Source: Sugiyamaella lignohabitans | Taxonomy: Eukaryota; Ascomycota; Dipodascomycetes; Dipodascales; Trichomonascaceae | Length of the DNA stretch: 64,000 bases | NCBI RefSeq assembly: GCF_001640025.1 | Contig: NC_031673.1 | Location: 930,001-994,000, forward strand | Direction of reading: 5' to 3' | Part shown: piece by piece, positions 1 to 64,000 of the stretch | Position numbering within the stretch: position 1 is the first letter of the stretch | Layout of the letters: every line of letters starts with the position of its first letter | The notes under the pieces: generated by a model | Seen by the model: the letters and a program-made list of their open reading frames with translations, nothing else | Told to the model about the DNA's origin: nothing | Database searches by the model: none | Position numbers and translations under genes: made by a program

Positions 1-895
1 TGATTTCGGTGTTATCCACAGAAACGAGTTTTCCGGTGCTTTGTCCGGTTTGACTCGTGTGCGTCGTTTCCAACAGGATGACGCCCATATCTTCTGTCGT
101 CAAGATCAAATCGAGGCCGAGATTACCGGTATTTTCGAGTTCTTGAAACATGTTTACGGAGTATTTGGCTTTGATTTCAAGATGGAGTTGTCTACCCGAC
201 CTGAGAAGTATGTTGGTCAACTCGAGACCTGGAACGATGCCGAGGCTAAACTTGCCAGTGCTCTTGACTCTTGGGGTGCTAAATGGGAGCTCAACCCTGG
301 TGATGGTGCTTTCTACGGACCCAAGATTGATATCATGATCTCGGATGCTCTCAAGCGTTGGCACCAGTGTGCCACCATCCAGTTGGATTTCCAACTTCCC
401 GACCGTTTCGGACTGCAATTCCGTGGTGCTGATGTCACTGATGCTGCTGGCGAGGTGCAACACTACGACCGTCCTGTCATGATCCACCGTGCACTGTACG
501 GATCCTTCGAGCGTATGATTGCCATTCTCACCGAGCACTTCTTCGGTAAGTGGCCCCTATGGCTTTCTCCCCGTCAAGTTCTCGTTGTCCCTGTCGGTGT
601 CAAGTACTTCGACTACGCCCAAAAGGTGCGAGACTACTTCCACGAGAACGGCTTCTTCGCCGACGTCGACGTCGGTCCCAACACCCTGCAAAAGAAGGTC
701 CGTCAAGGCCAGCTCCAGCAATACAACTACCTCCTCGTTGTCGGAGAAGAAGAAGAGTCTTCTAACACCGTCAACATCCGTAAGAGAGACGACCCCTCTA
801 AACACGGCAAGACCGAGACTGTCTCTCTCGAGGACGCTGTTGCCAAGATGAAGCAGCTCGTCGCCAGCAAGAGCCTCGTTGATAACGTCTTTTAA
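1..895 (+). CDS. THS1: Threonyl-tRNA synthetase, C-terminal part (cut by window edge)
   Basis: Charges tRNA-Thr with threonine for cytosolic (and in many yeasts only cytosolic) translation. The reading frame is open from base 2, so the 5' end lies outside the window. The visible part has the end of the class II catalytic core, including the tRNA-synthetase motif 3 region ([18 protein letters not shown]), followed by the anticodon-binding domain that starts near [13 protein letters not shown] and ends at the stop codon at 893-895. About 297 codons are visible of a family length of some 700-750. It is convergent with SIF2; a hairpin element sits between the two stops, 40 bp after this one. The assignment is firm from the motif 3 and anticodon-domain sequence. 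Confidence 0.95.
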
Positions 896-935
896 ACTAT
901 AATAATACACTGTTAATCAATTCTCTGGGGGCACA

Positions 936-1073
936 TGCCTCCGGCGGCTGAGGCTCCGCCCCAGACCCTGGTTGCTCCTGCTTCGCAGGAGTTGCTGGGA
1001 CCGTAGACGTAACGACTCGAGCGGAGCGAGAGGAGCAGCGGGGTCTGGGGCGGAGCCCCAGTTGCCGGAGGCA
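936..1073. repeat. GC-rich triple-hairpin element, full copy (reference description)
   Basis: Full elements are inverted repeats of about 138-148 bp. The left half starts TGCCTCCGGCGG and the right half ends CCGCCGGAGGCA. Each half holds three successive mini-hairpins: an outer GCC-GGA-GGC, a middle CTGGGGC-GGA-GCCCCAG, and an inner one of type alpha (CTCCTGCGAAGCAGGAG), beta (CTCGAGCGAAGCGAG followed by AGGAG) or rarer types. This copy is alpha on the left and beta (loop GGA) on the right, with small changes in the arms. It lies between the convergent stops of THS1 and SIF2. Confidence 0.95.
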
Positions 1074-1119
1074 GACGTGTGATTTCATTAGTAGTATACA
1101 GGTGGTCGTTACAAAATAA

Positions 1120-3403
1120 TTAAATAATTAGCGAGAAGGGGATGATCTCGGAGACGGTGGTGTAGCCCACGAAGAGGCCGTCGGAGGCGGGGCTCCAGCT
1201 GAGGGAGCTGACGGTTGTGTCCGTTGGGACTGGGTCGGAGGGAGACTGGTCAAGCTTGTGACGTCCGATGGGTCGACAGACAATGGAATCTGTTTGGTGG
1301 CTGTTGGCATCGTATTTTAGCACTTCTTGGATATCCCAGACTACCAGCTCGCCTCCGGCGCTTCCAGACGCGATGTATCGGTTGTTAGGACTCAGTTCAG
1401 TCGTAAATAACGGCGAATCGTGCAGCTTGAGAAGTGAGATGCAGGTGCCTTTGGCAATATCCCATATACGAATTGTCGAATCAATGGACGAGGATATCAG
1501 CAGAGGAAGTGAACTGTGCTCAAGTGCTGATCCAGACAGCCATTTGATATCGATGACTGGAGCAGTATGACCTGCAAGCGTCATTATCGATACAGGCGAT
1601 ATGCCATGCCAGATCCGTACTGTATAATCGTCAGAAGCAGATGCAAGCAGTTTGGTTGATGGTTCGAACTGTAGCGAGTTTATCGATTGGGTATGTGCAC
1701 TGAGTCGTAGAAGTGGCTGTTGTTCACCGAGTTTATAAACGAGAATACTTTGACTTTGACCAGTTGTGACATATGTGGTATCATCGATCCAGGTAAGGTC
1801 TCCTCCGTTCGGTTGGTCTGATTCTGTTTCGGTTTCGACATTGTTGGCAGTGAATTTACTAGCATCTTGACCATGGCTAGATAGTGATGGTGACTGGGAT
1901 GGATACTGATGGGTGGGAGACTGGGTCTGAGAATGTGGTTGTTGAGTTTGTAAATTAGAACTAGTTATCGAAGTTTCAGATTGTGCAACTGGTTGGTGGT
2001 TGGTGAGCGAGTTTGCCAGATCCTTCTCGCCATGGAACTCTCTGATTTCTCCATTCGACACTTCCCATACTATTACTGTACCGGTACAGTCTACAGACCC
2101 CAAGAGTCTTCCCCCTGGGTTGAATCTTATTGCTAATATAGGTGCTCGGTGTAGTGCTAATAGACTTCGTAGTTTACCTTCACTTGTCCAGATCCGGATC
2201 TTTCCGTCAAACGACCCTGTAGCCAGAATCGTTCCATTGGGACTCCATGTCAAAGCAGTGATTTCCTTGTCTTCATTCGGTGCATGCGTGAGAACAATCG
2301 TCTCAGTTATTAAAGAGCTGTTAGTATTTGAGTTGGAATTGGCTTCGCTGTTGTCCTTTTTAGACGTTTCGTCAGTTGGTTTGTTGGTAGAAATTGCATT
2401 CGAGTCATCAATTTTCGAGTCAGTATTGGATGTTGCTTTCGAATTTGACGCATCAGTTACAGCCACAGCCACAGCAGAAGTAGAATCTATATCTTTCATT
2501 TCCACATCTTTGTCTGCATCCACAGTCTGTGGAGACCGGCTCTTCTCTTTATATGATAGAATTCGAGCACCCTCAACAGTGCCATACGCTACCAAGTTTG
2601 ATTTCACAGGATTAAACTGTGACGTCTGGCTGCCTTCCAGACTATAGCTGGGTCTTAAAGTATGCAGCGCTAACGAATTGGACTTTACATTGCCAAGCAG
2701 TCCCACTTTGTGATGATCACGGGCATGATGGCTTTTATTCGTCGCTACCTGAGACTCATCAGTTTCGCCGTTTTCATGATCCTGAGTACTGTTTTGTGTT
2801 ATACTCTTTGCATTTGCAGAGCCATTCTCAGCTTCTATCGCTGATACTTTTTCATCTGGCTTGTGATTGTTGCTCGAGTTCTGACTCTCGAGCTCTCGCA
2901 GTCTCTTTTCTTCCTCTTCACCCATAGACAGCGCATTCAGCAACGTATAAGGCGCCGCCAGTCTATCACCACCTGACGGCTTGCCATCCTCACCCCGACT
3001 TTTCGCCACCTGGGCCTCTACCTCTATAAACTGGATTCCCTTCTGCACCAGATTCACCAGAGCTCCACGAGGAACAATGCTCGCGAAACTCTCATCTAAA
3101 ACCTCAGCATTCGACTCCTGCTGCAGAGAATACGTAGTCAATTCGAACCCTGCACACGTTAGTACTATAAACACGAACCGAGACTTGCCTCCGGCGGCTG
3201 GGGCTGCGCCCCAGACCCCACTGCTCCTCTCGCTGCGCTCGAGTCGTCCTGTTGACGGCCCTCGCCATCTCCTACGAAGCAGGAGCCACGGGGTCTGGGG
3301 CGCAGCCCCAGCCGCCGGAGGCACTCGCACCCCCACACCACATACCAGACTCCTGGAGGTACCGCCATATGAGATAGTTCAGCTCCTGGCTCGACAACGA
3401 CAT
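1120..3403 (-). CDS. SIF2: TBL1/Sif2-type LisH-WD40 corepressor subunit, two exons
   Basis: Homologue of Sif2/TBL1, the WD40 subunit of Set3C/NCoR-type histone deacetylase complexes in the nucleus. Exon 1 is 3403-3346 and exon 2 is 3149-1120; the intron (3345-3150) has donor GTATGT, branch site TACTAAC and acceptor GTGTGCAG. Joining them restores a LisH motif (residues about 5-36: ELNYLIWRYLQESG joined to FELTTYSLQQES), which supports the splice. The product is 695 residues: LisH, a charged linker, a long Ser/Thr/Asn-rich region, then WD40 repeats (ALTWSPNGTILATGSFDGKIRIW, LASASDDYTVRIW, LLISSSIDSTIRIW) from about residue 300. A low-complexity insert interrupts the WD40 series. The intron carries a full hairpin element. 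Without the intron the frame would begin inside the element, which is clearly wrong. Confidence 0.9.
3186..3323. repeat. Triple-hairpin element, full, inside SIF2 intron
   Basis: Beta-left, alpha-right copy occupying most of the 196-nt SIF2 intron. Both middle hairpins carry the loop GCA (CTGGGGC-GCA-GCCCCAG on the R strand). The alpha stem has one mismatch (CTCCTACGAAGCAGGAG). Confidence 0.95.
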
Positions 3404-4138
3404 GTTGGCGACTGTGTTGGAGCGTATGTTGGTCTGTAGTGGGCAGTTGTTCCGCTGTCGTTGAGTGTCTGCTCGGTAATTGACAGGGTGTGTGTGTAGC
3501 AAACAGAAATCTATCGGTTACTGCTGTTTTCGGCCTGTTTGGGTCTATTTTACCATTCGTGGGTTTATGTGTCGCAATTAATGAGATGGTGAAGTTGAAA
3601 TGTTCAATTCGAGAACGGGTGTGTGGCTTAAGCGGCTGAGACGCCGCACGTCACTGTCGCTGAAGCGTGTGCATATAGTGGGTATCGCTACTGTGGGCCA
3701 ATCTCACTATAAACAAACCGACGTCGAAGAGACGAGATAGTCTGCTGACGTGAAGGTGCCGTTAGAAGGTGCTGAAATCTCGCTTCTGGCTTTTAGTGGT
3801 ACAGTACAAGTACCTCGTTTATTAGGATTCGACTTTGAAAACGGTTTCTGTGCTGTCAACTGGATTCTGCGTGTTCTAACTGGTCGGCTGTGTCACGGAT
3901 TTCTTCGAGCCGGACCATATTCAACAATTGGATATATTTTCTGGTTCAGAAGAGTCAATTGACAATTAGTCAAGTTTATATTTCCATTTTGAAAGCGAGA
4001 ATTTGTTATTTCAGCTGGATTGAGGCTGTTTGAAGCTGTTAAGTGGCTGAGAGGTGCTAAAAACATCTATTCCAAGATTATCCATTAGACTGGAAGTGGT
4101 TCTTTTCAGAAGTTCTTATTGCGAAAAATAGATACAAA
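3404..4138. promoter_or_regulatory. Divergent intergenic region SIF2/EXO84
   Basis: 735 bp between two divergent genes, presumably holding both promoters. No gene, RNA or hairpin element was seen. A short open frame here has no recognisable features. Confidence 0.5.
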
Positions 4139-6700
4139 ATGTCGGAATTACCAGCGCTTTCTCTTCGAAAGCATCGTCAGACGATGATTAGCGATGCCAA
4201 GAGACCGGATCTCAGCCAGTTCGCCGGCATCCCGGGCCAGCAGCCGGCTTCACAGGATTCGACGCTACAGCTTCCGACGGTAGGAATCAAAGATCGTGAA
4301 AAGGTTGGAAAACTCGTCAAGAAACGGCTGTCATCTCGACCGACCCCTCAAATGTATGGCAAGGATGCTGGATCAGCGCCTGCTATGCCCGTGAATGCCC
4401 ACGATCTGATACTGGAAGTGTCTAATAATGACTACCCACTTCCTCCAAAACAGCGATATAATAACAATCATGCCGGTGGTATTGATAAAGCATCTGTTAA
4501 TAGAGATGATTTTGATGGCGATGAAAGGACTGGAGCAAGGACAGGACCTGGATCTGGGACGACTGGAAATTTCTACCCGGTCCCATTGGGTCCTGGATCT
4601 GGAATCCCACCAGGAGACAAAACAGAGGGTACAAAAGGATTGGGTCCTGGTCATGGTCCTGTTAAAACTGCTCCGGATTTACCTTCTAAAGATTATCCTG
4701 ATAGAGAATACCCCTCACAGCCAGGCCATGGTGTTCCGTATGGTCAAAACGATAGACGACACTTAGCTAGCACTGCCATACCAATTCAAAATGATCGAAA
4801 ACCGTTTCTCGCCCCAGATTTCGATGCTAAGACGTTTATTTCAGACAATCTGAGCAATGCTACTGATGTGGAGATCTCCGAGTTCGCCAAAAAACTCTCA
4901 AGTTTAAAAGAGGATCTTGTCCAAGAGAAGAAAGACGAGATGTATTCTAATTACCAGAAGTTTTTACTGGTGGGAAGAACAATCTCAGGTCTAAATACAG
5001 ATTTGGAAACTCTCCGGAAAATTCTCAACGATTTAAATCTCGCTACTAGTGCGTTAAAAGACGATGCTGCTCGACATTTGTCGTTAAACAATAACAACAG
5101 CTCCTCAACTCAACTCAATAGAAACATGTCATTATCGGCAAATGAAAGCAAAATGTCGGGCCTTTCTGATAGCTCGGGTACGAGTTCAGGTCCAGGAGCT
5201 GGCTCTTCACTATCTCCTAGTTCAGCTGGTTACGACCGCAGAGCCAGTGTTCTTGCAATGGAAGAATTCTGGCAAAGAAATCTCACTTCTCTATTCCGTC
5301 ATGTCGAAGGTGCTCAAAAATACCTGCCGATTATACCAGGAAGACATGTGATTAAAGAACAGGGTGGTTGGTATGAGTTAAATGCTGCTACTTGGAAACC
5401 ACTCCAGCCAGCTCACATGTTTCTTCTCAATGACAATCTCCTTATCGCAACTAAAAAACGGTCCAGGGAACACAACAGTGCATCAGTCCAGCCAACTCGT
5501 GCGCTAATAGCCAATCAATGTTGGTCATTACTCGATATCGACGTTACTGAAGTCAAGTCTTATCCACAAATCGGCCAACGAGTTCTTCAACGAGCCATCT
5601 CCATCAAGTTCGAGTCTATGACATATGTGTACCGAGCTGAAAAGAGTGAGAACCACGATGTGTTTCTACAGGAATTCCGCAGAGTACGAGACGAACTGTA
5701 TCAACTGAAAAACTCTCGTCGAACCAACGGACTACATTCTCATACCAGATCAGCATCAGGATCCAGTTTCAATAATATCCCACCACCATCGCCATCAACT
5801 GGTGGAGGTGCTGGTGTGGGTCCTATTCGTCGACACAATGGTGTAGCACGATCCGACTCACTTAGTCTACTACCGTCAAGTGCATCGTCATCATCTAAAT
5901 CAGCACTTGTTCGAGAAGTCGACCAAACGCTTTCCGAGCTTGATCTCAAAATAGCCCATCGACAGTTTTCTGCTGTAGTGGACATGATCCTAAAATCCAA
6001 ACCTCGTTTCCAACAAGTATCAGACACGTTATCTGCAGAAACCTCGGTGCCAATTCCTCGTCCATCGACTCCTAAAAGCAGCAGTAACCTTACAGTTGGC
6101 AGTGGTGCTGGCGCAGGCGCTGGTACAGCCACTGGCCCGGCTGGATCCAGCTACACCCAGTTCACTGGCGATATCCTTCCTATCGACAAACTCGAAGCTC
6201 GCATAACCACCACAGCAGACCTGCTATTACAACGGTTATCAGAAGAATACCTGTCACGCAAAGAACTCGGGGAATTCGTGAAAATGCTGACTCAACTCGA
6301 TGCTGCTGACTCGGCGAAAACAACATTAATGAACATGCGACACTTTGTCATCCAACGACGAATAAAACAAGTTCCTTTTCAAGGCGACATTCCCGGGTAC
6401 ATTCGCCAAGTTGCATTCATCACGTTCCAGCTCATCGTGTCCACCGTCGAAATCTACCGAGCCTGTTTTCCCGACCCGCAAGACTCGTCGACAATCGCCG
6501 TATGGGCTAAAGCCGAGGTCGACTCATACTCCATGCTCTTCGCACGCCAGCTTCACAATGTCAACCCGTCCACAGCAACATACCAACAATGCTGCGACAT
6601 CACCCGCGACGAAAGTGCCTGTCTCAAAACCGTCAACCTCGACTTCTCCTTCATGCTCGACTACATGTTCGACGCCACGGCCGCCAAACGCAAGCATTAA
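4139..6700 (+). CDS. EXO84: Exocyst complex component Exo84
   Basis: Subunit of the exocyst, which tethers secretory vesicles to the plasma membrane at growth sites. The 853-residue product has a basic N-terminus with a proline/glycine-rich disordered region (to about residue 220), the conserved Exo84/Vps51 N-terminal segment (DFDAKTFISDNLSNATDVEI, about 228 onward) with a coiled coil, a PH-like domain around 375-520 (GGWYELNAATWKPL, HMFLLNDNLLIATKK) and a C-terminal helical region (residues about 600-850) typical of exocyst rods. The ATG at 4139 is the first in frame and gives the usual family start. No intron is needed. It is convergent with TRI1, with a full hairpin element 30 bp after the stop. 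Confidence 0.92.
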   Translation: MSELPALSLRKHRQTMISDAKRPDLSQFAGIPGQQPASQDSTLQLPTVGIKDREKVGKLVKKRLSSRPTPQMYGKDAGSAPAMPVNAHDLILEVSNNDYPLPPKQRYNNNHAGGIDKASVNRDDFDGDERTGARTGPGSGTTGNFYPVPLGPGSGIPPGDKTEGTKGLGPGHGPVKTAPDLPSKDYPDREYPSQPGHGVPYGQNDRRHLASTAIPIQNDRKPFLAPDFDAKTFISDNLSNATDVEISEFAKKLSSLKEDLVQEKKDEMYSNYQKFLLVGRTISGLNTDLETLRKILNDLNLATSALKDDAARHLSLNNNNSSSTQLNRNMSLSANESKMSGLSDSSGTSSGPGAGSSLSPSSAGYDRRASVLAMEEFWQRNLTSLFRHVEGAQKYLPIIPGRHVIKEQGGWYELNAATWKPLQPAHMFLLNDNLLIATKKRSREHNSASVQPTRALIANQCWSLLDIDVTEVKSYPQIGQRVLQRAISIKFESMTYVYRAEKSENHDVFLQEFRRVRDELYQLKNSRRTNGLHSHTRSASGSSFNNIPPPSPSTGGGAGVGPIRRHNGVARSDSLSLLPSSASSSSKSALVREVDQTLSELDLKIAHRQFSAVVDMILKSKPRFQQVSDTLSAETSVPIPRPSTPKSSSNLTVGSGAGAGAGTATGPAGSSYTQFTGDILPIDKLEARITTTADLLLQRLSEEYLSRKELGEFVKMLTQLDAADSAKTTLMNMRHFVIQRRIKQVPFQGDIPGYIRQVAFITFQLIVSTVEIYRACFPDPQDSSTIAVWAKAEVDSYSMLFARQLHNVNPSTATYQQCCDITRDESACLKTVNLDFSFMLDYMFDATAAKRKH

Positions 6701-6730
6701 TATACTCAATCCACTTCCTTTTCTCGGGAC

Positions 6731-6871
6731 TGCCTCCGGCGGCTGGGGCTCCGCCCCAGACCCTGGTTGCTCCTCTCGCTCCGCTCGAGTCGTTTCGTGT
6801 CGGGTCGCTGCCAAACTCCTGCGAAGCAGGAGCAACCAGGGTCTGGGGCGGAGCCCCAGCCGCCGGAGGCA
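6731..6871. repeat. Triple-hairpin element, full, between EXO84 and TRI1 stops
   Basis: Beta-left (loop variant CTCGCTCCGCTCGAG), alpha-right. The palindrome extends outward by four bases (GGAC before, GTCC after). It takes up most of the short convergent intergenic space. Confidence 0.95.
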
Positions 6872-6936
6872 GTCCAGGATGTCGTAAACGTCATGTAATA
6901 GTATACAGAAGGCCCGCAAGCCAGTATATAAATAGT

Positions 6937-8180
6937 TTATTCGTATGCAGGAGCCGAGATCTCGTCTTTTTTCTTCACATGGCCCGACAGGAGCTTGTTC
7001 ATGGAGAAAGCCGTCATTTCTGGCACGTTAGTATCGTTTGTTAGAGACCCCTCGCAACCGACTCGAGCGGAGCGAGAGGAGCCACGGGGTCTGGGGCAGA
7101 GCCCCAGCCGCCGGAGGCAGGTGTGCCACACTTACTGGAACCAAAAACAGGCCGGAGAGTGTCGTCGCAGATGATTTCCTTCATGTTTTCGGGGTTCTGC
7201 AGCTTGTGTTCTTTGATATATTTCCACAGAGCCTTGACAATGTGTGGTCGAGGCATCTCGGTCTCGCCAAGAACTGTACTAAGAGCAGGTGACAGAACCA
7301 CCGGTCGCATGAACGGATTATTGGGGTTGGCTTTGCGTTTTGGCTTGTCTTCGTCAGAATCGTCGTCAGCCCTTCTTTTCTTCGTTTTTCGACTTCGTTT
7401 TGAAGCAGGCTGTCTTGTTTCTCGTCGCAATGACGGTCTATTAAGTTCAGCATGTAATTTGGCAGCCATCTCGGCATCGTCATCCACAGACCTCTTAACG
7501 CTCGGTTTCGGTTTTGACGATTTTGAAGCAGTTGTCGTCTTAGACGATACTGATTTGGCCGGAGTGTTTAAACCTGTCACAGCCGACGAACTGTCAGATA
7601 GAGATGAATTCGGAGACGACAGAGGGTCGCTGCCAGGACCACTGGCAACAGTTTTCCTTGCCGTTCCATTCGTCGTCTGACTCTGATGGTTTTTCTGTGA
7701 GTTCTTGTGGCTGTCAGTACCATTACTGCTGTGTCCATTACTAGGTTTCTCATGATCAGTCCCATTTCTTGGATTCTGTACACCAGTCTTCTGACCGTCT
7801 TCTGAATTCGTATCAGCATGATTCCTCTTCTCCTGAATAAGAACAAACCTCTCGACAATCACATTATCGAGTTCCTTCTTATACGCAGTCAGATCCTGAT
7901 TCAACAATTCTTGAAGACTCCTCCTAATCCGTTTTGACGAGATAACCGACAGGTCTGAAACACCTAATATCGCCTGGCCAATTGTTAGTGCCTCATTCAT
8001 TCACCACCCCCACCCACACTTCACCAAACTGACCACCCCCAAACCCGACTCGAGCGAAGCGAGAGAAGCAACCAGGGTCTGGGGCGGAGTCCCAGCCGCC
8101 AGAGGCAGACCCGCTACCCCGTAAAAAGCCCCCAAACTCACGTCAATAGTGGGAATATACTTCTTAGCGTCGAACCCCAT
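6937..8180 (-). CDS. TRI1: SWIB/MDM2 and DEK_C domain protein, Tri1-like, three exons
   Basis: Nuclear/nucleolar SWIB-domain protein of the Tri1/Uaf30 family; Uaf30 belongs to the RNA polymerase I upstream activating factor, and the role of Tri1 is less clear. Exons: 8180-8142, 7973-7136 and 7019-6937. Intron 1 (8141-7974) has GTGAGT, CACTAAC, CCAG. Intron 2 (7135-7020) has GTAAGT, TACTAAC, CCAG. Splicing gives 319 residues. Exon 1 adds MGFDAKKYIPTID, which joins to AILGVSDLSVISSKRIRRSL to make a DEK_C domain like that at the start of Tri1. Exon 3 completes the SWIB domain (residues about 225-305: LWKYIKEHKLQNPENMKEI ... MTAFSMNKLLSGH). The middle is Ser/Lys-rich and disordered. Both introns contain a half hairpin element, each in the same sense relative to the gene. 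Tri1 is preferred to Uaf30 because of the KYIPxxDAIL start. Confidence 0.88.
7059..7119. repeat. Triple-hairpin half-element in TRI1 intron 2
   Basis: Right-half copy, beta type (GAGCGGAGCGAG, loop GGA), middle hairpin with the rarer loop AGA. It fills about half of the 116-nt intron. Confidence 0.9.
8046..8107. repeat. Degenerate triple-hairpin half-element in TRI1 intron 1
   Basis: Right-half beta copy with three decayed positions: AGAAGC for AGGAGC, GTCCCAG for GCCCCAG in the middle stem, and outer loop GCC-AGA-GGC. Probably an old copy. Confidence 0.85.
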
Positions 8181-8487
8181 TTTGAGTCCGGGGTTGCGAG
8201 CGGCGTCGCAAAACCCGTTTCAGTTGAATGTCTTTTTCCAGGTGCCCAAACCAGACACACCAGATCGCAATTCTGGCTCTAAACAAAGTCGTAGCCACCC
8301 AAAAACAACTGCTTTCCCGCACAAACACCGGGTCTGCCAATCTATCTTATCTGCCAAAAGTCACTTGCAATGCATAAATACCATGAACATCTCATGCGAT
8401 GTAACTCTCTCTCCTCTCTCTAACAATGAAAGCGCCAGCCGTGCGGCCAGCCGCGCATGCAGGGACCAGGACCCTGCGGGCGGGGTC

Positions 8488-8628
8488 TGCCTCCGGCGGC
8501 TGGGGCTCCGCCCCAGACCCTGGTTGCTCCTCTCGCTGCGCTCGAGTCGGTCCGTGGGCGGTCGGCGTTGGTCTCCTGCGAAGCAGGAGCAACCAGGGTC
8601 TGGGGCGGAGCCCCAGCCGCCGGAGGCA
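8488..8628. repeat. Triple-hairpin element, full, after SAM50 stop
   Basis: Beta-left (loop GCA on the R strand), alpha-right. It lies between the TRI1 start and the SAM50 stop, 29 bp beyond the SAM50 stop. Confidence 0.95.
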
Positions 8629-8657
8629 TGTCCCTAGGAAGAAGTGTCTATTTATAT

Positions 8658-10417
8658 TTACAGGAAGGAAAGTCCGACTCCGAACTGGATGCCCTTGCGG
8701 GTGGCCTCGTTGCGGCGCGCGATCAAGGGGAAGGTGATGTTTAGTTCGAAACGGGCTGCTGGGTGGCAGTAGAGGAGTCCGACGCCGGTGGAGATGGATG
8801 GTGTGTTCAGGAGTTCAGCGGCGGTTGAAGAGAGAATTGAGGAGGTAGTAGGAGCGGTAGTGGTGCTGGATCCTATTCTATCGAGAGCCAGGAGATTACC
8901 AGCGTTCAGGAAAGTGTGGAATCGAAGGGGAGTCGTCCGTTTGATTTTGGGTATGGGGGTTAGAAGTGAGACGCCTGCTGCCAACAGGGCTTCTCCACCA
9001 AGCGAATCTGACTGGTCTCGGGGTCCGATACCGCTGGAGTAGAATCCTCGTACGTCGTTGGGTCCGCCGAGGTAGAATCTGTCCATTAAATTCGACGGTG
9101 GAGGTGTATCGCTGTTGGACGACGGTCTTGCTAGCATCCACAGAAGTCCGGCTTTCGTGCCAATATGAAGTGAAGTTCGAGATACCGGTTCTGTAGTTTG
9201 TTGTGAACTGATAGTTGATGGTTCTGATGATGACGATGATGTGGTTGGAGGTGATGCAAATAATAACCAGTTGTGCTGGGATTCAAACGACGTTTTATAA
9301 AAGGCATTGCCAATGCCTCCAAGACCAGCCAGCTCGTGGCTGAATTTGTAATAGTTGCCATGAGTCGCTAGTAAAATGCTGTCTCTTGTATCATAAGCAA
9401 TGGAATGAAAGATTGATGCTTTTAATGAGTTTCCTGCCTCGTCTCGCACTGAAGAGCTGGCTCCGGGCGAACAAGCAATAGTTCTCCAGACGGCCTCAAA
9501 TCCCAGTTCCTGCTGTGGAGACGGTGTTTGACCTGGTCGTTTGAGCAGACTGGGTACTGACTTGATTTTGGTCGACATTCCTCTTACTAATTGCTCGTTA
9601 CTCGCCCATGGAATGGTACGACTGGTCATATATGCCACAGTTTCTAGTCGCCATTGTGGAGGAAGCACGCTCAAAACAGGTGTACTGAAGTTGGCAATAT
9701 AAGACGACCGCGTTCTTGTGCCCATAGTGGCATCCAGAGATAGGATCTCTGCTCCTCCGAAGATGTTTTTAAATGTCATATTAGCATATCCATTGCCCTC
9801 GCCATTACCCAGATCAGTACCTGTCTTGGCATAAAACCGTTTGGCTTGAGCCAGTTTCACCACTGCATCCAATTCCAATTTGGATCCACTATTACGACGT
9901 TCATTATTGTCGTATGCCCTTCCAGAATCATTGCCAAACAGCCCAGCAAACGGGTCGAGGTTATCGAGTCCTCTCACTCCATTGCCATTAACCTTTTCTT
10001 TAGTCTCGTCGAGAGCAACAGTGACATTCTCATAAATCCCCAAACCAGCCAAATTGTCATAAACAGTATCAACTGCTGACAGAAGTGAGCTCAAGTTGCG
10101 GGCTTGGAAAATGGGCTCGAACTGCTGATTCAGGAATTCTCTTCGAGTACTCCTTGCACCGCCTCCTACAGCACGTATCGCTCTCACTTGCACATGCCGC
10201 GAGGCGTTTCGTTCCAGAAGCTCGGAAAAGTATTCTTTAGCAGCCACAGCGGCCTTGACCTGGCGCTCAATTTCAGCCTGATCCACCTCATCGCCCTTTT
10301 TGCCCTCGTAATGGGCCCTATTCAGCTTATCAAACAGCTACAATCGTTAGCATTCTCCAGTCTCTACACCCCACCCACCCTCAAACTCCTCTCTCGCTGA
10401 CTCACCTGGTCGTCCAT
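8658..10417 (-). CDS. SAM50: Sam50, Omp85-family beta-barrel assembly protein, two exons
   Basis: Core of the SAM/TOB complex of the mitochondrial outer membrane, which inserts beta-barrel proteins. Exon 1 is only four codons (10417-10406, MDDQ); the intron 10405-10338 (68 nt) has GTGAGT, GCTAAC and TGTAG; exon 2 is 10337-8658. The product is 563 residues. The N-terminal part (about 60-150) corresponds to the single POTRA-like region, and the rest to the 16-strand barrel, with YLGGPNDVRGF near the conserved barrel turn and a typical C-terminal strand (KGIQFGVGLSFL). An in-frame GTG within exon 2 is not needed once the short exon is used: the residues LFDKLNRAHYEGKKGDEVDQ it adds are of the type seen at Sam50 N-termini. 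The Asn/Ser-rich loops are normal for fungal Sam50. Confidence 0.88.
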
Positions 10418-10511
10418 GACTCTGTTCCACTGGCTCTGCTTCCCGTAAACTCGTGAACCTCGACACCCGTTTCGTCTGAAAAATTCAGCCGCACACGTTT
10501 CTCAGGGGTAA

Positions 10512-10786
10512 TGCCCCTGGCGGCCGGGCTCCGCCCGGACCCGTGGCTCCTCTCGCTGCGCTCGAGTGGACGTGGGGGTGTCCAGCTCGTCGGGCCATTC
10601 CGTTCTACGGGGAATTGAAGTTTTTTTATTTTGCAAAAACGACTGATTTAATTTTCTAGTGCAGTTGTATGGGTATTATAAGTACGGTACATACATCTCC
10701 CAAGCACGAATAACACCTGTCCCGACCCCGACGCCACTCGTGAAGCGAGCACAACGGGTCCGGGCGGAGCCCGGCCGCCGGAGGCA
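10512..10786. repeat. Divergent triple-hairpin subfamily, two halves 167 bp apart
   Basis: Left half 10512-10567 and right half 10735-10786. Both carry a shortened middle hairpin CCGGGC-GGA-GCCCGG instead of CTGGGGC-GGA-GCCCCAG; the stem has changed on both sides and still pairs. The right inner hairpin is of the GCGAGC type. It lies between the SAM50 start and the CAB2 stop, 32 bp after the latter. Confidence 0.85.
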
Positions 10787-10818
10787 TCCCGTCCACAGCA
10801 ATTACTACCCCAGATGTA

Positions 10819-11835
10819 TTAGTTAGGTTGGTGGTTGATCCATTGCTCGTGCATTTCGATGACTTTGGGCACGAACACGCCCTCGATGTCCTGGCCAGCT
10901 TGTTCTTTTTCCGGGGAGAGTGTGTACTCGGTGACCTCTGTGGGAGTTACAAAGACAACCTTGTTTTTACGGGTTTGCAGGAGGTTGCCAATGACCAGCT
11001 GGTGCGAGTACCGTTCAAGAGCTCCTCGAGCTTTGCCAATGAGAAGCGAGCTGTCTGTTTCTAGTTTGAACGACACAATCATGGCCCCAGGAGTCCATTC
11101 GTCGACCAGTCGTTTCAAGAACTTCGGTACAGGGTCAAGATCGACTACCAGCTTGCCAGTTCCTTGGCTCTGGATTTTATGGTCGGCAACTCTTGATCTG
11201 GGCAGGAAAAAGTCCGAAACTGCTGCTGCTAAGTAGAACAGCGTGGTAGATCTGTTCTGTGCTTTCTGTTGACCTAACTCTTGAGAGATCATTCGCAGTG
11301 TAAACAAGTACTGATTGACTGTAGTGAACGGTACCAGCAGTAACAGCTTGTTTCGCTTGGCATATTGATACTTTTTCAGCACTTGGAGCATCTGTTCTTC
11401 GTACTTCTTGTCTACTTGAACCGAATGATTATCATTGCCTTCAACCATGTAATCTAAGAAACAATTGGTGCTGTGGGAGTAGTGTCGTGAATATGGCAGC
11501 AGTGAGAATTGACGGTGTAGAAAGATAACTGCATACCCCGCTTCTAGAAAATACTCAGCTGATGTCGAACCTCTGGTACCGGCAGAGAAATTGTCAATAA
11601 ATCTCACTGTATTATTTTCTAAAGGAACGGTCGTACCTCCACTGGTGACAAGAGCTATCTTCCTGTCCTTGTGGATCTTGATGAACTCGGCCACTTGTAC
11701 TTGTAACGACGCCAAATACGATGGCTCGTCATTGTGCTTGAAATACGAGTCTTCATCTGTGCTTTGAGCAGGGGGAAACTCTGGTGCTTCTCGGTCTACT
11801 GCCGTTTCGGCTTTGGGTCCTGAAGTATGAATCAT
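10819..11835 (-). CDS. CAB2: Phosphopantothenate-cysteine ligase (coenzyme A synthesis)
   Basis: Catalyses ATP/CTP-dependent condensation of 4'-phosphopantothenate with cysteine, the second step of coenzyme A synthesis in the cytosol. The 338-residue product has the eukaryotic PPCS signature: a Rossmann-like start KIALVTSGGTTVPLENNTVRFIDNFSAGTRGS with the conserved NFSAGTRG, the strand YAVIFLHRQFSLLPYSRH, and the FYLAAAVSDFFLP segment. The first ATG (11835, MIHTSGPK) gives a normal length; a GTG three codons upstream is not needed. A short 5' exon cannot be excluded, but none is required. Confidence 0.92.
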   Translation of the reverse strand: MIHTSGPKAETAVDREAPEFPPAQSTDEDSYFKHNDEPSYLASLQVQVAEFIKIHKDRKIALVTSGGTTVPLENNTVRFIDNFSAGTRGSTSAEYFLEAGYAVIFLHRQFSLLPYSRHYSHSTNCFLDYMVEGNDNHSVQVDKKYEEQMLQVLKKYQYAKRNKLLLLVPFTTVNQYLFTLRMISQELGQQKAQNRSTTLFYLAAAVSDFFLPRSRVADHKIQSQGTGKLVVDLDPVPKFLKRLVDEWTPGAMIVSFKLETDSSLLIGKARGALERYSHQLVIGNLLQTRKNKVVFVTPTEVTEYTLSPEKEQAGQDIEGVFVPKVIEMHEQWINHQPN

Positions 11836-14511
11836 CGCTGCCACAATTGGTTAGATCTTGCCATTGTTGGCTGGCCTACCGTATCAGATTGCCTTCGGCG
11901 GCTGGGGCGCTGCCCCAGACCCCGTGGCTCCTGCTTCGCAGGAGTTTGTTCGGGAAAAGGGGTTTAACTTGCGGATTGCGAGAGGTGAGGGTGTGAGATT
12001 GGCCCGAAACCTCGGTCATTGGTGAGGTTTTCATCGGAACTTTTAGGGGGTTTCCAAGGTGACATTTACTCATCCAGGGTCCTCATATTTCTGTAGAATA
12101 AACAAAATAACTTACTTGCAAAGGTGCAATGGCAATTGCTGGTTGGTACGGTCTTGATTCAGGGTGTTCGAGATGTCGGTTCCTGATTGACATTCATCTG
12201 CAACTGGGGTCTCTTGGGTAAGGGTGTGGCTGAATGTGGCGGAATTTCCACCGCCATTAACCGACTCCATGCATACTGGAATCTCGGAGCTGCGGAGCTC
12301 CAAACTAAGCTCAGTTGGCTTCTGGAAAGGTTCCGTACACCTTTAATGAGAAGAGAGAACCTTCCAGTGATTTGTATATCATTCAATTTATATACGAGTT
12401 GTTTAACCCGTTTATTATTTGGGACCACGCGACCCATATCTAGACCTGAAACAACTGATTGTGGCTGTTTTAGTCGTATGTAGTGATAATATTGGGAATT
12501 ACTAATATAGGGAACTCGGCTTAGATCCTAGCCGAGATAGCCAGTTTCTAATGGCGATATCCGGACCACGAACGGCCGACATCACGAGAATGGTCAAATT
12601 CTTGACCTGTAATCCAAAGCATTATATCCCTTCCAGTTCATAGCTTTATAGAAAAAATGAAATAAAAATTTAACCCGGCCCGGTGATATCTACTCTTATG
12701 CTGCTAGCTTCTTCTGTCAACTTATCCGAATGAACATCTGGATGATTGTGACCTCCGGCTCACAAGTGACCGAAATTATCCGAGAGATGCAAGGGTCCTC
12801 TTCCACTATTAGAAGGTACTATCTCTATTCAGATAGGAAGATAATCGAAACGACACTTAGATATCTTTAAACAGACCCTTGAGTATATCCTGATCAATAT
12901 ATTTACCTCTTCGGTCCCCGAACTTTATCATATCGGCCCTAAATAGATCCATCGGTCCACCGACTCCCGCCAAATAGACCCTCAGTAATTAGTGAGAAGG
13001 GTCTTATTAAAATGTTTTCTTCCTCTTTCTTTCTTATCAGTCGCCAATATAACCTGAGTCCTTTTACTTTGTATACATTGAAAACTACACTTTAATGCTT
13101 TTGGAATATTGCAACTGTGTACGTACACATGTTCATCTTTGGATGGATTCCATCGCCAAAGTCTGTTTGGTATCTTTCGTCATCATCAGTCACCAAAACA
13201 ATCCCAGCTCTTGAAAATAGTAAACTAGCCCTTGTAATCTAGACACTGGCCACCCATTGATATTTATAGAATACTGTAGCTGTACAAAAGTTCATTCTGG
13301 AAAGATTTTGTCAGAAAAACCCGATTGGTAATAGCTTCAATATATTCATTCAGTTACTTCTGGAAAATGCTTCACTAGGGAAAACGGCTGTTTGAAAAGG
13401 TGATCAAATGGTGATTAAAAGATGATTAAAATTGATTAAAAATTGATAATACCCCTGTCTTTGTTCTCAAACAATTGAAAACGTGTCTTGAGAGTTTACC
13501 AAACTAGTAAACAACATAAAACTAGACTATCGAAAACATTAACAAACAGAGTAGCGGTTGACGAGCATTTCCACCATGTTCCGCCACCCTTTGTAAGAAA
13601 ATTTCATATAATCACCTGGACATCACGATTTCCATTTAGGTAATGTCACGACATAATAATACGATTTTGGCTGATTCAAACACTCGTGAACTTCTGAAAA
13701 TGAATATTAATAACCGCATTTCTTTTAAATTGAGATTTCCAAGGGCATGGAAATTTAGAATACCATTTTTGCTTTTTAATACCATTGGGCACTGAAAATA
13801 TGAGGTTAAAACCTAGGGATCATAAATGCGAGCTGATTCCCAGGAAGTTAATGTGCATGGGAGTTCTACATAATTCTACTTAGTCCCAATAAGTTTTCGA
13901 CAGAATGAATGTTCAAGCAGGATTATCTTCAAATTGAACTCCTGCTTATCTCAAAAATCAAGTTTCTCGTTTAAAACAGTTACCCCTTTGTTAATGTTTC
14001 GCCAAACCTTTAGTCGGTGAAAGAATGTATATCTCTTCTTCTTACGAATCATCGTAGCACTGATATAGATAAAGAACCCGGCTATACCTACATATATGGT
14101 AATATCAAGAATGCAGTGGCGTTTTATTTTTTCTTTTAATTTTTCTTCTACTTCGGATTTTGGGCATTTTGTAAAAAGGAAAAATGGTAATGACTGAGGA
14201 CAAGTAACCTGTGATTTTTACCACTTTCGGCTCTAACTGCTGAGTTCGTTGCTACTTTCAACCACCTTTTTTTTGAAGCTTCTGGAACTCGGTTTCAAGA
14301 TGATCTGGTTGCCCAACTACTTCTGACAGTAATCTACCTCAGTAATCACGCAGGAGTCCAAATTTGGACCCCAAGAAGTTCTACCACAAGAGATTTTATC
14401 GATATATTTTTACCCGCAGTGTTAATTCGAATTGAATAGTGAAACTAATTACCTGATTTACTACTGTGAATTGCTATATATTATATCTAGGGATTTTAGA
14501 TGCTTGACGCA
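11836..14511. other. Long AT-rich gene-free stretch
   Basis: 2.7 kb upstream of CAB2. Apart from the half-element at 11890 I see no gene. Six-frame reading gives only short frames in 12.1-12.5 kb and nothing from 12.5 to 14.5 kb. No tandem repeat, tRNA or LTR was recognised. Confidence 0.5.
11890..11944. repeat. Triple-hairpin half-element upstream of CAB2
   Basis: Left half, alpha type. The outer hairpin reads GCC-TTC-GGC (GCC-GAA-GGC on the other strand), so the usual GGA loop has become GAA. This is the last copy before an interval of over 8 kb without any. Confidence 0.9.
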
Positions 14512-16209
14512 CTAGGACATGTTACCAAATGAAAAGGTTATGTCATCTAGATCACCCTTACGAAGCTCTTCAGACCTACTGATTATGGATTTTCGAAATC
14601 CAAAAATAACTATTGAAAGGCTCGTATTCTCAAGTGGCTCTCGACTGGCGTTCGTGCCGTTGGATGCACGATCCTTAATTAACATATGATTTGATATGTC
14701 GCCGTGAACGACACCTGCTTGATGGAGCGCTTTTGCTGTATATAGAGCAGCTTGTTTTGCTTGGTGGATAATATCGCGTATCTTAGTTTTGAAAGAGGCG
14801 TCTTCTGCAAGCTGGATATTTGGAGCCCGATATATTTCCGAAGAATCGTATCTGTGGGATTTTTTACAACGTTCGTGCGTAGGTGAAAATAATTCCATGG
14901 ACATCTTAATTTTCATCTTTTTGATCCATTTCTTAAGGGAAATATAATCTTCCAAATACTCGATAAGAATTCCAATTCTTCGGTCATTGTAATAGCCATA
15001 TGGGTCAGATATTAATATGCAGTGCATGTATGGAATAATATTTCCCTGGAGATGAGAAAGTCGTTGGTAAATATTCAGCTCATTCTTGAGCTCATTATAA
15101 TTGTCTTGAGATGATTTAGAACTCAAGTTCCACTTTGAATTGTTGTGTCCTTCAACATAATCCATTTTTTCCAACAATAATTGTTTAGTCAAATCGCCTT
15201 TCAATTGAATCAGGCGACAGTGATCAGTAGTCTCAATAACTTCGTCAATAATTGTAGTGTCATGAAGACAGTCGATAATACCCCGCTCCTGCCAGATTGT
15301 TCCCAGGAGGATGCTGATATCATGATCGTAGATTCGTCGAGAAACTCCAAAAAGTCTATCTTGTGGACGCTTTACTTGACCGAATATTTCTTTCATTTGA
15401 AATCTCGGATACAAAGAGGGATTTAACTTCTCGCTTTGTCTGCACAGCTGACTATTTTTTTCAATTGCTTTCAGCAGCTCTTGCTTGCAACTTAATTTTT
15501 TATTTGTTGCTGATAATATCAATGCAACACATTCTCGAACTGATGGATTAACACTGTTGAATCTTCTCCACAATAATCTGCATTGCACAATACCGTTATT
15601 GATATCGTAGATTTCGCAGAATGCCCATTGACTGTAGTCAGTTAGAACAAAAAATCGAGGAGGATTTTCTTGTTTTAGTATTGACTCAATTATTGAAATG
15701 TAAGCTAATTGCCATTTTATATCATAATTGGCTATAGCATTTAACAGATCAAATTGTGGGGTTTTTAGAATAAATGGTACTTGGACAGGATCCGAGGAAG
15801 CTGCCGACAAAGTTATTTTATTGCCATGTGCGCTCGGTATGGGCTCATTAATATTATCCAAAGTGTTGAACATCCATCTGGCAATGTTCACATAACATCC
15901 TATATAGACGTCTATTTCAGACTCAGGTAGTCTTGAGAATTTTATTTCTTCATAGTCAAAGCACTGTACGTCATTGGCAAAGTTAATTTGACTATTTTTG
16001 TTAGCTAAATTGTTTTGGAACTCCAAATCATCCCACATTTTGAACTGGCATGGTGGGTAAGTCTTCAGCTGTCTCGTTTGTTCCAAAGTTAAGTTTCTCG
16101 AGTTGAATCGCCGAGGGTGTTCTCTAGCTAATACATTTGGACGGATTCTGGCTTGCGGGTTAAGTGCATGGTCTATCCCTGGCAGCGGTTTACGAAACTG
16201 TGAAATCAT
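14512..16209 (-). CDS. Kinase-like protein of unknown function, probably catalytically dead
   Basis: 565 residues from the first in-frame ATG (16209); upstream non-ATG codons extend the frame by 20. The C-terminal third resembles a protein-kinase-like C-lobe: AALYTAKALHQAGVVHGDIS matches the catalytic-loop region (HGDxx) of Bud32/RIO/fungal-type kinases. However, the metal-binding Asn expected five residues after the Asp is Met (HGDISNHM), and the DFG-like position reads IFG (SIVIFGFRKS). The frame stops soon afterwards. The N-terminal half (RFFVLTDYSQWAFCEIYD) recalls the nuclease-like or accessory domains preceding fungal-type kinases and Crinkler-like proteins, but I cannot name it. The gene is AT-rich, lies alone in an AT-rich island, and is the only sizeable gene without a hairpin element behind it. 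Transfer or mobile-element cargo is possible. The frame is intact, so it may be functional. Confidence 0.6.
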   Translation of the reverse strand: MISQFRKPLPGIDHALNPQARIRPNVLAREHPRRFNSRNLTLEQTRQLKTYPPCQFKMWDDLEFQNNLANKNSQINFANDVQCFDYEEIKFSRLPESEIDVYIGCYVNIARWMFNTLDNINEPIPSAHGNKITLSAASSDPVQVPFILKTPQFDLLNAIANYDIKWQLAYISIIESILKQENPPRFFVLTDYSQWAFCEIYDINNGIVQCRLLWRRFNSVNPSVRECVALILSATNKKLSCKQELLKAIEKNSQLCRQSEKLNPSLYPRFQMKEIFGQVKRPQDRLFGVSRRIYDHDISILLGTIWQERGIIDCLHDTTIIDEVIETTDHCRLIQLKGDLTKQLLLEKMDYVEGHNNSKWNLSSKSSQDNYNELKNELNIYQRLSHLQGNIIPYMHCILISDPYGYYNDRRIGILIEYLEDYISLKKWIKKMKIKMSMELFSPTHERCKKSHRYDSSEIYRAPNIQLAEDASFKTKIRDIIHQAKQAALYTAKALHQAGVVHGDISNHMLIKDRASNGTNASREPLENTSLSIVIFGFRKSIISRSEELRKGDLDDITFSFGNMS

Positions 16210-18595
16210 AGCATGGGCGTGAAAGACTTTCAGGCTGCTTCTGATACGAACTCTAGAGGAAGCACACACAGCTTGTGGTTAACCCCAAGATCTGGTCTTT
16301 GTGTCTTTTTAAGTAGAACTAACAATTAGTTTCTCATGTTCTTTTTAATATCTATCTTGTGATACAAAATATTATTTAGTCTACATTGAATATATTTGGC
16401 AACGTTGACCAGGCGGACGTTTAGTTTTAAGTCAACAGAAGCCGAGCAGAAGCCAAAAAAAACAGAACTGATAGCAGGGTCTGAGCGTGGCATAGCATGG
16501 AACTAAATTACACAGCGAAACACGGTGATGCCAAACGAGGTACAGGCTAGGCAAAAACTTGGGGTCTAGACCAGTAACAACAGTAAATAGAGGTAATATT
16601 GAAAAGCTCAATTGGGAAATTTAGTTGCTATACTAAATTAATTAGATAAAAAAACACTAAGCATTAAAGTTAAACCAGGTTGTTGACAACTTTTAGTAGA
16701 GTTTGCAACTGTGGTTAATATTTGCATTAATGACGGCACTTAGCATGAAACCTTATTGTTAACAATAAGGTCATGGAACAGAAGCCTAAGAAGTAAAACA
16801 TTGATACAATAGATGGGACATGAAGGACATGGCTTTTTTAATCGGACTTTCCTAGACTAGCAGAGAAGTCAGTTTTCTGCCGTGATTATCTAGCCTATGT
16901 TCTATATGAGGTTAGTAGACTACCTTTTATATTAACCATGCATATATTTCCTCATGTGGACATTTACGTATTCCGTTTATGTATTTATATGCCAATAGCC
17001 ATCTTCGATTTGAATTTGGTAATATATTTGCTGGCAGCTTCGCAATTGGCATGAATTAGCGAAAATAGCCTAGGTACCACCATGTAAGTAGACAAGGTGG
17101 AACAGACGCGAATTGACGCCTTTACAAGACTCCAGTTGCCGCCCTATGTGTGTGAACATGCACGTTCTGTACAGCACGGGCAGCCGGTGCAGATTTTTTA
17201 GCCGTGACATACTAACAAATGCGGTAGCGAATATAATATATCCGGGTGGGCAACACACAAATATATCTATACAGTCAGAGAAGAATTATCGATTTTAACA
17301 GAATTTTGAACGTGGCTGTAAATTATGAAATTCGAAATATCATGGCTATTAATCTGATATATCTCCTCTCCCAAAGAACGTCCAACAACGTCTAAAAACA
17401 CATCGAGTTAAAATTAACTCTTCCGGATTTACAACATAACTACCGATACTTATCAGATTGAATAGATCTCCGTGATTTAAATTGGCCCTAGTGACCCGCT
17501 AAGATGTATCATACAGTTAAGATTCACGGTATATCCACGCCCTATCATTATCAAGGAACATGTCATGTAATATGCTTGTCCCATTATATCTGCTGCAACC
17601 GACGGGCAAGATGTTTTTTGCATTTGGGAGATTGATTCGAGCTAAGCGCAGGTATCGGCCAGAGTCAGCATAGCAACACTGATAATTGTGATCCCAAAAA
17701 ACAAAGAAAAAAGAAAATAAATATATTAGCTAATATTGTTCACCAAAGATGTTGTTGTTTAGTAACAGATGAGGCAGAATAAAAGTCAGGAGTTTAACCC
17801 CCTCTTCTCATCCCCCCGAGCCGAATCTGTGAGTGCAGTCGGCACTTCACTTAGATATTATCCAACACAAACAACAACATGCAATTGCAAACTCCCAACC
17901 AAATGCTTTCTTTTACTGTTTAGCACTTTGTGCATTTATGTTTATTTTTTAACCTTTTTGTCGATTAGTGGTGGAAATTATTTAGACATTTATCCAGTTA
18001 TCCAGTATTTATAGATGCCATTAGAATTGAATTTTAGAAACAAGAGGGGCTTTTCTAATTTAAATACCTTATCTTAAAATCGTAATTGTATCTGCGATTA
18101 GTTTTAGTTTTAAACGCACCACCACCTCCTTAGCTTGCCGTAGACGAAGATCAAAGTTAGGTTACGGTAGGTACGTTCCAAATATTACATACGCTACGAG
18201 ACACATACGTTACCTTACATGGGTGACTTTTGTGATTGTACATATGTACATATTCCTTACTTACGAACCAAAACTTGTTTGATTTCTTCAATTTTCTTAC
18301 TATCATTTTTTTTTGTGTTAATTGTTTAATATTCCCATTTTTTTTCTTCTATTTTTATTTGTTGTTATTCAAGTAGTTTACTAAATTTTTTTTTTTTTGT
18401 GTGAAAGAAGCGTCTTAATTTCCGTGTTACTGGTTCGTTCGGTTTGAGTCGGGTAGTTTCGTGTTGAGTGTTCCGAGAGTTGTTGTCGGTAATTGAAAGG
18501 GAAAGTAGAAGATCAAACCTCATGATCACAATTCGGTCGGATTAAGCTAGGGATTAGAGACCGGAGTAGAAATTAGATCAGGATCACAATTTAAG
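16210..18595. other. AT-rich gene-free stretch upstream of PUB1
   Basis: 2.4 kb between two divergent genes. The PUB1-proximal 300 bp have long T runs (18308-18400), as often seen in yeast promoters. No RNA gene, LTR or hairpin element was seen. Confidence 0.5.
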
Positions 18596-20243
18596 ATGAC
18601 AGAGTCAGCTAGTCCTACCAAAGACGGAATTAGTGTCGCGTCTGAAGATAGGGAAATCGAATTGACAAAAGATAATGCCCCAAGTGACAACAACAGTACC
18701 GAACAACAACCTTCGCTCGGCACCCAACCTGTGACTCCCCTGCCTGCCAATGCTATAGAAGGCGGCCGTGAAGTGAACAAACGGGTCTTATACGTGGGGG
18801 GCATTGATCAAGCCGTTACTGAGGACGCTTTGGATGATATTTTTAGACCTGCGGGAGAAATCGTTTCAATCAAGATACTACCTGACAAAAATGTGAGTAA
18901 TATTTTTTTAATTATTCTGCTGAACAAGCATTTTTTTTTTTACTCAATCGCTTTTACAATTTGCCGCCTAATGTTGCAAGTCAAGTCAAGTTGCAGTGTG
19001 CAGAGGACGGCGAATTGCAAACTGAAATTGAGTGAGATTTTTGTCGATTTGAAAAAACAGTGAACTGCTAGATGAGACAAAATGGATATGAATTCTAATA
19101 CTAACGTTATACCAGAGACGGGGATTTAGCTATGCTTTTGTGGAGTATAAGGACCAGAGTACAGCGGAGTTGGCGCTGCAGACGCTGAATGGTAAAATGG
19201 TGAACAACCATGAGATCAAGATCAATTGGGCTTTCCAAACGCAACAGGCCATCAAAGATTTGGATTTCTTTAATATCTTTGTTGGAGACTTGTCGAGCGA
19301 TGTCAATGATGAACTGTTGTCTCAAACGTTCAATCATTTCCCATCGCTTGTCGAGGCGAGAGTTATGTGGGATATGACGACCGGACGGTCTCGAGGATAT
19401 GGATTTGTTTCATTTAAAGACGAAGCTGATGCTACAACGGCTTTGGAGACGATGGATGGCAAACTGATTGGAAGTAGAGCGATTCGGTTGAATTGGGCTC
19501 AGCAAAAAGTAGGAGGAATGGCTGGAGGTCCTGGAGGTGGACCTGGTGGATACCAGAATCAACAAGGCCATCACCATCATCATCACCACCATCATCCTCA
19601 TTCCCATCATCAGCAGCCATATTATAACAACAGCGGAGGTAGACAAGGAGGCGGTTCTGGAAGGCGAGGAGGGCCTGGCGGTGCATCTGGAGGTCCAGGA
19701 GGAGGATACGGGCCTGGAGGAGGGTATGGCGGCGGGCCAGGAGGAGGAGGAGGAGGAGCTGGAGGTTATGGAGGAGCTGGAGGAAGCTACGGAAGCTCTG
19801 GTGGAAGCTATGGAGGATCTGGAGGATATAGTGGGCCAAATAGTGGTATATCTGTAGGACCCAGTCACAGCGGTACTAGTAGCGGAGCAGCATCAGTGAG
19901 CAGCAGTTCCGACAGCGGCCAAGTGCCAGCCGGAGCTATGACTTATGATATGGTATTCCACGCAACACCCAACTGGCAAACGACAGTATACGTTGGAAAT
20001 TTGGCACCATATACACCACCCAACGACCTGCTTTCTGTGCTACAGTCATTCGGCTACATCGTGGACTTCAAGTTCCAGCCAGAGAGAGGATATGCATTTG
20101 TCAAGTTCGACACCCACGAACGGGCTGCAATGGCCATTGTACAATTATCGGGCTACCAATTCAACGGACGTCTTCTTAAGTGCGGATGGGGCAAAGATAG
20201 AAACAATTCGCATAGCAACTATCAACCCTACCGCCAGTACTAG
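18596..20243 (+). CDS. PUB1: Pub1/TIA-1-type poly(U)-binding protein, three RRMs, two exons
   Basis: Shuttling mRNA-binding protein involved in mRNA stability and stress granules. Exon 1 is 18596-18892; the intron (18893-19115, 223 nt) has GTGAGT, TACTAAC and ACCAG; exon 2 is 19116-20243. The product is 474 residues. The splice falls inside RRM1 and restores its RNP1 (RRGFSYAFVEY). RRM1 spans about 64-140, RRM2 about 151-228 (FVGDLSSDVND, RGYGFVSF), and RRM3 about 385-460 (VYVGNLAPYTPP, RGYAFVKF). Between RRM2 and RRM3 lies a low-complexity region with a histidine run and GGY/GGS-rich prion-like sequence. The order and the match KINWAFQ after RRM1 fit Pub1 better than Nam8 or Ngr1. Its intron is one of four in the window without a hairpin element. 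Confidence 0.92.
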
Positions 20244-20403
20244 AAATCAGAAGACCCGTGCCGGGGCCGACCCAAAAGTTTTCCTTTTGACAAGAAAATA
20301 TAAATGCGCTACCAGAAGAAGAGGTTGTATTTGTAGTAATGAGGCGTATATATACAATTAGCTTTAATCTGCGTAACAGGCTGATGACGAAGACTGTTTT
20401 CTC

Positions 20404-20544
20404 TGCCTCCGGCGGCTGGGGCTCCGCCCCAGACCCTGGTTGCTCCTCTCGCTTCGCTCGAGTCGTTGCTTCGGGGTTGCCCGTGAAACTCCTGCGAAGC
20501 AGGAGCAACCAGGGTCTGGGGCGGAGCCCCAGCCGCCGGAGGCA
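20404..20544. repeat. Triple-hairpin element, full, between PUB1 and ALB1 stops
   Basis: Beta-left, alpha-right (loop GAA in both inner hairpins on the R strand). It lies 160 bp after the PUB1 stop and 72 bp after the ALB1 stop. Confidence 0.95.
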
Positions 20545-20616
20545 CACCCCCAGTAAAGTAAGAATGTTACAAGTTAGAATAAATAGAATCCGGTCCCAGG
20601 TGGTATGGGAGATGCA

Positions 20617-21046
20617 TTAGTCGTCTCGCTTCTTGCGCTCCTTGATCTTCTTGAGACGGGATTTGGAGTCATCGATCTTGACTTCGAGAACGCCTTTGAG
20701 CGACTCGGCTCGCTGAATGGCTTGTTCTTTGCGCTTTCGCTGTTTGGCTGTGAGCGCTTTTTTCTTGGAAATACCTCCGCTGGTGGGCTTATCAGAGCCT
20801 CTGTCGAGCACTCCGCGAACTGACAGCTCGGCAATTTTTTCTTGGACGAGCGATTTTCCGGTTGAACTGGTTTGAGCGGTGTCTTTGGTAGGGAGAGTAG
20901 AGTCTTCTGGTTCGGGACTCGCAGCTCTTCTGGCCGCTCTGGACCTTTGGGTTTGTTCTAGAAGCTGGTTAGCATGTTATCTATGAATGTTATTTTTTTG
21001 CAATGAACTTGCAAGCTCATTTTCGTTGTAACTTACTCTTCGCCAT
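20617..21046 (-). CDS. ALB1: Alb1, pre-60S ribosome biogenesis shuttling factor, two exons
   Basis: Small basic protein that travels with pre-60S particles together with Arx1. Exon 1 is 10 nt (21046-21037, ATGGCGAAGA); the intron (21036-20958, 79 nt) has GTAAGT, GCTAAC and TCTAG; exon 2 is 20957-20617. Splicing gives 116 residues beginning MAKKQTQRSRAARRAASPEP. MAK with a following SRAARR(A/G)xSP is the hallmark of fungal Alb1. The C-terminal half is Lys/Arg-rich (KQRKRKEQAIQRAESLKG, LKKIKERKKRDD). The tiny first exon makes this gene easy to miss. Confidence 0.82.
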
Positions 21047-21436
21047 TGTTAATCTCTGAATCTATTCGATTGTAATAAATAAAAAATGGAGAATTCCCAA
21101 AATATCTGATAAATATATATGAAACCAACTGTTTGTTTATTTTGAAAATATATTTTTTTTGTCCTGCTGATCCAAAAGATATACTGCATACGGCTAGCAA
21201 AAATTCGGAAAATGCCAATTATTAATTTCCACTCACATATAATATATTTGCATATATATATACGGTGTGAATTGTTTCAGATAGCTCGTCAATTGCCTGA
21301 ATTTTGGTAATTCAAGGGGCAGTGAGCTTGTTAAAGACATCCGAGCACAAAACTAAACCAAGCAACTCGGTTTTTTCTGGCTCTGTCTGGATCCCAACAC
21401 TTTTTCAATCCTGGTTCCGCCTCGCCTTGACCCTCC
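21047..21436. promoter_or_regulatory. Divergent intergenic region ALB1/UBP1
   Basis: 390 bp, AT-rich (TATATATATA near 21255), presumably both promoters. No gene was seen. Confidence 0.5.
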
Positions 21437-23401
21437 ATGAAGTATCTATCTTCATATTTTGGCTTGGGATTCATTTTTGCATCAAAAGGACAGTGTGAGC
21501 TACCACCAATTCATTGGGACAGTATTCCTAGGGAGAACATTGAGGCGTTCAAACCCAGTAGATTTTTTTCTGCCTATTCAGACATCAAATCGGTATCGGC
21601 TACAGTCGTTACAACTGTAGTGGTTGGAGCGTTATTAGTATTACTTGTGTCATCCCCGTCAATGCTGTCAGATACTATTAAAGGATCTATGGATATGGCT
21701 TCTGCTTCTATGAAATATTTATACGACAAAGCTGCGACCAAAGTGTTAGGGCCAATGCCATTCGACGAATCTGAATTGACTGAAGCCGAAAAGGCTAACG
21801 GTATTGAAGAAATGAGAATGTATAATGTCGGCGGTATATACAATGAAGGAAACACTTGTTTTATGAACTCGGTCGTTCAAAGTTTTGCTTCGTTACAATA
21901 TTTAGAAGAGTTTTTGGATGATTCATTAGGTATTCCAAGGACCCAACGGGTTCTACCTGAACTAAAGAAACCGGTGATTCCAGAATCTGCATCAGATGGA
22001 CTCACCGAAAATGCGGGTGAAACTGGTACTTCAATAGCTTCTACAGCAAATGACAATAGTGGCTTGAATGGAAGTTTAGAATCGGCTGATACTCTCAATG
22101 GCGGGTCAGGTAATTATGAGCAAGGAGGTCAGTCAGATAAGGTAGAATCCAGGGCCGGCACTTTGCCAGAAACACAACTAAAATTACATCAACCAAGTAC
22201 CAACGGCTATTTCTCACTCCCTAGAAACGAATCACAACGACCTATGACACCAGGAACTGCTAAGGTTTCCCTTCTCAAAACACTATTATCACTCATGTCA
22301 CAACTCAACGAGAAAAAACCGTCTTCGCATACTTACACGACTACCCAACTAATCAAGTCTATTTCATATGTTCTTGGTAAAGATGCCGATGTGCTCACTG
22401 GCTATGACCAGGAAGACGCACAAGAATTTTTCCAACAGATTCTGTCGTGTCTAGAAAAAGAAGTGAAGAAAACTCCAACTTCAAATACAGCCTGGGAGCA
22501 GCGTCGACTACGAGAATCATCTGTCGAAACAAATGCCAGTATTGATAATGAAACCAATGGAAGTGCCAATAGCGCCAGTTCCAACAACAGTTCGAATAAC
22601 AATAATAACGAAAAGCTTCTTACGCCGTTCGACGGTGTATTTGCTACACGGGTAGGATGTGTCAAGTGTGGTGAAATGGAAGGTATTAGAAGAGGAACAC
22701 TTTCATCAGTTGACCTGAGTCTTCAAAACGGCGGTGATGACTTTGAACTAGAAGGATTACTGGCTGAATACTGTGCTATGGAGACGATATCTGGAGTTGA
22801 ATGTTACCGGTGCAGTTTAAATGCATACAAGACCGAACTCGAAACAAGACTCGAGAACCAGACTGTTGGAGCACTACGGAATCTATACGCCACGAGAGTT
22901 GAAGAACTCAAGTCAGCTTTAAGCGATTTAGTCATTGACGAAGCCAAATATGCCAAACTCAAGCCCACTAAACTGAAAGAACTAGGAGATAAGACGAAAC
23001 AGACCATGTTTGCCATGCCATGTGCCGATATTATGATGATTCATATCAATCGATCTGTGTTTGATCTCAACACAGGATACTCTCGCAAGAACTATGCTCC
23101 AGTGAGATTCCCCGTTCAGCTGGACATGTCGCCATTCATCGTCGACACCAACGACCCGGTGAACCGCGATCCGTCTAAACCCATGGCACACATTGCATCT
23201 GGCCGCAGGTATCTGTATAATTTAAAAGCCACCGTCATTCATTATGGTTCGCATAATTTCGGCCACTACGTGTGTTTCAGAAAGTGCGAACAGGGCTTCT
23301 GGTGGAGAATCTCCGACCACTCTGTGGATCTCACAACCGAGCACGAGGTGCTACGCACCCAGGGTGTGTTTATGTTGTTTTACGAACGTGACCATGAATA
23401 A
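21437..23401 (+). CDS. UBP1: Membrane-anchored ubiquitin-specific protease, Ubp1/USP30-like
   Basis: Deubiquitinase of the USP (C19) family, anchored by an N-terminal membrane segment; yeast Ubp1 is at the ER or cytosol, animal USP30 at mitochondria. The 654-residue product has a hydrophobic segment at about 55-73 (ATVVTTVVVGALLVLLVSS), the Cys box at 137-150 (NEGNTCFMNSVVQS, catalytic Cys141), a QEDAQEFF motif, a CxxC pair of the finger region (CVKCGEME, CYRC), and the His box near 610 (SHNFGHYVCF, catalytic His610) with WWRISDHSV after it. A disordered Asn/Ser/Gly insert lies between the Cys box and QEDAQEF. It is intronless. Confidence 0.9.
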   Translation: MKYLSSYFGLGFIFASKGQCELPPIHWDSIPRENIEAFKPSRFFSAYSDIKSVSATVVTTVVVGALLVLLVSSPSMLSDTIKGSMDMASASMKYLYDKAATKVLGPMPFDESELTEAEKANGIEEMRMYNVGGIYNEGNTCFMNSVVQSFASLQYLEEFLDDSLGIPRTQRVLPELKKPVIPESASDGLTENAGETGTSIASTANDNSGLNGSLESADTLNGGSGNYEQGGQSDKVESRAGTLPETQLKLHQPSTNGYFSLPRNESQRPMTPGTAKVSLLKTLLSLMSQLNEKKPSSHTYTTTQLIKSISYVLGKDADVLTGYDQEDAQEFFQQILSCLEKEVKKTPTSNTAWEQRRLRESSVETNASIDNETNGSANSASSNNSSNNNNNEKLLTPFDGVFATRVGCVKCGEMEGIRRGTLSSVDLSLQNGGDDFELEGLLAEYCAMETISGVECYRCSLNAYKTELETRLENQTVGALRNLYATRVEELKSALSDLVIDEAKYAKLKPTKLKELGDKTKQTMFAMPCADIMMIHINRSVFDLNTGYSRKNYAPVRFPVQLDMSPFIVDTNDPVNRDPSKPMAHIASGRRYLYNLKATVIHYGSHNFGHYVCFRKCEQGFWWRISDHSVDLTTEHEVLRTQGVFMLFYERDHE

Positions 23402-23451
23402 GCATTTAGCATTTACAACCAATAAATTGATTGTCAGTGATTGGGGGGTTC

Positions 23452-23512
23452 TGCCTCCGGCGGCTGGGGCTCCGCCCCAGACCCCGTGGCTCCTCTCGCT
23501 TCGCTCGAGTCG
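23452..23512. repeat. Triple-hairpin half-element after UBP1 stop
   Basis: Left half, beta type, 50 bp after the UBP1 stop and in the sense direction (TGCCTCCGG first in the transcript). Confidence 0.95.
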
Positions 23513-24101
23513 TTGCGTGGGGAGGAGGGCTAAGTTTGGGTTCGCCACAGCTTGGATGGGGTACGGTCGGGTTGTCGGATCAGACTACTGAGATAACCTA
23601 TTATTCTGAGTGAAACGCATTGAGATAGAACTAAAAAGTTGAATACTATTAGTTCATTAAATGTAGAAATATGGCTAACGTTTTACATTTTGGCATGAAG
23701 CAGAGATGCCCGGATCGTTGTTTGCATGGATGAAGAACGGAGGCAAAATCCGTCAAAACATGGCTAGTCGGATCCTAGAGATTGTTAGATTTATCACTGG
23801 CAATCTATCGCCATAATACATACCAATCGGTGTAGTGAAATTTGCGGGAACACAGGATCCTAAGAAGGATCCAGAAGCGCACCGGACGGTAGTGGAAAAA
23901 ACAAGGAGAACCTGACATTGCAACGAGGGACGAAAAGAATTGCGAATTTCAGGCCAGGAGCCGGACACCCAGCTCATTATTTAAGCATTGAATCTGGCGA
24001 TTATGGCGGAAGTTGGCTTATGGTCAATTTAACTCCATAAATGAGCCATGCACAGACCCTAGCGACTGCAACACAGACCAACTCCTGCCACTCCCGACGC
24101 C

Positions 24102-24162
24102 CGACTCGAGCGAAGCGAGAGGAGCCGGGGGGTCTGGGGCGCAGCCCCAGCCGCCGGAGGCA
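24102..24162. repeat. Triple-hairpin half-element after GUT1 stop
   Basis: Right half on the + strand, hence left-half sense for GUT1; beta type, middle loop GCA. It lies 46 bp after the GUT1 stop. Confidence 0.95.
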
Positions 24163-24208
24163 GCGCCCAATCCGAAAAATTCTAGAGTTACAATACATAA
24201 TATACACG

Positions 24209-25822
24209 CTACTCCACCCAGCCACAGGCCTTCTCGACGGCGCGTCCCCACATGCGGTATTGCTCGTCACGTTCCTTCTCGGTCAGAGATCCTGTAAAGC
24301 TAGTGATGGTTCGGCGTTTCTGGAGTTTACTACGGACATGATCCAGGTCGTTCCATACCCCGGTAGCGAGACCCGCTACAATAGCAGCTCCAAGGGCGGT
24401 GGGTTCACGCATTCCAGGTCGTACAACCTCCATACCGAGGATATCCGACTGGATTTGCATAGCAACAGCTGAACTGGACATTCCTCCATCTACCAGAAGC
24501 TTGTGGAATGGTACACCCGAGTCTCGAGACATGCTCTCAAGAATAGCTCGCGTTTGAAAACAGGTGGCCTCAATAGCAGCACGAGCAATATGGGCTCGGG
24601 TGGTATAGGCAGTAAGACCGACAATAGTTCCTCTTGCATCGCGTCTCCAGTAAGGAGCAAACAGACCAGAGAAAGCAGTGACAAAGTAAACACCAGCACT
24701 GTCCTTGACCTGGCCAGCCAAGTCGCTCATCTGCTCACTGGTCTCAATAAGACCCAGGTTATTCCGGAACCACTTGATAATGCTTCCAGCAACAGCAATC
24801 GAGCCCTCAAGTGCGTAAACGGGTTTCTGACCCTTGAGTTGAAATGCAATCGTCGTCAGAAGCCCGTTCTCTGATGTCACAGGGTCGTTACCGGTGTTAT
24901 ATAGCAAGAAACATCCTGTTCCATAAGTGTTCTTGGCATCTCCTTTATCGAATCCCAGATGACCAACTAAAGCCGACGACTGGTCGCCCAAACAGCCACT
25001 AATTGGCAATGAAGGAAATGCAGCGTCGTCGTCCGAAAAATATCCATAAATCTCCGAACTAGATACGACGTCAGGAAGGTTCAACTTTGGCACGTCGAAG
25101 AAATCAACAAGTTCAGCATCGTATTCTAGAGTCTGAATATTCATGAACATAGATCGACTGGCATTAGTGGCATCTGTGATATGTCTAGCCCCATTAGTGA
25201 AATTATATAGAATCCATGAGTCGACTGTACCGAAACAGAGACATCCTTCCTCATACACTTCACGAGCTTTGGGTACATTATCCAGGATCCACCTTACTTT
25301 GACAGCTGCGAAATATGTCGAGATATGTAATCCACAGATTTTAGGAACTTTATCAGCATTAGGTTTCTGTTCGAGTCTAACAACAGTACCTTCAGTTCTT
25401 GTATCTGACCAGACAATGGCATTATACACCGGTTGACCATTGCGTTTGTCCCATAATACAGTAGTTTCTCGCTGATTGGTGATACCTAGAGCCTTGACAT
25501 TCTTTCTGGGGATACGTTTGGCATCGAGCTTGTCGCCAACCTTGTCTATACACTCTCTACAAGCACGGATCAGCTCCATAGGATCATGCTCGACCCATCC
25601 TGGGTGGGGGTAATGTTGATTGAGTTCGACCTGATGTGAAGCCACTGGGACTGATTCACTGGAAAAAACAATCACTCGTGCCGAAGTAGTTCCTTGATCC
25701 AGTGCTAACACGTACTGTTCTTCGTCTACTGGCACATCCGACACGTTCTTGAAAGCGTCTCTATCAATCGACGCCATCTGGAGCTCGCCAGCGACTTCCA
25801 GTACTGTGGGTTCAGGACTCAT
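24209..25822 (-). CDS. GUT1: Glycerol kinase
   Basis: Phosphorylates glycerol to glycerol-3-phosphate with ATP, the entry step of glycerol use. The 537-residue FGGY-family protein has the N-terminal phosphate motif VLALDQGTTSARVIVF, the WVEHDPMELI and TNQRETT motifs of glycerol kinases, an intact ATP-binding half (GDQSSALVGHLGFDKGDAKNTYG) and the late VDGGMSSSAVAMQIQSDILG signature. The first ATG (25822, MSPEP) is used; an upstream GTG in frame is unlikely. Length is normal once the short N-terminal extension of about 35 residues is allowed. Confidence 0.95.
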   Translation of the reverse strand: MSPEPTVLEVAGELQMASIDRDAFKNVSDVPVDEEQYVLALDQGTTSARVIVFSSESVPVASHQVELNQHYPHPGWVEHDPMELIRACRECIDKVGDKLDAKRIPRKNVKALGITNQRETTVLWDKRNGQPVYNAIVWSDTRTEGTVVRLEQKPNADKVPKICGLHISTYFAAVKVRWILDNVPKAREVYEEGCLCFGTVDSWILYNFTNGARHITDATNASRSMFMNIQTLEYDAELVDFFDVPKLNLPDVVSSSEIYGYFSDDDAAFPSLPISGCLGDQSSALVGHLGFDKGDAKNTYGTGCFLLYNTGNDPVTSENGLLTTIAFQLKGQKPVYALEGSIAVAGSIIKWFRNNLGLIETSEQMSDLAGQVKDSAGVYFVTAFSGLFAPYWRRDARGTIVGLTAYTTRAHIARAAIEATCFQTRAILESMSRDSGVPFHKLLVDGGMSSSAVAMQIQSDILGMEVVRPGMREPTALGAAIVAGLATGVWNDLDHVRSKLQKRRTITSFTGSLTEKERDEQYRMWGRAVEKACGWVE

Positions 25823-26167
25823 GTCTAACTTCCTTTCACTTATTCGAATTTCAAACTTCTGACTTCTGCCTTCTGACTTAAATATCACGCTCGTCTGACT
25901 GAATCACCAGATCAAATGAATATTAAAGAGAATAAAAAAACTGCGATTCTACAAGTAAAAATATAAAAAGCTGGAAATTTTCACCCCTCTGACTCTCTAC
26001 ACCCTAACTAAGCATGTGTCGCCCTATCTCTGCCAGCAACCCGCCAGACGCACGCACGGTCCTGCTGGTGGGGTTGCTGGCCCCCTCCATCATAGCAATA
26101 GTGGGGGTGCATGCGTGGGGGGCAGATCCCCTGAAAACACCATCTCTGTACACCTGACGGGTGGGCA

Positions 26168-26228
26168 TGCCTCCGGCGGCTGGGGCTGCGCCCCAGACCC
26201 CCCGGCTCCTCTCGCTGCGCTCGAATCG
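26168..26228. repeat. Triple-hairpin half-element
   Basis: Left half, beta type, middle loop GCA on the R strand. It lies 84 bp beyond the stop of the possible minus-strand small ORF, but in the opposite sense to that usually seen after genes. Confidence 0.9.
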
Positions 26229-26312
26229 TTGCGTCAGGCGTGGGAGCAAGTTGAGGGACATGCTGGTGCGATATGAGCCATTTCTGGGGTTGCGGGTCCG
26301 GCTGCCGGGTTG

Positions 26313-26447
26313 CTAGTTGCTGCTGCTGGCTGACGCAGTGGATTTATTTGTCCTTTTTTCTTTCAGCCAATACTCGAACAACAGCTTCAAATTATCAATG
26401 ACTTCCCATTTTTTCATCTCTGGTTCTAGAGAACTGGTTATTGCCAT
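26313..26447 (-). CDS. Possible small ORF, 44 residues, unknown
   Basis: ATG at 26447 to TAG at 26313-26315. The product starts MAITSSLEPEMKKWEVIDNL and continues as an amphipathic, charged helix (LKLLFEYWLKEKR) with a Ser-rich tail. It has no membrane segment or known motif that I recognise. The aromatic, helix-like composition is more protein-like than the surrounding frames, but such a length can arise by chance. Confidence 0.3.
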   Translation of the reverse strand: MAITSSLEPEMKKWEVIDNLKLLFEYWLKEKRTNKSTASASSSN

Positions 26448-26619
26448 TTTCTGTTGGTGTTAGATCGGCCCAGACCGGTCGGTCGCCAACGCCGATGGCG
26501 GCATCTCAGTCTAATAATGAATGCACTGTAAACCGACTTGAATACAAAAAAACCAGTAATTAAATCTAATAAGAAACATGGTCGTACACTGATTTCATTA
26601 GCCTCGTCGCCCGACGAAA

Positions 26620-26694
26620 CGACTCGAGCGAAACGACTCGAGCGAAGCGAGAGGAGCCGCGGGGTCTGGGGCGGAGCCCCAGCCGCCGGAGGCA
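26620..26694. repeat. Triple-hairpin half-element with duplicated edge
   Basis: Right half, beta type, where the 14-bp edge CGACTCGAGCGAAA is present twice in tandem. It lies 52 bp before the next, full copy. Confidence 0.9.
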
Positions 26695-26746
26695 GCGTCT
26701 CACTTGCGCAGCTCGCGGATGGGTTACTTCATAGGGTCAACCGGAA

Positions 26747-26886
26747 TGCCTCCGGCGGCTGGGGCTCCGCCCCAGACCCCGGTTGCTCCTGCTTCGCAGG
26801 AGATTGCCCGGACCGTGGGCGAAACGACTCGAGCGGAGCGAGAGGAGCAGCCAGGGTCTGGGGCGGAGCCCCAGCCGCCGGAGGCA
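26747..26886. repeat. Triple-hairpin element, full
   Basis: Alpha-left, beta-right (loop GGA). It is not next to a recognised gene end. Confidence 0.95.
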
Positions 26887-28122
26887 GCACCTCTCCACAA
26901 CTGAACCCGGTCGGTTGCATGGGCAGAAACGGAAGTAGAGTTCATAGTTTGTGGGTCAGTTACCCTGTTCGTTTCAAGTTGGGTTTCTGGTAGCGGAGTG
27001 TGCAGGAGGCTGCAAGCGGCAGACGGTAATTAATGCAGCGATAATGTTATCCTGCATGGAGGTGCAGGAGCCCCCGTGAGAATCGCTGGACTAGCCTGTT
27101 TGGTAGTCAGAGAGGTCTTTTGATAAGGCATGACGACCGGTGTGACGTGCTGACTATGTACAGTGGCGTTGGTGGATGTTGCAGCAGCAGTTGAGTTGTG
27201 ACGGCGAAATTAGTAGCCGGCTTGTGGGTTGACTGGTTCCACATATCACATGAATCATGAATGGAAGGGGCCAGCCGATTTCTGTTTCTCAGAGCCGTCC
27301 ATGAGTTTTTGGCCTATTCGTACGAATGGTATTATTTTGACACATTTATTAGTGAATATATTAAAAATTGTTGTAAATTGTTTATTTTTGTATTATAAAA
27401 AAATGAAATGGCTCGTTGGTTCGTTTGTCCGTTGTCTTACTCTGAGATTATATTTATGAGTTTGATTAGAAATTTGAGTACAAAGGAACTTTTTGGTTTT
27501 GATAGAGAACCGGTCGTCGAACAGCTGGCTGCTGACCTACTGCAAGACACCTGTGGGAGCTGCAGCGATAGCAGCGGCAGCGGCAGCGACCAGCAGCTGC
27601 TGATAACGATCCTGCAACTCTCTATTAATGACCCTGATTCCAATAACCCCTGTGCTTATGCGGTGTCAGGCATTATATGAGGTTGCCTGGATATATCCCG
27701 ATTAGTCTGTTCAAGCCTTGCATTCATTTATTATTCTTAAATTACCTTTCACGACGCTTATTCTTTCTTTATTCTCTAGTCGTACATTGGTTTTAGTATC
27801 GGAGTCTGAATAACTATTTGCAGCAGGACGACGAGCCATTGGCGAAGAAGACAAATTTAAGAGAGTGCTGAGACTGATATTCAAGTGTTTTTTTGAGAGA
27901 TCGGGAAGCGAGATATTTAATATCTATTAGTGTAAGTGAATGTGTTGAGGTGATACTGGCAGTGGCGATGAGATCAATGATAATGAGGCAGATTGGATCA
28001 GAGCAGACTGGTGGCGTCGTATTGTCGGTCTGAAGAGCTTCTGTAATATCGGTGATCAATGGATCAAGGTCTTAATAGTGTACCAATCACACTTTGATCA
28101 AGTTGTGGGGCCGGTGGCGGAC

Positions 28123-28183
28123 CGACTCGAGCGAAGCGAGAGGAGCAGTGGGGTCTGGGGCGCAGCCCCAGCCGCCGGAGGCA
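28123..28183. repeat. Triple-hairpin half-element upstream of the acidic-protein gene
   Basis: Right half, beta type, middle loop GCA; 168 bp before the ATG at 28352. Confidence 0.9.
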
Positions 28184-28351
28184 GATTCCACCCGCCAAGA
28201 ACAGTGACTAACAGGCAGAATTGTAGCGATCTAGATTGGTATTCTAGCGAGACTTGTAGCCAGTAGAAGGTTGTGATAGGTTGTAAGCTGGTTTGCGCTT
28301 AATTGATAGGAAACATAATTGCCTTGTGAAGGTGTAGTTTGTGGATTGAAC

Positions 28352-31057
28352 ATGAGTTGTAGCACTTCAGCTGGACAGGGTCCGGGACCAGAATCAGGAT
28401 CAGGATCCAAGAGTTCTTTTATTAGGTCTGTGTTGAATGAGCCATCTGGTAGTGTGTCAAATGGTGCAGTTATCAGTCCAGTTGATCGATACGACCCAGC
28501 TGCTACTATTGAAACAGTGACCAGTGGAGATCAACCAAGTGTTGAAGGGGCCGAAGCCGATAACCAAGAGATAATAGGTTCTGATAAGGGTGGCGCCAAG
28601 CGGTCTGACGATGCTGAGAAAGACTTTCTCGAGGTTACATTGAGTTTAGTGAAGTACAAGATTCATAAACGGCAGGAACATAGCATTATTGACCGGCGAA
28701 CTATTCGCCTGGCTGCTGATGGAACTGAGGTTCCTATAGGAAGAGCAGCCAGTGGTCCCGATAGTAAAGACAGGGATAGATCGCAGTATCGGTACCCAGT
28801 GGCGTCTGCTCCACCCAATTCAGTCAGAACGGCAGCTCTGGATAACGCGTATTTTGACATCCCCCAATTTTCAAAGAAGCATGGAGTGATATTCCAGAGA
28901 ATGGGAAAGGTCTTCTACGAAGATAAGGCGTCAAGATATGGGTCTCAATGTGGTGTTAAGTATCACTGTTCTGTTGTTCCTGCATTTAGAACAGTCGAGG
29001 TAAATTCAAATTCTATATTGCGGCTTGCTCAGCCTCCTGTTGATATATTGGTGGAGTTCTCGGAGACCGATTCGATGCGTATAAGAAACTCTGAATTTGA
29101 CAAGCTTTTGAACTTGAATATAAATAAAAATGTCAAGGACAATGACAAGGATGTTATTAGTATAGTTGACAGTTCAGAAGGTGATGAGGACGAGGAAGAG
29201 ACTGAACTGGCGAATAAACTGGTTTATAAGCTGGCGGAACGAAAGGAGAAACAGGGGGGTGAACAAGAGGATGAACAGGGTGAACAGGGTGAACAGGATG
29301 AACAGGGTGAACAGGATGAACAGGGTGAACAGGATGAACAGGGTGAACAGAATGAACAGGGTGAACAGGGTGAACAGGGTGAACAGGGTGAACAGGGTGA
29401 ACAGGGTGAACAGGGTGAACAGGGTGAACAGGGTGAACAGGGTGAACAGGAGGGCGATCGAGCGTATAAAGAGGATGAGGATGATAGTTACCTCTCGAGA
29501 AGCGAATATGAGGATGACGACAATGACGACGTGGCCAGTATTGGAGAGAATATAGCTTCAAGTAAGTGGTTTCACACGTTCACAGAATCGGACATCGACC
29601 TACCCATTGGTGAAGACACAGATGATTCTGAGAACGAGCACAATGCCAGTGGTCACGATTCGGCAATAGGCAGCACTTACTCTGTCACCGGTGACGTAAA
29701 CACCAAGATCAGTTGTAACGAAGATAGTGACATTGAAGAGACAGGTGTTGTGACTCAAGGATCCGGATTGGCCAAGAAAGTCGAGGTAGAATCGGAAATT
29801 CTCAAAGAGACGATGATGGTATCTTTTGGTGAGAGCAGTGACGAAACAGAGTCAGATTCAGAGTTAGGCTCCGAGTATTCATCTGAAGAATCATCGGAGG
29901 AGGATGAGATTTCCGATGACAGCGAAGATTTTGATGATACTGGAGAATTTTTAGGGATGATAGAGGCCGAAAGGGTGTCTCAGTCTCGGGTTCTTGCAAA
30001 GCGTAACCGGTGGGTTAGTCTTTATATGGCAAGGCATCTGGATAAGAATTTACCGTGTGACGAGGAGTTGATTTATGAATTGCTAGTGGCTGAAGTCCGA
30101 GAAGCAATTGAGAAAATCAGCTTCCCCTTTACATGGCATGACCGCGATTATTACAAAAAGTCTGCTGCCGCCAAACAGAAAGCTATAGAAGAAGCGGCAG
30201 GTAAACTTGCTGCTGTTAAAATAGCAGCTGCTAAAGTTGAGGCTGAAAAAGCAGCAATGGTGGCAGCCCGTGTTGCCAAACTGGATTCAGTACTCGACTC
30301 AGACTATGAGAAAGTTTATACTATGGGATACGATGAAGTGACTGCCAATGGTCATGGCAATACGAGCTACATCTATAAGGAGATGCTGATAAACTACTAT
30401 AGAAAGGGATTTTATAAAGGAGCAGAAAAGATGTGTAGCAAGAGAGTGGTTCTTACGATGTTCCTGGATGCGCTTGCTGACTATTTGACGGGTGGATCGT
30501 TTGAAATCAAGGATACAACCCGTTCTACTAGCCAAGAATTGCAAGAACCTGGGTCGACAAACAAAACTGATTTCGAGCGATTCTTTGACCGTTTTTCAAA
30601 ATATCTCGCTCAAAATGTGTTCAAGCTACAGGATAAATACGTATTTGGAGCCGCTATGAACTGCTATACCAATTACGAGTCAATTTTCCTAGACGACAAA
30701 TATGACGACCCTGGCAAGGCCGAAATAGAATCCAAGATGTTGAAGCGTCTCAAAAACAAACGTACTCGAGCTGATTTTGAGAGGGATTATAAAGACGAGG
30801 ACGAGGACGATGAAGATGAAGATGACGAGAATGACCAAAGTCCAGACGACGATAACACCCACAGCGATGTCAGCAAACAGTCTATCGACGACGACAACGA
30901 CGGCGAGCCCGAGAAAAAGTCGAGAAAGGTGGTCATAGACGACTCAGTACCCACCGAAGGCAAGTTCCGCCGAGTTTGTAAACAAGTGGGCGCTTTCACA
31001 ACAGCCGCCATGGTCGGCTCCATTGCCACGGTCGCTGCCCTAGCCTACAGCGGCTAA
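28352..31057 (+). CDS. Large acidic protein with GEQ tandem repeat and C-terminal membrane anchor
   Basis: 901 residues from the first ATG (28352). I do not recognise the family. The N-terminus is Ser/Gly/Pro-rich; residues about 90-250 look folded ([17 protein letters not shown] and [20 protein letters not shown] segments). About residues 303-366 are a run of E-Q tripeptides (GEQ/DEQ/NEQ) encoded by a 9-bp tandem repeat. Long acidic blocks rich in D, E and S follow, then a predicted coiled coil ([37 protein letters not shown]) and a second folded part with conserved-looking aromatic residues. The last 20 residues ([20 protein letters not shown]) form a hydrophobic segment ending three residues before the stop, like a tail anchor. 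It could act at the ER, nuclear or mitochondrial surface; that is inference. Confidence 0.75.
29258..29449. repeat. 9-bp tandem repeat inside the acidic-protein gene
   Basis: About 21 units of GRTGAACAG, in frame, coding for (G/D/E/N)EQ. The repeat is fully open on the opposite strand and in a second forward frame as well, giving artefactual long frames. The most uniform units are in the 3' half, as expected for recent slippage. Confidence 0.95.
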
Positions 31058-31160
31058 CAACTCTCTCGAATCAATACTTTTTCTTCTTATTTTAAACTTA
31101 TTTACTCTATAATTGGGAATTAGTGTCGTTAACAAACCCCACCCACAGGGGCTCCCCACC

Positions 31161-31399
31161 TGCCTCCGGCGGCTGGGGCTCCGCCCCAGACCCTGGTAGC
31201 TCCTCTCGCTCCGCTCGAGTCGGGCTGGGGGGTGTGCCTCCGGCGGCTGGGGCTGCGCCCCAGACCCCGCTGCTCCTCTGGCTCCGCTCGAGTCGGATTT
31301 CGGGGCCCCCTCTCACACTTGAACCGTCCCCAGAGAACGACTCGAGCGAAGCGAGAGGAGCAACCAGGGTCTGGGGCGGAGCCCCAGCCGCCGGAGGCA
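31161..31399. repeat. Composite of three triple-hairpin half-elements
   Basis: Left beta half 31161-31222, second left beta half 31235-31295 (middle loop GCA on the R strand), and right beta half 31338-31399. It lies between the convergent stops of the acidic-protein gene (103 bp) and the NUFIP-like gene (17 bp). Confidence 0.93.
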
Positions 31400-31416
31400 G
31401 GCTCGTGGTAGTAGGA

Positions 31417-32115
31417 TTATAGGACACCAGTTTCGCCTAAATATACAAGGAAGTCGAGGATGCGACTGTTTTCGCGGTCGAGGTCGGTTTGGACGAGCTT
31501 TTTGAAGAGCGAGGACCGGTCGGGGGCCTCGAATCGCTTGTATTTGGGGGTGGAGGTGGAGGGATTGGTCTTGTCGTGCGAGTATTGACATTTGGTGCCG
31601 GCTTTGCATTTTCCTTTGAGGAAGTAGCGACAGAGTGGTTTGGTGGAAGATGAAGAAGTTGATGATGCTGTGATGGCGGTGGAGGAGGCACCTTCGTGCT
31701 CGAGTCTAAACTCATGACGCTTCTTTTCTCGCTCCTGTCGTTGTTGGTCTTCTTTTTCTTTCTCGACTATTCGTTGGGCAGATGGCCATTTCTTTCGTCG
31801 TTCTGCAATCCAGTTTTCAATGTCTTTAGCGGCTTCTCTGATTTCTGGCGAGATACTCGAGAGGTCGCCGTCCATCTTGACAGACCCACCACCACTGGCA
31901 CCACCCATGGCACTACCACTGGCAGCTCCAAAACTTGTAGCAGCACCAATATTGGGTTTTTTATATGGATGCTGCCTTGAATCTGCTCTGTTGTGATAAC
32001 TGTTGATGCTATTTGTCTGATTGCCACGACTGTTGGTCTTCCTGGCCGACCCAACGCCGGATCCAGGTGCCGGTGGTGGGGGCGGTGGAGGTGGGTTATA
32101 TATATACTGATCCAT
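31417..32115 (-). CDS. RSA1: NUFIP1/Rsa1-like CCCH zinc-finger protein
   Basis: Likely assembly factor for box C/D snoRNPs (NUFIP1/Rsa1 binds Snu13/15.5K). The 232-residue product starts with MDQYIYN and a proline run, then a Gly/Asn-rich region, the NUFIP core at about 97-118 (DIENWIAERRKKWPSAQRI), a charged coiled coil, a CCCH finger at 161-179 (CRYFLKGKCKAGTKCQYSH), and a conserved C-terminus (RSSLFKKLVQTDLDRENSRI ... FLVYLGETGVL) as in fungal NUFIP-like proteins. S. cerevisiae Rsa1 lacks the finger, so the closest relatives are in other fungi. The hairpin composite begins 17 bp after the stop. Confidence 0.8.
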   Translation of the reverse strand: MDQYIYNPPPPPPPPAPGSGVGSARKTNSRGNQTNSINSYHNRADSRQHPYKKPNIGAATSFGAASGSAMGGASGGGSVKMDGDLSSISPEIREAAKDIENWIAERRKKWPSAQRIVEKEKEDQQRQEREKKRHEFRLEHEGASSTAITASSTSSSSTKPLCRYFLKGKCKAGTKCQYSHDKTNPSTSTPKYKRFEAPDRSSLFKKLVQTDLDRENSRILDFLVYLGETGVL

Positions 32116-32679
32116 CGAGCCTGTTGATTTGATATGAGTTCAACAGAATTTAGTTGAGATGCTAATTCTGATCAAATCTTTTCCAATTGGTACTGATAAT
32201 AAATATAAATATGAACCAAAGAGTAATAAATAAGAGACTGCTTCGTGGAATCGATGCTGGTCAGTGGGTACCGTGAAGAAATGAGAATGGATGTTAACGG
32301 TAGTGGACCAATGAAGAAAGAACAAAAAAACAATGCCAAAACAACAAAAGACCAACGACTCGAAACGACAAAATAAATAAACAAAAACTACTGGCAAATC
32401 CAACTGAAAACTTAAACCAGATCCAAATCTGAGGACGCAATGTAAATATAAATTTCAGTAGATCATTCCTCTGCTATGCTGCATATCTGCACCCCCAGCA
32501 CCGGTTCCTGCAAAACTCCCACTTCTGTCAAAATCTACCAGTTACACTGGATTTTCGCAGCACCGACTGGTTAGCCCCTCATGTTCCCGGATTTTACTAT
32601 ACTCAATTACTCAACATCATCTCACAGGCTCACCGCACCGACCCAAGTCCGTCCATCTGATCTCGAATCCAATCACAAA
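32116..32679. promoter_or_regulatory. Divergent intergenic region RSA1-like/MPC1
   Basis: 564 bp, presumably both promoters. No gene or hairpin element was seen. Confidence 0.5.
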
Positions 32680-33648
32680 ATGAGCGCTGCCCCACCACCT
32701 TCGGCCATTCAAAAGGCTGCTAACTTCCTTTTCAGCAAGGAATCTCTTAAGTAAGTACTCCGCCGATATCGGACCTCGAACATCGTCTTTCTCACTCTTC
32801 TCGCTCGTCAATCTGGTTTTACTGATATATGAGCACTCATAGATCGATGACTAACAATTTCTCCCAGATGTAAGTACCCTCGCAATGCCTGGACTACCGG
32901 TAATTATCCACTCTAATCATTCTGGTTCCATTTCTCAATGGTCTGTTTCACTGCTTCCGGGCTCAATGGGTCAGAGCTGCGGGAGTTATCGGAGATAGCG
33001 GGGGTCGAAGGTCGGCCTCCGGCAGCTGGGGCGCTGCCCCAGACCCCGTTGTGCTCGCTTCGCGAGCTTTTGTCGGGGGTCCCTTCGTGGTCTGATGTTC
33101 GCTGTGGAATTTGGTTATCGATTATTGGGTTGGTGACTTGATTTTTTCAGGTTTCATGTCGTTGATTACCACCTGCCAGCAGCCTGCTACTGGCTTATCA
33201 GCATCAGATCGTGACCCCTGAGCGAGTTGAAATGTCTCCTACAGAATTAACAGAACTTCTGAGACTTCTAAACCGTCGTTGTCACTGGGACTAGTGACTT
33301 CCTGGCTGTAATGACCCTTTACTAACCGTTGAAGACATGTGCACCACGCACTTCTGGGGCCCAGTATCCAACTTCGGTATCCCCGTTGCTGCCATAATGG
33401 ACCTTAAAAAGGATCCTACCCTGATCTCTGGCCCCATGACCGGTTCCCTCATCGTCTACTCGCTCGTGTTCATGAGATATGCCACTGCCGTGACCCCCTG
33501 GAACCCACTTTTGTTCGGCTGTCACGTCGTCAATGAGATTGCCCAGATTGGCCAAGGCGCCCGTTTCGTTAACTACTGGTACCTTGGCGGCAAGGACAAG
33601 GCCACCACTGCCCCTGCTGCTCCTGCTGCTTCTTCTGAGGAGAAATAA
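32680..33648 (+). CDS. MPC1: Mitochondrial pyruvate carrier subunit Mpc1, three exons with a 2-nt exon
   Basis: Forms the inner-membrane heterodimer that imports pyruvate into mitochondria. Exon 1 is 32680-32750 (to SL plus AA); exon 3 is 33335-33648, starting AC then ATGTGCACCACG. Direct joining of these breaks the frame. A 2-nt exon AT at 32868-32869, flanked by intron 1 (GTAAGTACTC...GACTAAC...CCCAG, 117 nt) and intron 2 (GTAAGTACCC...TACTAAC...GAAG, 465 nt), gives [18 protein letters not shown], which matches the [17 protein letters not shown] of yeast Mpc1. The product is 128 residues with the three membrane-helix layout of the family ([25 protein letters not shown]) and an Ala/Pro-rich tail. 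A 32-nt middle exon (32868-32899, donor GTAATT) is also in frame, but would insert ten residues into a conserved block. Intron 2 contains a half hairpin element. Confidence 0.85.
32868..32869 (+). other. MPC1: Candidate two-nucleotide microexon of MPC1
   Basis: The bases AT lie between a canonical acceptor (ACTAACAATTTCTCCCAG) and a canonical donor (GTAAGTACCC). They complete the Lys codon from exon 1 and supply the first base of the Tyr codon finished by exon 3. See the MPC1 entry for the alternative of a longer middle exon. Confidence 0.6.
33014..33067. repeat. Triple-hairpin half-element in MPC1 intron 2
   Basis: Left half in the sense of the gene. The middle loop is the rarer GCT (AGC on the other strand), and the inner hairpin is GCTCGCTTCGCGAGC. 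The outer edge is GGCCTCCGGC instead of TGCCTCCGGC. Confidence 0.85.
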
Positions 33649-33697
33649 ATGCAAATTTTTACGATAAATAAATAAAAAGACCCTCCGGGTGCCCTGC

Positions 33698-33873
33698 TGC
33701 CTCCGGCGGCTGGGGCTGCGCCCCAGACCCCGCTGCTCCTCTCGCTTCGCTCGAGTCGGGCGTGGGGAACGGTCCCGCCAAAAAATATAGCACCGATGGC
33801 ATACCCCAAGCCCGACTCGAACGAAGCGAGAGGAGCTGCGGGGTCTGGGGCGGAGCCCCAGCCGCCGGAGGCA
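33698..33873. repeat. Two facing triple-hairpin half-elements between MPC1 and RAD9 stops
   Basis: Left beta half 33698-33758 (middle loop GCA on the R strand) and right beta half 33813-33873 (loop GGA), 54 bp apart. The convergent gap is only 238 bp; the element starts 49 bp after the MPC1 stop and ends 13 bp from the RAD9 stop, so it must form both 3' untranslated regions. Confidence 0.95.
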
Positions 33874-33886
33874 GGTCCCGTCCCCC

Positions 33887-35717
33887 TCAGTCGTCGAAAA
33901 GACCGTGGGCTTGCGACTTGTTTTGTGTGGGCCCGATGGCGTCGAGCTGGCTCGCGAAGGTCAGGAGTTCGTGGTCGAGCGCTTCTTCTTCGTCGTCGTT
34001 TTCTTGGTAGACGAAGAGTGACGATTCGGTGGTGCTTGGTTGTGGTTGCTGCTGGTGCATGGTTTGATCGGGCGCCATGAGCTCGTGGTCGTCGTTGTCG
34101 TTCCATCGCACGCTGGGTTGTATTTCGTAGTCGTCGTTGTTGTTATTATTGAGTTCGTGTGCAGAGTCGACCAACATCGAACCCGAGGCTGTCAGAGAGC
34201 CTGATGGATCGTCACCGTCGAAGTTGTAGGCTCGTCTGTTGTGATTGTGGTTACGACCGCCGCTCGTGAGACTGTCGGTGTCAGTAACAGTTGACATGGA
34301 TCGTGCTCCGATTATAGACTCGGCTGCTGTTGTCGTGCTTCCTGAAGTTGTCATAGTATCAGAAGCAGCTGCTGCTCGACTGATTCCTCTTCGGATTATA
34401 GATACATTGCGACTCTCGACAATAGCATCGCTGTCGGATGGAAGATGTGAAGTGGTACTAGTAGTACCAATATCCGACCCGGTCGATGGTCCAGTCGTCA
34501 AAAACACAAACGAAATATCTATGCCTCGAGGAACAGCTTTAGCAGGACCACCACCACCAGTAGAATCACCACCGGGATTGAGCTGTTGTACTGGTAGTGA
34601 AATAACCGCTTGGTCTGACAGACTGAACAGCATAGGATACCCAGCTTTAAAGAAATACGCTTCAAACAGCGACTGGGGACTCAAACTGTCGAGAAGACTT
34701 ATAAATACACGAAACTCTTTAAGCCGGATACCCAGCGACATGTTTTCCTCGACCGCCAGAGCCTCTATCTGGTCTAATCTCATAATCATTTGTGTATTCA
34801 GCGGCTGACGAAGAATTGTGCTCTCCGAAGTATAAATACCAGTAGTATAACTCGACAATTGCACATGTTCAGCACCGAACGTGATCTCAAAAATCTCTGC
34901 CCTCTGAGCCATCAGCTCCAAATAGTTCTTCATGACCATGGAGTTGCACCTGAACCAGTTCGGACTGCTGTCCTTATTAAAAACAGTCTGAAAAACATCA
35001 TCCGTCTCCATACAAGCCACGACATACGACTTCCTAATCCCATTGCGACACTGTAAAACGACTTTCAACTGGGTCGTGGACCCGGTAAACCCACCATCTC
35101 CGGGCTCCTCATCCGACCTCCTCTGCTCGCTATCATTAAACGCCAACTGGCACAACTCGACATTATTCTCGCGATCCACGTACCGGAAAATGGATACCAG
35201 CGTCTGAACGGGTTAGAACTGGCTGGACGGCCGTGCCTCCGGCGGCTGGGGCTCCGCCCCAGACCCTGGTTGCTCCTCTCGCTTCGCTCGAGTCGTTTCG
35301 TCGGGGTCACCAGTGACAAAAACTCCTGCGAAGCAGGAGCAACCAGGGTCTGGGGCGGAGCCCCAGCCGCCGGAGGCACACCCCGGACCCCGGGGTTTAT
35401 TTTATACCCACCTTCGACTGGAGCTGGAACACGGTGCGGGCGGTGGCGAGGCTTTTGCTACCGAGTCGCGGCTCGCCGCCCCGTGACACCGCCAGCGTCG
35501 TCTGGCGGCTGTATCTGTATTTTCTGAAGAACGGTCGCGACAGTTTCGCGGTCGCAAACGTCGACCGCGAAGGGTTGAACGTCGACAGAGCCAGCTCGTC
35601 CCCAGAAACGCTGAACCCAATAAACTCGCCCACGCGCGCCAGGCTGTGCACGGTCTTCGTCCACCAGGCCAGCTGGTCGCCTGTCCCCGCACTGATCTCT
35701 GCTCGGAACTCGATCAT
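33887..35717 (-). CDS. DDC1: Rad9/Ddc1, 9-1-1 checkpoint clamp subunit, two exons
   Basis: Subunit of the PCNA-like 9-1-1 clamp loaded at damaged DNA, which activates the Mec1/ATR checkpoint. Exon 1 is 35717-35412 and exon 2 is 35203-33887; the intron (35411-35204, 208 nt) has donor GTGGGT, branch TTCTAAC and acceptor TTCAG. The product is 540 residues. The N-terminal clamp fold begins with WTKTVHSLARVGEFIGFSV, matching Rad9 (KAVHSLSRIGDEL type), and TFNPSRSTFA; across the splice it reads VFQLQSK-TLVSIFRYVDREN. The second clamp domain (LKVVLQCRNGIRKSYVV, VQLSSYTT) runs to about residue 320. The C-terminal tail is long, disordered and rich in S/T/D/N, as expected for the phosphorylated Rad9 tail. 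The intron holds a full hairpin element. The S. cerevisiae name is DDC1; the S. pombe and animal name is Rad9. Confidence 0.85.
35234..35378. repeat. Triple-hairpin element, full, in the RAD9/DDC1 intron
   Basis: Beta-left, alpha-right. It takes up 145 of 208 intron bases. Confidence 0.95.
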
Positions 35718-35802
35718 TGCTCTTCTTCTACTTCACCAACTTCTCAATAATTGGCGACATGCAATCCCGGAGTCACGTGACTATGATCTGGGGTGGGGGT
35801 GC

Positions 35803-35943
35803 TGCCCCCGGCGGCTGGGGCTCCGCCCCAGACCCTGGTTGCTCCTGCTTCGCAGGAGTTTGGCGGGGACCGTCGGTTGAACGACTCGAGCGCAGCGAGA
35901 GGAGCAACCAGGGTCTGGGGCGGAGCCCCAGCCGCCGGAGGCA
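35803..35943. repeat. Triple-hairpin element, full, after the S33 peptidase stop
   Basis: Alpha-left, beta-right (loop GCA). The left outer hairpin reads GCC-CCC-GGC. It ends 41 bp from the peptidase stop and is 85 bp upstream of the RAD9 ATG. Confidence 0.95.
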
Positions 35944-35984
35944 GACCCCCTCGCCCAGAGATAAAGGACCGGAGATTTATTAGT

Positions 35985-37706
35985 TTACACGGAGAAGAAA
36001 CGGGGAATAAAGAGGTCAGTGACCGTGGCCTCTTGGGCGGTTTCGAAGGGGACTTCGTCGGTCGGGCAGACGGTATTGGGGGGTGGGAGGACGCCGTTGT
36101 TAAACCAGTTGCGCACGAGTTCGGCTGTACAGGAACTCTTTTGTGCGAGAGAACAGTGGCCGACTCCGCTCTGGTGGATGACTGCTGAGTCGGTGTAGAA
36201 AGTAGCCATTTTTCTGGCAGCACTGATAGGTGTAACGGGGTCGTAAGTGTTGCCAATGAGCAGCATGGACGCATTGACTTTTTGGAACGGTCCGTCCCAG
36301 AGCATGACTGGAGTTTGTTTGTATCCAAAACAGCCGGAAGCTATGAGCCAGTTGTCGGACCACCATTTAGACGACTTTCTCAAAGTAGCGACGAGATTTT
36401 TAAGTGCTTCAGGAGACGTGACAGTCTTGGGATATGTAGCGTTGGATGCGTCTCCACAGAGAGTGGCATATCCGGCAGAGTCAGCAAGGCTATCAGCATC
36501 AGGACCGGGGGCAAGGTACATTTGGTAGAATGGAAGAGCATTGCCATTGAGCAGGTCCAAAGTGACATTGGCAAATCGGTTCCATACAACTGGTGAATAA
36601 AGAGTGGCAAAAAACGACGACAGGAATCCGGAATAGGTTACAAGACCCACGGATCCAGATTCAATATCAAATACAGTGGCAGGTTCAAACTTGAGTTTAG
36701 TAATCAAGTCTCCAAACAAATGCTCGATCTCGTCAGGAGATCCTTCAATTGGACAGTTCGTCGAAGCAGAACATGCTTCGTAGAAAGTACGAGTAACATT
36801 ATCGGTATTCTCGAGATTCGAAAACCAGGTACCAGCATAATAATCTTCAGCATCCATGACTCCATCAACAATCATTCTTCCAACCGATTCAGGATACATC
36901 TGTGCAAACGTGTTACCGAGAATCGATCCATACGAGAATCCCCAGTAGTTAAGCTTCTCATCACCCAGAGCACGAGAGATATGAAGCATATCAGTAGACA
37001 CCAGAGCTGTAGAAATATACTTTCCACTGTCATCACTTGAACAAGCCAGGCCCTGTAATTTGCCATAAGCCAGCTGTTCACCATACGACACATTATCACC
37101 ATGAGTGCTAAGCAATTCATTAGAGATGGCATTAAATCCAGAAATCTGCTTATCACCGACACCACAGTAGAAATTAGGACTAGTCCAATTGATACCACGA
37201 GGATCGAATCCAATAATATCGTATCTACCCTCGACAATTTCTGAAATATCAGCACCCCTACGGTACAACAGGTTTGTACCACTACCACCAGGACCACCAG
37301 GATTGAGAAGAATCGATCCGAGCGATCCATCTTTATGAGTAGCAGGAATCTTATTCAAAGCAACTGTCACGTTTCCAGCACTTCTATCATTATAATCAAG
37401 AGGAAGTGTGATATTGGCATGCAGAACATTCGATCCCTTAGCGAGCTCTTTCCAAACCAAATCCCCAGACTCATCACCATCTGAACCATGGCAATGGTGA
37501 GGGAATCTCAACCGAAAATGAGGCCAGAATCCAGAACTCACAATCGATCTGAACAAACCGACAAAAATGACTCCTGCTACAACCGAGAAAATCAACGACC
37601 AAGTCTTCTTCTTCTTCTTCTGAGTCTCTCTACTCTCGACTCTCGGTTCCAAAACAGGCACCGGCAATTGAGCCTCAACGCCCTTTTTCTCATCAGCCCA
37701 CGACAT
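35985..37706 (-). CDS. Membrane-anchored S33 (tripeptidyl-aminopeptidase-like) alpha/beta hydrolase
   Basis: 573 residues from the first ATG (37706); non-ATG codons extend the frame upstream. Residues 36-54 are a single membrane segment preceded by a KKKKK stretch, giving a type II (luminal or extracellular) topology. The catalytic domain has the oxyanion-loop motif LNPGGPGGSG (134-143), IGFDPRG (165-171), the nucleophile elbow GFSYGS (256-261, Ser258), the TAP-like C-terminal domain with NTYDPVTP (Asp489) and GVGHC (His517). These are hallmarks of the prolyl/tripeptidyl-aminopeptidase S33 group with a TAP-C domain. Several N-x-S/T sites suggest glycosylation. The substrate is unknown; fungal relatives are secreted or vacuolar peptidases. 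Confidence 0.82.
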   Translation of the reverse strand: MSWADEKKGVEAQLPVPVLEPRVESRETQKKKKKTWSLIFSVVAGVIFVGLFRSIVSSGFWPHFRLRFPHHCHGSDGDESGDLVWKELAKGSNVLHANITLPLDYNDRSAGNVTVALNKIPATHKDGSLGSILLNPGGPGGSGTNLLYRRGADISEIVEGRYDIIGFDPRGINWTSPNFYCGVGDKQISGFNAISNELLSTHGDNVSYGEQLAYGKLQGLACSSDDSGKYISTALVSTDMLHISRALGDEKLNYWGFSYGSILGNTFAQMYPESVGRMIVDGVMDAEDYYAGTWFSNLENTDNVTRTFYEACSASTNCPIEGSPDEIEHLFGDLITKLKFEPATVFDIESGSVGLVTYSGFLSSFFATLYSPVVWNRFANVTLDLLNGNALPFYQMYLAPGPDADSLADSAGYATLCGDASNATYPKTVTSPEALKNLVATLRKSSKWWSDNWLIASGCFGYKQTPVMLWDGPFQKVNASMLLIGNTYDPVTPISAARKMATFYTDSAVIHQSGVGHCSLAQKSSCTAELVRNWFNNGVLPPPNTVCPTDEVPFETAQEATVTDLFIPRFFSV

Positions 37707-37884
37707 TTTCCTTAACTTTCGAGAACTGTTCAGTGGCAAACCCAACTCTCCAGAACCTCCATTGAAATTTAAACTCTCTCTTCCCTGGCACGGCACCAAA
37801 CTCGGATCACGCAAGATAAGCACCGTCGATCGGACATGCGTCGGACGTGCAGGTGTCCACGCCGATCTCGGCGGTTGAGGGCCC

Positions 37885-38022
37885 TGCCTCCGGCGGCTGG
37901 GGCTCCGCCCCAGACCCTGGTTGTGTTCCGCTTCGCGGAACGACCCGGGGTTCCCGGAGCCCGACTCGAGCGAAGCGAGAGGAGCCGCGGGGTCTGGGGC
38001 GCAGCCCCAGCCGCCGGAGGCA
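37885..38022. repeat. Triple-hairpin element, full, with a different inner hairpin
   Basis: The left inner hairpin is GTTCCGCTTCGCGGAAC: the stem differs from alpha at several positions, yet pairs perfectly and keeps the GCTTCGC core. Right half beta, middle loop GCA. It ends 14 bp from the GEP4 stop. Confidence 0.95.
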
Positions 38023-38036
38023 GGTCCTGGACAGGT

Positions 38037-38618
38037 TTATTTCTGGTCTTTATTCGCTAGAGAGTCGTAAAGAGCGTACTCGACACGTGAGAGGACGCTG
38101 GTAGGAGGCACGACACCGTCGCGGATCCACACCGAGGTCGAACCCATGAGATTGGCCATGAGCACGTCGGTCATGAGCCTGTCGCCGACCACGGCCACTT
38201 CACTGGCATCGGTAGCCAGGTTCTGGGTTCGAAGGTAGTCCATGATCTCGCTATGACAGCCTGGTTTCTTGCTCGTGTGGTGCAGAACTTTGATCCCTGT
38301 GTTCTGTTCAAGCAGTTCGGCCTGTTTATACCCGACATCGTCTCCTGATCCTGCCGTATTCGAAACAATGAGCACTCCGTCAGGATACGCTTCTTTCAGT
38401 TTGGCAAAATGCTGTTCATACTCCGGCCACACCACATTTTTATGTGGCTCCGCAAAACAATTGTCCTTATCCAGAATCACCACTCGAATGGGTTTCTTGC
38501 CATTGGCACTCGGAATCGGGATGGGGATCTGGTTAAACGTCGATACCGTGATCTGAGGCAGGAACTGCCACGGATTATAAAACAACCTCAACGCATTCAC
38601 CGTCCCAGACACGTTCAT
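38037..38618 (-). CDS. GEP4: Mitochondrial phosphatidylglycerophosphatase Gep4
   Basis: Dephosphorylates phosphatidylglycerol phosphate at the matrix face of the inner membrane, a step of cardiolipin synthesis. The 193-residue HAD-family protein starts MNVSGTVNALRLFYNP as in yeast Gep4. It has the nucleophile motif DKDN (50-53), motif II SNTAGS, the Lys of KKPGCH, and motif IV VVGDRLMTDVLMANLMG. The length matches the family (about 185). A TTG three codons upstream is not needed. Confidence 0.93.
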   Translation of the reverse strand: MNVSGTVNALRLFYNPWQFLPQITVSTFNQIPIPIPSANGKKPIRVVILDKDNCFAEPHKNVVWPEYEQHFAKLKEAYPDGVLIVSNTAGSGDDVGYKQAELLEQNTGIKVLHHTSKKPGCHSEIMDYLRTQNLATDASEVAVVGDRLMTDVLMANLMGSTSVWIRDGVVPPTSVLSRVEYALYDSLANKDQK

Positions 38619-39152
38619 TTCGACCAACTAGAGCTCTTGATCTTGTTAACATGTCTCAAATTTCCTGATCTGATCTATTCACATGCGCCGCAGTTTGCGC
38701 GGCTCGGCGTCTGCCTCCGGCGGCTGGGGCTCCGCCCCAGACCCTGGTAGCTCCTCTCGCTTCGCTCGAGTCGTTTCGCCGACTATGCCCATGAGTCTCC
38801 TGCGAAGCAGGAGCAACCAGGGTCTGGGGCGGAGCCCCAGCCGCCGGAGGCACCCCGGGGTCACGTGGTGAGACCGTATTTTACATCACGTGACTACATG
38901 ATTTGAGAGGTTCACGGGATTGAAATATGGGGTAGGAGCGATCTTACGAGACTGACAGGAACCATCTCCAAGTGAGTTTAAACGGCAGTTATTTCAGGTT
39001 TTGGTTTTCCTATTTTGCATTCTTCTGCTTCTGTTTCATTGAACCAGAGTTCAATTGGCCAGAAAATTAGTCAACAGCGGGCAAATAACTCAAGTTTGAG
39101 TACTCCACAGTCGGTCATCTTCGCACTCTCATAATCGCTCTACACCGGGCCA
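38619..39152. promoter_or_regulatory. Divergent intergenic region GEP4/PEX10
   Basis: 534 bp holding both promoters and a full hairpin element (38712-38852), one of the few copies upstream of genes instead of downstream. The rest has no gene. Confidence 0.5.
38712..38852. repeat. Triple-hairpin element, full, in the GEP4/PEX10 promoter region
   Basis: Beta-left, alpha-right, 94 bp upstream of the GEP4 ATG. Confidence 0.95.
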
Positions 39153-40518
39153 ATGTCGCAAACAGGGCCAAAAGACAAGGTTTTCCCGTTTGCCGGGGCT
39201 CCTGATATCAGTAAGTAACCGGATTACTGGTGGGGCACTGCCTCCGGCGGCTGGGGCTCCGCCCCAGACCCAGGTTGCTCCTGCTTCGCAGGAGACCGGG
39301 ACCGTCGACGAAACGACTCGAGCGCAGCGAGAGGAGCAACCAGGGTCTGGGGCGGAGCCCCAGCCGCCGGAGGCAGTCCCCCGCCATCCGTGTACGGGAT
39401 ACTAACGTGGAATTAATAGTTCGGGCTAATCAGAAAGACTCTCATGTGGAGTCGATTTTGAAGGATCTGGTGGAGACGGCGTTGCGACGATGGAAGGGAT
39501 CGCGGTTTGTGCACGATTTCGGGTCGCAGATCACAAATTACTCGAGTCTGGTGTACCTGGCACTGACGACACTGATCGGATCACGAACTCTGGGTGAAGA
39601 GTACTGTGATCTTTATTATACAACACCCTCGAGAAAACTGCCCAGTTGGCGAAGACGAGCAGCATACCTCGCAATCAGTTCGTTTGGCGGTCTGCTGGTC
39701 CAGCGGTACTCGACCAAAATCCGCAATCGCATTGTCCAGTACCTCGACACCCTCGAACCCACTAAAACCATTGGTCTCCTGAAAACAGCCGTCGAATCCT
39801 GTACAGACCAGACTCTTCTGACACTCCACCTCGCATTTTTCTACTTCTTCGGATCCTATTACAACCTATCAAAACGGATCACCGGTCTCAGATACGTAAG
39901 TTAGGGGAAAGAACACATGCCTCCGGCGGCTGGGGCTCCGCCCCAGACCCTGGTTGCTCCTGCTTCGCAGGAGACTGGGACCATCGACGCAACGACTCGA
40001 GCGCAGCGAGAGGAGCTACCAGGGTCTGGGGCGAAGCCCCAGCCGCCGGAGGCAGCACCAGTTCCAGGAGTTGACACTAACAGGTACAGTCGTTTGGCCA
40101 CAGAGTGAGCCCGTTAGAGGTTCGTGGGGGGTACGAGTTTTTGGGGTTGTTGATAGCGGCCCAGTTTGCATCTCGGATTATGGGCCATGTTCGGCAGTTT
40201 TTGGCGTCGGTGGACGAGGTGGAGAGTGAGAAACAGCTCAGTCCGGGTGAAGAAGGAGTGGCTGTGAGTGCAGACGAAAAGAGCGGAAGTCAAGTGGTGA
40301 CGAAAGAAATCGATCTTGAGGATCCACTGGCTCTTCCGTATATTCCTGAAGCATCACGGAAATGTACTCTGTGTCTGGAGTACATGAAAAGTCCGACAAC
40401 CACGCTGTGTGGCCATATTTTCTGCTGGACATGTCTCAGTGAGTGGTGCCGCGAGAAGCCCGAATGTCCTCTCTGTAGACAGTCGTGTCTCGAGCAGAAC
40501 ATCCTACCTCTGCAATAG
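39153..40518 (+). CDS. PEX10: Peroxin 10, peroxisomal RING E3 ligase, three exons
   Basis: With Pex2 and Pex12, forms the peroxisomal retrotranslocation channel that ubiquitinates Pex5. Exons: 39153-39210, 39420-39895, 40090-40518. Intron 1 (39211-39419) has GTAAGT, TACTAAC and AATAG; intron 2 (39896-40089) has GTAAGT, CACTAAC and TACAG. The product is 320 residues. It starts MSQTGPKDKVFPFAGAPDII, then has the conserved helical Pex2/10/12 membrane region (about 30-215: TNYSSLVYLALTTLIGSRTL, RGGYEFLGLLIAAQ) and a C3HC4 RING at 270-307 (CTLC ... CGHIFCWTC ... CPLC). Both introns contain a full hairpin element of the same type. Confidence 0.93.
39239..39375. repeat. Triple-hairpin element, full, in PEX10 intron 1
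   Basis: Alpha-left, beta-right (loop GCA). Nearly identical to the copy in intron 2 (39918), including the spacer. Confidence 0.95.
39918..40054. repeat. Triple-hairpin element, full, in PEX10 intron 2
   Basis: Alpha-left, beta-right. The right middle loop is GAA (CTGGGGC-GAA-GCCCCAG), a change at the variable loop base only. Confidence 0.95.
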
Positions 40519-40542
40519 ATTTTATATTTATAGGGCCCGGTC

Positions 40543-40598
40543 TGCCTCCGGCGGCTGGGGCTCCGCCCCAGACCCTGGTTGCTCCTGCTTCGCAGGAG
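40543..40598. repeat. Triple-hairpin half-element after PEX10 stop
   Basis: Left half, alpha type, in gene sense, 24 bp after the stop. Confidence 0.95.
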
Positions 40599-40973
40599 AC
40601 CGAGACTGTTGTTGAGTTTTCAGTTTTCTTAATCAAATCTTTGGATTTCTTTGGGAAGTGAACCTTTATGGGCTCATTGATTTGGCTAGTTCCTTTTTTA
40701 CCTATCTTTCTCTCTGTATGTACTTCATATTTCCAGCTCATGATACTCATGGTGGACGAAATATTTGGTTAAGAAATGCAATGTTGTTGCATCTGCAGCG
40801 AACCGAACCTGCTGGTCTCCCGTGTCCGATATACCCACTCAATTACATCGATTTCCAGAGATATAGCTTAGTATTTCCTGTCTATGACACTCAGTAGTAC
40901 CCTCCAGACTACTACTCCCGCTCATATGCTCTATCGTCAAGAGATAAAATGGCTGCCATCGCAAATCTGTGAT

Positions 40974-42256
40974 CCGGGTAACACTAGATTAGGAGCAGAA
41001 ACTCGACAGAATACTGAAATAGAAAGCCGGGTAACACTATACATTAGAAAGCTGGGAAATGGTGGGAACACTGAAAGCAAATGCGGTCGTGATAGTATAA
41101 CACTTATTATATGCTTGGATAAGAGCTGCTCAGAGATTCAAGGAATCATATTGTCACCACGAGATTTTGTCGGCAGCGGCGACCGCCGTAGATGTTTAGG
41201 TTTCTTCTCATATCTATCTTCCATAAAACTTCTCGGAATTTGCCATAGTGGGTCAGTTATTTGATCACTGCTTTCCCAAGAATTGGTGGAGCTTTGTTAA
41301 ACTATTCGAAGCTTGCTTTATCTTTTCGGCCCAAGACCTCAACGCCATATTTCTTACCGAAGCATATGAAATGCGATGTTCACGCTTAAATTTCAATTTG
41401 GGTGGTCTTAACACCGGGTAACTTCTGATGGTCTTAGTTCACTCATTGATGAGTCTATTTTCAGTCGATATCATTGGTTGGATCGTGCAATAAACTGGCC
41501 AGGATGAATATCTAGATAAATATGGCTAATTAGCCATGCTCGAGTGCTATTTTCGTTTCATCACATGTCTGGCTCATCAAAGATTTGACTCAGGCAGATA
41601 AGTGTGCAGTGACTAAAATCCTCAACCAGTCAATTCAACCTTCACTTCGAGTTTAGCCAATTATGAGCGCTATAGATGAGCTGACCGAAGTAAATCCCCC
41701 AGCTTGTTGAATCCCAGTGGTACCTAGTTGCGTGGGTTTAACTCCTGCAGACAATAGTACGAACCTAAAATGTCCACAAGCGTGCTCGTTCAACAATATC
41801 CTTGTTCATGGAATTCGAAGACATTGCTATATATGGTTCCAAGATAACTGTTGTTCCACTCCAATTTTAGAGCTAAAGAAGGACTGAAACGATATTCTCA
41901 CCAGATTTGGTCTGTCGTGAAGGTCGTAAGTTCGTATATACTCATCTACGTCCATGCCAGATCCTCTGCACGATCAGATATTAGTCGGGCAAGCCCATTC
42001 GAGTCATCTACATCCTATGCCAGATCCTCTGCACGATCAGATACTAGTCGGGCAAGACCATGTCGAGTCATCTACATTCCATGTCGAGTCATCTACTTCC
42101 ATGCCAGATCCTCTGCACGATCAACGGAGATGGGTAATGAACTAAGAGGTGGGGTCGGGGTAGCAAAAAGTACAGTCAGTATATAAAATTAGATTTAAAA
42201 CCGGGTAACAGGTCATCTTGATATATTTCTATACAATGCTCTAAAGACCGGGTAAC
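40974..42256. promoter_or_regulatory. Five CCGGGTAAC (Reb1-like) sites
   Basis: Identical 9-mers at 40974, 41027, 41414, 42201 and 42248, all on the + strand. CCGGGTAA (TTACCCGG) is the known core of the Reb1 binding site in yeasts. Whether Reb1 of this species keeps that specificity is inference. Confidence 0.5.
41942..42123. repeat. Imperfect 62-64 bp tandem repeat
   Basis: Units: 41942-42003 (62 bp), 42004-42067 (64 bp), 42068-42088 (21 bp, with an internal deletion) and 42089-42123 (partial). All begin TCATCTAC; the full ones contain CCAGATCCTCTGCACGATCA. No hairpin resemblance to the GC-rich elements. Confidence 0.9.
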
Positions 42257-42279
42257 CCTGGACCATTATGGGCCCCATG

Positions 42280-42495
42280 TGCCTCCGGCGGCTGGGGCTC
42301 CGCCCCAGACCCTGGTTGCTCCTGCTTCGCAGGAGACCGGGACCGTCCATGAAACGACTCGAGCGCAGCGAGAGGAGCAACCAGGGTCTGGGCGCCCCAG
42401 CCGCCGGAGGCAGACCCAGGACCTGTCGACGAAACGACTCGAGCCGAGCGAGAGGAGCAGCGGGGTCTGGGGCGGAGCCCCAGCCGCCGGAGGCA
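42280..42495. repeat. Composite triple-hairpin element (left-right-right) after HEL2 stop
   Basis: Alpha-left half, beta-right half ending 42412 with a 6-bp loss in the middle hairpin (CTGGGCGCCCCAG), then a second beta-right half (42435-42495). It ends 46 bp from the HEL2 stop. Confidence 0.93.
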
Positions 42496-42541
42496 GCAGA
42501 ACATGAGTGGAGTTTACATGCAAAATTGGTTGTTAAGAGAA

Positions 42542-45104
42542 CTAGTTTTCAAAGGCTCCGAGACGGAAGAGCACCTGCTTGCCTTTGCCTTTCTTTTTGT
42601 TGGAGGTGGGTGGAGGAGTCGAGGAGGAAAGAGGGGGGGAGTCGTCGACTGGCGTGGCAGAGAGTCCGGATGTCCAGACAGAGGGGCCGGGGGTGGATGT
42701 GGTCTTGGCTCGTACGGGTGGTAGTCGTTTGGGTTTGGCGGCTGGGAGTGATGGGAATGAACTGTCAGACAGTTTTGCAGCTGCAGCAGGTGAGGGAGAT
42801 GCTCGAGGTATGACTTTAGCGGATCCAATGAGAGAGGCAGTTGAGAAGCTCTTGGCAGTGGCAGATACAGGGCTCAAATTACCGGGACTGGATGAAGACA
42901 CAGGTGGAGGTTTGGCTGCTGAGGGAGTGGCCCCTGAAAGCGACGGGAAATGAGAACTGGATGCTAGAGATGTCTTTATAGATCCGGGAGTGGCACGATT
43001 CGCCGAGACCCAGGATGAAGAAAGGTTTGTTTTCGATCCGGGCAGCGAATGCGACAAACCAGAACTCGAACTGAAAGAGGGTGAAGTCGAGGCAGATGAG
43101 GCTAAAGCAAGTGCCGGAAACGCTTGTTTGGATTTCCAATCGTCAAAAGCACTAATAAGAGCATTGCGTTTTGACGGCAGGTTCTTGTACAGAACAGCCA
43201 GGTCTTGAATCAGCAGCTCGAGTTGAGCTGGTTTGATATCAAATAGCCGATTATACTCGAACACGACCATTTTCGAGTCGAGCTGGCCGTCTTTATACTT
43301 GCTAGTCAGTTCCTGGAACTTGGCCATTTTACTTGTATCGTAGTTGAGATACTGACGAGCTCGTTCTTCCAGTCGTCGTTTCAGCATTTCCGGAGAATTG
43401 TCAGATGGTGGCAGGTTGGCATGGTATGCGGTTACAGATGCTGGTAATCGGGAGTTAGATGACGAGCTGTTGGATGATTGGACACTGGACCCAAGTGTAG
43501 GAAACGATTCAGGGTCTAAAGCTGGAGTGGTGGTTCGAGATGGGGGATATGATCCGTTTGAACCACCGCCAACACCAGCACCAAGTCCACTAGCTGCACT
43601 AGCTCCTGAAGCCACACCAATAATAGCACCACCAGACCCCCTAGCAGAACCACCGGTGTTATTACCACCTACAGACAATCCAGGTGGAATTGTGGACAAT
43701 TGAGACCCGAATCCCGAATTATTTCCACCCGCACCCGACCCTGAACTACTACTACTGCCACCAGGACCACGAGAAAACCCGAAGTCCACATCGACACGAC
43801 GAGCAGCCCGGGATTTACCGACAATATCCGAATGCTGTGAAATCATATGATCCTGGAGATCGACTTTGGTTCCAAAAACCACAAACTTCTGTTCTTTACA
43901 ACTGGGCACATTACACATGAAATGTTCATTTTCGAAATGTTTTTCCAGTCTCTCATAGTCCTGATAATACTGTGGAGGCACACCCACTCGTCGTTCACAC
44001 AGAAAACACTTTTCATGTTTTTCTCTACAGTGAGTAAACAGTTCGTCTCCTGAGTAGAACCTGGTTCCACAGAACTCACAAGCCGGGTGGCCCTTAAACC
44101 CTCTATCATCGCCCTCTCGTTCATGTTTAATCAGTCCTTCTTTCTTGAAATACTCGAGTTCCACCGTAAACGCCGTCTTATGTCGACTACAAATTTCACA
44201 CAACCGTCTTTCATGAGCTGTCTGAACATGTTTCTTGAGTTCTTTCCAATTACTAAGCGGCGGAGAGTCGCAATTTCGAACTGGACAGTTGAGTTTCAGC
44301 AGGTTCAGCGTCAGATCTTTAATCTCTCTATCATCAAACAAAATCCCATGTTTCTCATCCTTATACCTCACCTCCTCCTGACCAAACTCTTCAAACGGTT
44401 TTTTATCGCGGCTAATCACAATCACATCGCCTTCGGTTCTACAAAACGGGCACGATTTGTCCTTTATCAGGGCCCTTAGTCTCAACGAGCACTTCGAGCA
44501 GCACACATGGCCACACGGGTAATGAGCACGAAACCTGATCCGATCCGAGCACAAAAAACACGGCTCATCCTCCGGGTCCGCTGAAATATGCTCTTTGATC
44601 ACTGTCTTCCGTTAGTTTTGGGTTCCTGGATCCGGGGTGGAGGGGTGTGCCTCCGGCGGCTGGGGCTCCGCCCCAGACCCTGGTTGCTCCTCTCGCTACG
44701 CTCGAGTCGGGCGTGGAGGTGTCCGCACGCGAATCAAGCTCAGATGGAGCCTCCCGACGCTCGACTCGAGCGAAGCGAGAGGAGCAACCAGGGTCTGGGG
44801 CGGAGCCCCAGCCGCCGGAGGCAGACCCCTATCGGTGACACTTACGAGGGTGCTCGTGGATGATTTTGGGGTAGCTGGCGGCGGTGGGTTTGGCGGGGCC
44901 ATCGGTGGAGGACGGTTTGGAGTCCGGGTTGGGTTTCTTTTCGCGCCTTTTATGGTTGTTGCTGGTCTGAGTCGGGTTGTTTCGTCGCCGGCTGCTGCTG
45001 CTGTTGTTAGTGGAGGTGGAACTGGACTCCGAATTCGTGCCGGGCCCGTTGTTATTGCTCGAGGAGCTCGAGATCTGGATCGTGCCTTCTTCTACAGTCG
45101 TCAT
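42542..45104 (-). CDS. HEL2: Hel2/ZNF598-type RING E3 ligase for collided ribosomes, two exons
   Basis: Senses collided ribosomes and ubiquitinates 40S proteins to start ribosome quality control. Exon 1 is 45104-44846 and exon 2 is 44601-42542; the intron (44845-44602, 244 nt) has GTAAGT, ACTAAC and GACAG. The product is 772 residues. Exon 1 encodes a Ser/Asn-rich, Lys-rich N-terminus. The RING is at 101-140 (CFLCSDRIRF ... CGHVCCSKC ... CPFC), followed by the run of C2H2-like fingers of Hel2 (CPVRNCDSPP, CEFCGTRFYSGDELFTHCREKHEKC, CNVPSCKEQKFVVFGTKVDLQDHMISQH). A Gly/Ser-rich stretch, a helical segment (LLIQDLAVLYKNLP) and a Pro/Ser-rich tail follow. The intron contains a beta-beta hairpin element. 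Confidence 0.9.
44648..44823. repeat. Triple-hairpin element, beta-beta subfamily, in the HEL2 intron
   Basis: Two beta halves facing each other with a spacer of about 52 bp that is similar to the spacer of the copy at 58330 (GGTGTC..CCGCACGCGAA, then CTCCCGACGC). The left beta loop is the fourth possible variant (CTCGCTACGCTCGAG, GTA on the R strand). Confidence 0.95.
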
Positions 45105-45459
45105 TGCCGGTTTATAACTGCGAAATTCGGGATGAATTTGACAAATTTCTGTGGATTGGATTTAGATTTGGATCGCGGTTTGACCGTTCGATGAATGCTG
45201 TTCGGGGATGAAAAAACCCAGGTGGAAACGGGTTTGAACTGGTCAATGGCTATTGCGAGTGTGTGCCGAGAATGTTCTCAGCTGGAGCCAACAAAAACAG
45301 GCCAGTTTGTGTGCGAAATACAACTGGTCTTCGGTCGCGAACGGTCAACAAGTGCTGGTGAAGGGTCCAAGTTGATCTCGCTGCGGCTGACAAATTTAAT
45401 GTCTCGCCGTGCATGCACCGATTACTCTTCACGAGATTCTCAGGGGGAGACGGGGGGCA

Positions 45460-45607
45460 TGCCTCCGACGGCTGGGGCTCCGCCTCAGACCCTGGTTGCT
45501 CCTGCTTCACAAGAGTTTTTTGGATTGTGGGGGCTGTCGGCGAAACGACTCGAGCGCAGCGAGAGGAGCAGCCAGGGTCTGGGGCGGAGCCCCAGCCGCC
45601 GGAGGCA
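45460..45607. repeat. Triple-hairpin element, full, somewhat degenerate
   Basis: Alpha-left with mismatches (CTCCTGCTTCACAAGAG; outer GCC-TCC-GAC), beta-right intact. It lies 16 bp from the next copy. Confidence 0.93.
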
Positions 45608-45623
45608 GCAGGGGGACGGGGCA

Positions 45624-45771
45624 TGCCTCCGGCGGCTGGGGCTCCGCCCCAGACCCTGGTTGCTCCTGCTTCGCAGGAGTTTTCGTTGGTTGCGGGGACA
45701 GTCGGCGAAACGACCCGAGCGCAGCGAGAGGAGCAGCGGGGTCTGGGGCGGAGCCCCAGCCGCCGGAGGCA
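45624..45771. repeat. Triple-hairpin element, full, after the C2H2 factor stop
   Basis: Alpha-left, beta-right. The spacer resembles that of the neighbouring copy (CGGCGAAACGAC), suggesting a local duplication. Confidence 0.95.
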
Positions 45772-45919
45772 GGGGCCTCTTGCCACAGGTTAAAAGGACA
45801 AAAAAGTTGTATTCGTTAAATCGTGAAGTGGGTGGGTAGGTAGTATCAGGCCGAGTAAATAAATAAAGATTAGTACAGGCCGGTAAGGACCGTGTTTTGT
45901 GGGGAAGTAAGAGGGGGGT

Positions 45920-48900
45920 TTAACGCTGGCTTTCCATGAACGAGAGCCGTCCTTCGGTGACGTGGAGCCGTTCTTCCAGCATCCGGACTCGCGATTCGAG
46001 GATTTTGACCACTCGGAGAAGCGAGTCTGTTGAGGATTCGTCAGTGGGTTCGTGGGATGTGCCTGGTAATGGAGGGGTGTGGGTAAAGGAAATGGATGTG
46101 GAAGGGGCAGGAGCGTCTGCAGCAGAGGGTGAGGGGTTGTGGCGGGTGAATGACAGCTGTGGTTGCGATGGGGGTCTGGGGACGTGGGTTTGCGAGGGCG
46201 ACAGGTGCTCGTTTTGTGGGAGAATCGAGTGTCCGGTCGACATTTGCACCTGTTGTGGTTTCTGCTGCTGTTGTGGCTGAAGGTGTGAGTGGGATTGCGA
46301 GAGAGTTTGAGGTTGCAACGGAACAGGGTCGATTCTTGAGTTCTCTCGTGGCAGGGAGTGATTGGTAGGATGAACAGAAGGAGCAGGAGCAGGAGGATGT
46401 CCTGAGACTGCTGTTTGTAACTGACCTGGTCTGTGGTTTGAAGTGCTGCTCTGGACAGACTGGATGCGGTCTGATTGCACAGGTGAGGAGATCGTTGTTG
46501 TTTGAGTCGAAGCTGGCAGTTGTGGAGGTGCTGGAGCAATTGGCTGATGCTGGACTGAGGATGATGGAGCTGAGGCTCCTGCTGAGGCTCCTGCTGAGGC
46601 TCCTGCTGTTGCTGACGCTGATGCTTGCTGACTGAGATCTCCTGGCTGTTTATAGCCATACGAGCGGGTTCCAGTGATAGGAGGTAGCGACCTGCTATCG
46701 ACCATGAGCGGTTTGTGATTGAGAACAGGGGGTGCTGGGGGTCGAGAACCTGGCAGACCCTGGCTGTTGTGGCTGTTGTTGTTGCTAGAACTGCTATGGG
46801 AGGGATAGGAAATGAGCGAGGCTGGAGGTTCGAAACGAGGACCAATCAGACCGGGTTTCGCATGGATAAACAGTCTGGACTCTTCCATACCTGGTAAGCT
46901 TGAGGAGCCAGGGCCAGTGTTATTCGGCTGGATAGTTACTAGAACAGGGGCGGGAACTGCCTGGCTGTAATTTGACGACGATAACAGCAGCACTTTATTC
47001 GGTCTGGAACTCGAATCACTCGAAGAGGCTGATATTGGTAATGGAACTGGAGATTGAGAGTGTGAACCGTGGGGTCCCTGTGGTCCCTGTGAGGCACCGG
47101 AGCTTGTAGGACTATTTCCATGACTCGAAGTATGGCCATGACCTGAACTAAACTGATGTACTAATACAGGACCACGACTGCTACCACTGCTGCTGGTGCT
47201 GCTAGCATGTCCATCACCTGGAAAGTGGCTGATATCACCCTTGTGGCTGACAAGTTCCTGCCCTTTGAGTCCAGAAATCGAACCAACCGTTAATCCTGTA
47301 CCATTTCGATGATCGAAAATATCGGGTCTACTTCCTAAACCTCTACTATCACTTCCTGGATTGACTCCTGTAGAACTTGCAGCAATATTTTCTTCACCTG
47401 CACTTGCAGCCACACTTGCGCCACTTGACCCAGTATCAACATCTCCAACAAAACTGGCTCGTCTTACCCCTGCACACTGGCCTGACGATTTCAAATGTCG
47501 GATTAGAGCGTCCCCCCGTGCGAACCGACGACCACACTTTTCACAAATAAAAGGCTTTTCTCCAGTATGTAACTTGAGATGTCTCTTTAAATCGTGGAGT
47601 CGTCGGAATTTAGACGAGCACGTCTCGCACGTAAAGGGACGCTCGTAAGAATGTGTTAATAGATGTGACTTCAGGTTGTGATTCCGCGTGTATGTCTGAG
47701 GACAATACGGGCACGCGTGTTTCCCGGGAGTTGTAGATGTTGTTGTTGTAGAAGTCGGAGACAAGGATTTTGAATCTGGATCTGATCTAACGATTGTGGC
47801 GTCCTCACTTGTGTTGATGTTAGGGTTGATTGAGGCGGTGGTGGTGCTGCTGTTGCCGGTGCTAGTGGTGGAGGGGGTGGCAGAACCGGATCTAGTAGCT
47901 GTGGCACTGGGCACGGCGCTATCACCTGTATCGTGCATAAATGTCGACATCTCAGCTGGTGCACCTGCTGTGGGATGTACTAGAGATCCTGCTGTAGGAC
48001 CTGCTGTAGAAGGAGTTGCTGAATCGTGGGACGTGCTAGGAACTGTCTCAGAATTAATAACCGGCGTGTCAAGTGGTGAAAGTTTCGATGCAGGGGTGTT
48101 CGATATCGGACTTTTGCTCGGACTTTCAGGACTTTTGACTGAATCTGAACTAGTAACGGGATTCGAATCCGTGATATCGGTGCCAGTGCTAGTCAGACCA
48201 GAGCTGGCAGCCAATGAACCAGCATTGCTGTCAGAATTGCTTGTTGTAGTCGTGATAGCGTCGCTTTTATCTGTAGATGTTGTAGTCTTGAGAGGTTTTT
48301 GAATTAGAGTCGGAGTCGGAGCCAGAGGTTTCGAAGTAGAGTCCTCAGTGGGACCGGAACCTAAATTCGGTGACAAGGCAGCTGAAGTTTTAGGTTCCGC
48401 CTCGATATTAATTGACGTCGTTCGTTCTGACGATTCAGCTGTTGCTGTAGCTGTTGTAGAAGATACTGCTGGTGGTTTGGAAGTCTCGGTTGTCGAACCA
48501 CTGCTAGAGCCAGAGCTCGAGTCGGAGCCTTGACCAGATACAGCTGTAGCTAGCAAAGGACTAGGAGTAGATTTCGATGTAGCTGGCGTAGGTGATATAG
48601 GTCTAGAAGCCAGAGGTGACGTTGCCGTTGAAGTTGACACTGGCACTGTCACTGGCACTGGCACCTCAGTTGACTCAGTTGATATAGAGACTGGATTGGT
48701 TGTGAATGCCTTTACAGGTGGCTCTCCACGTGCTTTTGTGGCTGCTGTCGACTCTTCGTGACTCGATTTTAAAGACCCTTTTTGCGTTTCTGGAAAAAGA
48801 GGTGCAGTCGGCACCGAACCACTATCAGCAGTCACTGTAGTTATCGTCTCGTTCGTAACAACAGCACCCGTACGAAGACCCCCTCGAGACACTCCATCGC

Positions 48901-49045
48901 GTGTCTCGTCTCCAACCACCATCCTCGGCTCAGTCGATATTTTTCTAACTGAAAACAAATGTCGCTCACCACTCACTGGTGCTTGAGCTCTTAACGTATC
49001 GGCAGCCTGGTGTAAAACTAATTCTGGTTGAAACGAATCCGTCAT
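45920..49045 (-). CDS. C2H2 zinc-finger transcription factor, family member unclear
   Basis: 1041 residues from the first ATG (49045, MTDSFQPEL). Three adjacent C2H2 fingers lie at about residues 440-522: CPYCPQTYTRNHNLKSHLLTH, then CETCSSKFRRLHDLKRHLKLH and CEKCGRRFARGDALIRHLKSSGQC, joined by TGEKPF-type linkers. The pattern RRLHDLKRH followed by FARGDALIRH with a late Cys resembles a fungal group with Crz1/Azf1-like fingers, but I cannot place it. The rest is Ser/Thr/Pro-rich and disordered with Q-rich stretches, as in activators, and ends in a coiled coil (VVKILESRVRMLEERLHVTEGRLSFMESQR). A non-ATG extension upstream runs through a poly-A tract and is unlikely to be used. Confidence 0.85.
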   Translation of the reverse strand: MTDSFQPELVLHQAADTLRAQAPVSGERHLFSVRKISTEPRMVVGDETRDGVSRGGLRTGAVVTNETITTVTADSGSVPTAPLFPETQKGSLKSSHEESTAATKARGEPPVKAFTTNPVSISTESTEVPVPVTVPVSTSTATSPLASRPISPTPATSKSTPSPLLATAVSGQGSDSSSGSSSGSTTETSKPPAVSSTTATATAESSERTTSINIEAEPKTSAALSPNLGSGPTEDSTSKPLAPTPTLIQKPLKTTTSTDKSDAITTTTSNSDSNAGSLAASSGLTSTGTDITDSNPVTSSDSVKSPESPSKSPISNTPASKLSPLDTPVINSETVPSTSHDSATPSTAGPTAGSLVHPTAGAPAEMSTFMHDTGDSAVPSATATRSGSATPSTTSTGNSSTTTASINPNINTSEDATIVRSDPDSKSLSPTSTTTTSTTPGKHACPYCPQTYTRNHNLKSHLLTHSYERPFTCETCSSKFRRLHDLKRHLKLHTGEKPFICEKCGRRFARGDALIRHLKSSGQCAGVRRASFVGDVDTGSSGASVAASAGEENIAASSTGVNPGSDSRGLGSRPDIFDHRNGTGLTVGSISGLKGQELVSHKGDISHFPGDGHASSTSSSGSSRGPVLVHQFSSGHGHTSSHGNSPTSSGASQGPQGPHGSHSQSPVPLPISASSSDSSSRPNKVLLLSSSNYSQAVPAPVLVTIQPNNTGPGSSSLPGMEESRLFIHAKPGLIGPRFEPPASLISYPSHSSSSNNNSHNSQGLPGSRPPAPPVLNHKPLMVDSRSLPPITGTRSYGYKQPGDLSQQASASATAGASAGASAGASAPSSSVQHQPIAPAPPQLPASTQTTTISSPVQSDRIQSVQSSTSNHRPGQLQTAVSGHPPAPAPSVHPTNHSLPRENSRIDPVPLQPQTLSQSHSHLQPQQQQKPQQVQMSTGHSILPQNEHLSPSQTHVPRPPSQPQLSFTRHNPSPSAADAPAPSTSISFTHTPPLPGTSHEPTDESSTDSLLRVVKILESRVRMLEERLHVTEGRLSFMESQR

Positions 49046-50102
49046 ATTTAGCTGTTGAGAGCTCAAATATGAATTTTTTTTTTTTTTTACTAACAAGCTT
49101 AGAACGATAAAATCAAACCCGCTTGCTTGTCATGTCCTCAGATGTTACTTCATCAGCACCTTTCACTATGTTTATACTATCTCGTTTTGACAACTAAACC
49201 TGTCGGACCTCTTTCAAAATATCTGCTTAACGCGTATGTCAAATCAACGCCGACCAAGTCCAATACCAACTGTATAAATATAATACCATACAAAGCGATA
49301 CAGAGTCTACATCAACCTAAACTAAACCACCGCTCGCGCTCTGGCACAAAATTTCCCACCAACATTAGGCAATCTGCCAATCTGTGTGGCTGTTGGTGCC
49401 AAAGTGGCTGACGCAAAGTCACGATATCTTATGTGAGATGTGCATGAAGATCCACATATCAGCCAAGCATGTACTGATGAGCCTTGCTTTGTCGCCGTCC
49501 AAACCTTAATCTGATCCGACAAATCGCTATGAAAGCTGCCTTTTTCTCTTTTTCCTCCATCCACCATCTGCCAATCCTCAACCCCCTAACAAGCTTTCAC
49601 TTCCTCGGCTGTGCTCCTCCCACCTCCATCCCGTCCACTCTCTCCACCTCCTCTCAACCTCCGAAAAACCTCAACCCTGCATATCATATTTTTCCGGAAC
49701 ACATGTGGCGGTGCGTCGCAACTTCACGTGACCCGCGATCAACGTGGCGCCGGTGCCACTGATGTTTCACTCCAGTGGCTTGGGGTCTGCCTCCGGCGGC
49801 TGGGGCTCTGCCCCAGACCCCGTGGCTCCTCTCGCTTCGCTCGAGTCGGGCGTGGGGAAGTCACGAGCGTCGTTTTATGGGTGTTGAGAGGATGCTGAGT
49901 TGTGGTATGTAAGTACATTAGTGCTATACAGAACTGGGCTGTCTTTAATTAAATACTGGGTTAAGTGCTAGTCCATTGTGTTCACGGGCATGCGTTCTTA
50001 ATTAGTTATACCCATGCCCGATCCTGACGGATGTCGCTTTCCGAGACTAGAAGTAAACACCTCTTTTAGACAATCGTATGGCCGATTTATGGCTGGGGGT
50101 TC
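49046..50102. other. Upstream region of the C2H2 factor
   Basis: About 1.06 kb with one half hairpin element (49788). Short frames only; no gene was supported. Confidence 0.45.
49788..49848. repeat. Triple-hairpin half-element
   Basis: Left half, beta type, middle loop TCT (AGA on the R strand). No recognised gene end nearby. Confidence 0.9.
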
Positions 50103-50288
50103 TTACGGTGCTGTAGCTCGGTCTGTAAACGTTCCTCGGTATATCTTGTGAGCAGCAAGTACTAATGATAAGGCGACGCCGTGGTAAAAGTATGCTGGTG
50201 CAACTATTGCCATGCCTACTGCCATCAGAGCCATAGGTACGAAGATACCATGCAACGGGGTAGACAGCACGGGATTTGTGAATGGCAT
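50103..50288 (-). CDS. Possible small two-helix membrane protein, 61 residues
   Basis: ATG at 50288 (MPFTNPVLSTPLHGIFVPMA), stop at 50103-50105. Two hydrophobic stretches (GIFVPMALMAVGMAIVAPAYF and HGVALSLVLAAHKIY) are separated by a short turn, with a polar C-terminus. The composition resembles small subunits of mitochondrial respiratory complexes, but I recognise no family. The sequence just before the ATG reads TGGCTAACAACG, so a spliced 5' exon is conceivable. The frame is short, so this rests on composition only. Confidence 0.4.
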   Translation of the reverse strand: MPFTNPVLSTPLHGIFVPMALMAVGMAIVAPAYFYHGVALSLVLAAHKIYRGTFTDRATAP

Positions 50289-52374
50289 CGTTGTTAGCCA
50301 GTCTAGGGCCAGAGTTAATTTGTACTTCAAAGAAAAGAAAATGCTACTTTCGCTTTGTCAGTGGAGAACCACCCAGATTTCTGGTAGGGGTCTGCCGCTG
50401 TAACATGATCCTGAGTCACATTATGATCGTCAGTGCCGATTATGCACGATAACCAGTCATGCACGAGCATGCACGCATTGGTCATGGTTTACAGTGGACC
50501 CAAGCTGATTATTCTACAAAACTAGTAGCAGCTGACCTTTAAATAATTAATATTGAACTCATACCTTTCAACCCTCATGAAATAGTACTATTCTCTAATA
50601 GTGATCTGCTTTTTAGACTAGTTTTTTGTGTAAGAAGCCACATATACATACGGATGTAGTTTAGATATCGCATCGATTGCGTAATCTCTCATTGTCAACC
50701 CAACTGGACTGCTCCGTTGTTGCAGACCAGCTTTTGCTATACTCTAGTGACCATACTCCATTTCCATACTCTACTTGCTTCTCAATTTTCTTTCCCCCTG
50801 GCCAAGCCAGTGTCTCACGGGGTTCACTCTCCAGCCACCGAACGCCCACAATCGACGCAATCTCCTGCGAAGCAGGAGCCACGGGGTCTGGGGCAGAGCC
50901 CCAGCCGCCGGAGGCACCCGGGCCACTCCCGCCGGCACCAGACCAGACGGCGAGCCACGCCGAATGCATTTGCCTCCCAACTCTGGTATAAAGACATTGA
51001 TTGCTGTTGCCGTTGCCAACCAAACTTATTTGTGGATGGCATAAGCTTTTTTGCGAGTTTATTTGATTGTAGCCTGATACTGATTGGGGCCAAGAAACGA
51101 CTGTTTCGACCACAAGACCGACTCTGGCTGGCTGGTCTGGAGCCGATTTGTCAGTTGGCAGACCGGCGTATCACCTTATAAGTGGGAGATATTGCGACGG
51201 CGGCCAAGAACCGACCGTACCGTACCCCATACCCCACAGGGAGGAGGCTGCGAGCTGGCAGCTGCTGATACCATCCTGGCTGCTGCTAGTAGTACTCCTG
51301 CGTTAATTGCTATCATCAGCAGGTGTTTGACCTACATTGTTTGTACTTGAGTGGCTTATCAGCTAGCGTTGACGGCAATTTTTTGTGGTGAAATCCTTTT
51401 TGATACGATTGCGAGGTGCTTGGTATTGTTGCTAGACTGCTAATTTATCCTAAAGGCTAAGACTGTTAAAGTAAATAGACCAACTGTGACGGAAACTGAT
51501 AGCACTGGCACCGAACGCCCGTATGATCCGGACCAATTGTGCCATTGTATGATCGAGAGAGTTAATTGTACCTGATCTAGGGCACTGACAAGCTTTAAAT
51601 ACAAAGAGAATAGATACATCGAACAGAGAAAGGGACTTTCGGTGAACCGATAGGACTGCACAAGAAAAGGGGACGAATCCGATCTTTGTAGGGTGGACTC
51701 ATTGATCTGGGTAGCACGACGACTGGGATTTGATATTGTATTTGTGAGAAGTTGTCTATAGTAACTGGAAGATAGACACTGTTTGTTGAATAGTAGTTTG
51801 GTGTTGAGTAGAGTGTTCCTAGTGGCATTGGTGATATCTGGTGTTGGCATCGATATTGCGTAGTACTCAACAAGCAAGCTGCATATAGTAGGCTATTCTA
51901 GTGGTTAGTGTTTTAGGGGCTTCATCAATTAGAGTTCGTATTAGCGATATTAGCGATATTAGGGAACTTTCAAAGACCCGACACTCATTAGACAAAGTGA
52001 AATTATAGCTCTGACAAAGCAAGAGGTTGATCTATTAGTACTGCTTTACTACTTTACTACTCCTGATAGTACTACTACTGCTAGTACCAAGAACTCCATC
52101 GTCGCTGAATCATAGGGCTGAAACAGAATATCGAAGCGACATTCTACTCCTATAACTAGAGGTCAGAGTCTTTAGAGCTATTCAAGTATATTCACCTCGT
52201 GTTCCTCCAGTCACCATTCAGTGACTGGCTTCTATTCAAAACACAACGCTACCTTCAAAACGAAATCACTCAGGTCGGGTCACAGCATCTCCGAGCTCAA
52301 CATCGTCCTCGTCGACTGATTCCAACGATAAAACATCTCCTCCACGAAAACGGATCAGACAACAGGACCATACC
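50289..52374. other. Gene-free region upstream of GID7
   Basis: 2.1 kb with one half hairpin element (50862) and no supported gene. The stretch next to GID7 has short direct repeats (TTAGCGATA, TACTACT). Confidence 0.45.
50862..50916. repeat. Triple-hairpin half-element
   Basis: Right half, alpha type (CTCCTGCGAAGCAGGAG), middle loop AGA. Confidence 0.9.
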
Positions 52375-54192
52375 ATGACTGCAATTCCAATGAACAGAAC
52401 CAGAGACAGCAACAACAGTAGCAGTACTAGTAATAACAGCAATGGCAACTCTGCTAGTAGCACTTCTAATGGGAATAGCAAACTAGCTAGTACTACAGGC
52501 ATTGAAGCTAATGGCAATGGCAACAATCAAAATGGTAATAGTACAATAGCCAGTTCTGCATCTATTACTAGCACCGAATCAACAGCTGCTACTCTTAGTG
52601 AACGAGACAGTTCTGCTAAAAATACTTCTGGCATTGGCACGGAGGTGCTGTCCCCGACCTATTTCGGTTTTGATAAGAAAGAAACCACCAGACTGCTAAT
52701 CCAGTCTTTACACGACCTAGGATACCATGATATAGGCAAGAGCCTGGAAAATGCGTCTGGGTATACAATTGAATCGCCTCAAGTGGTGGATTTACGAAAT
52801 GCCGTGCTATCTGGCGAATGGGATAATGCTGAACAGATACTGTTAGCAGGATCGATAGAAGTGCCGAACCCATCGGATATCAATTCCATGATCTTTCTTA
52901 TTCGCAAACAGCGGTATTTAGAAATCCTCGAGAAAGACGACAGAGAAGAAGCCCTGTGGTTTTTGCGTAACCAGCTATCCCCAGTCAACGGCAACGGTCA
53001 TAAAGAAGAATTGCATTTTCTGAGTAAACTAGCCATGTTTTCTCTAGACGATATCAAGGCTGATGCCCATTGGGACGGAGTCAATGGCAAATCAAGACAG
53101 TTATTATTAGAATCATTACAAGAGCATCTGTCGCCATCAATAATGATCCCCCCTCATCGACTAGCGACACTACTACACCAAGCAAAGAGTTCTCAACTCA
53201 AAGCTTCGGATTACTATTTAGGAGATGAATCGTCGGCAACGAGCGATTTCTCGCTTTATAAAGACTACGTAGGAGATCGAACCAAGTTTCCTAATGTTAC
53301 GACACATATACTTAAAGACCATTTTGATGAGGTCTGGTATCTGGCGTTCTCTAACGATGGCAAGTATCTTGCCTCTTCGTCGGCTGACAAACGGGTGTTT
53401 ATCTGGGATGTAGAAGACAACTTCAAACTCCATAGACGACTAGAAGGACATCATAAAGGAGTGGTGTTTTTCAGCTGGTCTCCGAATGACAAGTATATTG
53501 TCAGTTGTGGCCAAGACAGTCACGCTATAGTGTGGGATGTTCAAAAGGGCGAGAAAGTGAGTCAAGCGTCGCATGATGAAGCAGTGGATTCCTGTGCCTG
53601 GTCACACGACAATCGGTCTTTCATCACTGGCAGTCCCGACAAGAAAATGATCCTTTGGGATCTCGACGGCAGAGAAATTCATACCTGGACAAACATTCGG
53701 GCACAGAGCATGGCAGTGACGCCAGACGGAAACCGGCTTATTGTCATCTGTAGCGACATGATCATTCATGTGTTTGATCTTCGCACATACGAAATGATTA
53801 CCCAGATATCCGTGTCTAACAAGATCCTCACCTCGATAAGTGTGTCACGCGATTCGCGATACGCAGTGATCAGTGTTGCTCCTGAAGAAATCCATCTCTG
53901 GGACCTTGAAACCTACCGACTGGTGCGGAAATACGTCGGCCAACTGCAGGACGAGTTCGTGATCCGGTCGAGTTTCGGTGGTCTCAACGAGAACTTCATT
54001 CTCAGCGGAAGCGAAGACAGCCACGTCTACATCTGGAACCGCGACAACGCCAACCTCATCGAGGCGCTTCCTGGCCACACGGGCACCGTCAACTGCGTGC
54101 AATGGCGCCCCGGCCACCCTGCCATGTTCGCCTCTGCCGGCGACGACAGCACCATTCGCATCTGGCAACCCGCCAGCCGCCAGGACCTATAA
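52375..54192 (+). CDS. GID7: Gid7/WDR26-type subunit of the GID/CTLH ubiquitin ligase
   Basis: LisH-CTLH-WD40 protein of the GID (CTLH) E3 complex, which in yeast degrades gluconeogenic enzymes on return to glucose. The 605-residue product has a Ser/Asn-rich N-terminus (1-90), a LisH motif at about 101-133 (ETTRLLIQSLHDLGYHDIGKSLENASG), CTLH at about 133-190 (VVDLRNAVLSGEWDNAEQIL), the PPHRLATLLHQA segment typical of WDR26, then seven WD40 repeats from about residue 315 (HFDEVWYLAFSNDGKYLASSSADKRVFIW to the terminal ASAGDDSTIRIW). It is intronless. The Ser/Asn codon runs (AGTAGC, AATAAC) at the start are low-complexity. Confidence 0.88.
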   Translation: MTAIPMNRTRDSNNSSSTSNNSNGNSASSTSNGNSKLASTTGIEANGNGNNQNGNSTIASSASITSTESTAATLSERDSSAKNTSGIGTEVLSPTYFGFDKKETTRLLIQSLHDLGYHDIGKSLENASGYTIESPQVVDLRNAVLSGEWDNAEQILLAGSIEVPNPSDINSMIFLIRKQRYLEILEKDDREEALWFLRNQLSPVNGNGHKEELHFLSKLAMFSLDDIKADAHWDGVNGKSRQLLLESLQEHLSPSIMIPPHRLATLLHQAKSSQLKASDYYLGDESSATSDFSLYKDYVGDRTKFPNVTTHILKDHFDEVWYLAFSNDGKYLASSSADKRVFIWDVEDNFKLHRRLEGHHKGVVFFSWSPNDKYIVSCGQDSHAIVWDVQKGEKVSQASHDEAVDSCAWSHDNRSFITGSPDKKMILWDLDGREIHTWTNIRAQSMAVTPDGNRLIVICSDMIIHVFDLRTYEMITQISVSNKILTSISVSRDSRYAVISVAPEEIHLWDLETYRLVRKYVGQLQDEFVIRSSFGGLNENFILSGSEDSHVYIWNRDNANLIEALPGHTGTVNCVQWRPGHPAMFASAGDDSTIRIWQPASRQDL

Positions 54193-54235
54193 TTATTATT
54201 GTTATTATTTTATATATTATTACTTAACGTGCTTC

Positions 54236-54287
54236 TGCCTCCGGCGGCTGGGGCTCCGCCCCAGACCCCGCTGCTCGCTTCGCTCGA
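54236..54287. repeat. Triple-hairpin half-element after GID7 stop
   Basis: Left half with a shortened beta inner hairpin (GCTCGCTTCGCTCGAG); 43 bp after the stop, sense orientation. Confidence 0.9.
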
Positions 54288-54305
54288 GATTGGGGGGTCC
54301 TGACG

Positions 54306-54366
54306 TGCCTCGGCGGCTGGGGCTGTGCCCCATACCGCCCTGCTCCTCTCACTGCGCTCGAGTCGG
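54306..54366. repeat. Degenerate triple-hairpin half-element
   Basis: A second left half directly behind the previous one, with several changes (TGCCTCGGCGG, GCTGTGCCCCATACC, CTCACTGCGCTCGAG). Confidence 0.8.
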
Positions 54367-54654
54367 AGCGTGTGGTGGTCGTAGGTGTTGAAAAACTCGC
54401 CAAAAACTTTATTATTAGCCTAAGACGCTCGCTTCGAGGGGGGTGGTGAAGAGGAGGTGTCAGCTACGGCCACATCCCAAGTAAAACAAGATTTCCCGTC
54501 CGATCAATCCTATTTAAGCCTTGGAGAGCCTTGATCAGTAATGCCGTGGGAGACCAGGCGTGAACAGAAGGTGCTGTAGCTCATCCTTTTTTGCACACCG
54601 GCAAAATATTGTTTTTTTCCCGGTTGGAAACCAAACGAGCTCGGTCCCGCGAAA

Positions 54655-54708
54655 GCTCGCGAAGCGAGCACAACGGGGTCTGGGGCAGAGCCCCAGCCGC
54701 CGGAGGCA
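54655..54708. repeat. Triple-hairpin half-element after ALO1 stop
   Basis: Right half on +, hence left-half sense for ALO1. The inner hairpin is GCTCGCGAAGCGAGC, middle loop AGA. 36 bp from the stop. Confidence 0.9.
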
Positions 54709-54744
54709 GGCCCACAACACATAAAAGTTAAATAAAACGTGTAA

Positions 54745-56406
54745 TTAGACAATGTCAGTGACAGAACTGACGAAACCGTTGATCTCGGCCCAGTGGCGGC
54801 CGCTGAGGAACGTGCCCTGGGGGTCGTGGGTCTCGCGGAGTGTTTTGAAGAGGGTGAGGTCGTCGCCAAACCAACTGTCCATGGTGGGTTTGAGGCCCCG
54901 CATTTCGCCGTCGGTGAGAGTGGAAGCAGGCTTGTCGTCAAAGGTGCCTAGGAAGTTCTTAGCCCAGTGAGGTTTGCCTCCAACAGCAGCAACTGTGTCC
55001 TCGAATGTCCTGTACCATTTGTCGATAGGACAGTCGAAACCGAACGGTCGGTATACTGTGGCATTCAGATAAAGTGTCAGTTTGTCGTAGGTAATAGGGG
55101 TGGTAGCAGCTCCAAGTTTAGGAGTGCCGTCGAGAAGAGGCCGAACAGTGTTACCAGGAACAGTTCCAAGATGAGGAACTGAGTAATTGTCGGGGTTAAT
55201 AGTGTCAGTGGATCCAGAAACTGCCGTGTTGGAAATGCGAACTTCGAAAGGAGCATGGACGTAGAATGAATTGTTTTTGGCAGCATCCTTGATAATAGTT
55301 TCAAGTTGTCTCAGGACTTTAGGTCCTTCGGTCAATGGCATAGCCCATTCGTTGACAAACTGACTAAACAAACAGTCCATATTCAAAGCCAGATCACTTC
55401 TTTGCACTGCAACATTACCTTCACTATTAATTGATTCTTCAAACCCGTACTGGTGTTTGAACACCCATCTCTCAATAGATGGTGTGAGTGACGGGTATAC
55501 TTTAACAGCCAGCCATAATAACGACTCATAGAAGAATCGGCCAAGAGTAGTGCCATAGAAATTATTAATTGGTTCGCGTAAAGGCTCTTCCTGCTTACAC
55601 TTATCAGCTCTCCAGAGCACACATCTGTCGGAATAAGGATACCACCATACTCTGATGAACTCCGACGAGGTCCATACCGTAGGCCATAATTCATCAACAA
55701 ACCTGTCAAACGAGACAATCTGTTGACGGGACTTGAGATTATAAGCCGGAACAACTCTCAATGTTACGTGAGTGATGATACCCAGTTTACCTACCGACAA
55801 TAATCCAGCACGGAACAAGTCTAAATTATCACCTGGTGAGCATTCAATCGTCTCTGGATCAGCTTTTCCACTGCAAAGCAGAGTAAACTTGACGATTTGT
55901 TCTGACACCAGTCCATGATAAGCACTTGATCCATGAGTGCCCGTCGAAATAATTCCCGCAGCAGATTGTTCAGAAATGGAACCCAGATTTTGAATTGCCA
56001 GGCCCTCAGCAGCCAGAATCTCTGTTAGCTGATAGATGCGAATGCCTGCCTCGACTGTCACGTCAGCAAATTTCCCAGATTCATGGCGTTCAATAGAAAG
56101 AACTTTATTAAATATATCCAAATTCATGATCCACTCGTCAGACATAGTCAAAGTCGAAGGCGAATGGCCCGACCCCGTCAACATCAGGGTCTTATTCAAC
56201 CGCTTGGCCTCAACCACAGCATCTCTAATCTCCTCTGCCGTCCTTGGCTGAATATACAATTGGGGCTTGCATCTGAAGGTGCCAGCCCAGGTCCTATGGG
56301 TCCTATTAGCAAAGCTAAATGGCGCGAGCCTGTCAGCCATCGGTGTATATCTACTACAGCTTTCAACAGGTGTCAACTGCTCTGACATGAAATGGGTCCG
56401 AGTCAT
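54745..56406 (-). CDS. ALO1: D-arabinono-1,4-lactone oxidase
   Basis: Oxidises D-arabinono-1,4-lactone to D-erythroascorbic acid at the mitochondrial outer membrane; FAD-dependent. The 553-residue vanillyl-alcohol-oxidase-type protein has the FAD PCMH domain with the covalent FAD His in LTGSGHSPS (His81), the SISEQSAAGIISTGTHGSS loop, and a C-terminal ALO domain ending in the TFLSGRHWAEINGF motif family members share. Two in-frame Met codons (1 and 7) are possible starts; the first is given. It is intronless and convergent with GID7. Confidence 0.92.
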   Translation of the reverse strand: MTRTHFMSEQLTPVESCSRYTPMADRLAPFSFANRTHRTWAGTFRCKPQLYIQPRTAEEIRDAVVEAKRLNKTLMLTGSGHSPSTLTMSDEWIMNLDIFNKVLSIERHESGKFADVTVEAGIRIYQLTEILAAEGLAIQNLGSISEQSAAGIISTGTHGSSAYHGLVSEQIVKFTLLCSGKADPETIECSPGDNLDLFRAGLLSVGKLGIITHVTLRVVPAYNLKSRQQIVSFDRFVDELWPTVWTSSEFIRVWWYPYSDRCVLWRADKCKQEEPLREPINNFYGTTLGRFFYESLLWLAVKVYPSLTPSIERWVFKHQYGFEESINSEGNVAVQRSDLALNMDCLFSQFVNEWAMPLTEGPKVLRQLETIIKDAAKNNSFYVHAPFEVRISNTAVSGSTDTINPDNYSVPHLGTVPGNTVRPLLDGTPKLGAATTPITYDKLTLYLNATVYRPFGFDCPIDKWYRTFEDTVAAVGGKPHWAKNFLGTFDDKPASTLTDGEMRGLKPTMDSWFGDDLTLFKTLRETHDPQGTFLSGRHWAEINGFVSSVTDIV

Positions 56407-56835
56407 CTTGATCTCTTAAATCACCACCTCACCGCACGTGACCTCATCGGGTTAGGAAGTAAAAACCACCCCCTGGAACCGGGTCCGTCTACCCCTGAGC
56501 CCGGGTTCCTGGCGTGTCGACGGGTATGGCGAACCGGTTTTGAGGTCTTGGAGGGGGAGGTGTGCCTCCGGCGGCTGGGACTCCGTCCCAGACCCTGGTT
56601 GCTCCTGCTTCGCAGGAGATCTCTCGGATCGTGGAGGAGATGGTGTGAGTTCTTGCCAATCCAGGGGTCAATTGCTCACTCCAGCCATCAACACCAGGGC
56701 ACACCCAGTCCAGGGACCCCACGCCGCTCGCGAAGCGAGCACTACGGGTCTGGGCGGAGCCCAGCCCCGGAGGCACGACTACCCCCTGTACGGCGATCCG
56801 CGATGCATGTTTAAAGTTCATCCTCAGACAGCTTC
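56407..56835. promoter_or_regulatory. Divergent intergenic region ALO1/LRR-like gene
   Basis: 429 bp with one composite hairpin element (56563-56775) taking up half of it. The element lies 60 bp before the ATG of the next gene, so it may be in its 5' leader. Confidence 0.5.
56563..56775. repeat. Divergent triple-hairpin pair with compensatory stem changes
   Basis: Left alpha half 56563-56618 with middle hairpin CTGGGAC-TCC-GTCCCAG: one G-C pair has become A-T on both sides. Right half 56726-56775 with inner hairpin GCTCGCGAAGCGAGC and a middle stem shortened symmetrically to CTGGGC-GGA-GCCCAG. Confidence 0.9.
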
Positions 56836-58308
56836 ATGAATCGCGCGAGGAAGAGACGGAGGGACGAGCCATGGCACCAATTGAGACGTGGAACTACTGA
56901 AAGGAGTGGCGGTGATATGAGGAGTGTGAGAGAAGAACGGAAAGGGGGGAGTGGCGATGGAAGTTCGGGTTCTAGCTTGAGTCGACACGGGTCAAGTAAT
57001 GATATCACTGTCAGGGATATAACCATAGACAGCACGGGAAACAGTGGCTGGCAGAGGGATGCGGTTCCGGCAGACCTTCCTGATGAGAAGGATGCAATAG
57101 AGAAGAGAGTGGCTAGAGCACGAGTACGAGCTGCAATTGAGAAGTCCTCAGATAGGGAGAACAGCATGAACACAGGGTCTAATGCAGATCATGGAGCAGT
57201 GAATCCACGAGAGACGAATTCTGGAAATAGTGAGACCAGTCCAAGAAATGGTGTGGAGAGTCTAAGAAGTATCGCAGCACGGTCTGTGGCCAGTCATAGT
57301 CGTGATATCAGACGAATGTTGCTAAGGAATAGCAATGTTTCATGGGAGTTAGGATGGAAACTGGTGTGGGAGTGGATCCGATTAATGGGTCTTGATTCAT
57401 ATCCATTATTCACACTTTTTTTAAAGGAGTTTGGCACTAAACGAGATTTCCACTGTCATCATCGTCAGACTGTGCCTGTCGCTGATATCACAGGGTACCG
57501 AGCGGGCAGCAAAAGAGACGTGTTTCTCGACTCGCGGTTACTGCCAAGTATAAACACCAAGCATCGAATAGAGTATATTCCGTATGGAGGAGTATCTGGG
57601 GTGGTGAGCTTGGTTCAGAGCATCTCCCAGTATAACTTGTCTATGGAAATAGGGAACAATATTGTTCTCTTGGACTTATCAGGACTGCGGATTCCCCGCG
57701 AGTCGTTGAATGATATGTGTCTGAGTTTAACCAGTTTGAAGTCGCTTGCTGGACTCGACGTCTCAGGATGCGGGATATTAGAAAGCAGTAACATACTGAC
57801 TCTGTGGAGAGTAGCCATGACCAGCGGAGCTTGGACCAACCTGAGACTGCTGTGTTTAGGAGATTCTTATTTAAACAGCACGACTATGTCAGTTTATCAG
57901 ACCCTCTTCGATACATCTTTGGCGTATATCGAAGGGCCATCAAACTATACTCCAGACGAAACAAAATGGGTTCACGGCAGGAACCTCACCGGAATCAGCC
58001 CTCGATTCACTGTTAACTATTCCCTGGCATTCAAATACCGGTTCCTATCGTCGTCGGCCAACATCAACGAACCACGAGTGCGACTGCCCAAAGCCACTGT
58101 CCTGCAAGAATTCATCCTGACCAGAGACGAGTCCAGTCCACCCTGGCTCAGCAAACGACCCTCGTTCAACTGCCGCGACTGCTACATCCGCAAACCCACT
58201 TCGTCATCACCACCGACCCTACCCTCCAAACCAGCCTCCAAATCCAAACTGACCATTCGCAAAGACAAGCTCCGGGGCCCTCTAACCGCTCAGGGCTTCC
58301 TCTTCTGA
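56836..58308 (+). CDS. Unknown protein with LRR-like segment
   Basis: 490 residues. A basic, Arg-rich N-terminus (MNRARKRRRDEPW) and a disordered charged region reach to about residue 150. A folded part then begins at SWELGWKLVWEWIRLMGLDSYPLF. Residues about 270-350 resemble leucine-rich repeats (NNIVLLDLSGLRIPRESLND, LKSLAGLDVSGCGILESSNIL, TNLRLLCLGDSYLNSTT). The C-terminus has CRDCYIRKP and a basic tail. I cannot assign a family; the layout recalls fungal nuclear proteins with a short LRR block. It is intronless as read, but the ATG is close to a TTCAT context preceded by CAG, and an upstream exon is possible. Confidence 0.7.
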   Translation: MNRARKRRRDEPWHQLRRGTTERSGGDMRSVREERKGGSGDGSSGSSLSRHGSSNDITVRDITIDSTGNSGWQRDAVPADLPDEKDAIEKRVARARVRAAIEKSSDRENSMNTGSNADHGAVNPRETNSGNSETSPRNGVESLRSIAARSVASHSRDIRRMLLRNSNVSWELGWKLVWEWIRLMGLDSYPLFTLFLKEFGTKRDFHCHHRQTVPVADITGYRAGSKRDVFLDSRLLPSINTKHRIEYIPYGGVSGVVSLVQSISQYNLSMEIGNNIVLLDLSGLRIPRESLNDMCLSLTSLKSLAGLDVSGCGILESSNILTLWRVAMTSGAWTNLRLLCLGDSYLNSTTMSVYQTLFDTSLAYIEGPSNYTPDETKWVHGRNLTGISPRFTVNYSLAFKYRFLSSSANINEPRVRLPKATVLQEFILTRDESSPPWLSKRPSFNCRDCYIRKPTSSSPPTLPSKPASKSKLTIRKDKLRGPLTAQGFLF

Positions 58309-58329
58309 CCGCTGTTGGGGTGCCCTGCG

Positions 58330-58507
58330 TGCCTCCGGCGGCTGGGGCTCCGCCCCAGACCCTGGTTGCTCCTCTCGCTGCGCTCGAGTCGGGCGAGGCG
58401 GTGTCACCGCACGCGAACCAAGGTCAGAAGGGGTCTCCCGACGCCCGACTCGAGCGAAGCGAGAGGAGCAACCAGGGTCTGGGGCGGAGCCCCAGCCGCC
58501 GGAGGCA
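58330..58507. repeat. Triple-hairpin element, beta-beta subfamily, after the LRR-like gene
   Basis: Two beta halves with a spacer similar to that of the copy at 44648. It starts 21 bp after the stop codon. Confidence 0.95.
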
Positions 58508-60541
58508 GTAACGGGGAATTTATCCGTTGGGGAAGTGCATTTATGCGATGACGCCTGGCAGGACCCGTTCAGCGGGTATCCAATGAAAGGACCAGGCCGT
58601 TGAAAGCCGTTAGAAGACAGAAAGCACACCATAGCTGCAAAGTGGTCGCTGCGAGACAGCAGAGGTACCGGATTTGGGCGTTTGATTGCTTCGTGAGTGG
58701 GCGACGTAGGGCGTTGGCCGCTCGAGTCCAGAACGAGAATCAATCTGACAGCAGCGAAGATCTAATCTGGATCTTTCCGACTTCATGTGGAAATCAGTTT
58801 GTAAATCATGGTTTGACGGGCTAATAGGGGGGCATAACCGTTGTAACAGCTGTGCCGTAGACTAACGGACATGCACATCAACTGTCCAAAAAAGATTTGT
58901 TCTCAAAATAAATAAATAAAAAAATAAATAAACAGATGTGAACCTGTTCAAAAGGAAGTAAAGACTAAATAGGATTAATGGTTAAATTGGGACATGAGCC
59001 TTTTCGACAACTGCAACAGATACGAAAGAATGAGTCGAGGCTCCGTTGGCCCATTAGGCAATTCCATTTGTAATAAAATTGGCAAATAGAAGTCGACGGC
59101 GTGAGTCTGGGCGGAAGAGCCTCGAGGCAGACCAGTAAATAAAAAAAAAATTCACAAATGCATCAGAGAGCACGGGAATTTACTGAATACGATGGAAAAA
59201 TAAATTAATAGTTTACAGTACATGGCAGAACAGAAACACATTTTCAAAAAAAAAAAGAAGAACACAAGAATAAAGAAATAAAAAAACAAATAAAAATAAA
59301 AATTCCAGATTAATTAAACAGGTTGGGCCAATAAACAGAAAACGGGTCTATGCAAGCAGAAATTTTTCTGCTAACGATAATGTACCCATAAAGCTTAACA
59401 GAAGGCAAAAAAAACCTTATTAGCCGTTGGCAGTGTCGATAAGCCGGCCCGGATAAATTGCAATTGTGATAACAAACTTTATCTTTACTTTGTACTACAT
59501 AGGATAAAAATACAGCTGAGTTAATGAGCACAATTAGGAAGCTCAGCCAGTAAGTATCGGGTAACAGCCGACGGAACCGCGAGTGCAGAATGAGACACAA
59601 GCTAGAACGAGAGGGTGTTTGCCATGGTTACAAACCAGCTCGTGGGATGCAAAGCAGCAGGATGTTTCAAGCCAAGAGAGAAATATGTGTCGGTGATGGC
59701 TGGATTGGGTAGATACAAAGAATAACAAAAGAAACGACTGGCTACTGACAGGGCTAGCTGGATTCAGATGCCAGTTCACGAAGAGCAGAGAAAAAGCAAC
59801 TTTAGCGAGATGAGACTAAATCCGCAGGGCCAGGAGTTGGGCATGAACAGCAGCAGAGTTGGATCCAGTCAGGGGTCATCCACAAGTCTCCCATGAATAT
59901 ACTCAGTGTACTCAGTACCAGAATCGTCGTATAACACACGGTCTCTCAGTGTTAAAGACGGAGGAAGGAAAGAGACCTGTAGAAAGCTTGAGAAAATAAA
60001 ATTAAAAAAAATAATGAAATGGAGCTATATCAGCTGTTATTTGAAGCGGTTATTTTAGACAACCCAAGCTTTCCCAGAAGTTTAGCCGAACTAGACCGAA
60101 GTGGCTGGCGGATTGAAATTCAGGTTGAACTCCGGTTCAGGTCAAGTCCGAGATCGATAGTCGTCATCTTCGCCTGTCTGATAATGGACTGGTGGGGACC
60201 AGATCGGTTGCAGCTTCCCGACGCCACAACAAAAAGGGTAGCTTCGCTGGAATTCGGATTAATTTGAGACAATATGCTCATTGTGGCTAACCCATCCTTC
60301 GCTAATACAATTTCTACGATTGCGGCACGGTCCGCAATATTGCGGCCGATGGGCAAGCAACAGACCCATCACCAGCCACTAAACCCGACAATTATCCTGA
60401 TGATTATCCGATTATATCTGATAGAGCAGGCGACCATCACCTACCAGTTCAGGAGGCGAACCCACTGACCCTGATCAACCGATAGGCGGTCGATAAACTA
60501 CGATTTACACGACACGACTGGTTTCTGGGGTGAAGAGGAGA

Positions 60542-60677
60542 TGCCTCCGGCGGCTGGGGCTTCGCCCCAGACCCCACAGCTCCTCTCGCTTCGCTCGAGT
60601 CGGGTGTGGGCGGGCCAATTGACTCCGCGAAGCGGAGCACAACGGGGTCTGGGGCAGCGCCCCAGCCGCCGGAGGCA
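60542..60677. repeat. Triple-hairpin element, full, variant right half
   Basis: Beta-left with middle loop GAA (on the R strand). The right inner hairpin is CTCCGCGAAGCGGAG and the right middle loop AGC. Confidence 0.92.
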
Positions 60678-61064
60678 AGACCCGCGACCCGAACTGATGC
60701 CGTGGTTCTTGGCGGCGTGTTCGATGGGAGCTAGAACAGCTGGAACTAGAGAAAAAAGGGGGGTTCGTTAGAGTCGCGATGCATGGAAGCTCGGGCCACC
60801 ACTCCGAAAGCAGGTATGTGGGTCCGATACGTGGGTACAGGTCTCAGATGCCGGCGCTCATTGCGACATGGGATGGATGTGCTGAAACAGGTTCCAGAGG
60901 GTGTACAAGAAGTGTCCGGCATGAACCGGCGCCAGAAGAGCATGTGTGGAACAAAATAGCGTCACAGCATGCCAAAGCCAACGGCCCACTCACAACCGTC
61001 GCACACCACACAGACCGCCCCAAACACCCCAAAAGCCCATTAATCCCAACCGCACAGTCCAAAT

Positions 61065-61120
61065 GCTCCGCGAAGCGGAGCACAACGGGGTCTGGGGCAG
61101 CGCCCCAGCCGCCGGAGCCA
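61065..61120. repeat. Triple-hairpin half-element
   Basis: Right half with inner hairpin GCTCCGCGAAGCGGAGC and middle loop AGC, like the right half at 60542. The outer hairpin is damaged (GGAGCCA). Confidence 0.88.
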
Positions 61121-62050
61121 GACCCCTATCCCAATTAAGTATCCTAAAAATTTTTTTTAAATATTTCCCACTTAGTCGTCCAGGTCAAGACGCTTTCCCC
61201 ATTTCCAGAAGTGAGGAAGTGGTGGTTGGCGAATGCAGAAACAGGCTTACGGGGATCCAGTAAAGTTGCAGCATTGACGCACAAACCAACGGCGTGAGCG
61301 AGCGGAGATGCAGATCCAGCACGCTACACAATACCGGTTGATTGGCCCACAGGCGACCCGGCCGTCACGTAGCAGCAGCAGCACCCAACGCGACAACGAC
61401 AGGTTTCGAAAAGAAAATAAGCTTGGCTGGAGTTTATATTTGTCGTTAATTAATAACAGCAGCCAAGCAGCCAGCAGCAGCGACAATCGCTCCCCAGACG
61501 AGGGTCCTGTTCCGCAGAGATGCTGTTGGTATGCTACGGCAGCACCTGCACGCACCGCTGCTCCCTGCCGTTCTGTGCATGCTCGCGAAAATCCTCGTGA
61601 AAATCCTCGTCCATCCTTTTGTCGGTTCCATCCCGGTCTTGGTATAGGTCTGCCGATAACCCAAGATCAGCACATCTTTTTTTGACAGGATCTGTATAAC
61701 CGCGCCGTACATACGCGTGGATCGTCTCTGATCACCCGAAGATCTTTTTCCAATACGCCGGGTCGCATCCTCCCTATCCCAATTAGGACAGGTCTTCAAA
61801 AGGGCCTGCCGCAGGACCAGCCAATCACAGGCCCAAGACGCACGGCAAGGTTGTCCTTGCCCAGGTACAAACTTTTCTGACATGCGCAGTAGCTGCTTAT
61901 CACTACCATTAATAATTATAGTTGCATAACATCTCATCAAATGAAAAGCTAAAATCGGGCCCACGTGCTGGGGTCAAGCCAGTGCATTGGCGAGTTCGTT
62001 CGGTCTCGCTAAGAGAATGGGTGCCGTGGCTGGGGATGGGTGGGGGGTTG

Positions 62051-62104
62051 TGCCTCCGGCGGCTGGGGCGCTGCCCCAGACCCCGTTGTGCTCGCTTCGC
62101 GAGC
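62051..62104. repeat. Triple-hairpin half-element
   Basis: Left half with middle loop GCT (AGC on the R strand) and inner hairpin GCTCGCTTCGCGAGC, like the copy in MPC1 intron 2. Confidence 0.9.
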
Positions 62105-62630
62105 GGCAGGGGTTGAAAGTGCCAAGCTAACGGGCTCGCCCTTTGTGTAGCGGCTGGTCACCCCCGGATGGATGGTCCCTCTGATGGACCTTTGGGGGTG
62201 GTTGTGGGGCAGTTGGTCGGGCTTGAAAATCAGTGCTTGAAACGTCGTTTTCTGCTGGTTTTCGCTTACTTGGCCGTGTTGACCTCGCCGAGGAGGCGAT
62301 TTTGGCCACTTCGGGCGGGTGGGCGCCTCGAGAATCATGTATTAAACTACTTTGTTCGCTTAACAGCATCAGCTATCGCCCGGTAGCTGAACTGAAATGC
62401 CCGATGTGGTTTTTTGTCTCTCTGTTCGGAAAAATCCAGTCAGATGGACTCAAATCGTTCGGGCCGCTTACCGGTTCTGTTTCTCTTGTAAAGAAAGACC
62501 AAAGACCCAATGGTTTCTGTTTTTGTCGATAGAGTGGAGCTCTGAGACATAAAACATCAACAAACAACTTCCAAACACCTGGGAACAGCCTGAAACCACT
62601 GGAAACAGTCGGTGCTTGACCCGCCATCGA

Positions 62631-62656
62631 TGCTGCTGCTGCTGCTGCTGCTGCTG
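62631..62656. repeat. CTG trinucleotide tract
   Basis: Eight uninterrupted CTG units (TGC phase at the left edge), not in a supported coding region. Confidence 0.9.
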
Positions 62657-64000
62657 TAAGCCAGGTCTGTGGTCTGTGGTCTGCGATTGCAATGGCCGCT
62701 GCAGACCGGCTGCTACCCATTCGATGGCCAAAGTACATACACTATCTGCACGTTTTCTGCCGAGAATGTTTGTTCTCTGTATAACTGAATCAACAGGCCC
62801 TCGTGGAGTTGTCACCGATACACATTAACTGCTGTCAGGGACCTATAAACAAGCCCCGATCGCTGGTTCCATGCTCCATGCACTTGCTGCTGTACAGGTT
62901 ACACCGGTCGGCCAACTCGCCTTATTATTTACTTCTCCGTTACAGACTGGGTACCATCAGGTCACAGTATGTCATAGGTTGGCTCCAGAATGGCTACAGC
63001 TGGCTACACACTGGCTACAGACTGATTCAGCCCATTACAGCCAGTTACAGCCAAGAACCAGGTCTGCAGGTCTGTTGTCTAACACGCTCATCTCATCAAA
63101 TTATATCACCTGCATAATTGACTAGGGGTTCTCTGAAGCCAATGACACTTGGGCCTGCTAACCACATGGCGAAGTTTAATAGCGCCAGCTAGCGAATTAG
63201 AGATGGTTTTCGTGCACCCCTACCGTGTCTCGTTATAAGAAATGGTGCCAATGTGTTTTAACTTGCCTAAAAAGCTAAAAGCTTAAAGCTAAAAACTTGG
63301 CTTATCGTAGATAGCGGGTTAGATTATGGCCTGCTAGCTGCTGCTGCTGATGCTGTTGCCGCTGCGCTGTAGCTACATCATCCGTAGGGAGGGGTACTAG
63401 CAGCAAATGGGCTTGGTTAGGGGCATTTATTCGGCTTGTTTTAGCGCTTATTTGGGTCTCGGAAGGAAATACGTGCCGAGCTACATGTTGGCAGCTGAAG
63501 TAGGTTAAATTAGGCAGGCTAGATAGGTGAGTTCGAGCTGGTGTAGCTGTTGGAGCTGGAGTTTGTTTTCAAGCTAAGGCGGTGTTGCTGCTGGAGCTGT
63601 TGCTGACGCTGCTGCCGCAAGAGTGGACCAGCGGTTGATAATCTACCAGTTGAACTAGCGGAACCGGCAGAACCAGCAGAACCAGCATCTCAAACAGCAG
63701 CTAAAGCAACAGCTAAGCAGGGATACCTGCCAGCTGTAACGCTGGCGACTCAAACCCGCTTCTGGCACCTCGCTATGCCGGCAATTGAAGGTCTCTACTG
63801 CATATATCAACCAGGGACCGTTAGTAGATGGCGTCTGTACATGCAGTCGATGTACGAGTGTCTTTGGAGCACATGTTGGTTGACTGGTTAACATTCTATG
63901 ACCAATTTGCACGTGAAAGATTCTGCCAAGCCCATGTCCGTATCTCCTTCGAAATTACTCGTAAACAGAACTGCTTGTTAACCCTCTCTGCTTTGCTCTG

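Follow-up and report, generated by a model that had tools for sequence, protein, structure and literature searches.

REPINs are doublets of REP sequences that form hairpins and occur with RAYT transposases in Pseudomonas fluorescens SBW25 and others (PMC3116915). REPIN-type populations are treated there as bacterial and are tied to a Y1 transposase (PMC3116915). For the CGTC-tagged REPs of prokaryotes, PMC3733652 names the Acetobacteraceae among the families that lack them. The mitochondrial DNA of Saccharomyces carries mobile GC clusters (GC42 and others), which are GC-rich palindromes that merge and shuffle, bear a short putative target-site duplication, and are amplified by a mechanism that is described as unsettled (PMC4478555). 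In Haematococcus and Stephanosphaera, palindromic repeats are common to mitochondrial and plastid DNA (PMC7235400). In the literature we found no description of such hairpin-doublet repeats for a yeast nucleus.

We identified a hairpin repeat of this kind in the yeast Sugiyamaella lignohabitans, where it is real and very abundant. Across the genome (15.93 Mb, 4 contigs), the exact 19-nt end TGCCTCCGGCGGCTGGGGC occurs 5342 times (2675+2667), and the reversed motif does not occur (0+0). The window, a stretch of 64,000 nucleotides (positions 930,001 to 994,000 of contig NC_031673.1), and 19 other 10-kb stretches, 254 kb altogether, hold 197 half-unit matches, compared with none for the reversed motif. 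With at most four mismatches in 19 allowed, 61 matches lie in the window, spanning 936 to 62051. The match at 45758 was rejected as a half-unit of its own because it is a palindromic self-match of its neighbour. The remaining 60 form 20 close inverted doublets (133–178 bp) and 20 other half-units, which confirms the first observation of the initial annotation, that about 40 loci share a half-unit. One doublet, 45624..45771 (148 bp), was hidden by the self-match; it has been added to the 19 others and is missing from the set of 63 pairs used below. Sixty half-units is a lower bound, because decayed copies exist below the threshold, with additional BLAST matches near 10512–10567 and 54302–54365.

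The main unit of the repeat is a doublet in which half-units of about 60 nt stand in inverted orientation on either side of a core of about 23 bp, the whole forming one long hairpin. Inverted doublets dominate: among 75 neighbouring half-unit pairs no more than 200 bp apart, tallied with the 45758 self-match removed, 56 face inward (LR), 11 are RR, five LL and three RL. The half-unit end reads TGCCTCCGGCGG. Two doublets were folded as single-stranded DNA, 20404..20544 (141 bp; -81.6 kcal/mol, z -15.8) and 35803..35943 (141 bp; -72.9 kcal/mol, z -13.1). The L and R linkers agree only modestly, 18 of 51 being identical where 11.2 are expected, and the arms of many doublets are therefore imperfectly paired. 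Single half-units are more decayed than paired ones, the perfect 19-mer being present in 42 of 68 and 104 of 128, respectively (Fisher p 0.004). The half-unit, which the initial annotation took for the element itself, does belong to a dispersed nuclear family; the doublet, its hypervariable core and its bacterial counterparts had been missed.

The doublet at 936..1073 (138 bp), with an alpha half on the left and a beta half on the right, separates a class II tRNA-synthetase-like ORF, whose stop is at 895, from a convergent ORF (1120–3336, minus strand). Another, at 3186..3323 (138 bp), occupies a minus-strand intron-like stretch (GTATGT...TACTAAC...CAG), and the flanks of 39239..39375 (137 bp) are likewise intron-like, both by motif match only. 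At 8488..8628 (141 bp) the halves agree with the consensus and the core is strongly diverged. Both halves are of the beta type in 33698..33873 (176 bp, longer core), 44648..44823 (176 bp, containing the GTA beta loop reported initially), and 58330..58507 (178 bp), which begins 21 bp past the stop of ORF 56836–58308. The doublet at 31235..31399 (165 bp) adjoins a second L half-unit at 31161..31220 (plus strand). The left inner hairpin of 37885..38022 (138 bp) is of another type, GTTCCGC-TTC-GCGGAAC, and the right middle hairpin of 42280..42412 (133 bp) is shortened. The remaining doublets are found at 6731..6871 (141 bp), 26747..26886 (140 bp), 35234..35378 (145 bp), 38712..38852 (141 bp), 39918..40054 (137 bp), 45460..45607 (148 bp), and 60542..60677 (136 bp).

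Outside the doublets, a single half-unit at 7060..7119 (minus) sits in the 3' end of a SWIB/DEK_C ORF (7041–8000, minus) and encodes its last residues. Other single half-units are located at 8048..8107 (R, minus; two mismatches), 10727..10786 (R, minus; compensated CCGGGC/GCCCGG stem), and 11890..11949 (L, plus; alpha). Several half-units lie shortly past a stop codon on their own strand: 23452..23511 (L, plus; about 50 bp past ORF 21437–23401), 24103..24162 (R, minus; about 50 bp beyond ORF 24209–25888), 54236..54295 (L, plus; 44 bp past ORF 52375–54192), and 54649..54708 (R, minus; 37 bp beyond ORF 54745–56406). The half-unit at 56563..56622 (L, plus) carries a compensated GGGAC/GTCCC stem change, those at 33014..33073 and 62051..62110 (both L, plus) are gamma, and that at 40543..40602 (L, plus) is alpha. 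The rest are at 26168..26227 and 49788..49847 (L, plus), and at 26635..26694, 28124..28183, 42436..42495, 50857..50916, and 61061..61120 (R, minus).

The stems and loops are as originally described, with all four bases at the N of the beta loop (L strand, n=91: T 51, G 25, C 9, A 6) and several middle loops (151 parsed: TCC 103, TCT 14, GCT 13, TGC 10, TTC 7, others 4). Loop freedom holds in part. The middle and beta loops change and their stems do not: 14.3% of middle-loop cells are changed versus 1.1% of middle-stem cells, and the beta N is changed in 49 of 102 copies, with 0–3 changes at each of the other beta positions. However, the alpha loop (TTC in 50 of 52) and the outer loop (TCC in 175 of 183) are nearly fixed, so that not every loop is free. 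The initial annotation proposed three consecutive hairpins, of which the middle and beta hairpins stand; the outer 3-bp element GCC-TCC-GGC (loop 1.3% changed, stem 1.5%) has no loop freedom and behaves as conserved sequence. As for compensation, 154 exact copies carry a middle stem in which the changes on the two sides fully offset each other, but compensated change is only weakly visible in an alignment of 59/60 distinct ends, where eight cells are changed on both sides compared with 1.7 in shuffles and also eight in a structure slid by one column.

Copies that have a scrambled core nevertheless keep half-units that are almost the same. Identity between copies is 0.90/0.91 in the half-unit parts unused for selection and 0.54 in the core, for which shuffling gives 0.46, and core divergence does not correlate with half-unit change (rho 0.10, p 0.56). 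We see about an even chance that the repeat is a non-autonomous REPIN-like element, in which two inverted REP-like half-units surround a hypervariable core and whose copies number in the thousands in a yeast nucleus. Such an element could be copied through a folded single strand, its long hairpin forming at replication, transcription or repair. Host or other enzymes may recognise the hairpin by its paired arms, in which case faithful copying or correction would be confined to the arms, and the loop-like core and some triloops would be left to drift. Insertion next to gene 3' ends would be either tolerated or preferred. With less weight, we suggest that the module may have been acquired from bacteria or phages rather than invented anew.

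The doublets also carry long terminal inverted repeats, measure 130–180 bp, have no coding capacity of their own and reach high copy number, as would a classical MITE moved by a DDE transposase whose target-site duplications have been lost. However, no duplication is seen at any length: none of the 63 doublets has one at k>=4 (expected 0.6), and k=2 (4 of 63, expected 3.6) and k=3 are at the shuffled level. Age cannot excuse this absence, since the ends are near-identical. In addition, the rate of divergence differs greatly between core and ends, half-units often occur singly (68 of 196), and we consider a MITE quite improbable. Even less probable in our judgement is an escape from mitochondrial DNA, in which the repeat would be a nuclear counterpart of fungal GC clusters or double-hairpin elements. 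Yeast mitochondrial DNA does contain GC-rich palindromes that merge and shuffle; however, GC clusters carry a putative duplication (PMC4478555) of which these k=2 counts give no trace, and all copies examined are nuclear, the nuclear genome being the one covered.

The end module, consisting of GCCTCCGGCGG, an adjacent perfect palindrome and ACC, is not confined to the yeast: it is also present in dispersed intergenic doublets of Desulfovibrionaceae, of two sampled Acetobacteraceae and of IMG/VR virus contigs, for which we found no name in use. The prefix GCCTCCGGCGG with an adjacent perfect stem of at least 5 bp and ACC occurs in 90 of 103 unique yeast halves and in 72 of 218 unique bacterial or viral prefix sites, the latter frequency being biased because the bacterial loci were fetched by prefix; random positions give 0.08% (yeast) and 0.1%. 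Reversed-motif controls for the bacterial copy counts are near zero. The bacterial doublets are 80–125 bp long. The middle stem of the bacterial and viral copies varies, and 38 different arms were counted at the 99 sites that have a stem. Because the bacterial and viral copies have other loops, the GNA triloop of the initial annotation does not define the family.

Against an independent origin, the yeast and bacterial modules coincide in the prefix, in where the palindrome lies and in the ACC behind it, and an exact pattern with 28 fixed bases matched four bacterial contigs, compared with a chance expectation of about 0.001 (from base composition at 65% GC, a rough figure that ignores the palindrome, which makes chance matches likelier). 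However, plasmids of Streptomyces and one of Roseivivax carry CTGGGGCTCNGCCCCAGACCCC without the GCCTCCGGCGG prefix, so that the hairpin-ACCCC part by itself extends beyond the family. Module-bearing repeats are also patchily distributed, and in the copies compared yeast and bacteria have the outer module alone in common, their inner hairpins and flanks being different. These features are consistent with convergence, by which a common repair or template-switch bias for GC-rich palindromes flanked by CCTCC/ACCCC would have produced the elements independently. Convergence, which competes with common descent and not with a REPIN-like mechanism, we take as a serious possibility that falls somewhat short of even. 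Rather doubtful, by comparison, is the fuller proposal that one mobile GCCTCCGGCGG-palindrome-ACCC doublet family, moving among Desulfovibrionaceae, Acetobacteraceae and their phages, entered the yeast nucleus and grew to thousands of copies, with no transposase of its own and by a folded-single-strand copying reaction common to bacteria and eukaryotes.

Directly past stop codons, yeast copies are about twice as frequent as expected for random positions. Of 107 distances to gene 3' ends, 24 are below 50 bp, compared with a mean of 11.9 and a maximum of 19 in 200 trials of random placement in the same intervals; for gene 5' ends it is one of 79, where random placement averages 4.2 and gives so low a count in 14 of 200 trials. 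Open-frame stops within 150 bp outside the copy are likewise above random for 32 of 34 half-units in the Acetobacteraceae genome G003 (random positions 42%; 24 half-units within 16 bp), nine of ten Desulfovibrio-type loci (random 48%), and 15 of 23 virus loci (random 42%). This placement argues for a 3'-end module under host selection, in which the half-units would stay identical because every copy serves to terminate transcription, to block its passage or to form a structure in the 3' UTR. Bacterial copies seem alike in this respect, with an A-tract, hairpin and T-tract directly past stop codons, and an A-tract lies outside the G003 copies. However, the outer flank of yeast copies is G-rich with no A/T tract, and copies also lie in intron-like stretches (3 of 63 doublets, by motif match), inside ORFs and between divergent ORFs. 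Moreover, sequence identity is conserved, not hairpin shape alone, and we know of no intrinsic terminators for nuclear yeast genes. We consider host selection an unlikely origin of the pattern.

The autonomous Y1 or HUH partner that had been anticipated did not appear. Y1_Tnp (PF01797) has no match in the yeast or in two high-copy Acetobacteraceae (G003 and G347), while the profile matched in 5 of 14 control genomes, and the repeat is absent from all 18 Y1 loci examined from other genomes. A TnpB-type Zn domain is likewise absent from the yeast, and the Helitron profile PF14214, with no matches there, was silent in every control genome and is uninformative. Joined-flank queries for empty sites or insertion polymorphism revealed none; the 45 matches spanning a junction came from four queries and lay either in nested copies or at the locus from which the query was taken. 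Several points stand against the REPIN-like reading: no mobilising enzyme was found, no empty sites were seen, alignment covariation is weak and arm pairing imperfect in many doublets. The identity of the half-units could also be upheld by selection, if the copies serve the host at gene 3' ends.

Taken as a whole, the initial interpretation is partly supported. So large a population in the nucleus of a yeast in which no Y1 transposase was found would mean that a different route for the spread of hairpin doublets exists, and a yeast that can be cultured would allow this route to be tested. How the copies arise or are maintained is recorded in the elements themselves, in the contrast of frozen half-units with a scrambled core. 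Should the doublets of bacteria and viruses prove to be related, a non-coding mobile sequence would have crossed between domains.

Among known systems, MITEs share the terminal inverted repeats with the yeast doublets but not the absence of target-site duplication. Mitochondrial GC clusters resemble the repeat, by description rather than by sequence, in their GC-rich palindromes and in unit shuffling and merger, and differ in being mitochondrial and in their putative duplication (PMC4478555). The Haematococcus and Stephanosphaera repeats, also compared by description only, likewise represent a single family of GC-rich palindromes that occurs in more than one genetic compartment, although these are organelles of one cell rather than a nucleus and bacteria (PMC7235400). 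GTAG- and CGTC-tagged REPs, which occur in many phyla, are short palindromes that carry a constant, unpaired tag at one of their ends (PMC3733652), whereas the yeast palindrome has GCCTCCGGCGG as its constant flank on one side and ACCC on the opposite side. The bacterial and viral doublets share with yeast GCCTCCGGCGG and the perfect palindrome next to it, ACCC(C), the arrangement as inverted pairs, cores that differ and a frequent position past stop codons; they differ in their variable middle stem, in the A-tract of G003, and in that alpha and beta inner hairpins were not seen in the copies examined. The repeat departs from REPINs in its nuclear location, in having three consecutive hairpins per half, and in that neither a RAYT/Y1 transposase nor a terminal GTAG/CGTC tag was found. 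However, the analogy to bacterial REP sequences was the right lead: as in REPINs, inverted doublets are over-represented as the main form, with a spacer and a single-strand hairpin fold, singlets are less conserved, and copies are extragenic and numerous (PMC3116915), the 5342 exact yeast ends comparing with 1,422 16-mers used for SBW25 (PMC3116915).

The repeat consists of a half-unit of ~60 nt with the layout T-GCCTCCGGCGG-CTGGGGC-NNN-GCCCCAG-ACCC-linker-inner hairpin, and its exact end, TGCCTCCGGCGGCTGGGGC, is present in 2675 forward and 2667 reverse copies in the S. lignohabitans genome (15,932,016 bases in four contigs, with the window at C4:930001-994000; reversed control, 0). Since the copies are spread over all four contigs and a single 5S gene is the only rRNA detected in the window, an origin as rDNA spacer fragments, one of the alternatives that the initial annotation had set against its own reading, is rejected. 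To describe the family we used 254 kb of DNA, comprising the window and 190 kb from elsewhere (17 pieces once four neighbours were joined). This sample contains 197 half-unit matches with at most four mismatches in 19 positions, and none to the reversed motif. Most are perfect (146), and 25, 13, 6, and 7 carry one, two, three, and four mismatches, respectively; the match at 45758 is a palindromic self-match, and at least one of the 197 is therefore false. Density is very uneven: individual 10-kb pieces contain between 0 and 13 half-units, a 40-kb stretch contains 54, and the counts track the GC content of the non-element DNA (rho 0.69, p 0.002, 17 pieces).

Half-units occur in two orientations (L and R), and 56 of the 75 neighbouring pairs less than 200 bp apart face inward, forming doublets around a core of ~23 bp. 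The commonest lengths among 63 such LR pairs of 100-400 bp are 141 bp (12 pairs) and 138 bp (5 pairs). Composition was followed through two of the inner hairpin types, alpha and beta. Among the 36 pairs of 125-150 bp, 35 join one beta half (CTCGAGCGNAGCGAG) to one non-beta half, one lacks a beta half, and 25 are clearly alpha plus beta; pairs of 150-200 bp are beta plus beta, or near to it, in 7 of 19 cases. Folding of two 141-bp doublets as single-stranded DNA predicts a single extended hairpin for each, at -72.9 kcal/mol (z -13.1) and -81.6 kcal/mol (z -15.8). Two isolated half-units show modest folding, with z -1.4 and z -3.6, and in both predictions the A that separates the middle stem from CC is bulged. 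L and R linkers are identical in 18 of 51 doublets versus 11.2 expected, which weakly suggests that the two arms pair. Loops and flanks were read with a parser that took 151 of the 197 half-units (46 did not fit), and a G-rich stretch of ~13 nt lies outside the half-unit end. Locus L011 (approximately C1:215140-215382) holds a tandem array of three CCGGGC/GCCCGG-type R half-units at a spacing of 88-89 bp, flanks included.

The initial annotation described three consecutive mini-hairpins with freely varying loops, and an ungapped tally of 184 of the 197 half-units bears this out in part. In the middle hairpin 14.3% of loop cells are changed versus 1.1% of stem cells (1.0% in the arm that played no part in selection), and among 102 beta hairpins the variable loop base N is changed in 49 and each other position in 0 to 3. 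In the outer 3-bp mini-hairpin, however, the loop is changed no more than the stem (1.3% and 1.5%), and we reject it as a functional hairpin. Covariation, proposed in the same annotation as a check, gave a divided result in an alignment of 59 of the 60 distinct ends (the sole omission is the self-match). Both sides of a pair are changed in 8 cells, whereas shuffling gives a mean of 1.7 and never reaches 8 in 500 trials. The covariation score of 0.075 exceeds the shuffled value of 0.055 and is reached by 1 of 500 shuffles. However, sliding the structure by one column also gives 8 double-changed cells. Double-sided change involves three pairs, a number reached in 81 of 500 shuffles, and the count of pair types is reached in 189 of them; neither is unusual. 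A compensated stem, CCGGGC/GCCCGG, is present in 81 and 73 exact copies genome-wide (control, 0). The stem and loop contrasts together with this compensated stem thus support the middle and beta hairpins.

The arms and the core of the doublets differ sharply. Across 35 aligned doublets, the half-unit parts unused for detection have mean identities of 0.898 (left) and 0.913 (right), whereas that of the core is 0.544, compared with 0.455 for shuffled cores. Core divergence does not correlate with half-unit change (rho 0.10, p 0.56). Some copies have a scrambled core beside half-units without a single departure from the consensus. Ageing alone cannot account for this contrast. The alternatives are that the half-units are preserved or overwritten, or that copying supplies each new element with a fresh core; the new copy would be made from the folded strand.

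Gene ends were taken as the ends of mechanically called ORFs of at least 150 aa, and 93 of 132 elements (doublets or single half-units) lie wholly between two such ORFs. Of 107 distances from these elements to a gene 3' end, 24 are under 50 bp, versus a mean of 11.9 when each element is placed at random inside the interval that holds it (the maximum over 200 trials was 19); of 79 distances to a 5' end, 1 is under 50 bp versus 4.2 (14 of 200 trials as low). Three of 63 doublets, at 3186-3323, 39239-39375, and C1:226602-226741 (locus L012), lie in stretches that are intron-like by motif (GT..TACTAAC..AG). Neither direct nor inverted searches revealed target-site duplications above the shuffled level, and searches for empty sites with joined flanks returned own-locus and nested matches only. 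The final residues of a SWIB/DEK_C ORF (7041-8000, minus strand) are coded by a half-unit and thus constitute element-derived coding sequence. The 5S rRNA gene (54462-54582, plus strand) is enclosed by inward-facing half-units at 54236 (L) and 54708 (R), which follow the stop codons of two convergent ORFs by 44 and 37 bp, respectively.

Of 21 Rfam matches up to E 1, the 5S rRNA alone passes the gathering threshold; models of plant and animal microRNAs placed on the long hairpins fall short of theirs and were dismissed as hairpin noise. A tRNA-Ser reported by ARAGORN at 45572-45660 is the junction of two elements. A protein search with an element-spanning ORF returned one match among 60 candidates, to a named S. 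lignohabitans protein and to no other organism.

A pattern with 28 fixed half-unit bases, scanned over one genome from each of 84,980 species, matched four bacterial contigs: one Solidesulfovibrio, two further Desulfovibrionaceae by title, and one Acetobacteraceae metagenome-assembled genome (MAG). With a 17-mer and one mismatch, copies in the genomes from which these contigs come number 199 in Solidesulfovibrio, 10 in a Desulfovibrionaceae MAG, 418 in the Acetobacteraceae MAG, and 36 in a Desulfovibrio MAG (reversed controls 0, 0, 1, and 0). The string GCCTCCGGCGGCYNGGG is present in 43 of the 79 Solidesulfovibrio-family genomes, with up to 199 copies (reversed control, 5 in total). It also occurs in 7 of the 80 genomes from the family of the Acetobacteraceae MAG, two of which hold 384 and 122 copies and five 1-2 (control, 2). 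Among 298 other genomes of the latter's phylum 13 match, with 15 copies in total versus 9 in the control. In the Solidesulfovibrio phylum 10 of 148 match (reversed control, 7 matches, five from one genome), and more than one copy is found only in two genomes of the Solidesulfovibrio family (G001 and G411). The 19-mer end matched three IMG/VR viral contigs, two of which carry full doublets.

The module common to yeast and bacterial or viral copies consists of a constant prefix, an adjacent palindrome, and ACC. Among the IMG/VR matches listed, a stem of at least 5 bp directly follows the prefix at 30 of 132 sites; these 30 sites lie on 18 stretches, some near-identical, and 25 of the sites continue with ACC. 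Stem plus ACC is found at 72 of 218 bacterial or viral and 90 of 103 yeast sites, compared with 0.1% and 0.08% of random positions, and the bacterial stems comprise 38 distinct arm sequences. Hairpins followed by ACCCC without the prefix (CTGGGGCTCNGCCCCAGACCCC) are present on Roseivivax and Streptomyces plasmids (L251, L252, and L253), in one instance near a transposase gene. The hairpin with ACCCC is a wider motif of GC-rich bacteria; these plasmid copies weaken the argument from the hairpin, and the prefix is the telling part.

The high-copy Acetobacteraceae MAG carries 13 distinct doublets of 80-125 bp, flanked by A-tracts, whose cores differ by eye (two are alike), and 24 of its 34 half-units start at most 16 bp from the stop of an open frame. 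Judged from sequence, the element there resembles an intrinsic terminator that would work in both directions. In a second high-copy Acetobacteraceae genome, half-units at four loci (L051, L058, L060, and L065) carry two hairpins in succession, with ACCC(C) after each, and resemble the hairpin chain of the yeast half-unit. The yeast and bacterial forms may possibly have a single source, although common descent is unproven because the outer module alone is shared, and inner hairpins and flanks differ.

A Y1 transposase, suggested in the initial annotation as a mobilising partner, was detected neither in the yeast nor in the two high-copy Acetobacteraceae, with a model that detected the family in 5 of 14 control genomes. 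Within the Solidesulfovibrio family, 5 of 7 repeat-bearing genomes and 4 of 5 repeat-free genomes encode Y1, and the prefix is absent from all 18 Y1 loci examined; no association between Y1 and the repeat is thus visible. The TnpB-type domain was absent from the yeast and detected in 6 of 14 controls, and a Helitron model matched neither the yeast nor the control genomes.

By title and start of abstract, the literature on nuclear or REPIN-like elements in yeasts or eukaryotes and on Desulfovibrio palindromes, a set outside which the genome paper (Bellasio et al. 2016) falls, gives no account matching this element. Judged in the same way, none of the publications carrying the exact end strings is about repeats, and searches for Sugiyamaella repetitive or transposable DNA found none. 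MITEs differ from the yeast family in having a target-site duplication, and GC clusters in having a putative one. Two defining REPIN features are missing and we therefore do not class the family as REPIN. It nevertheless behaves as a REPIN population, sharing the traits given for such populations (PMC3116915): inverted doublets, a spacer, decayed singlets, and an extragenic location.
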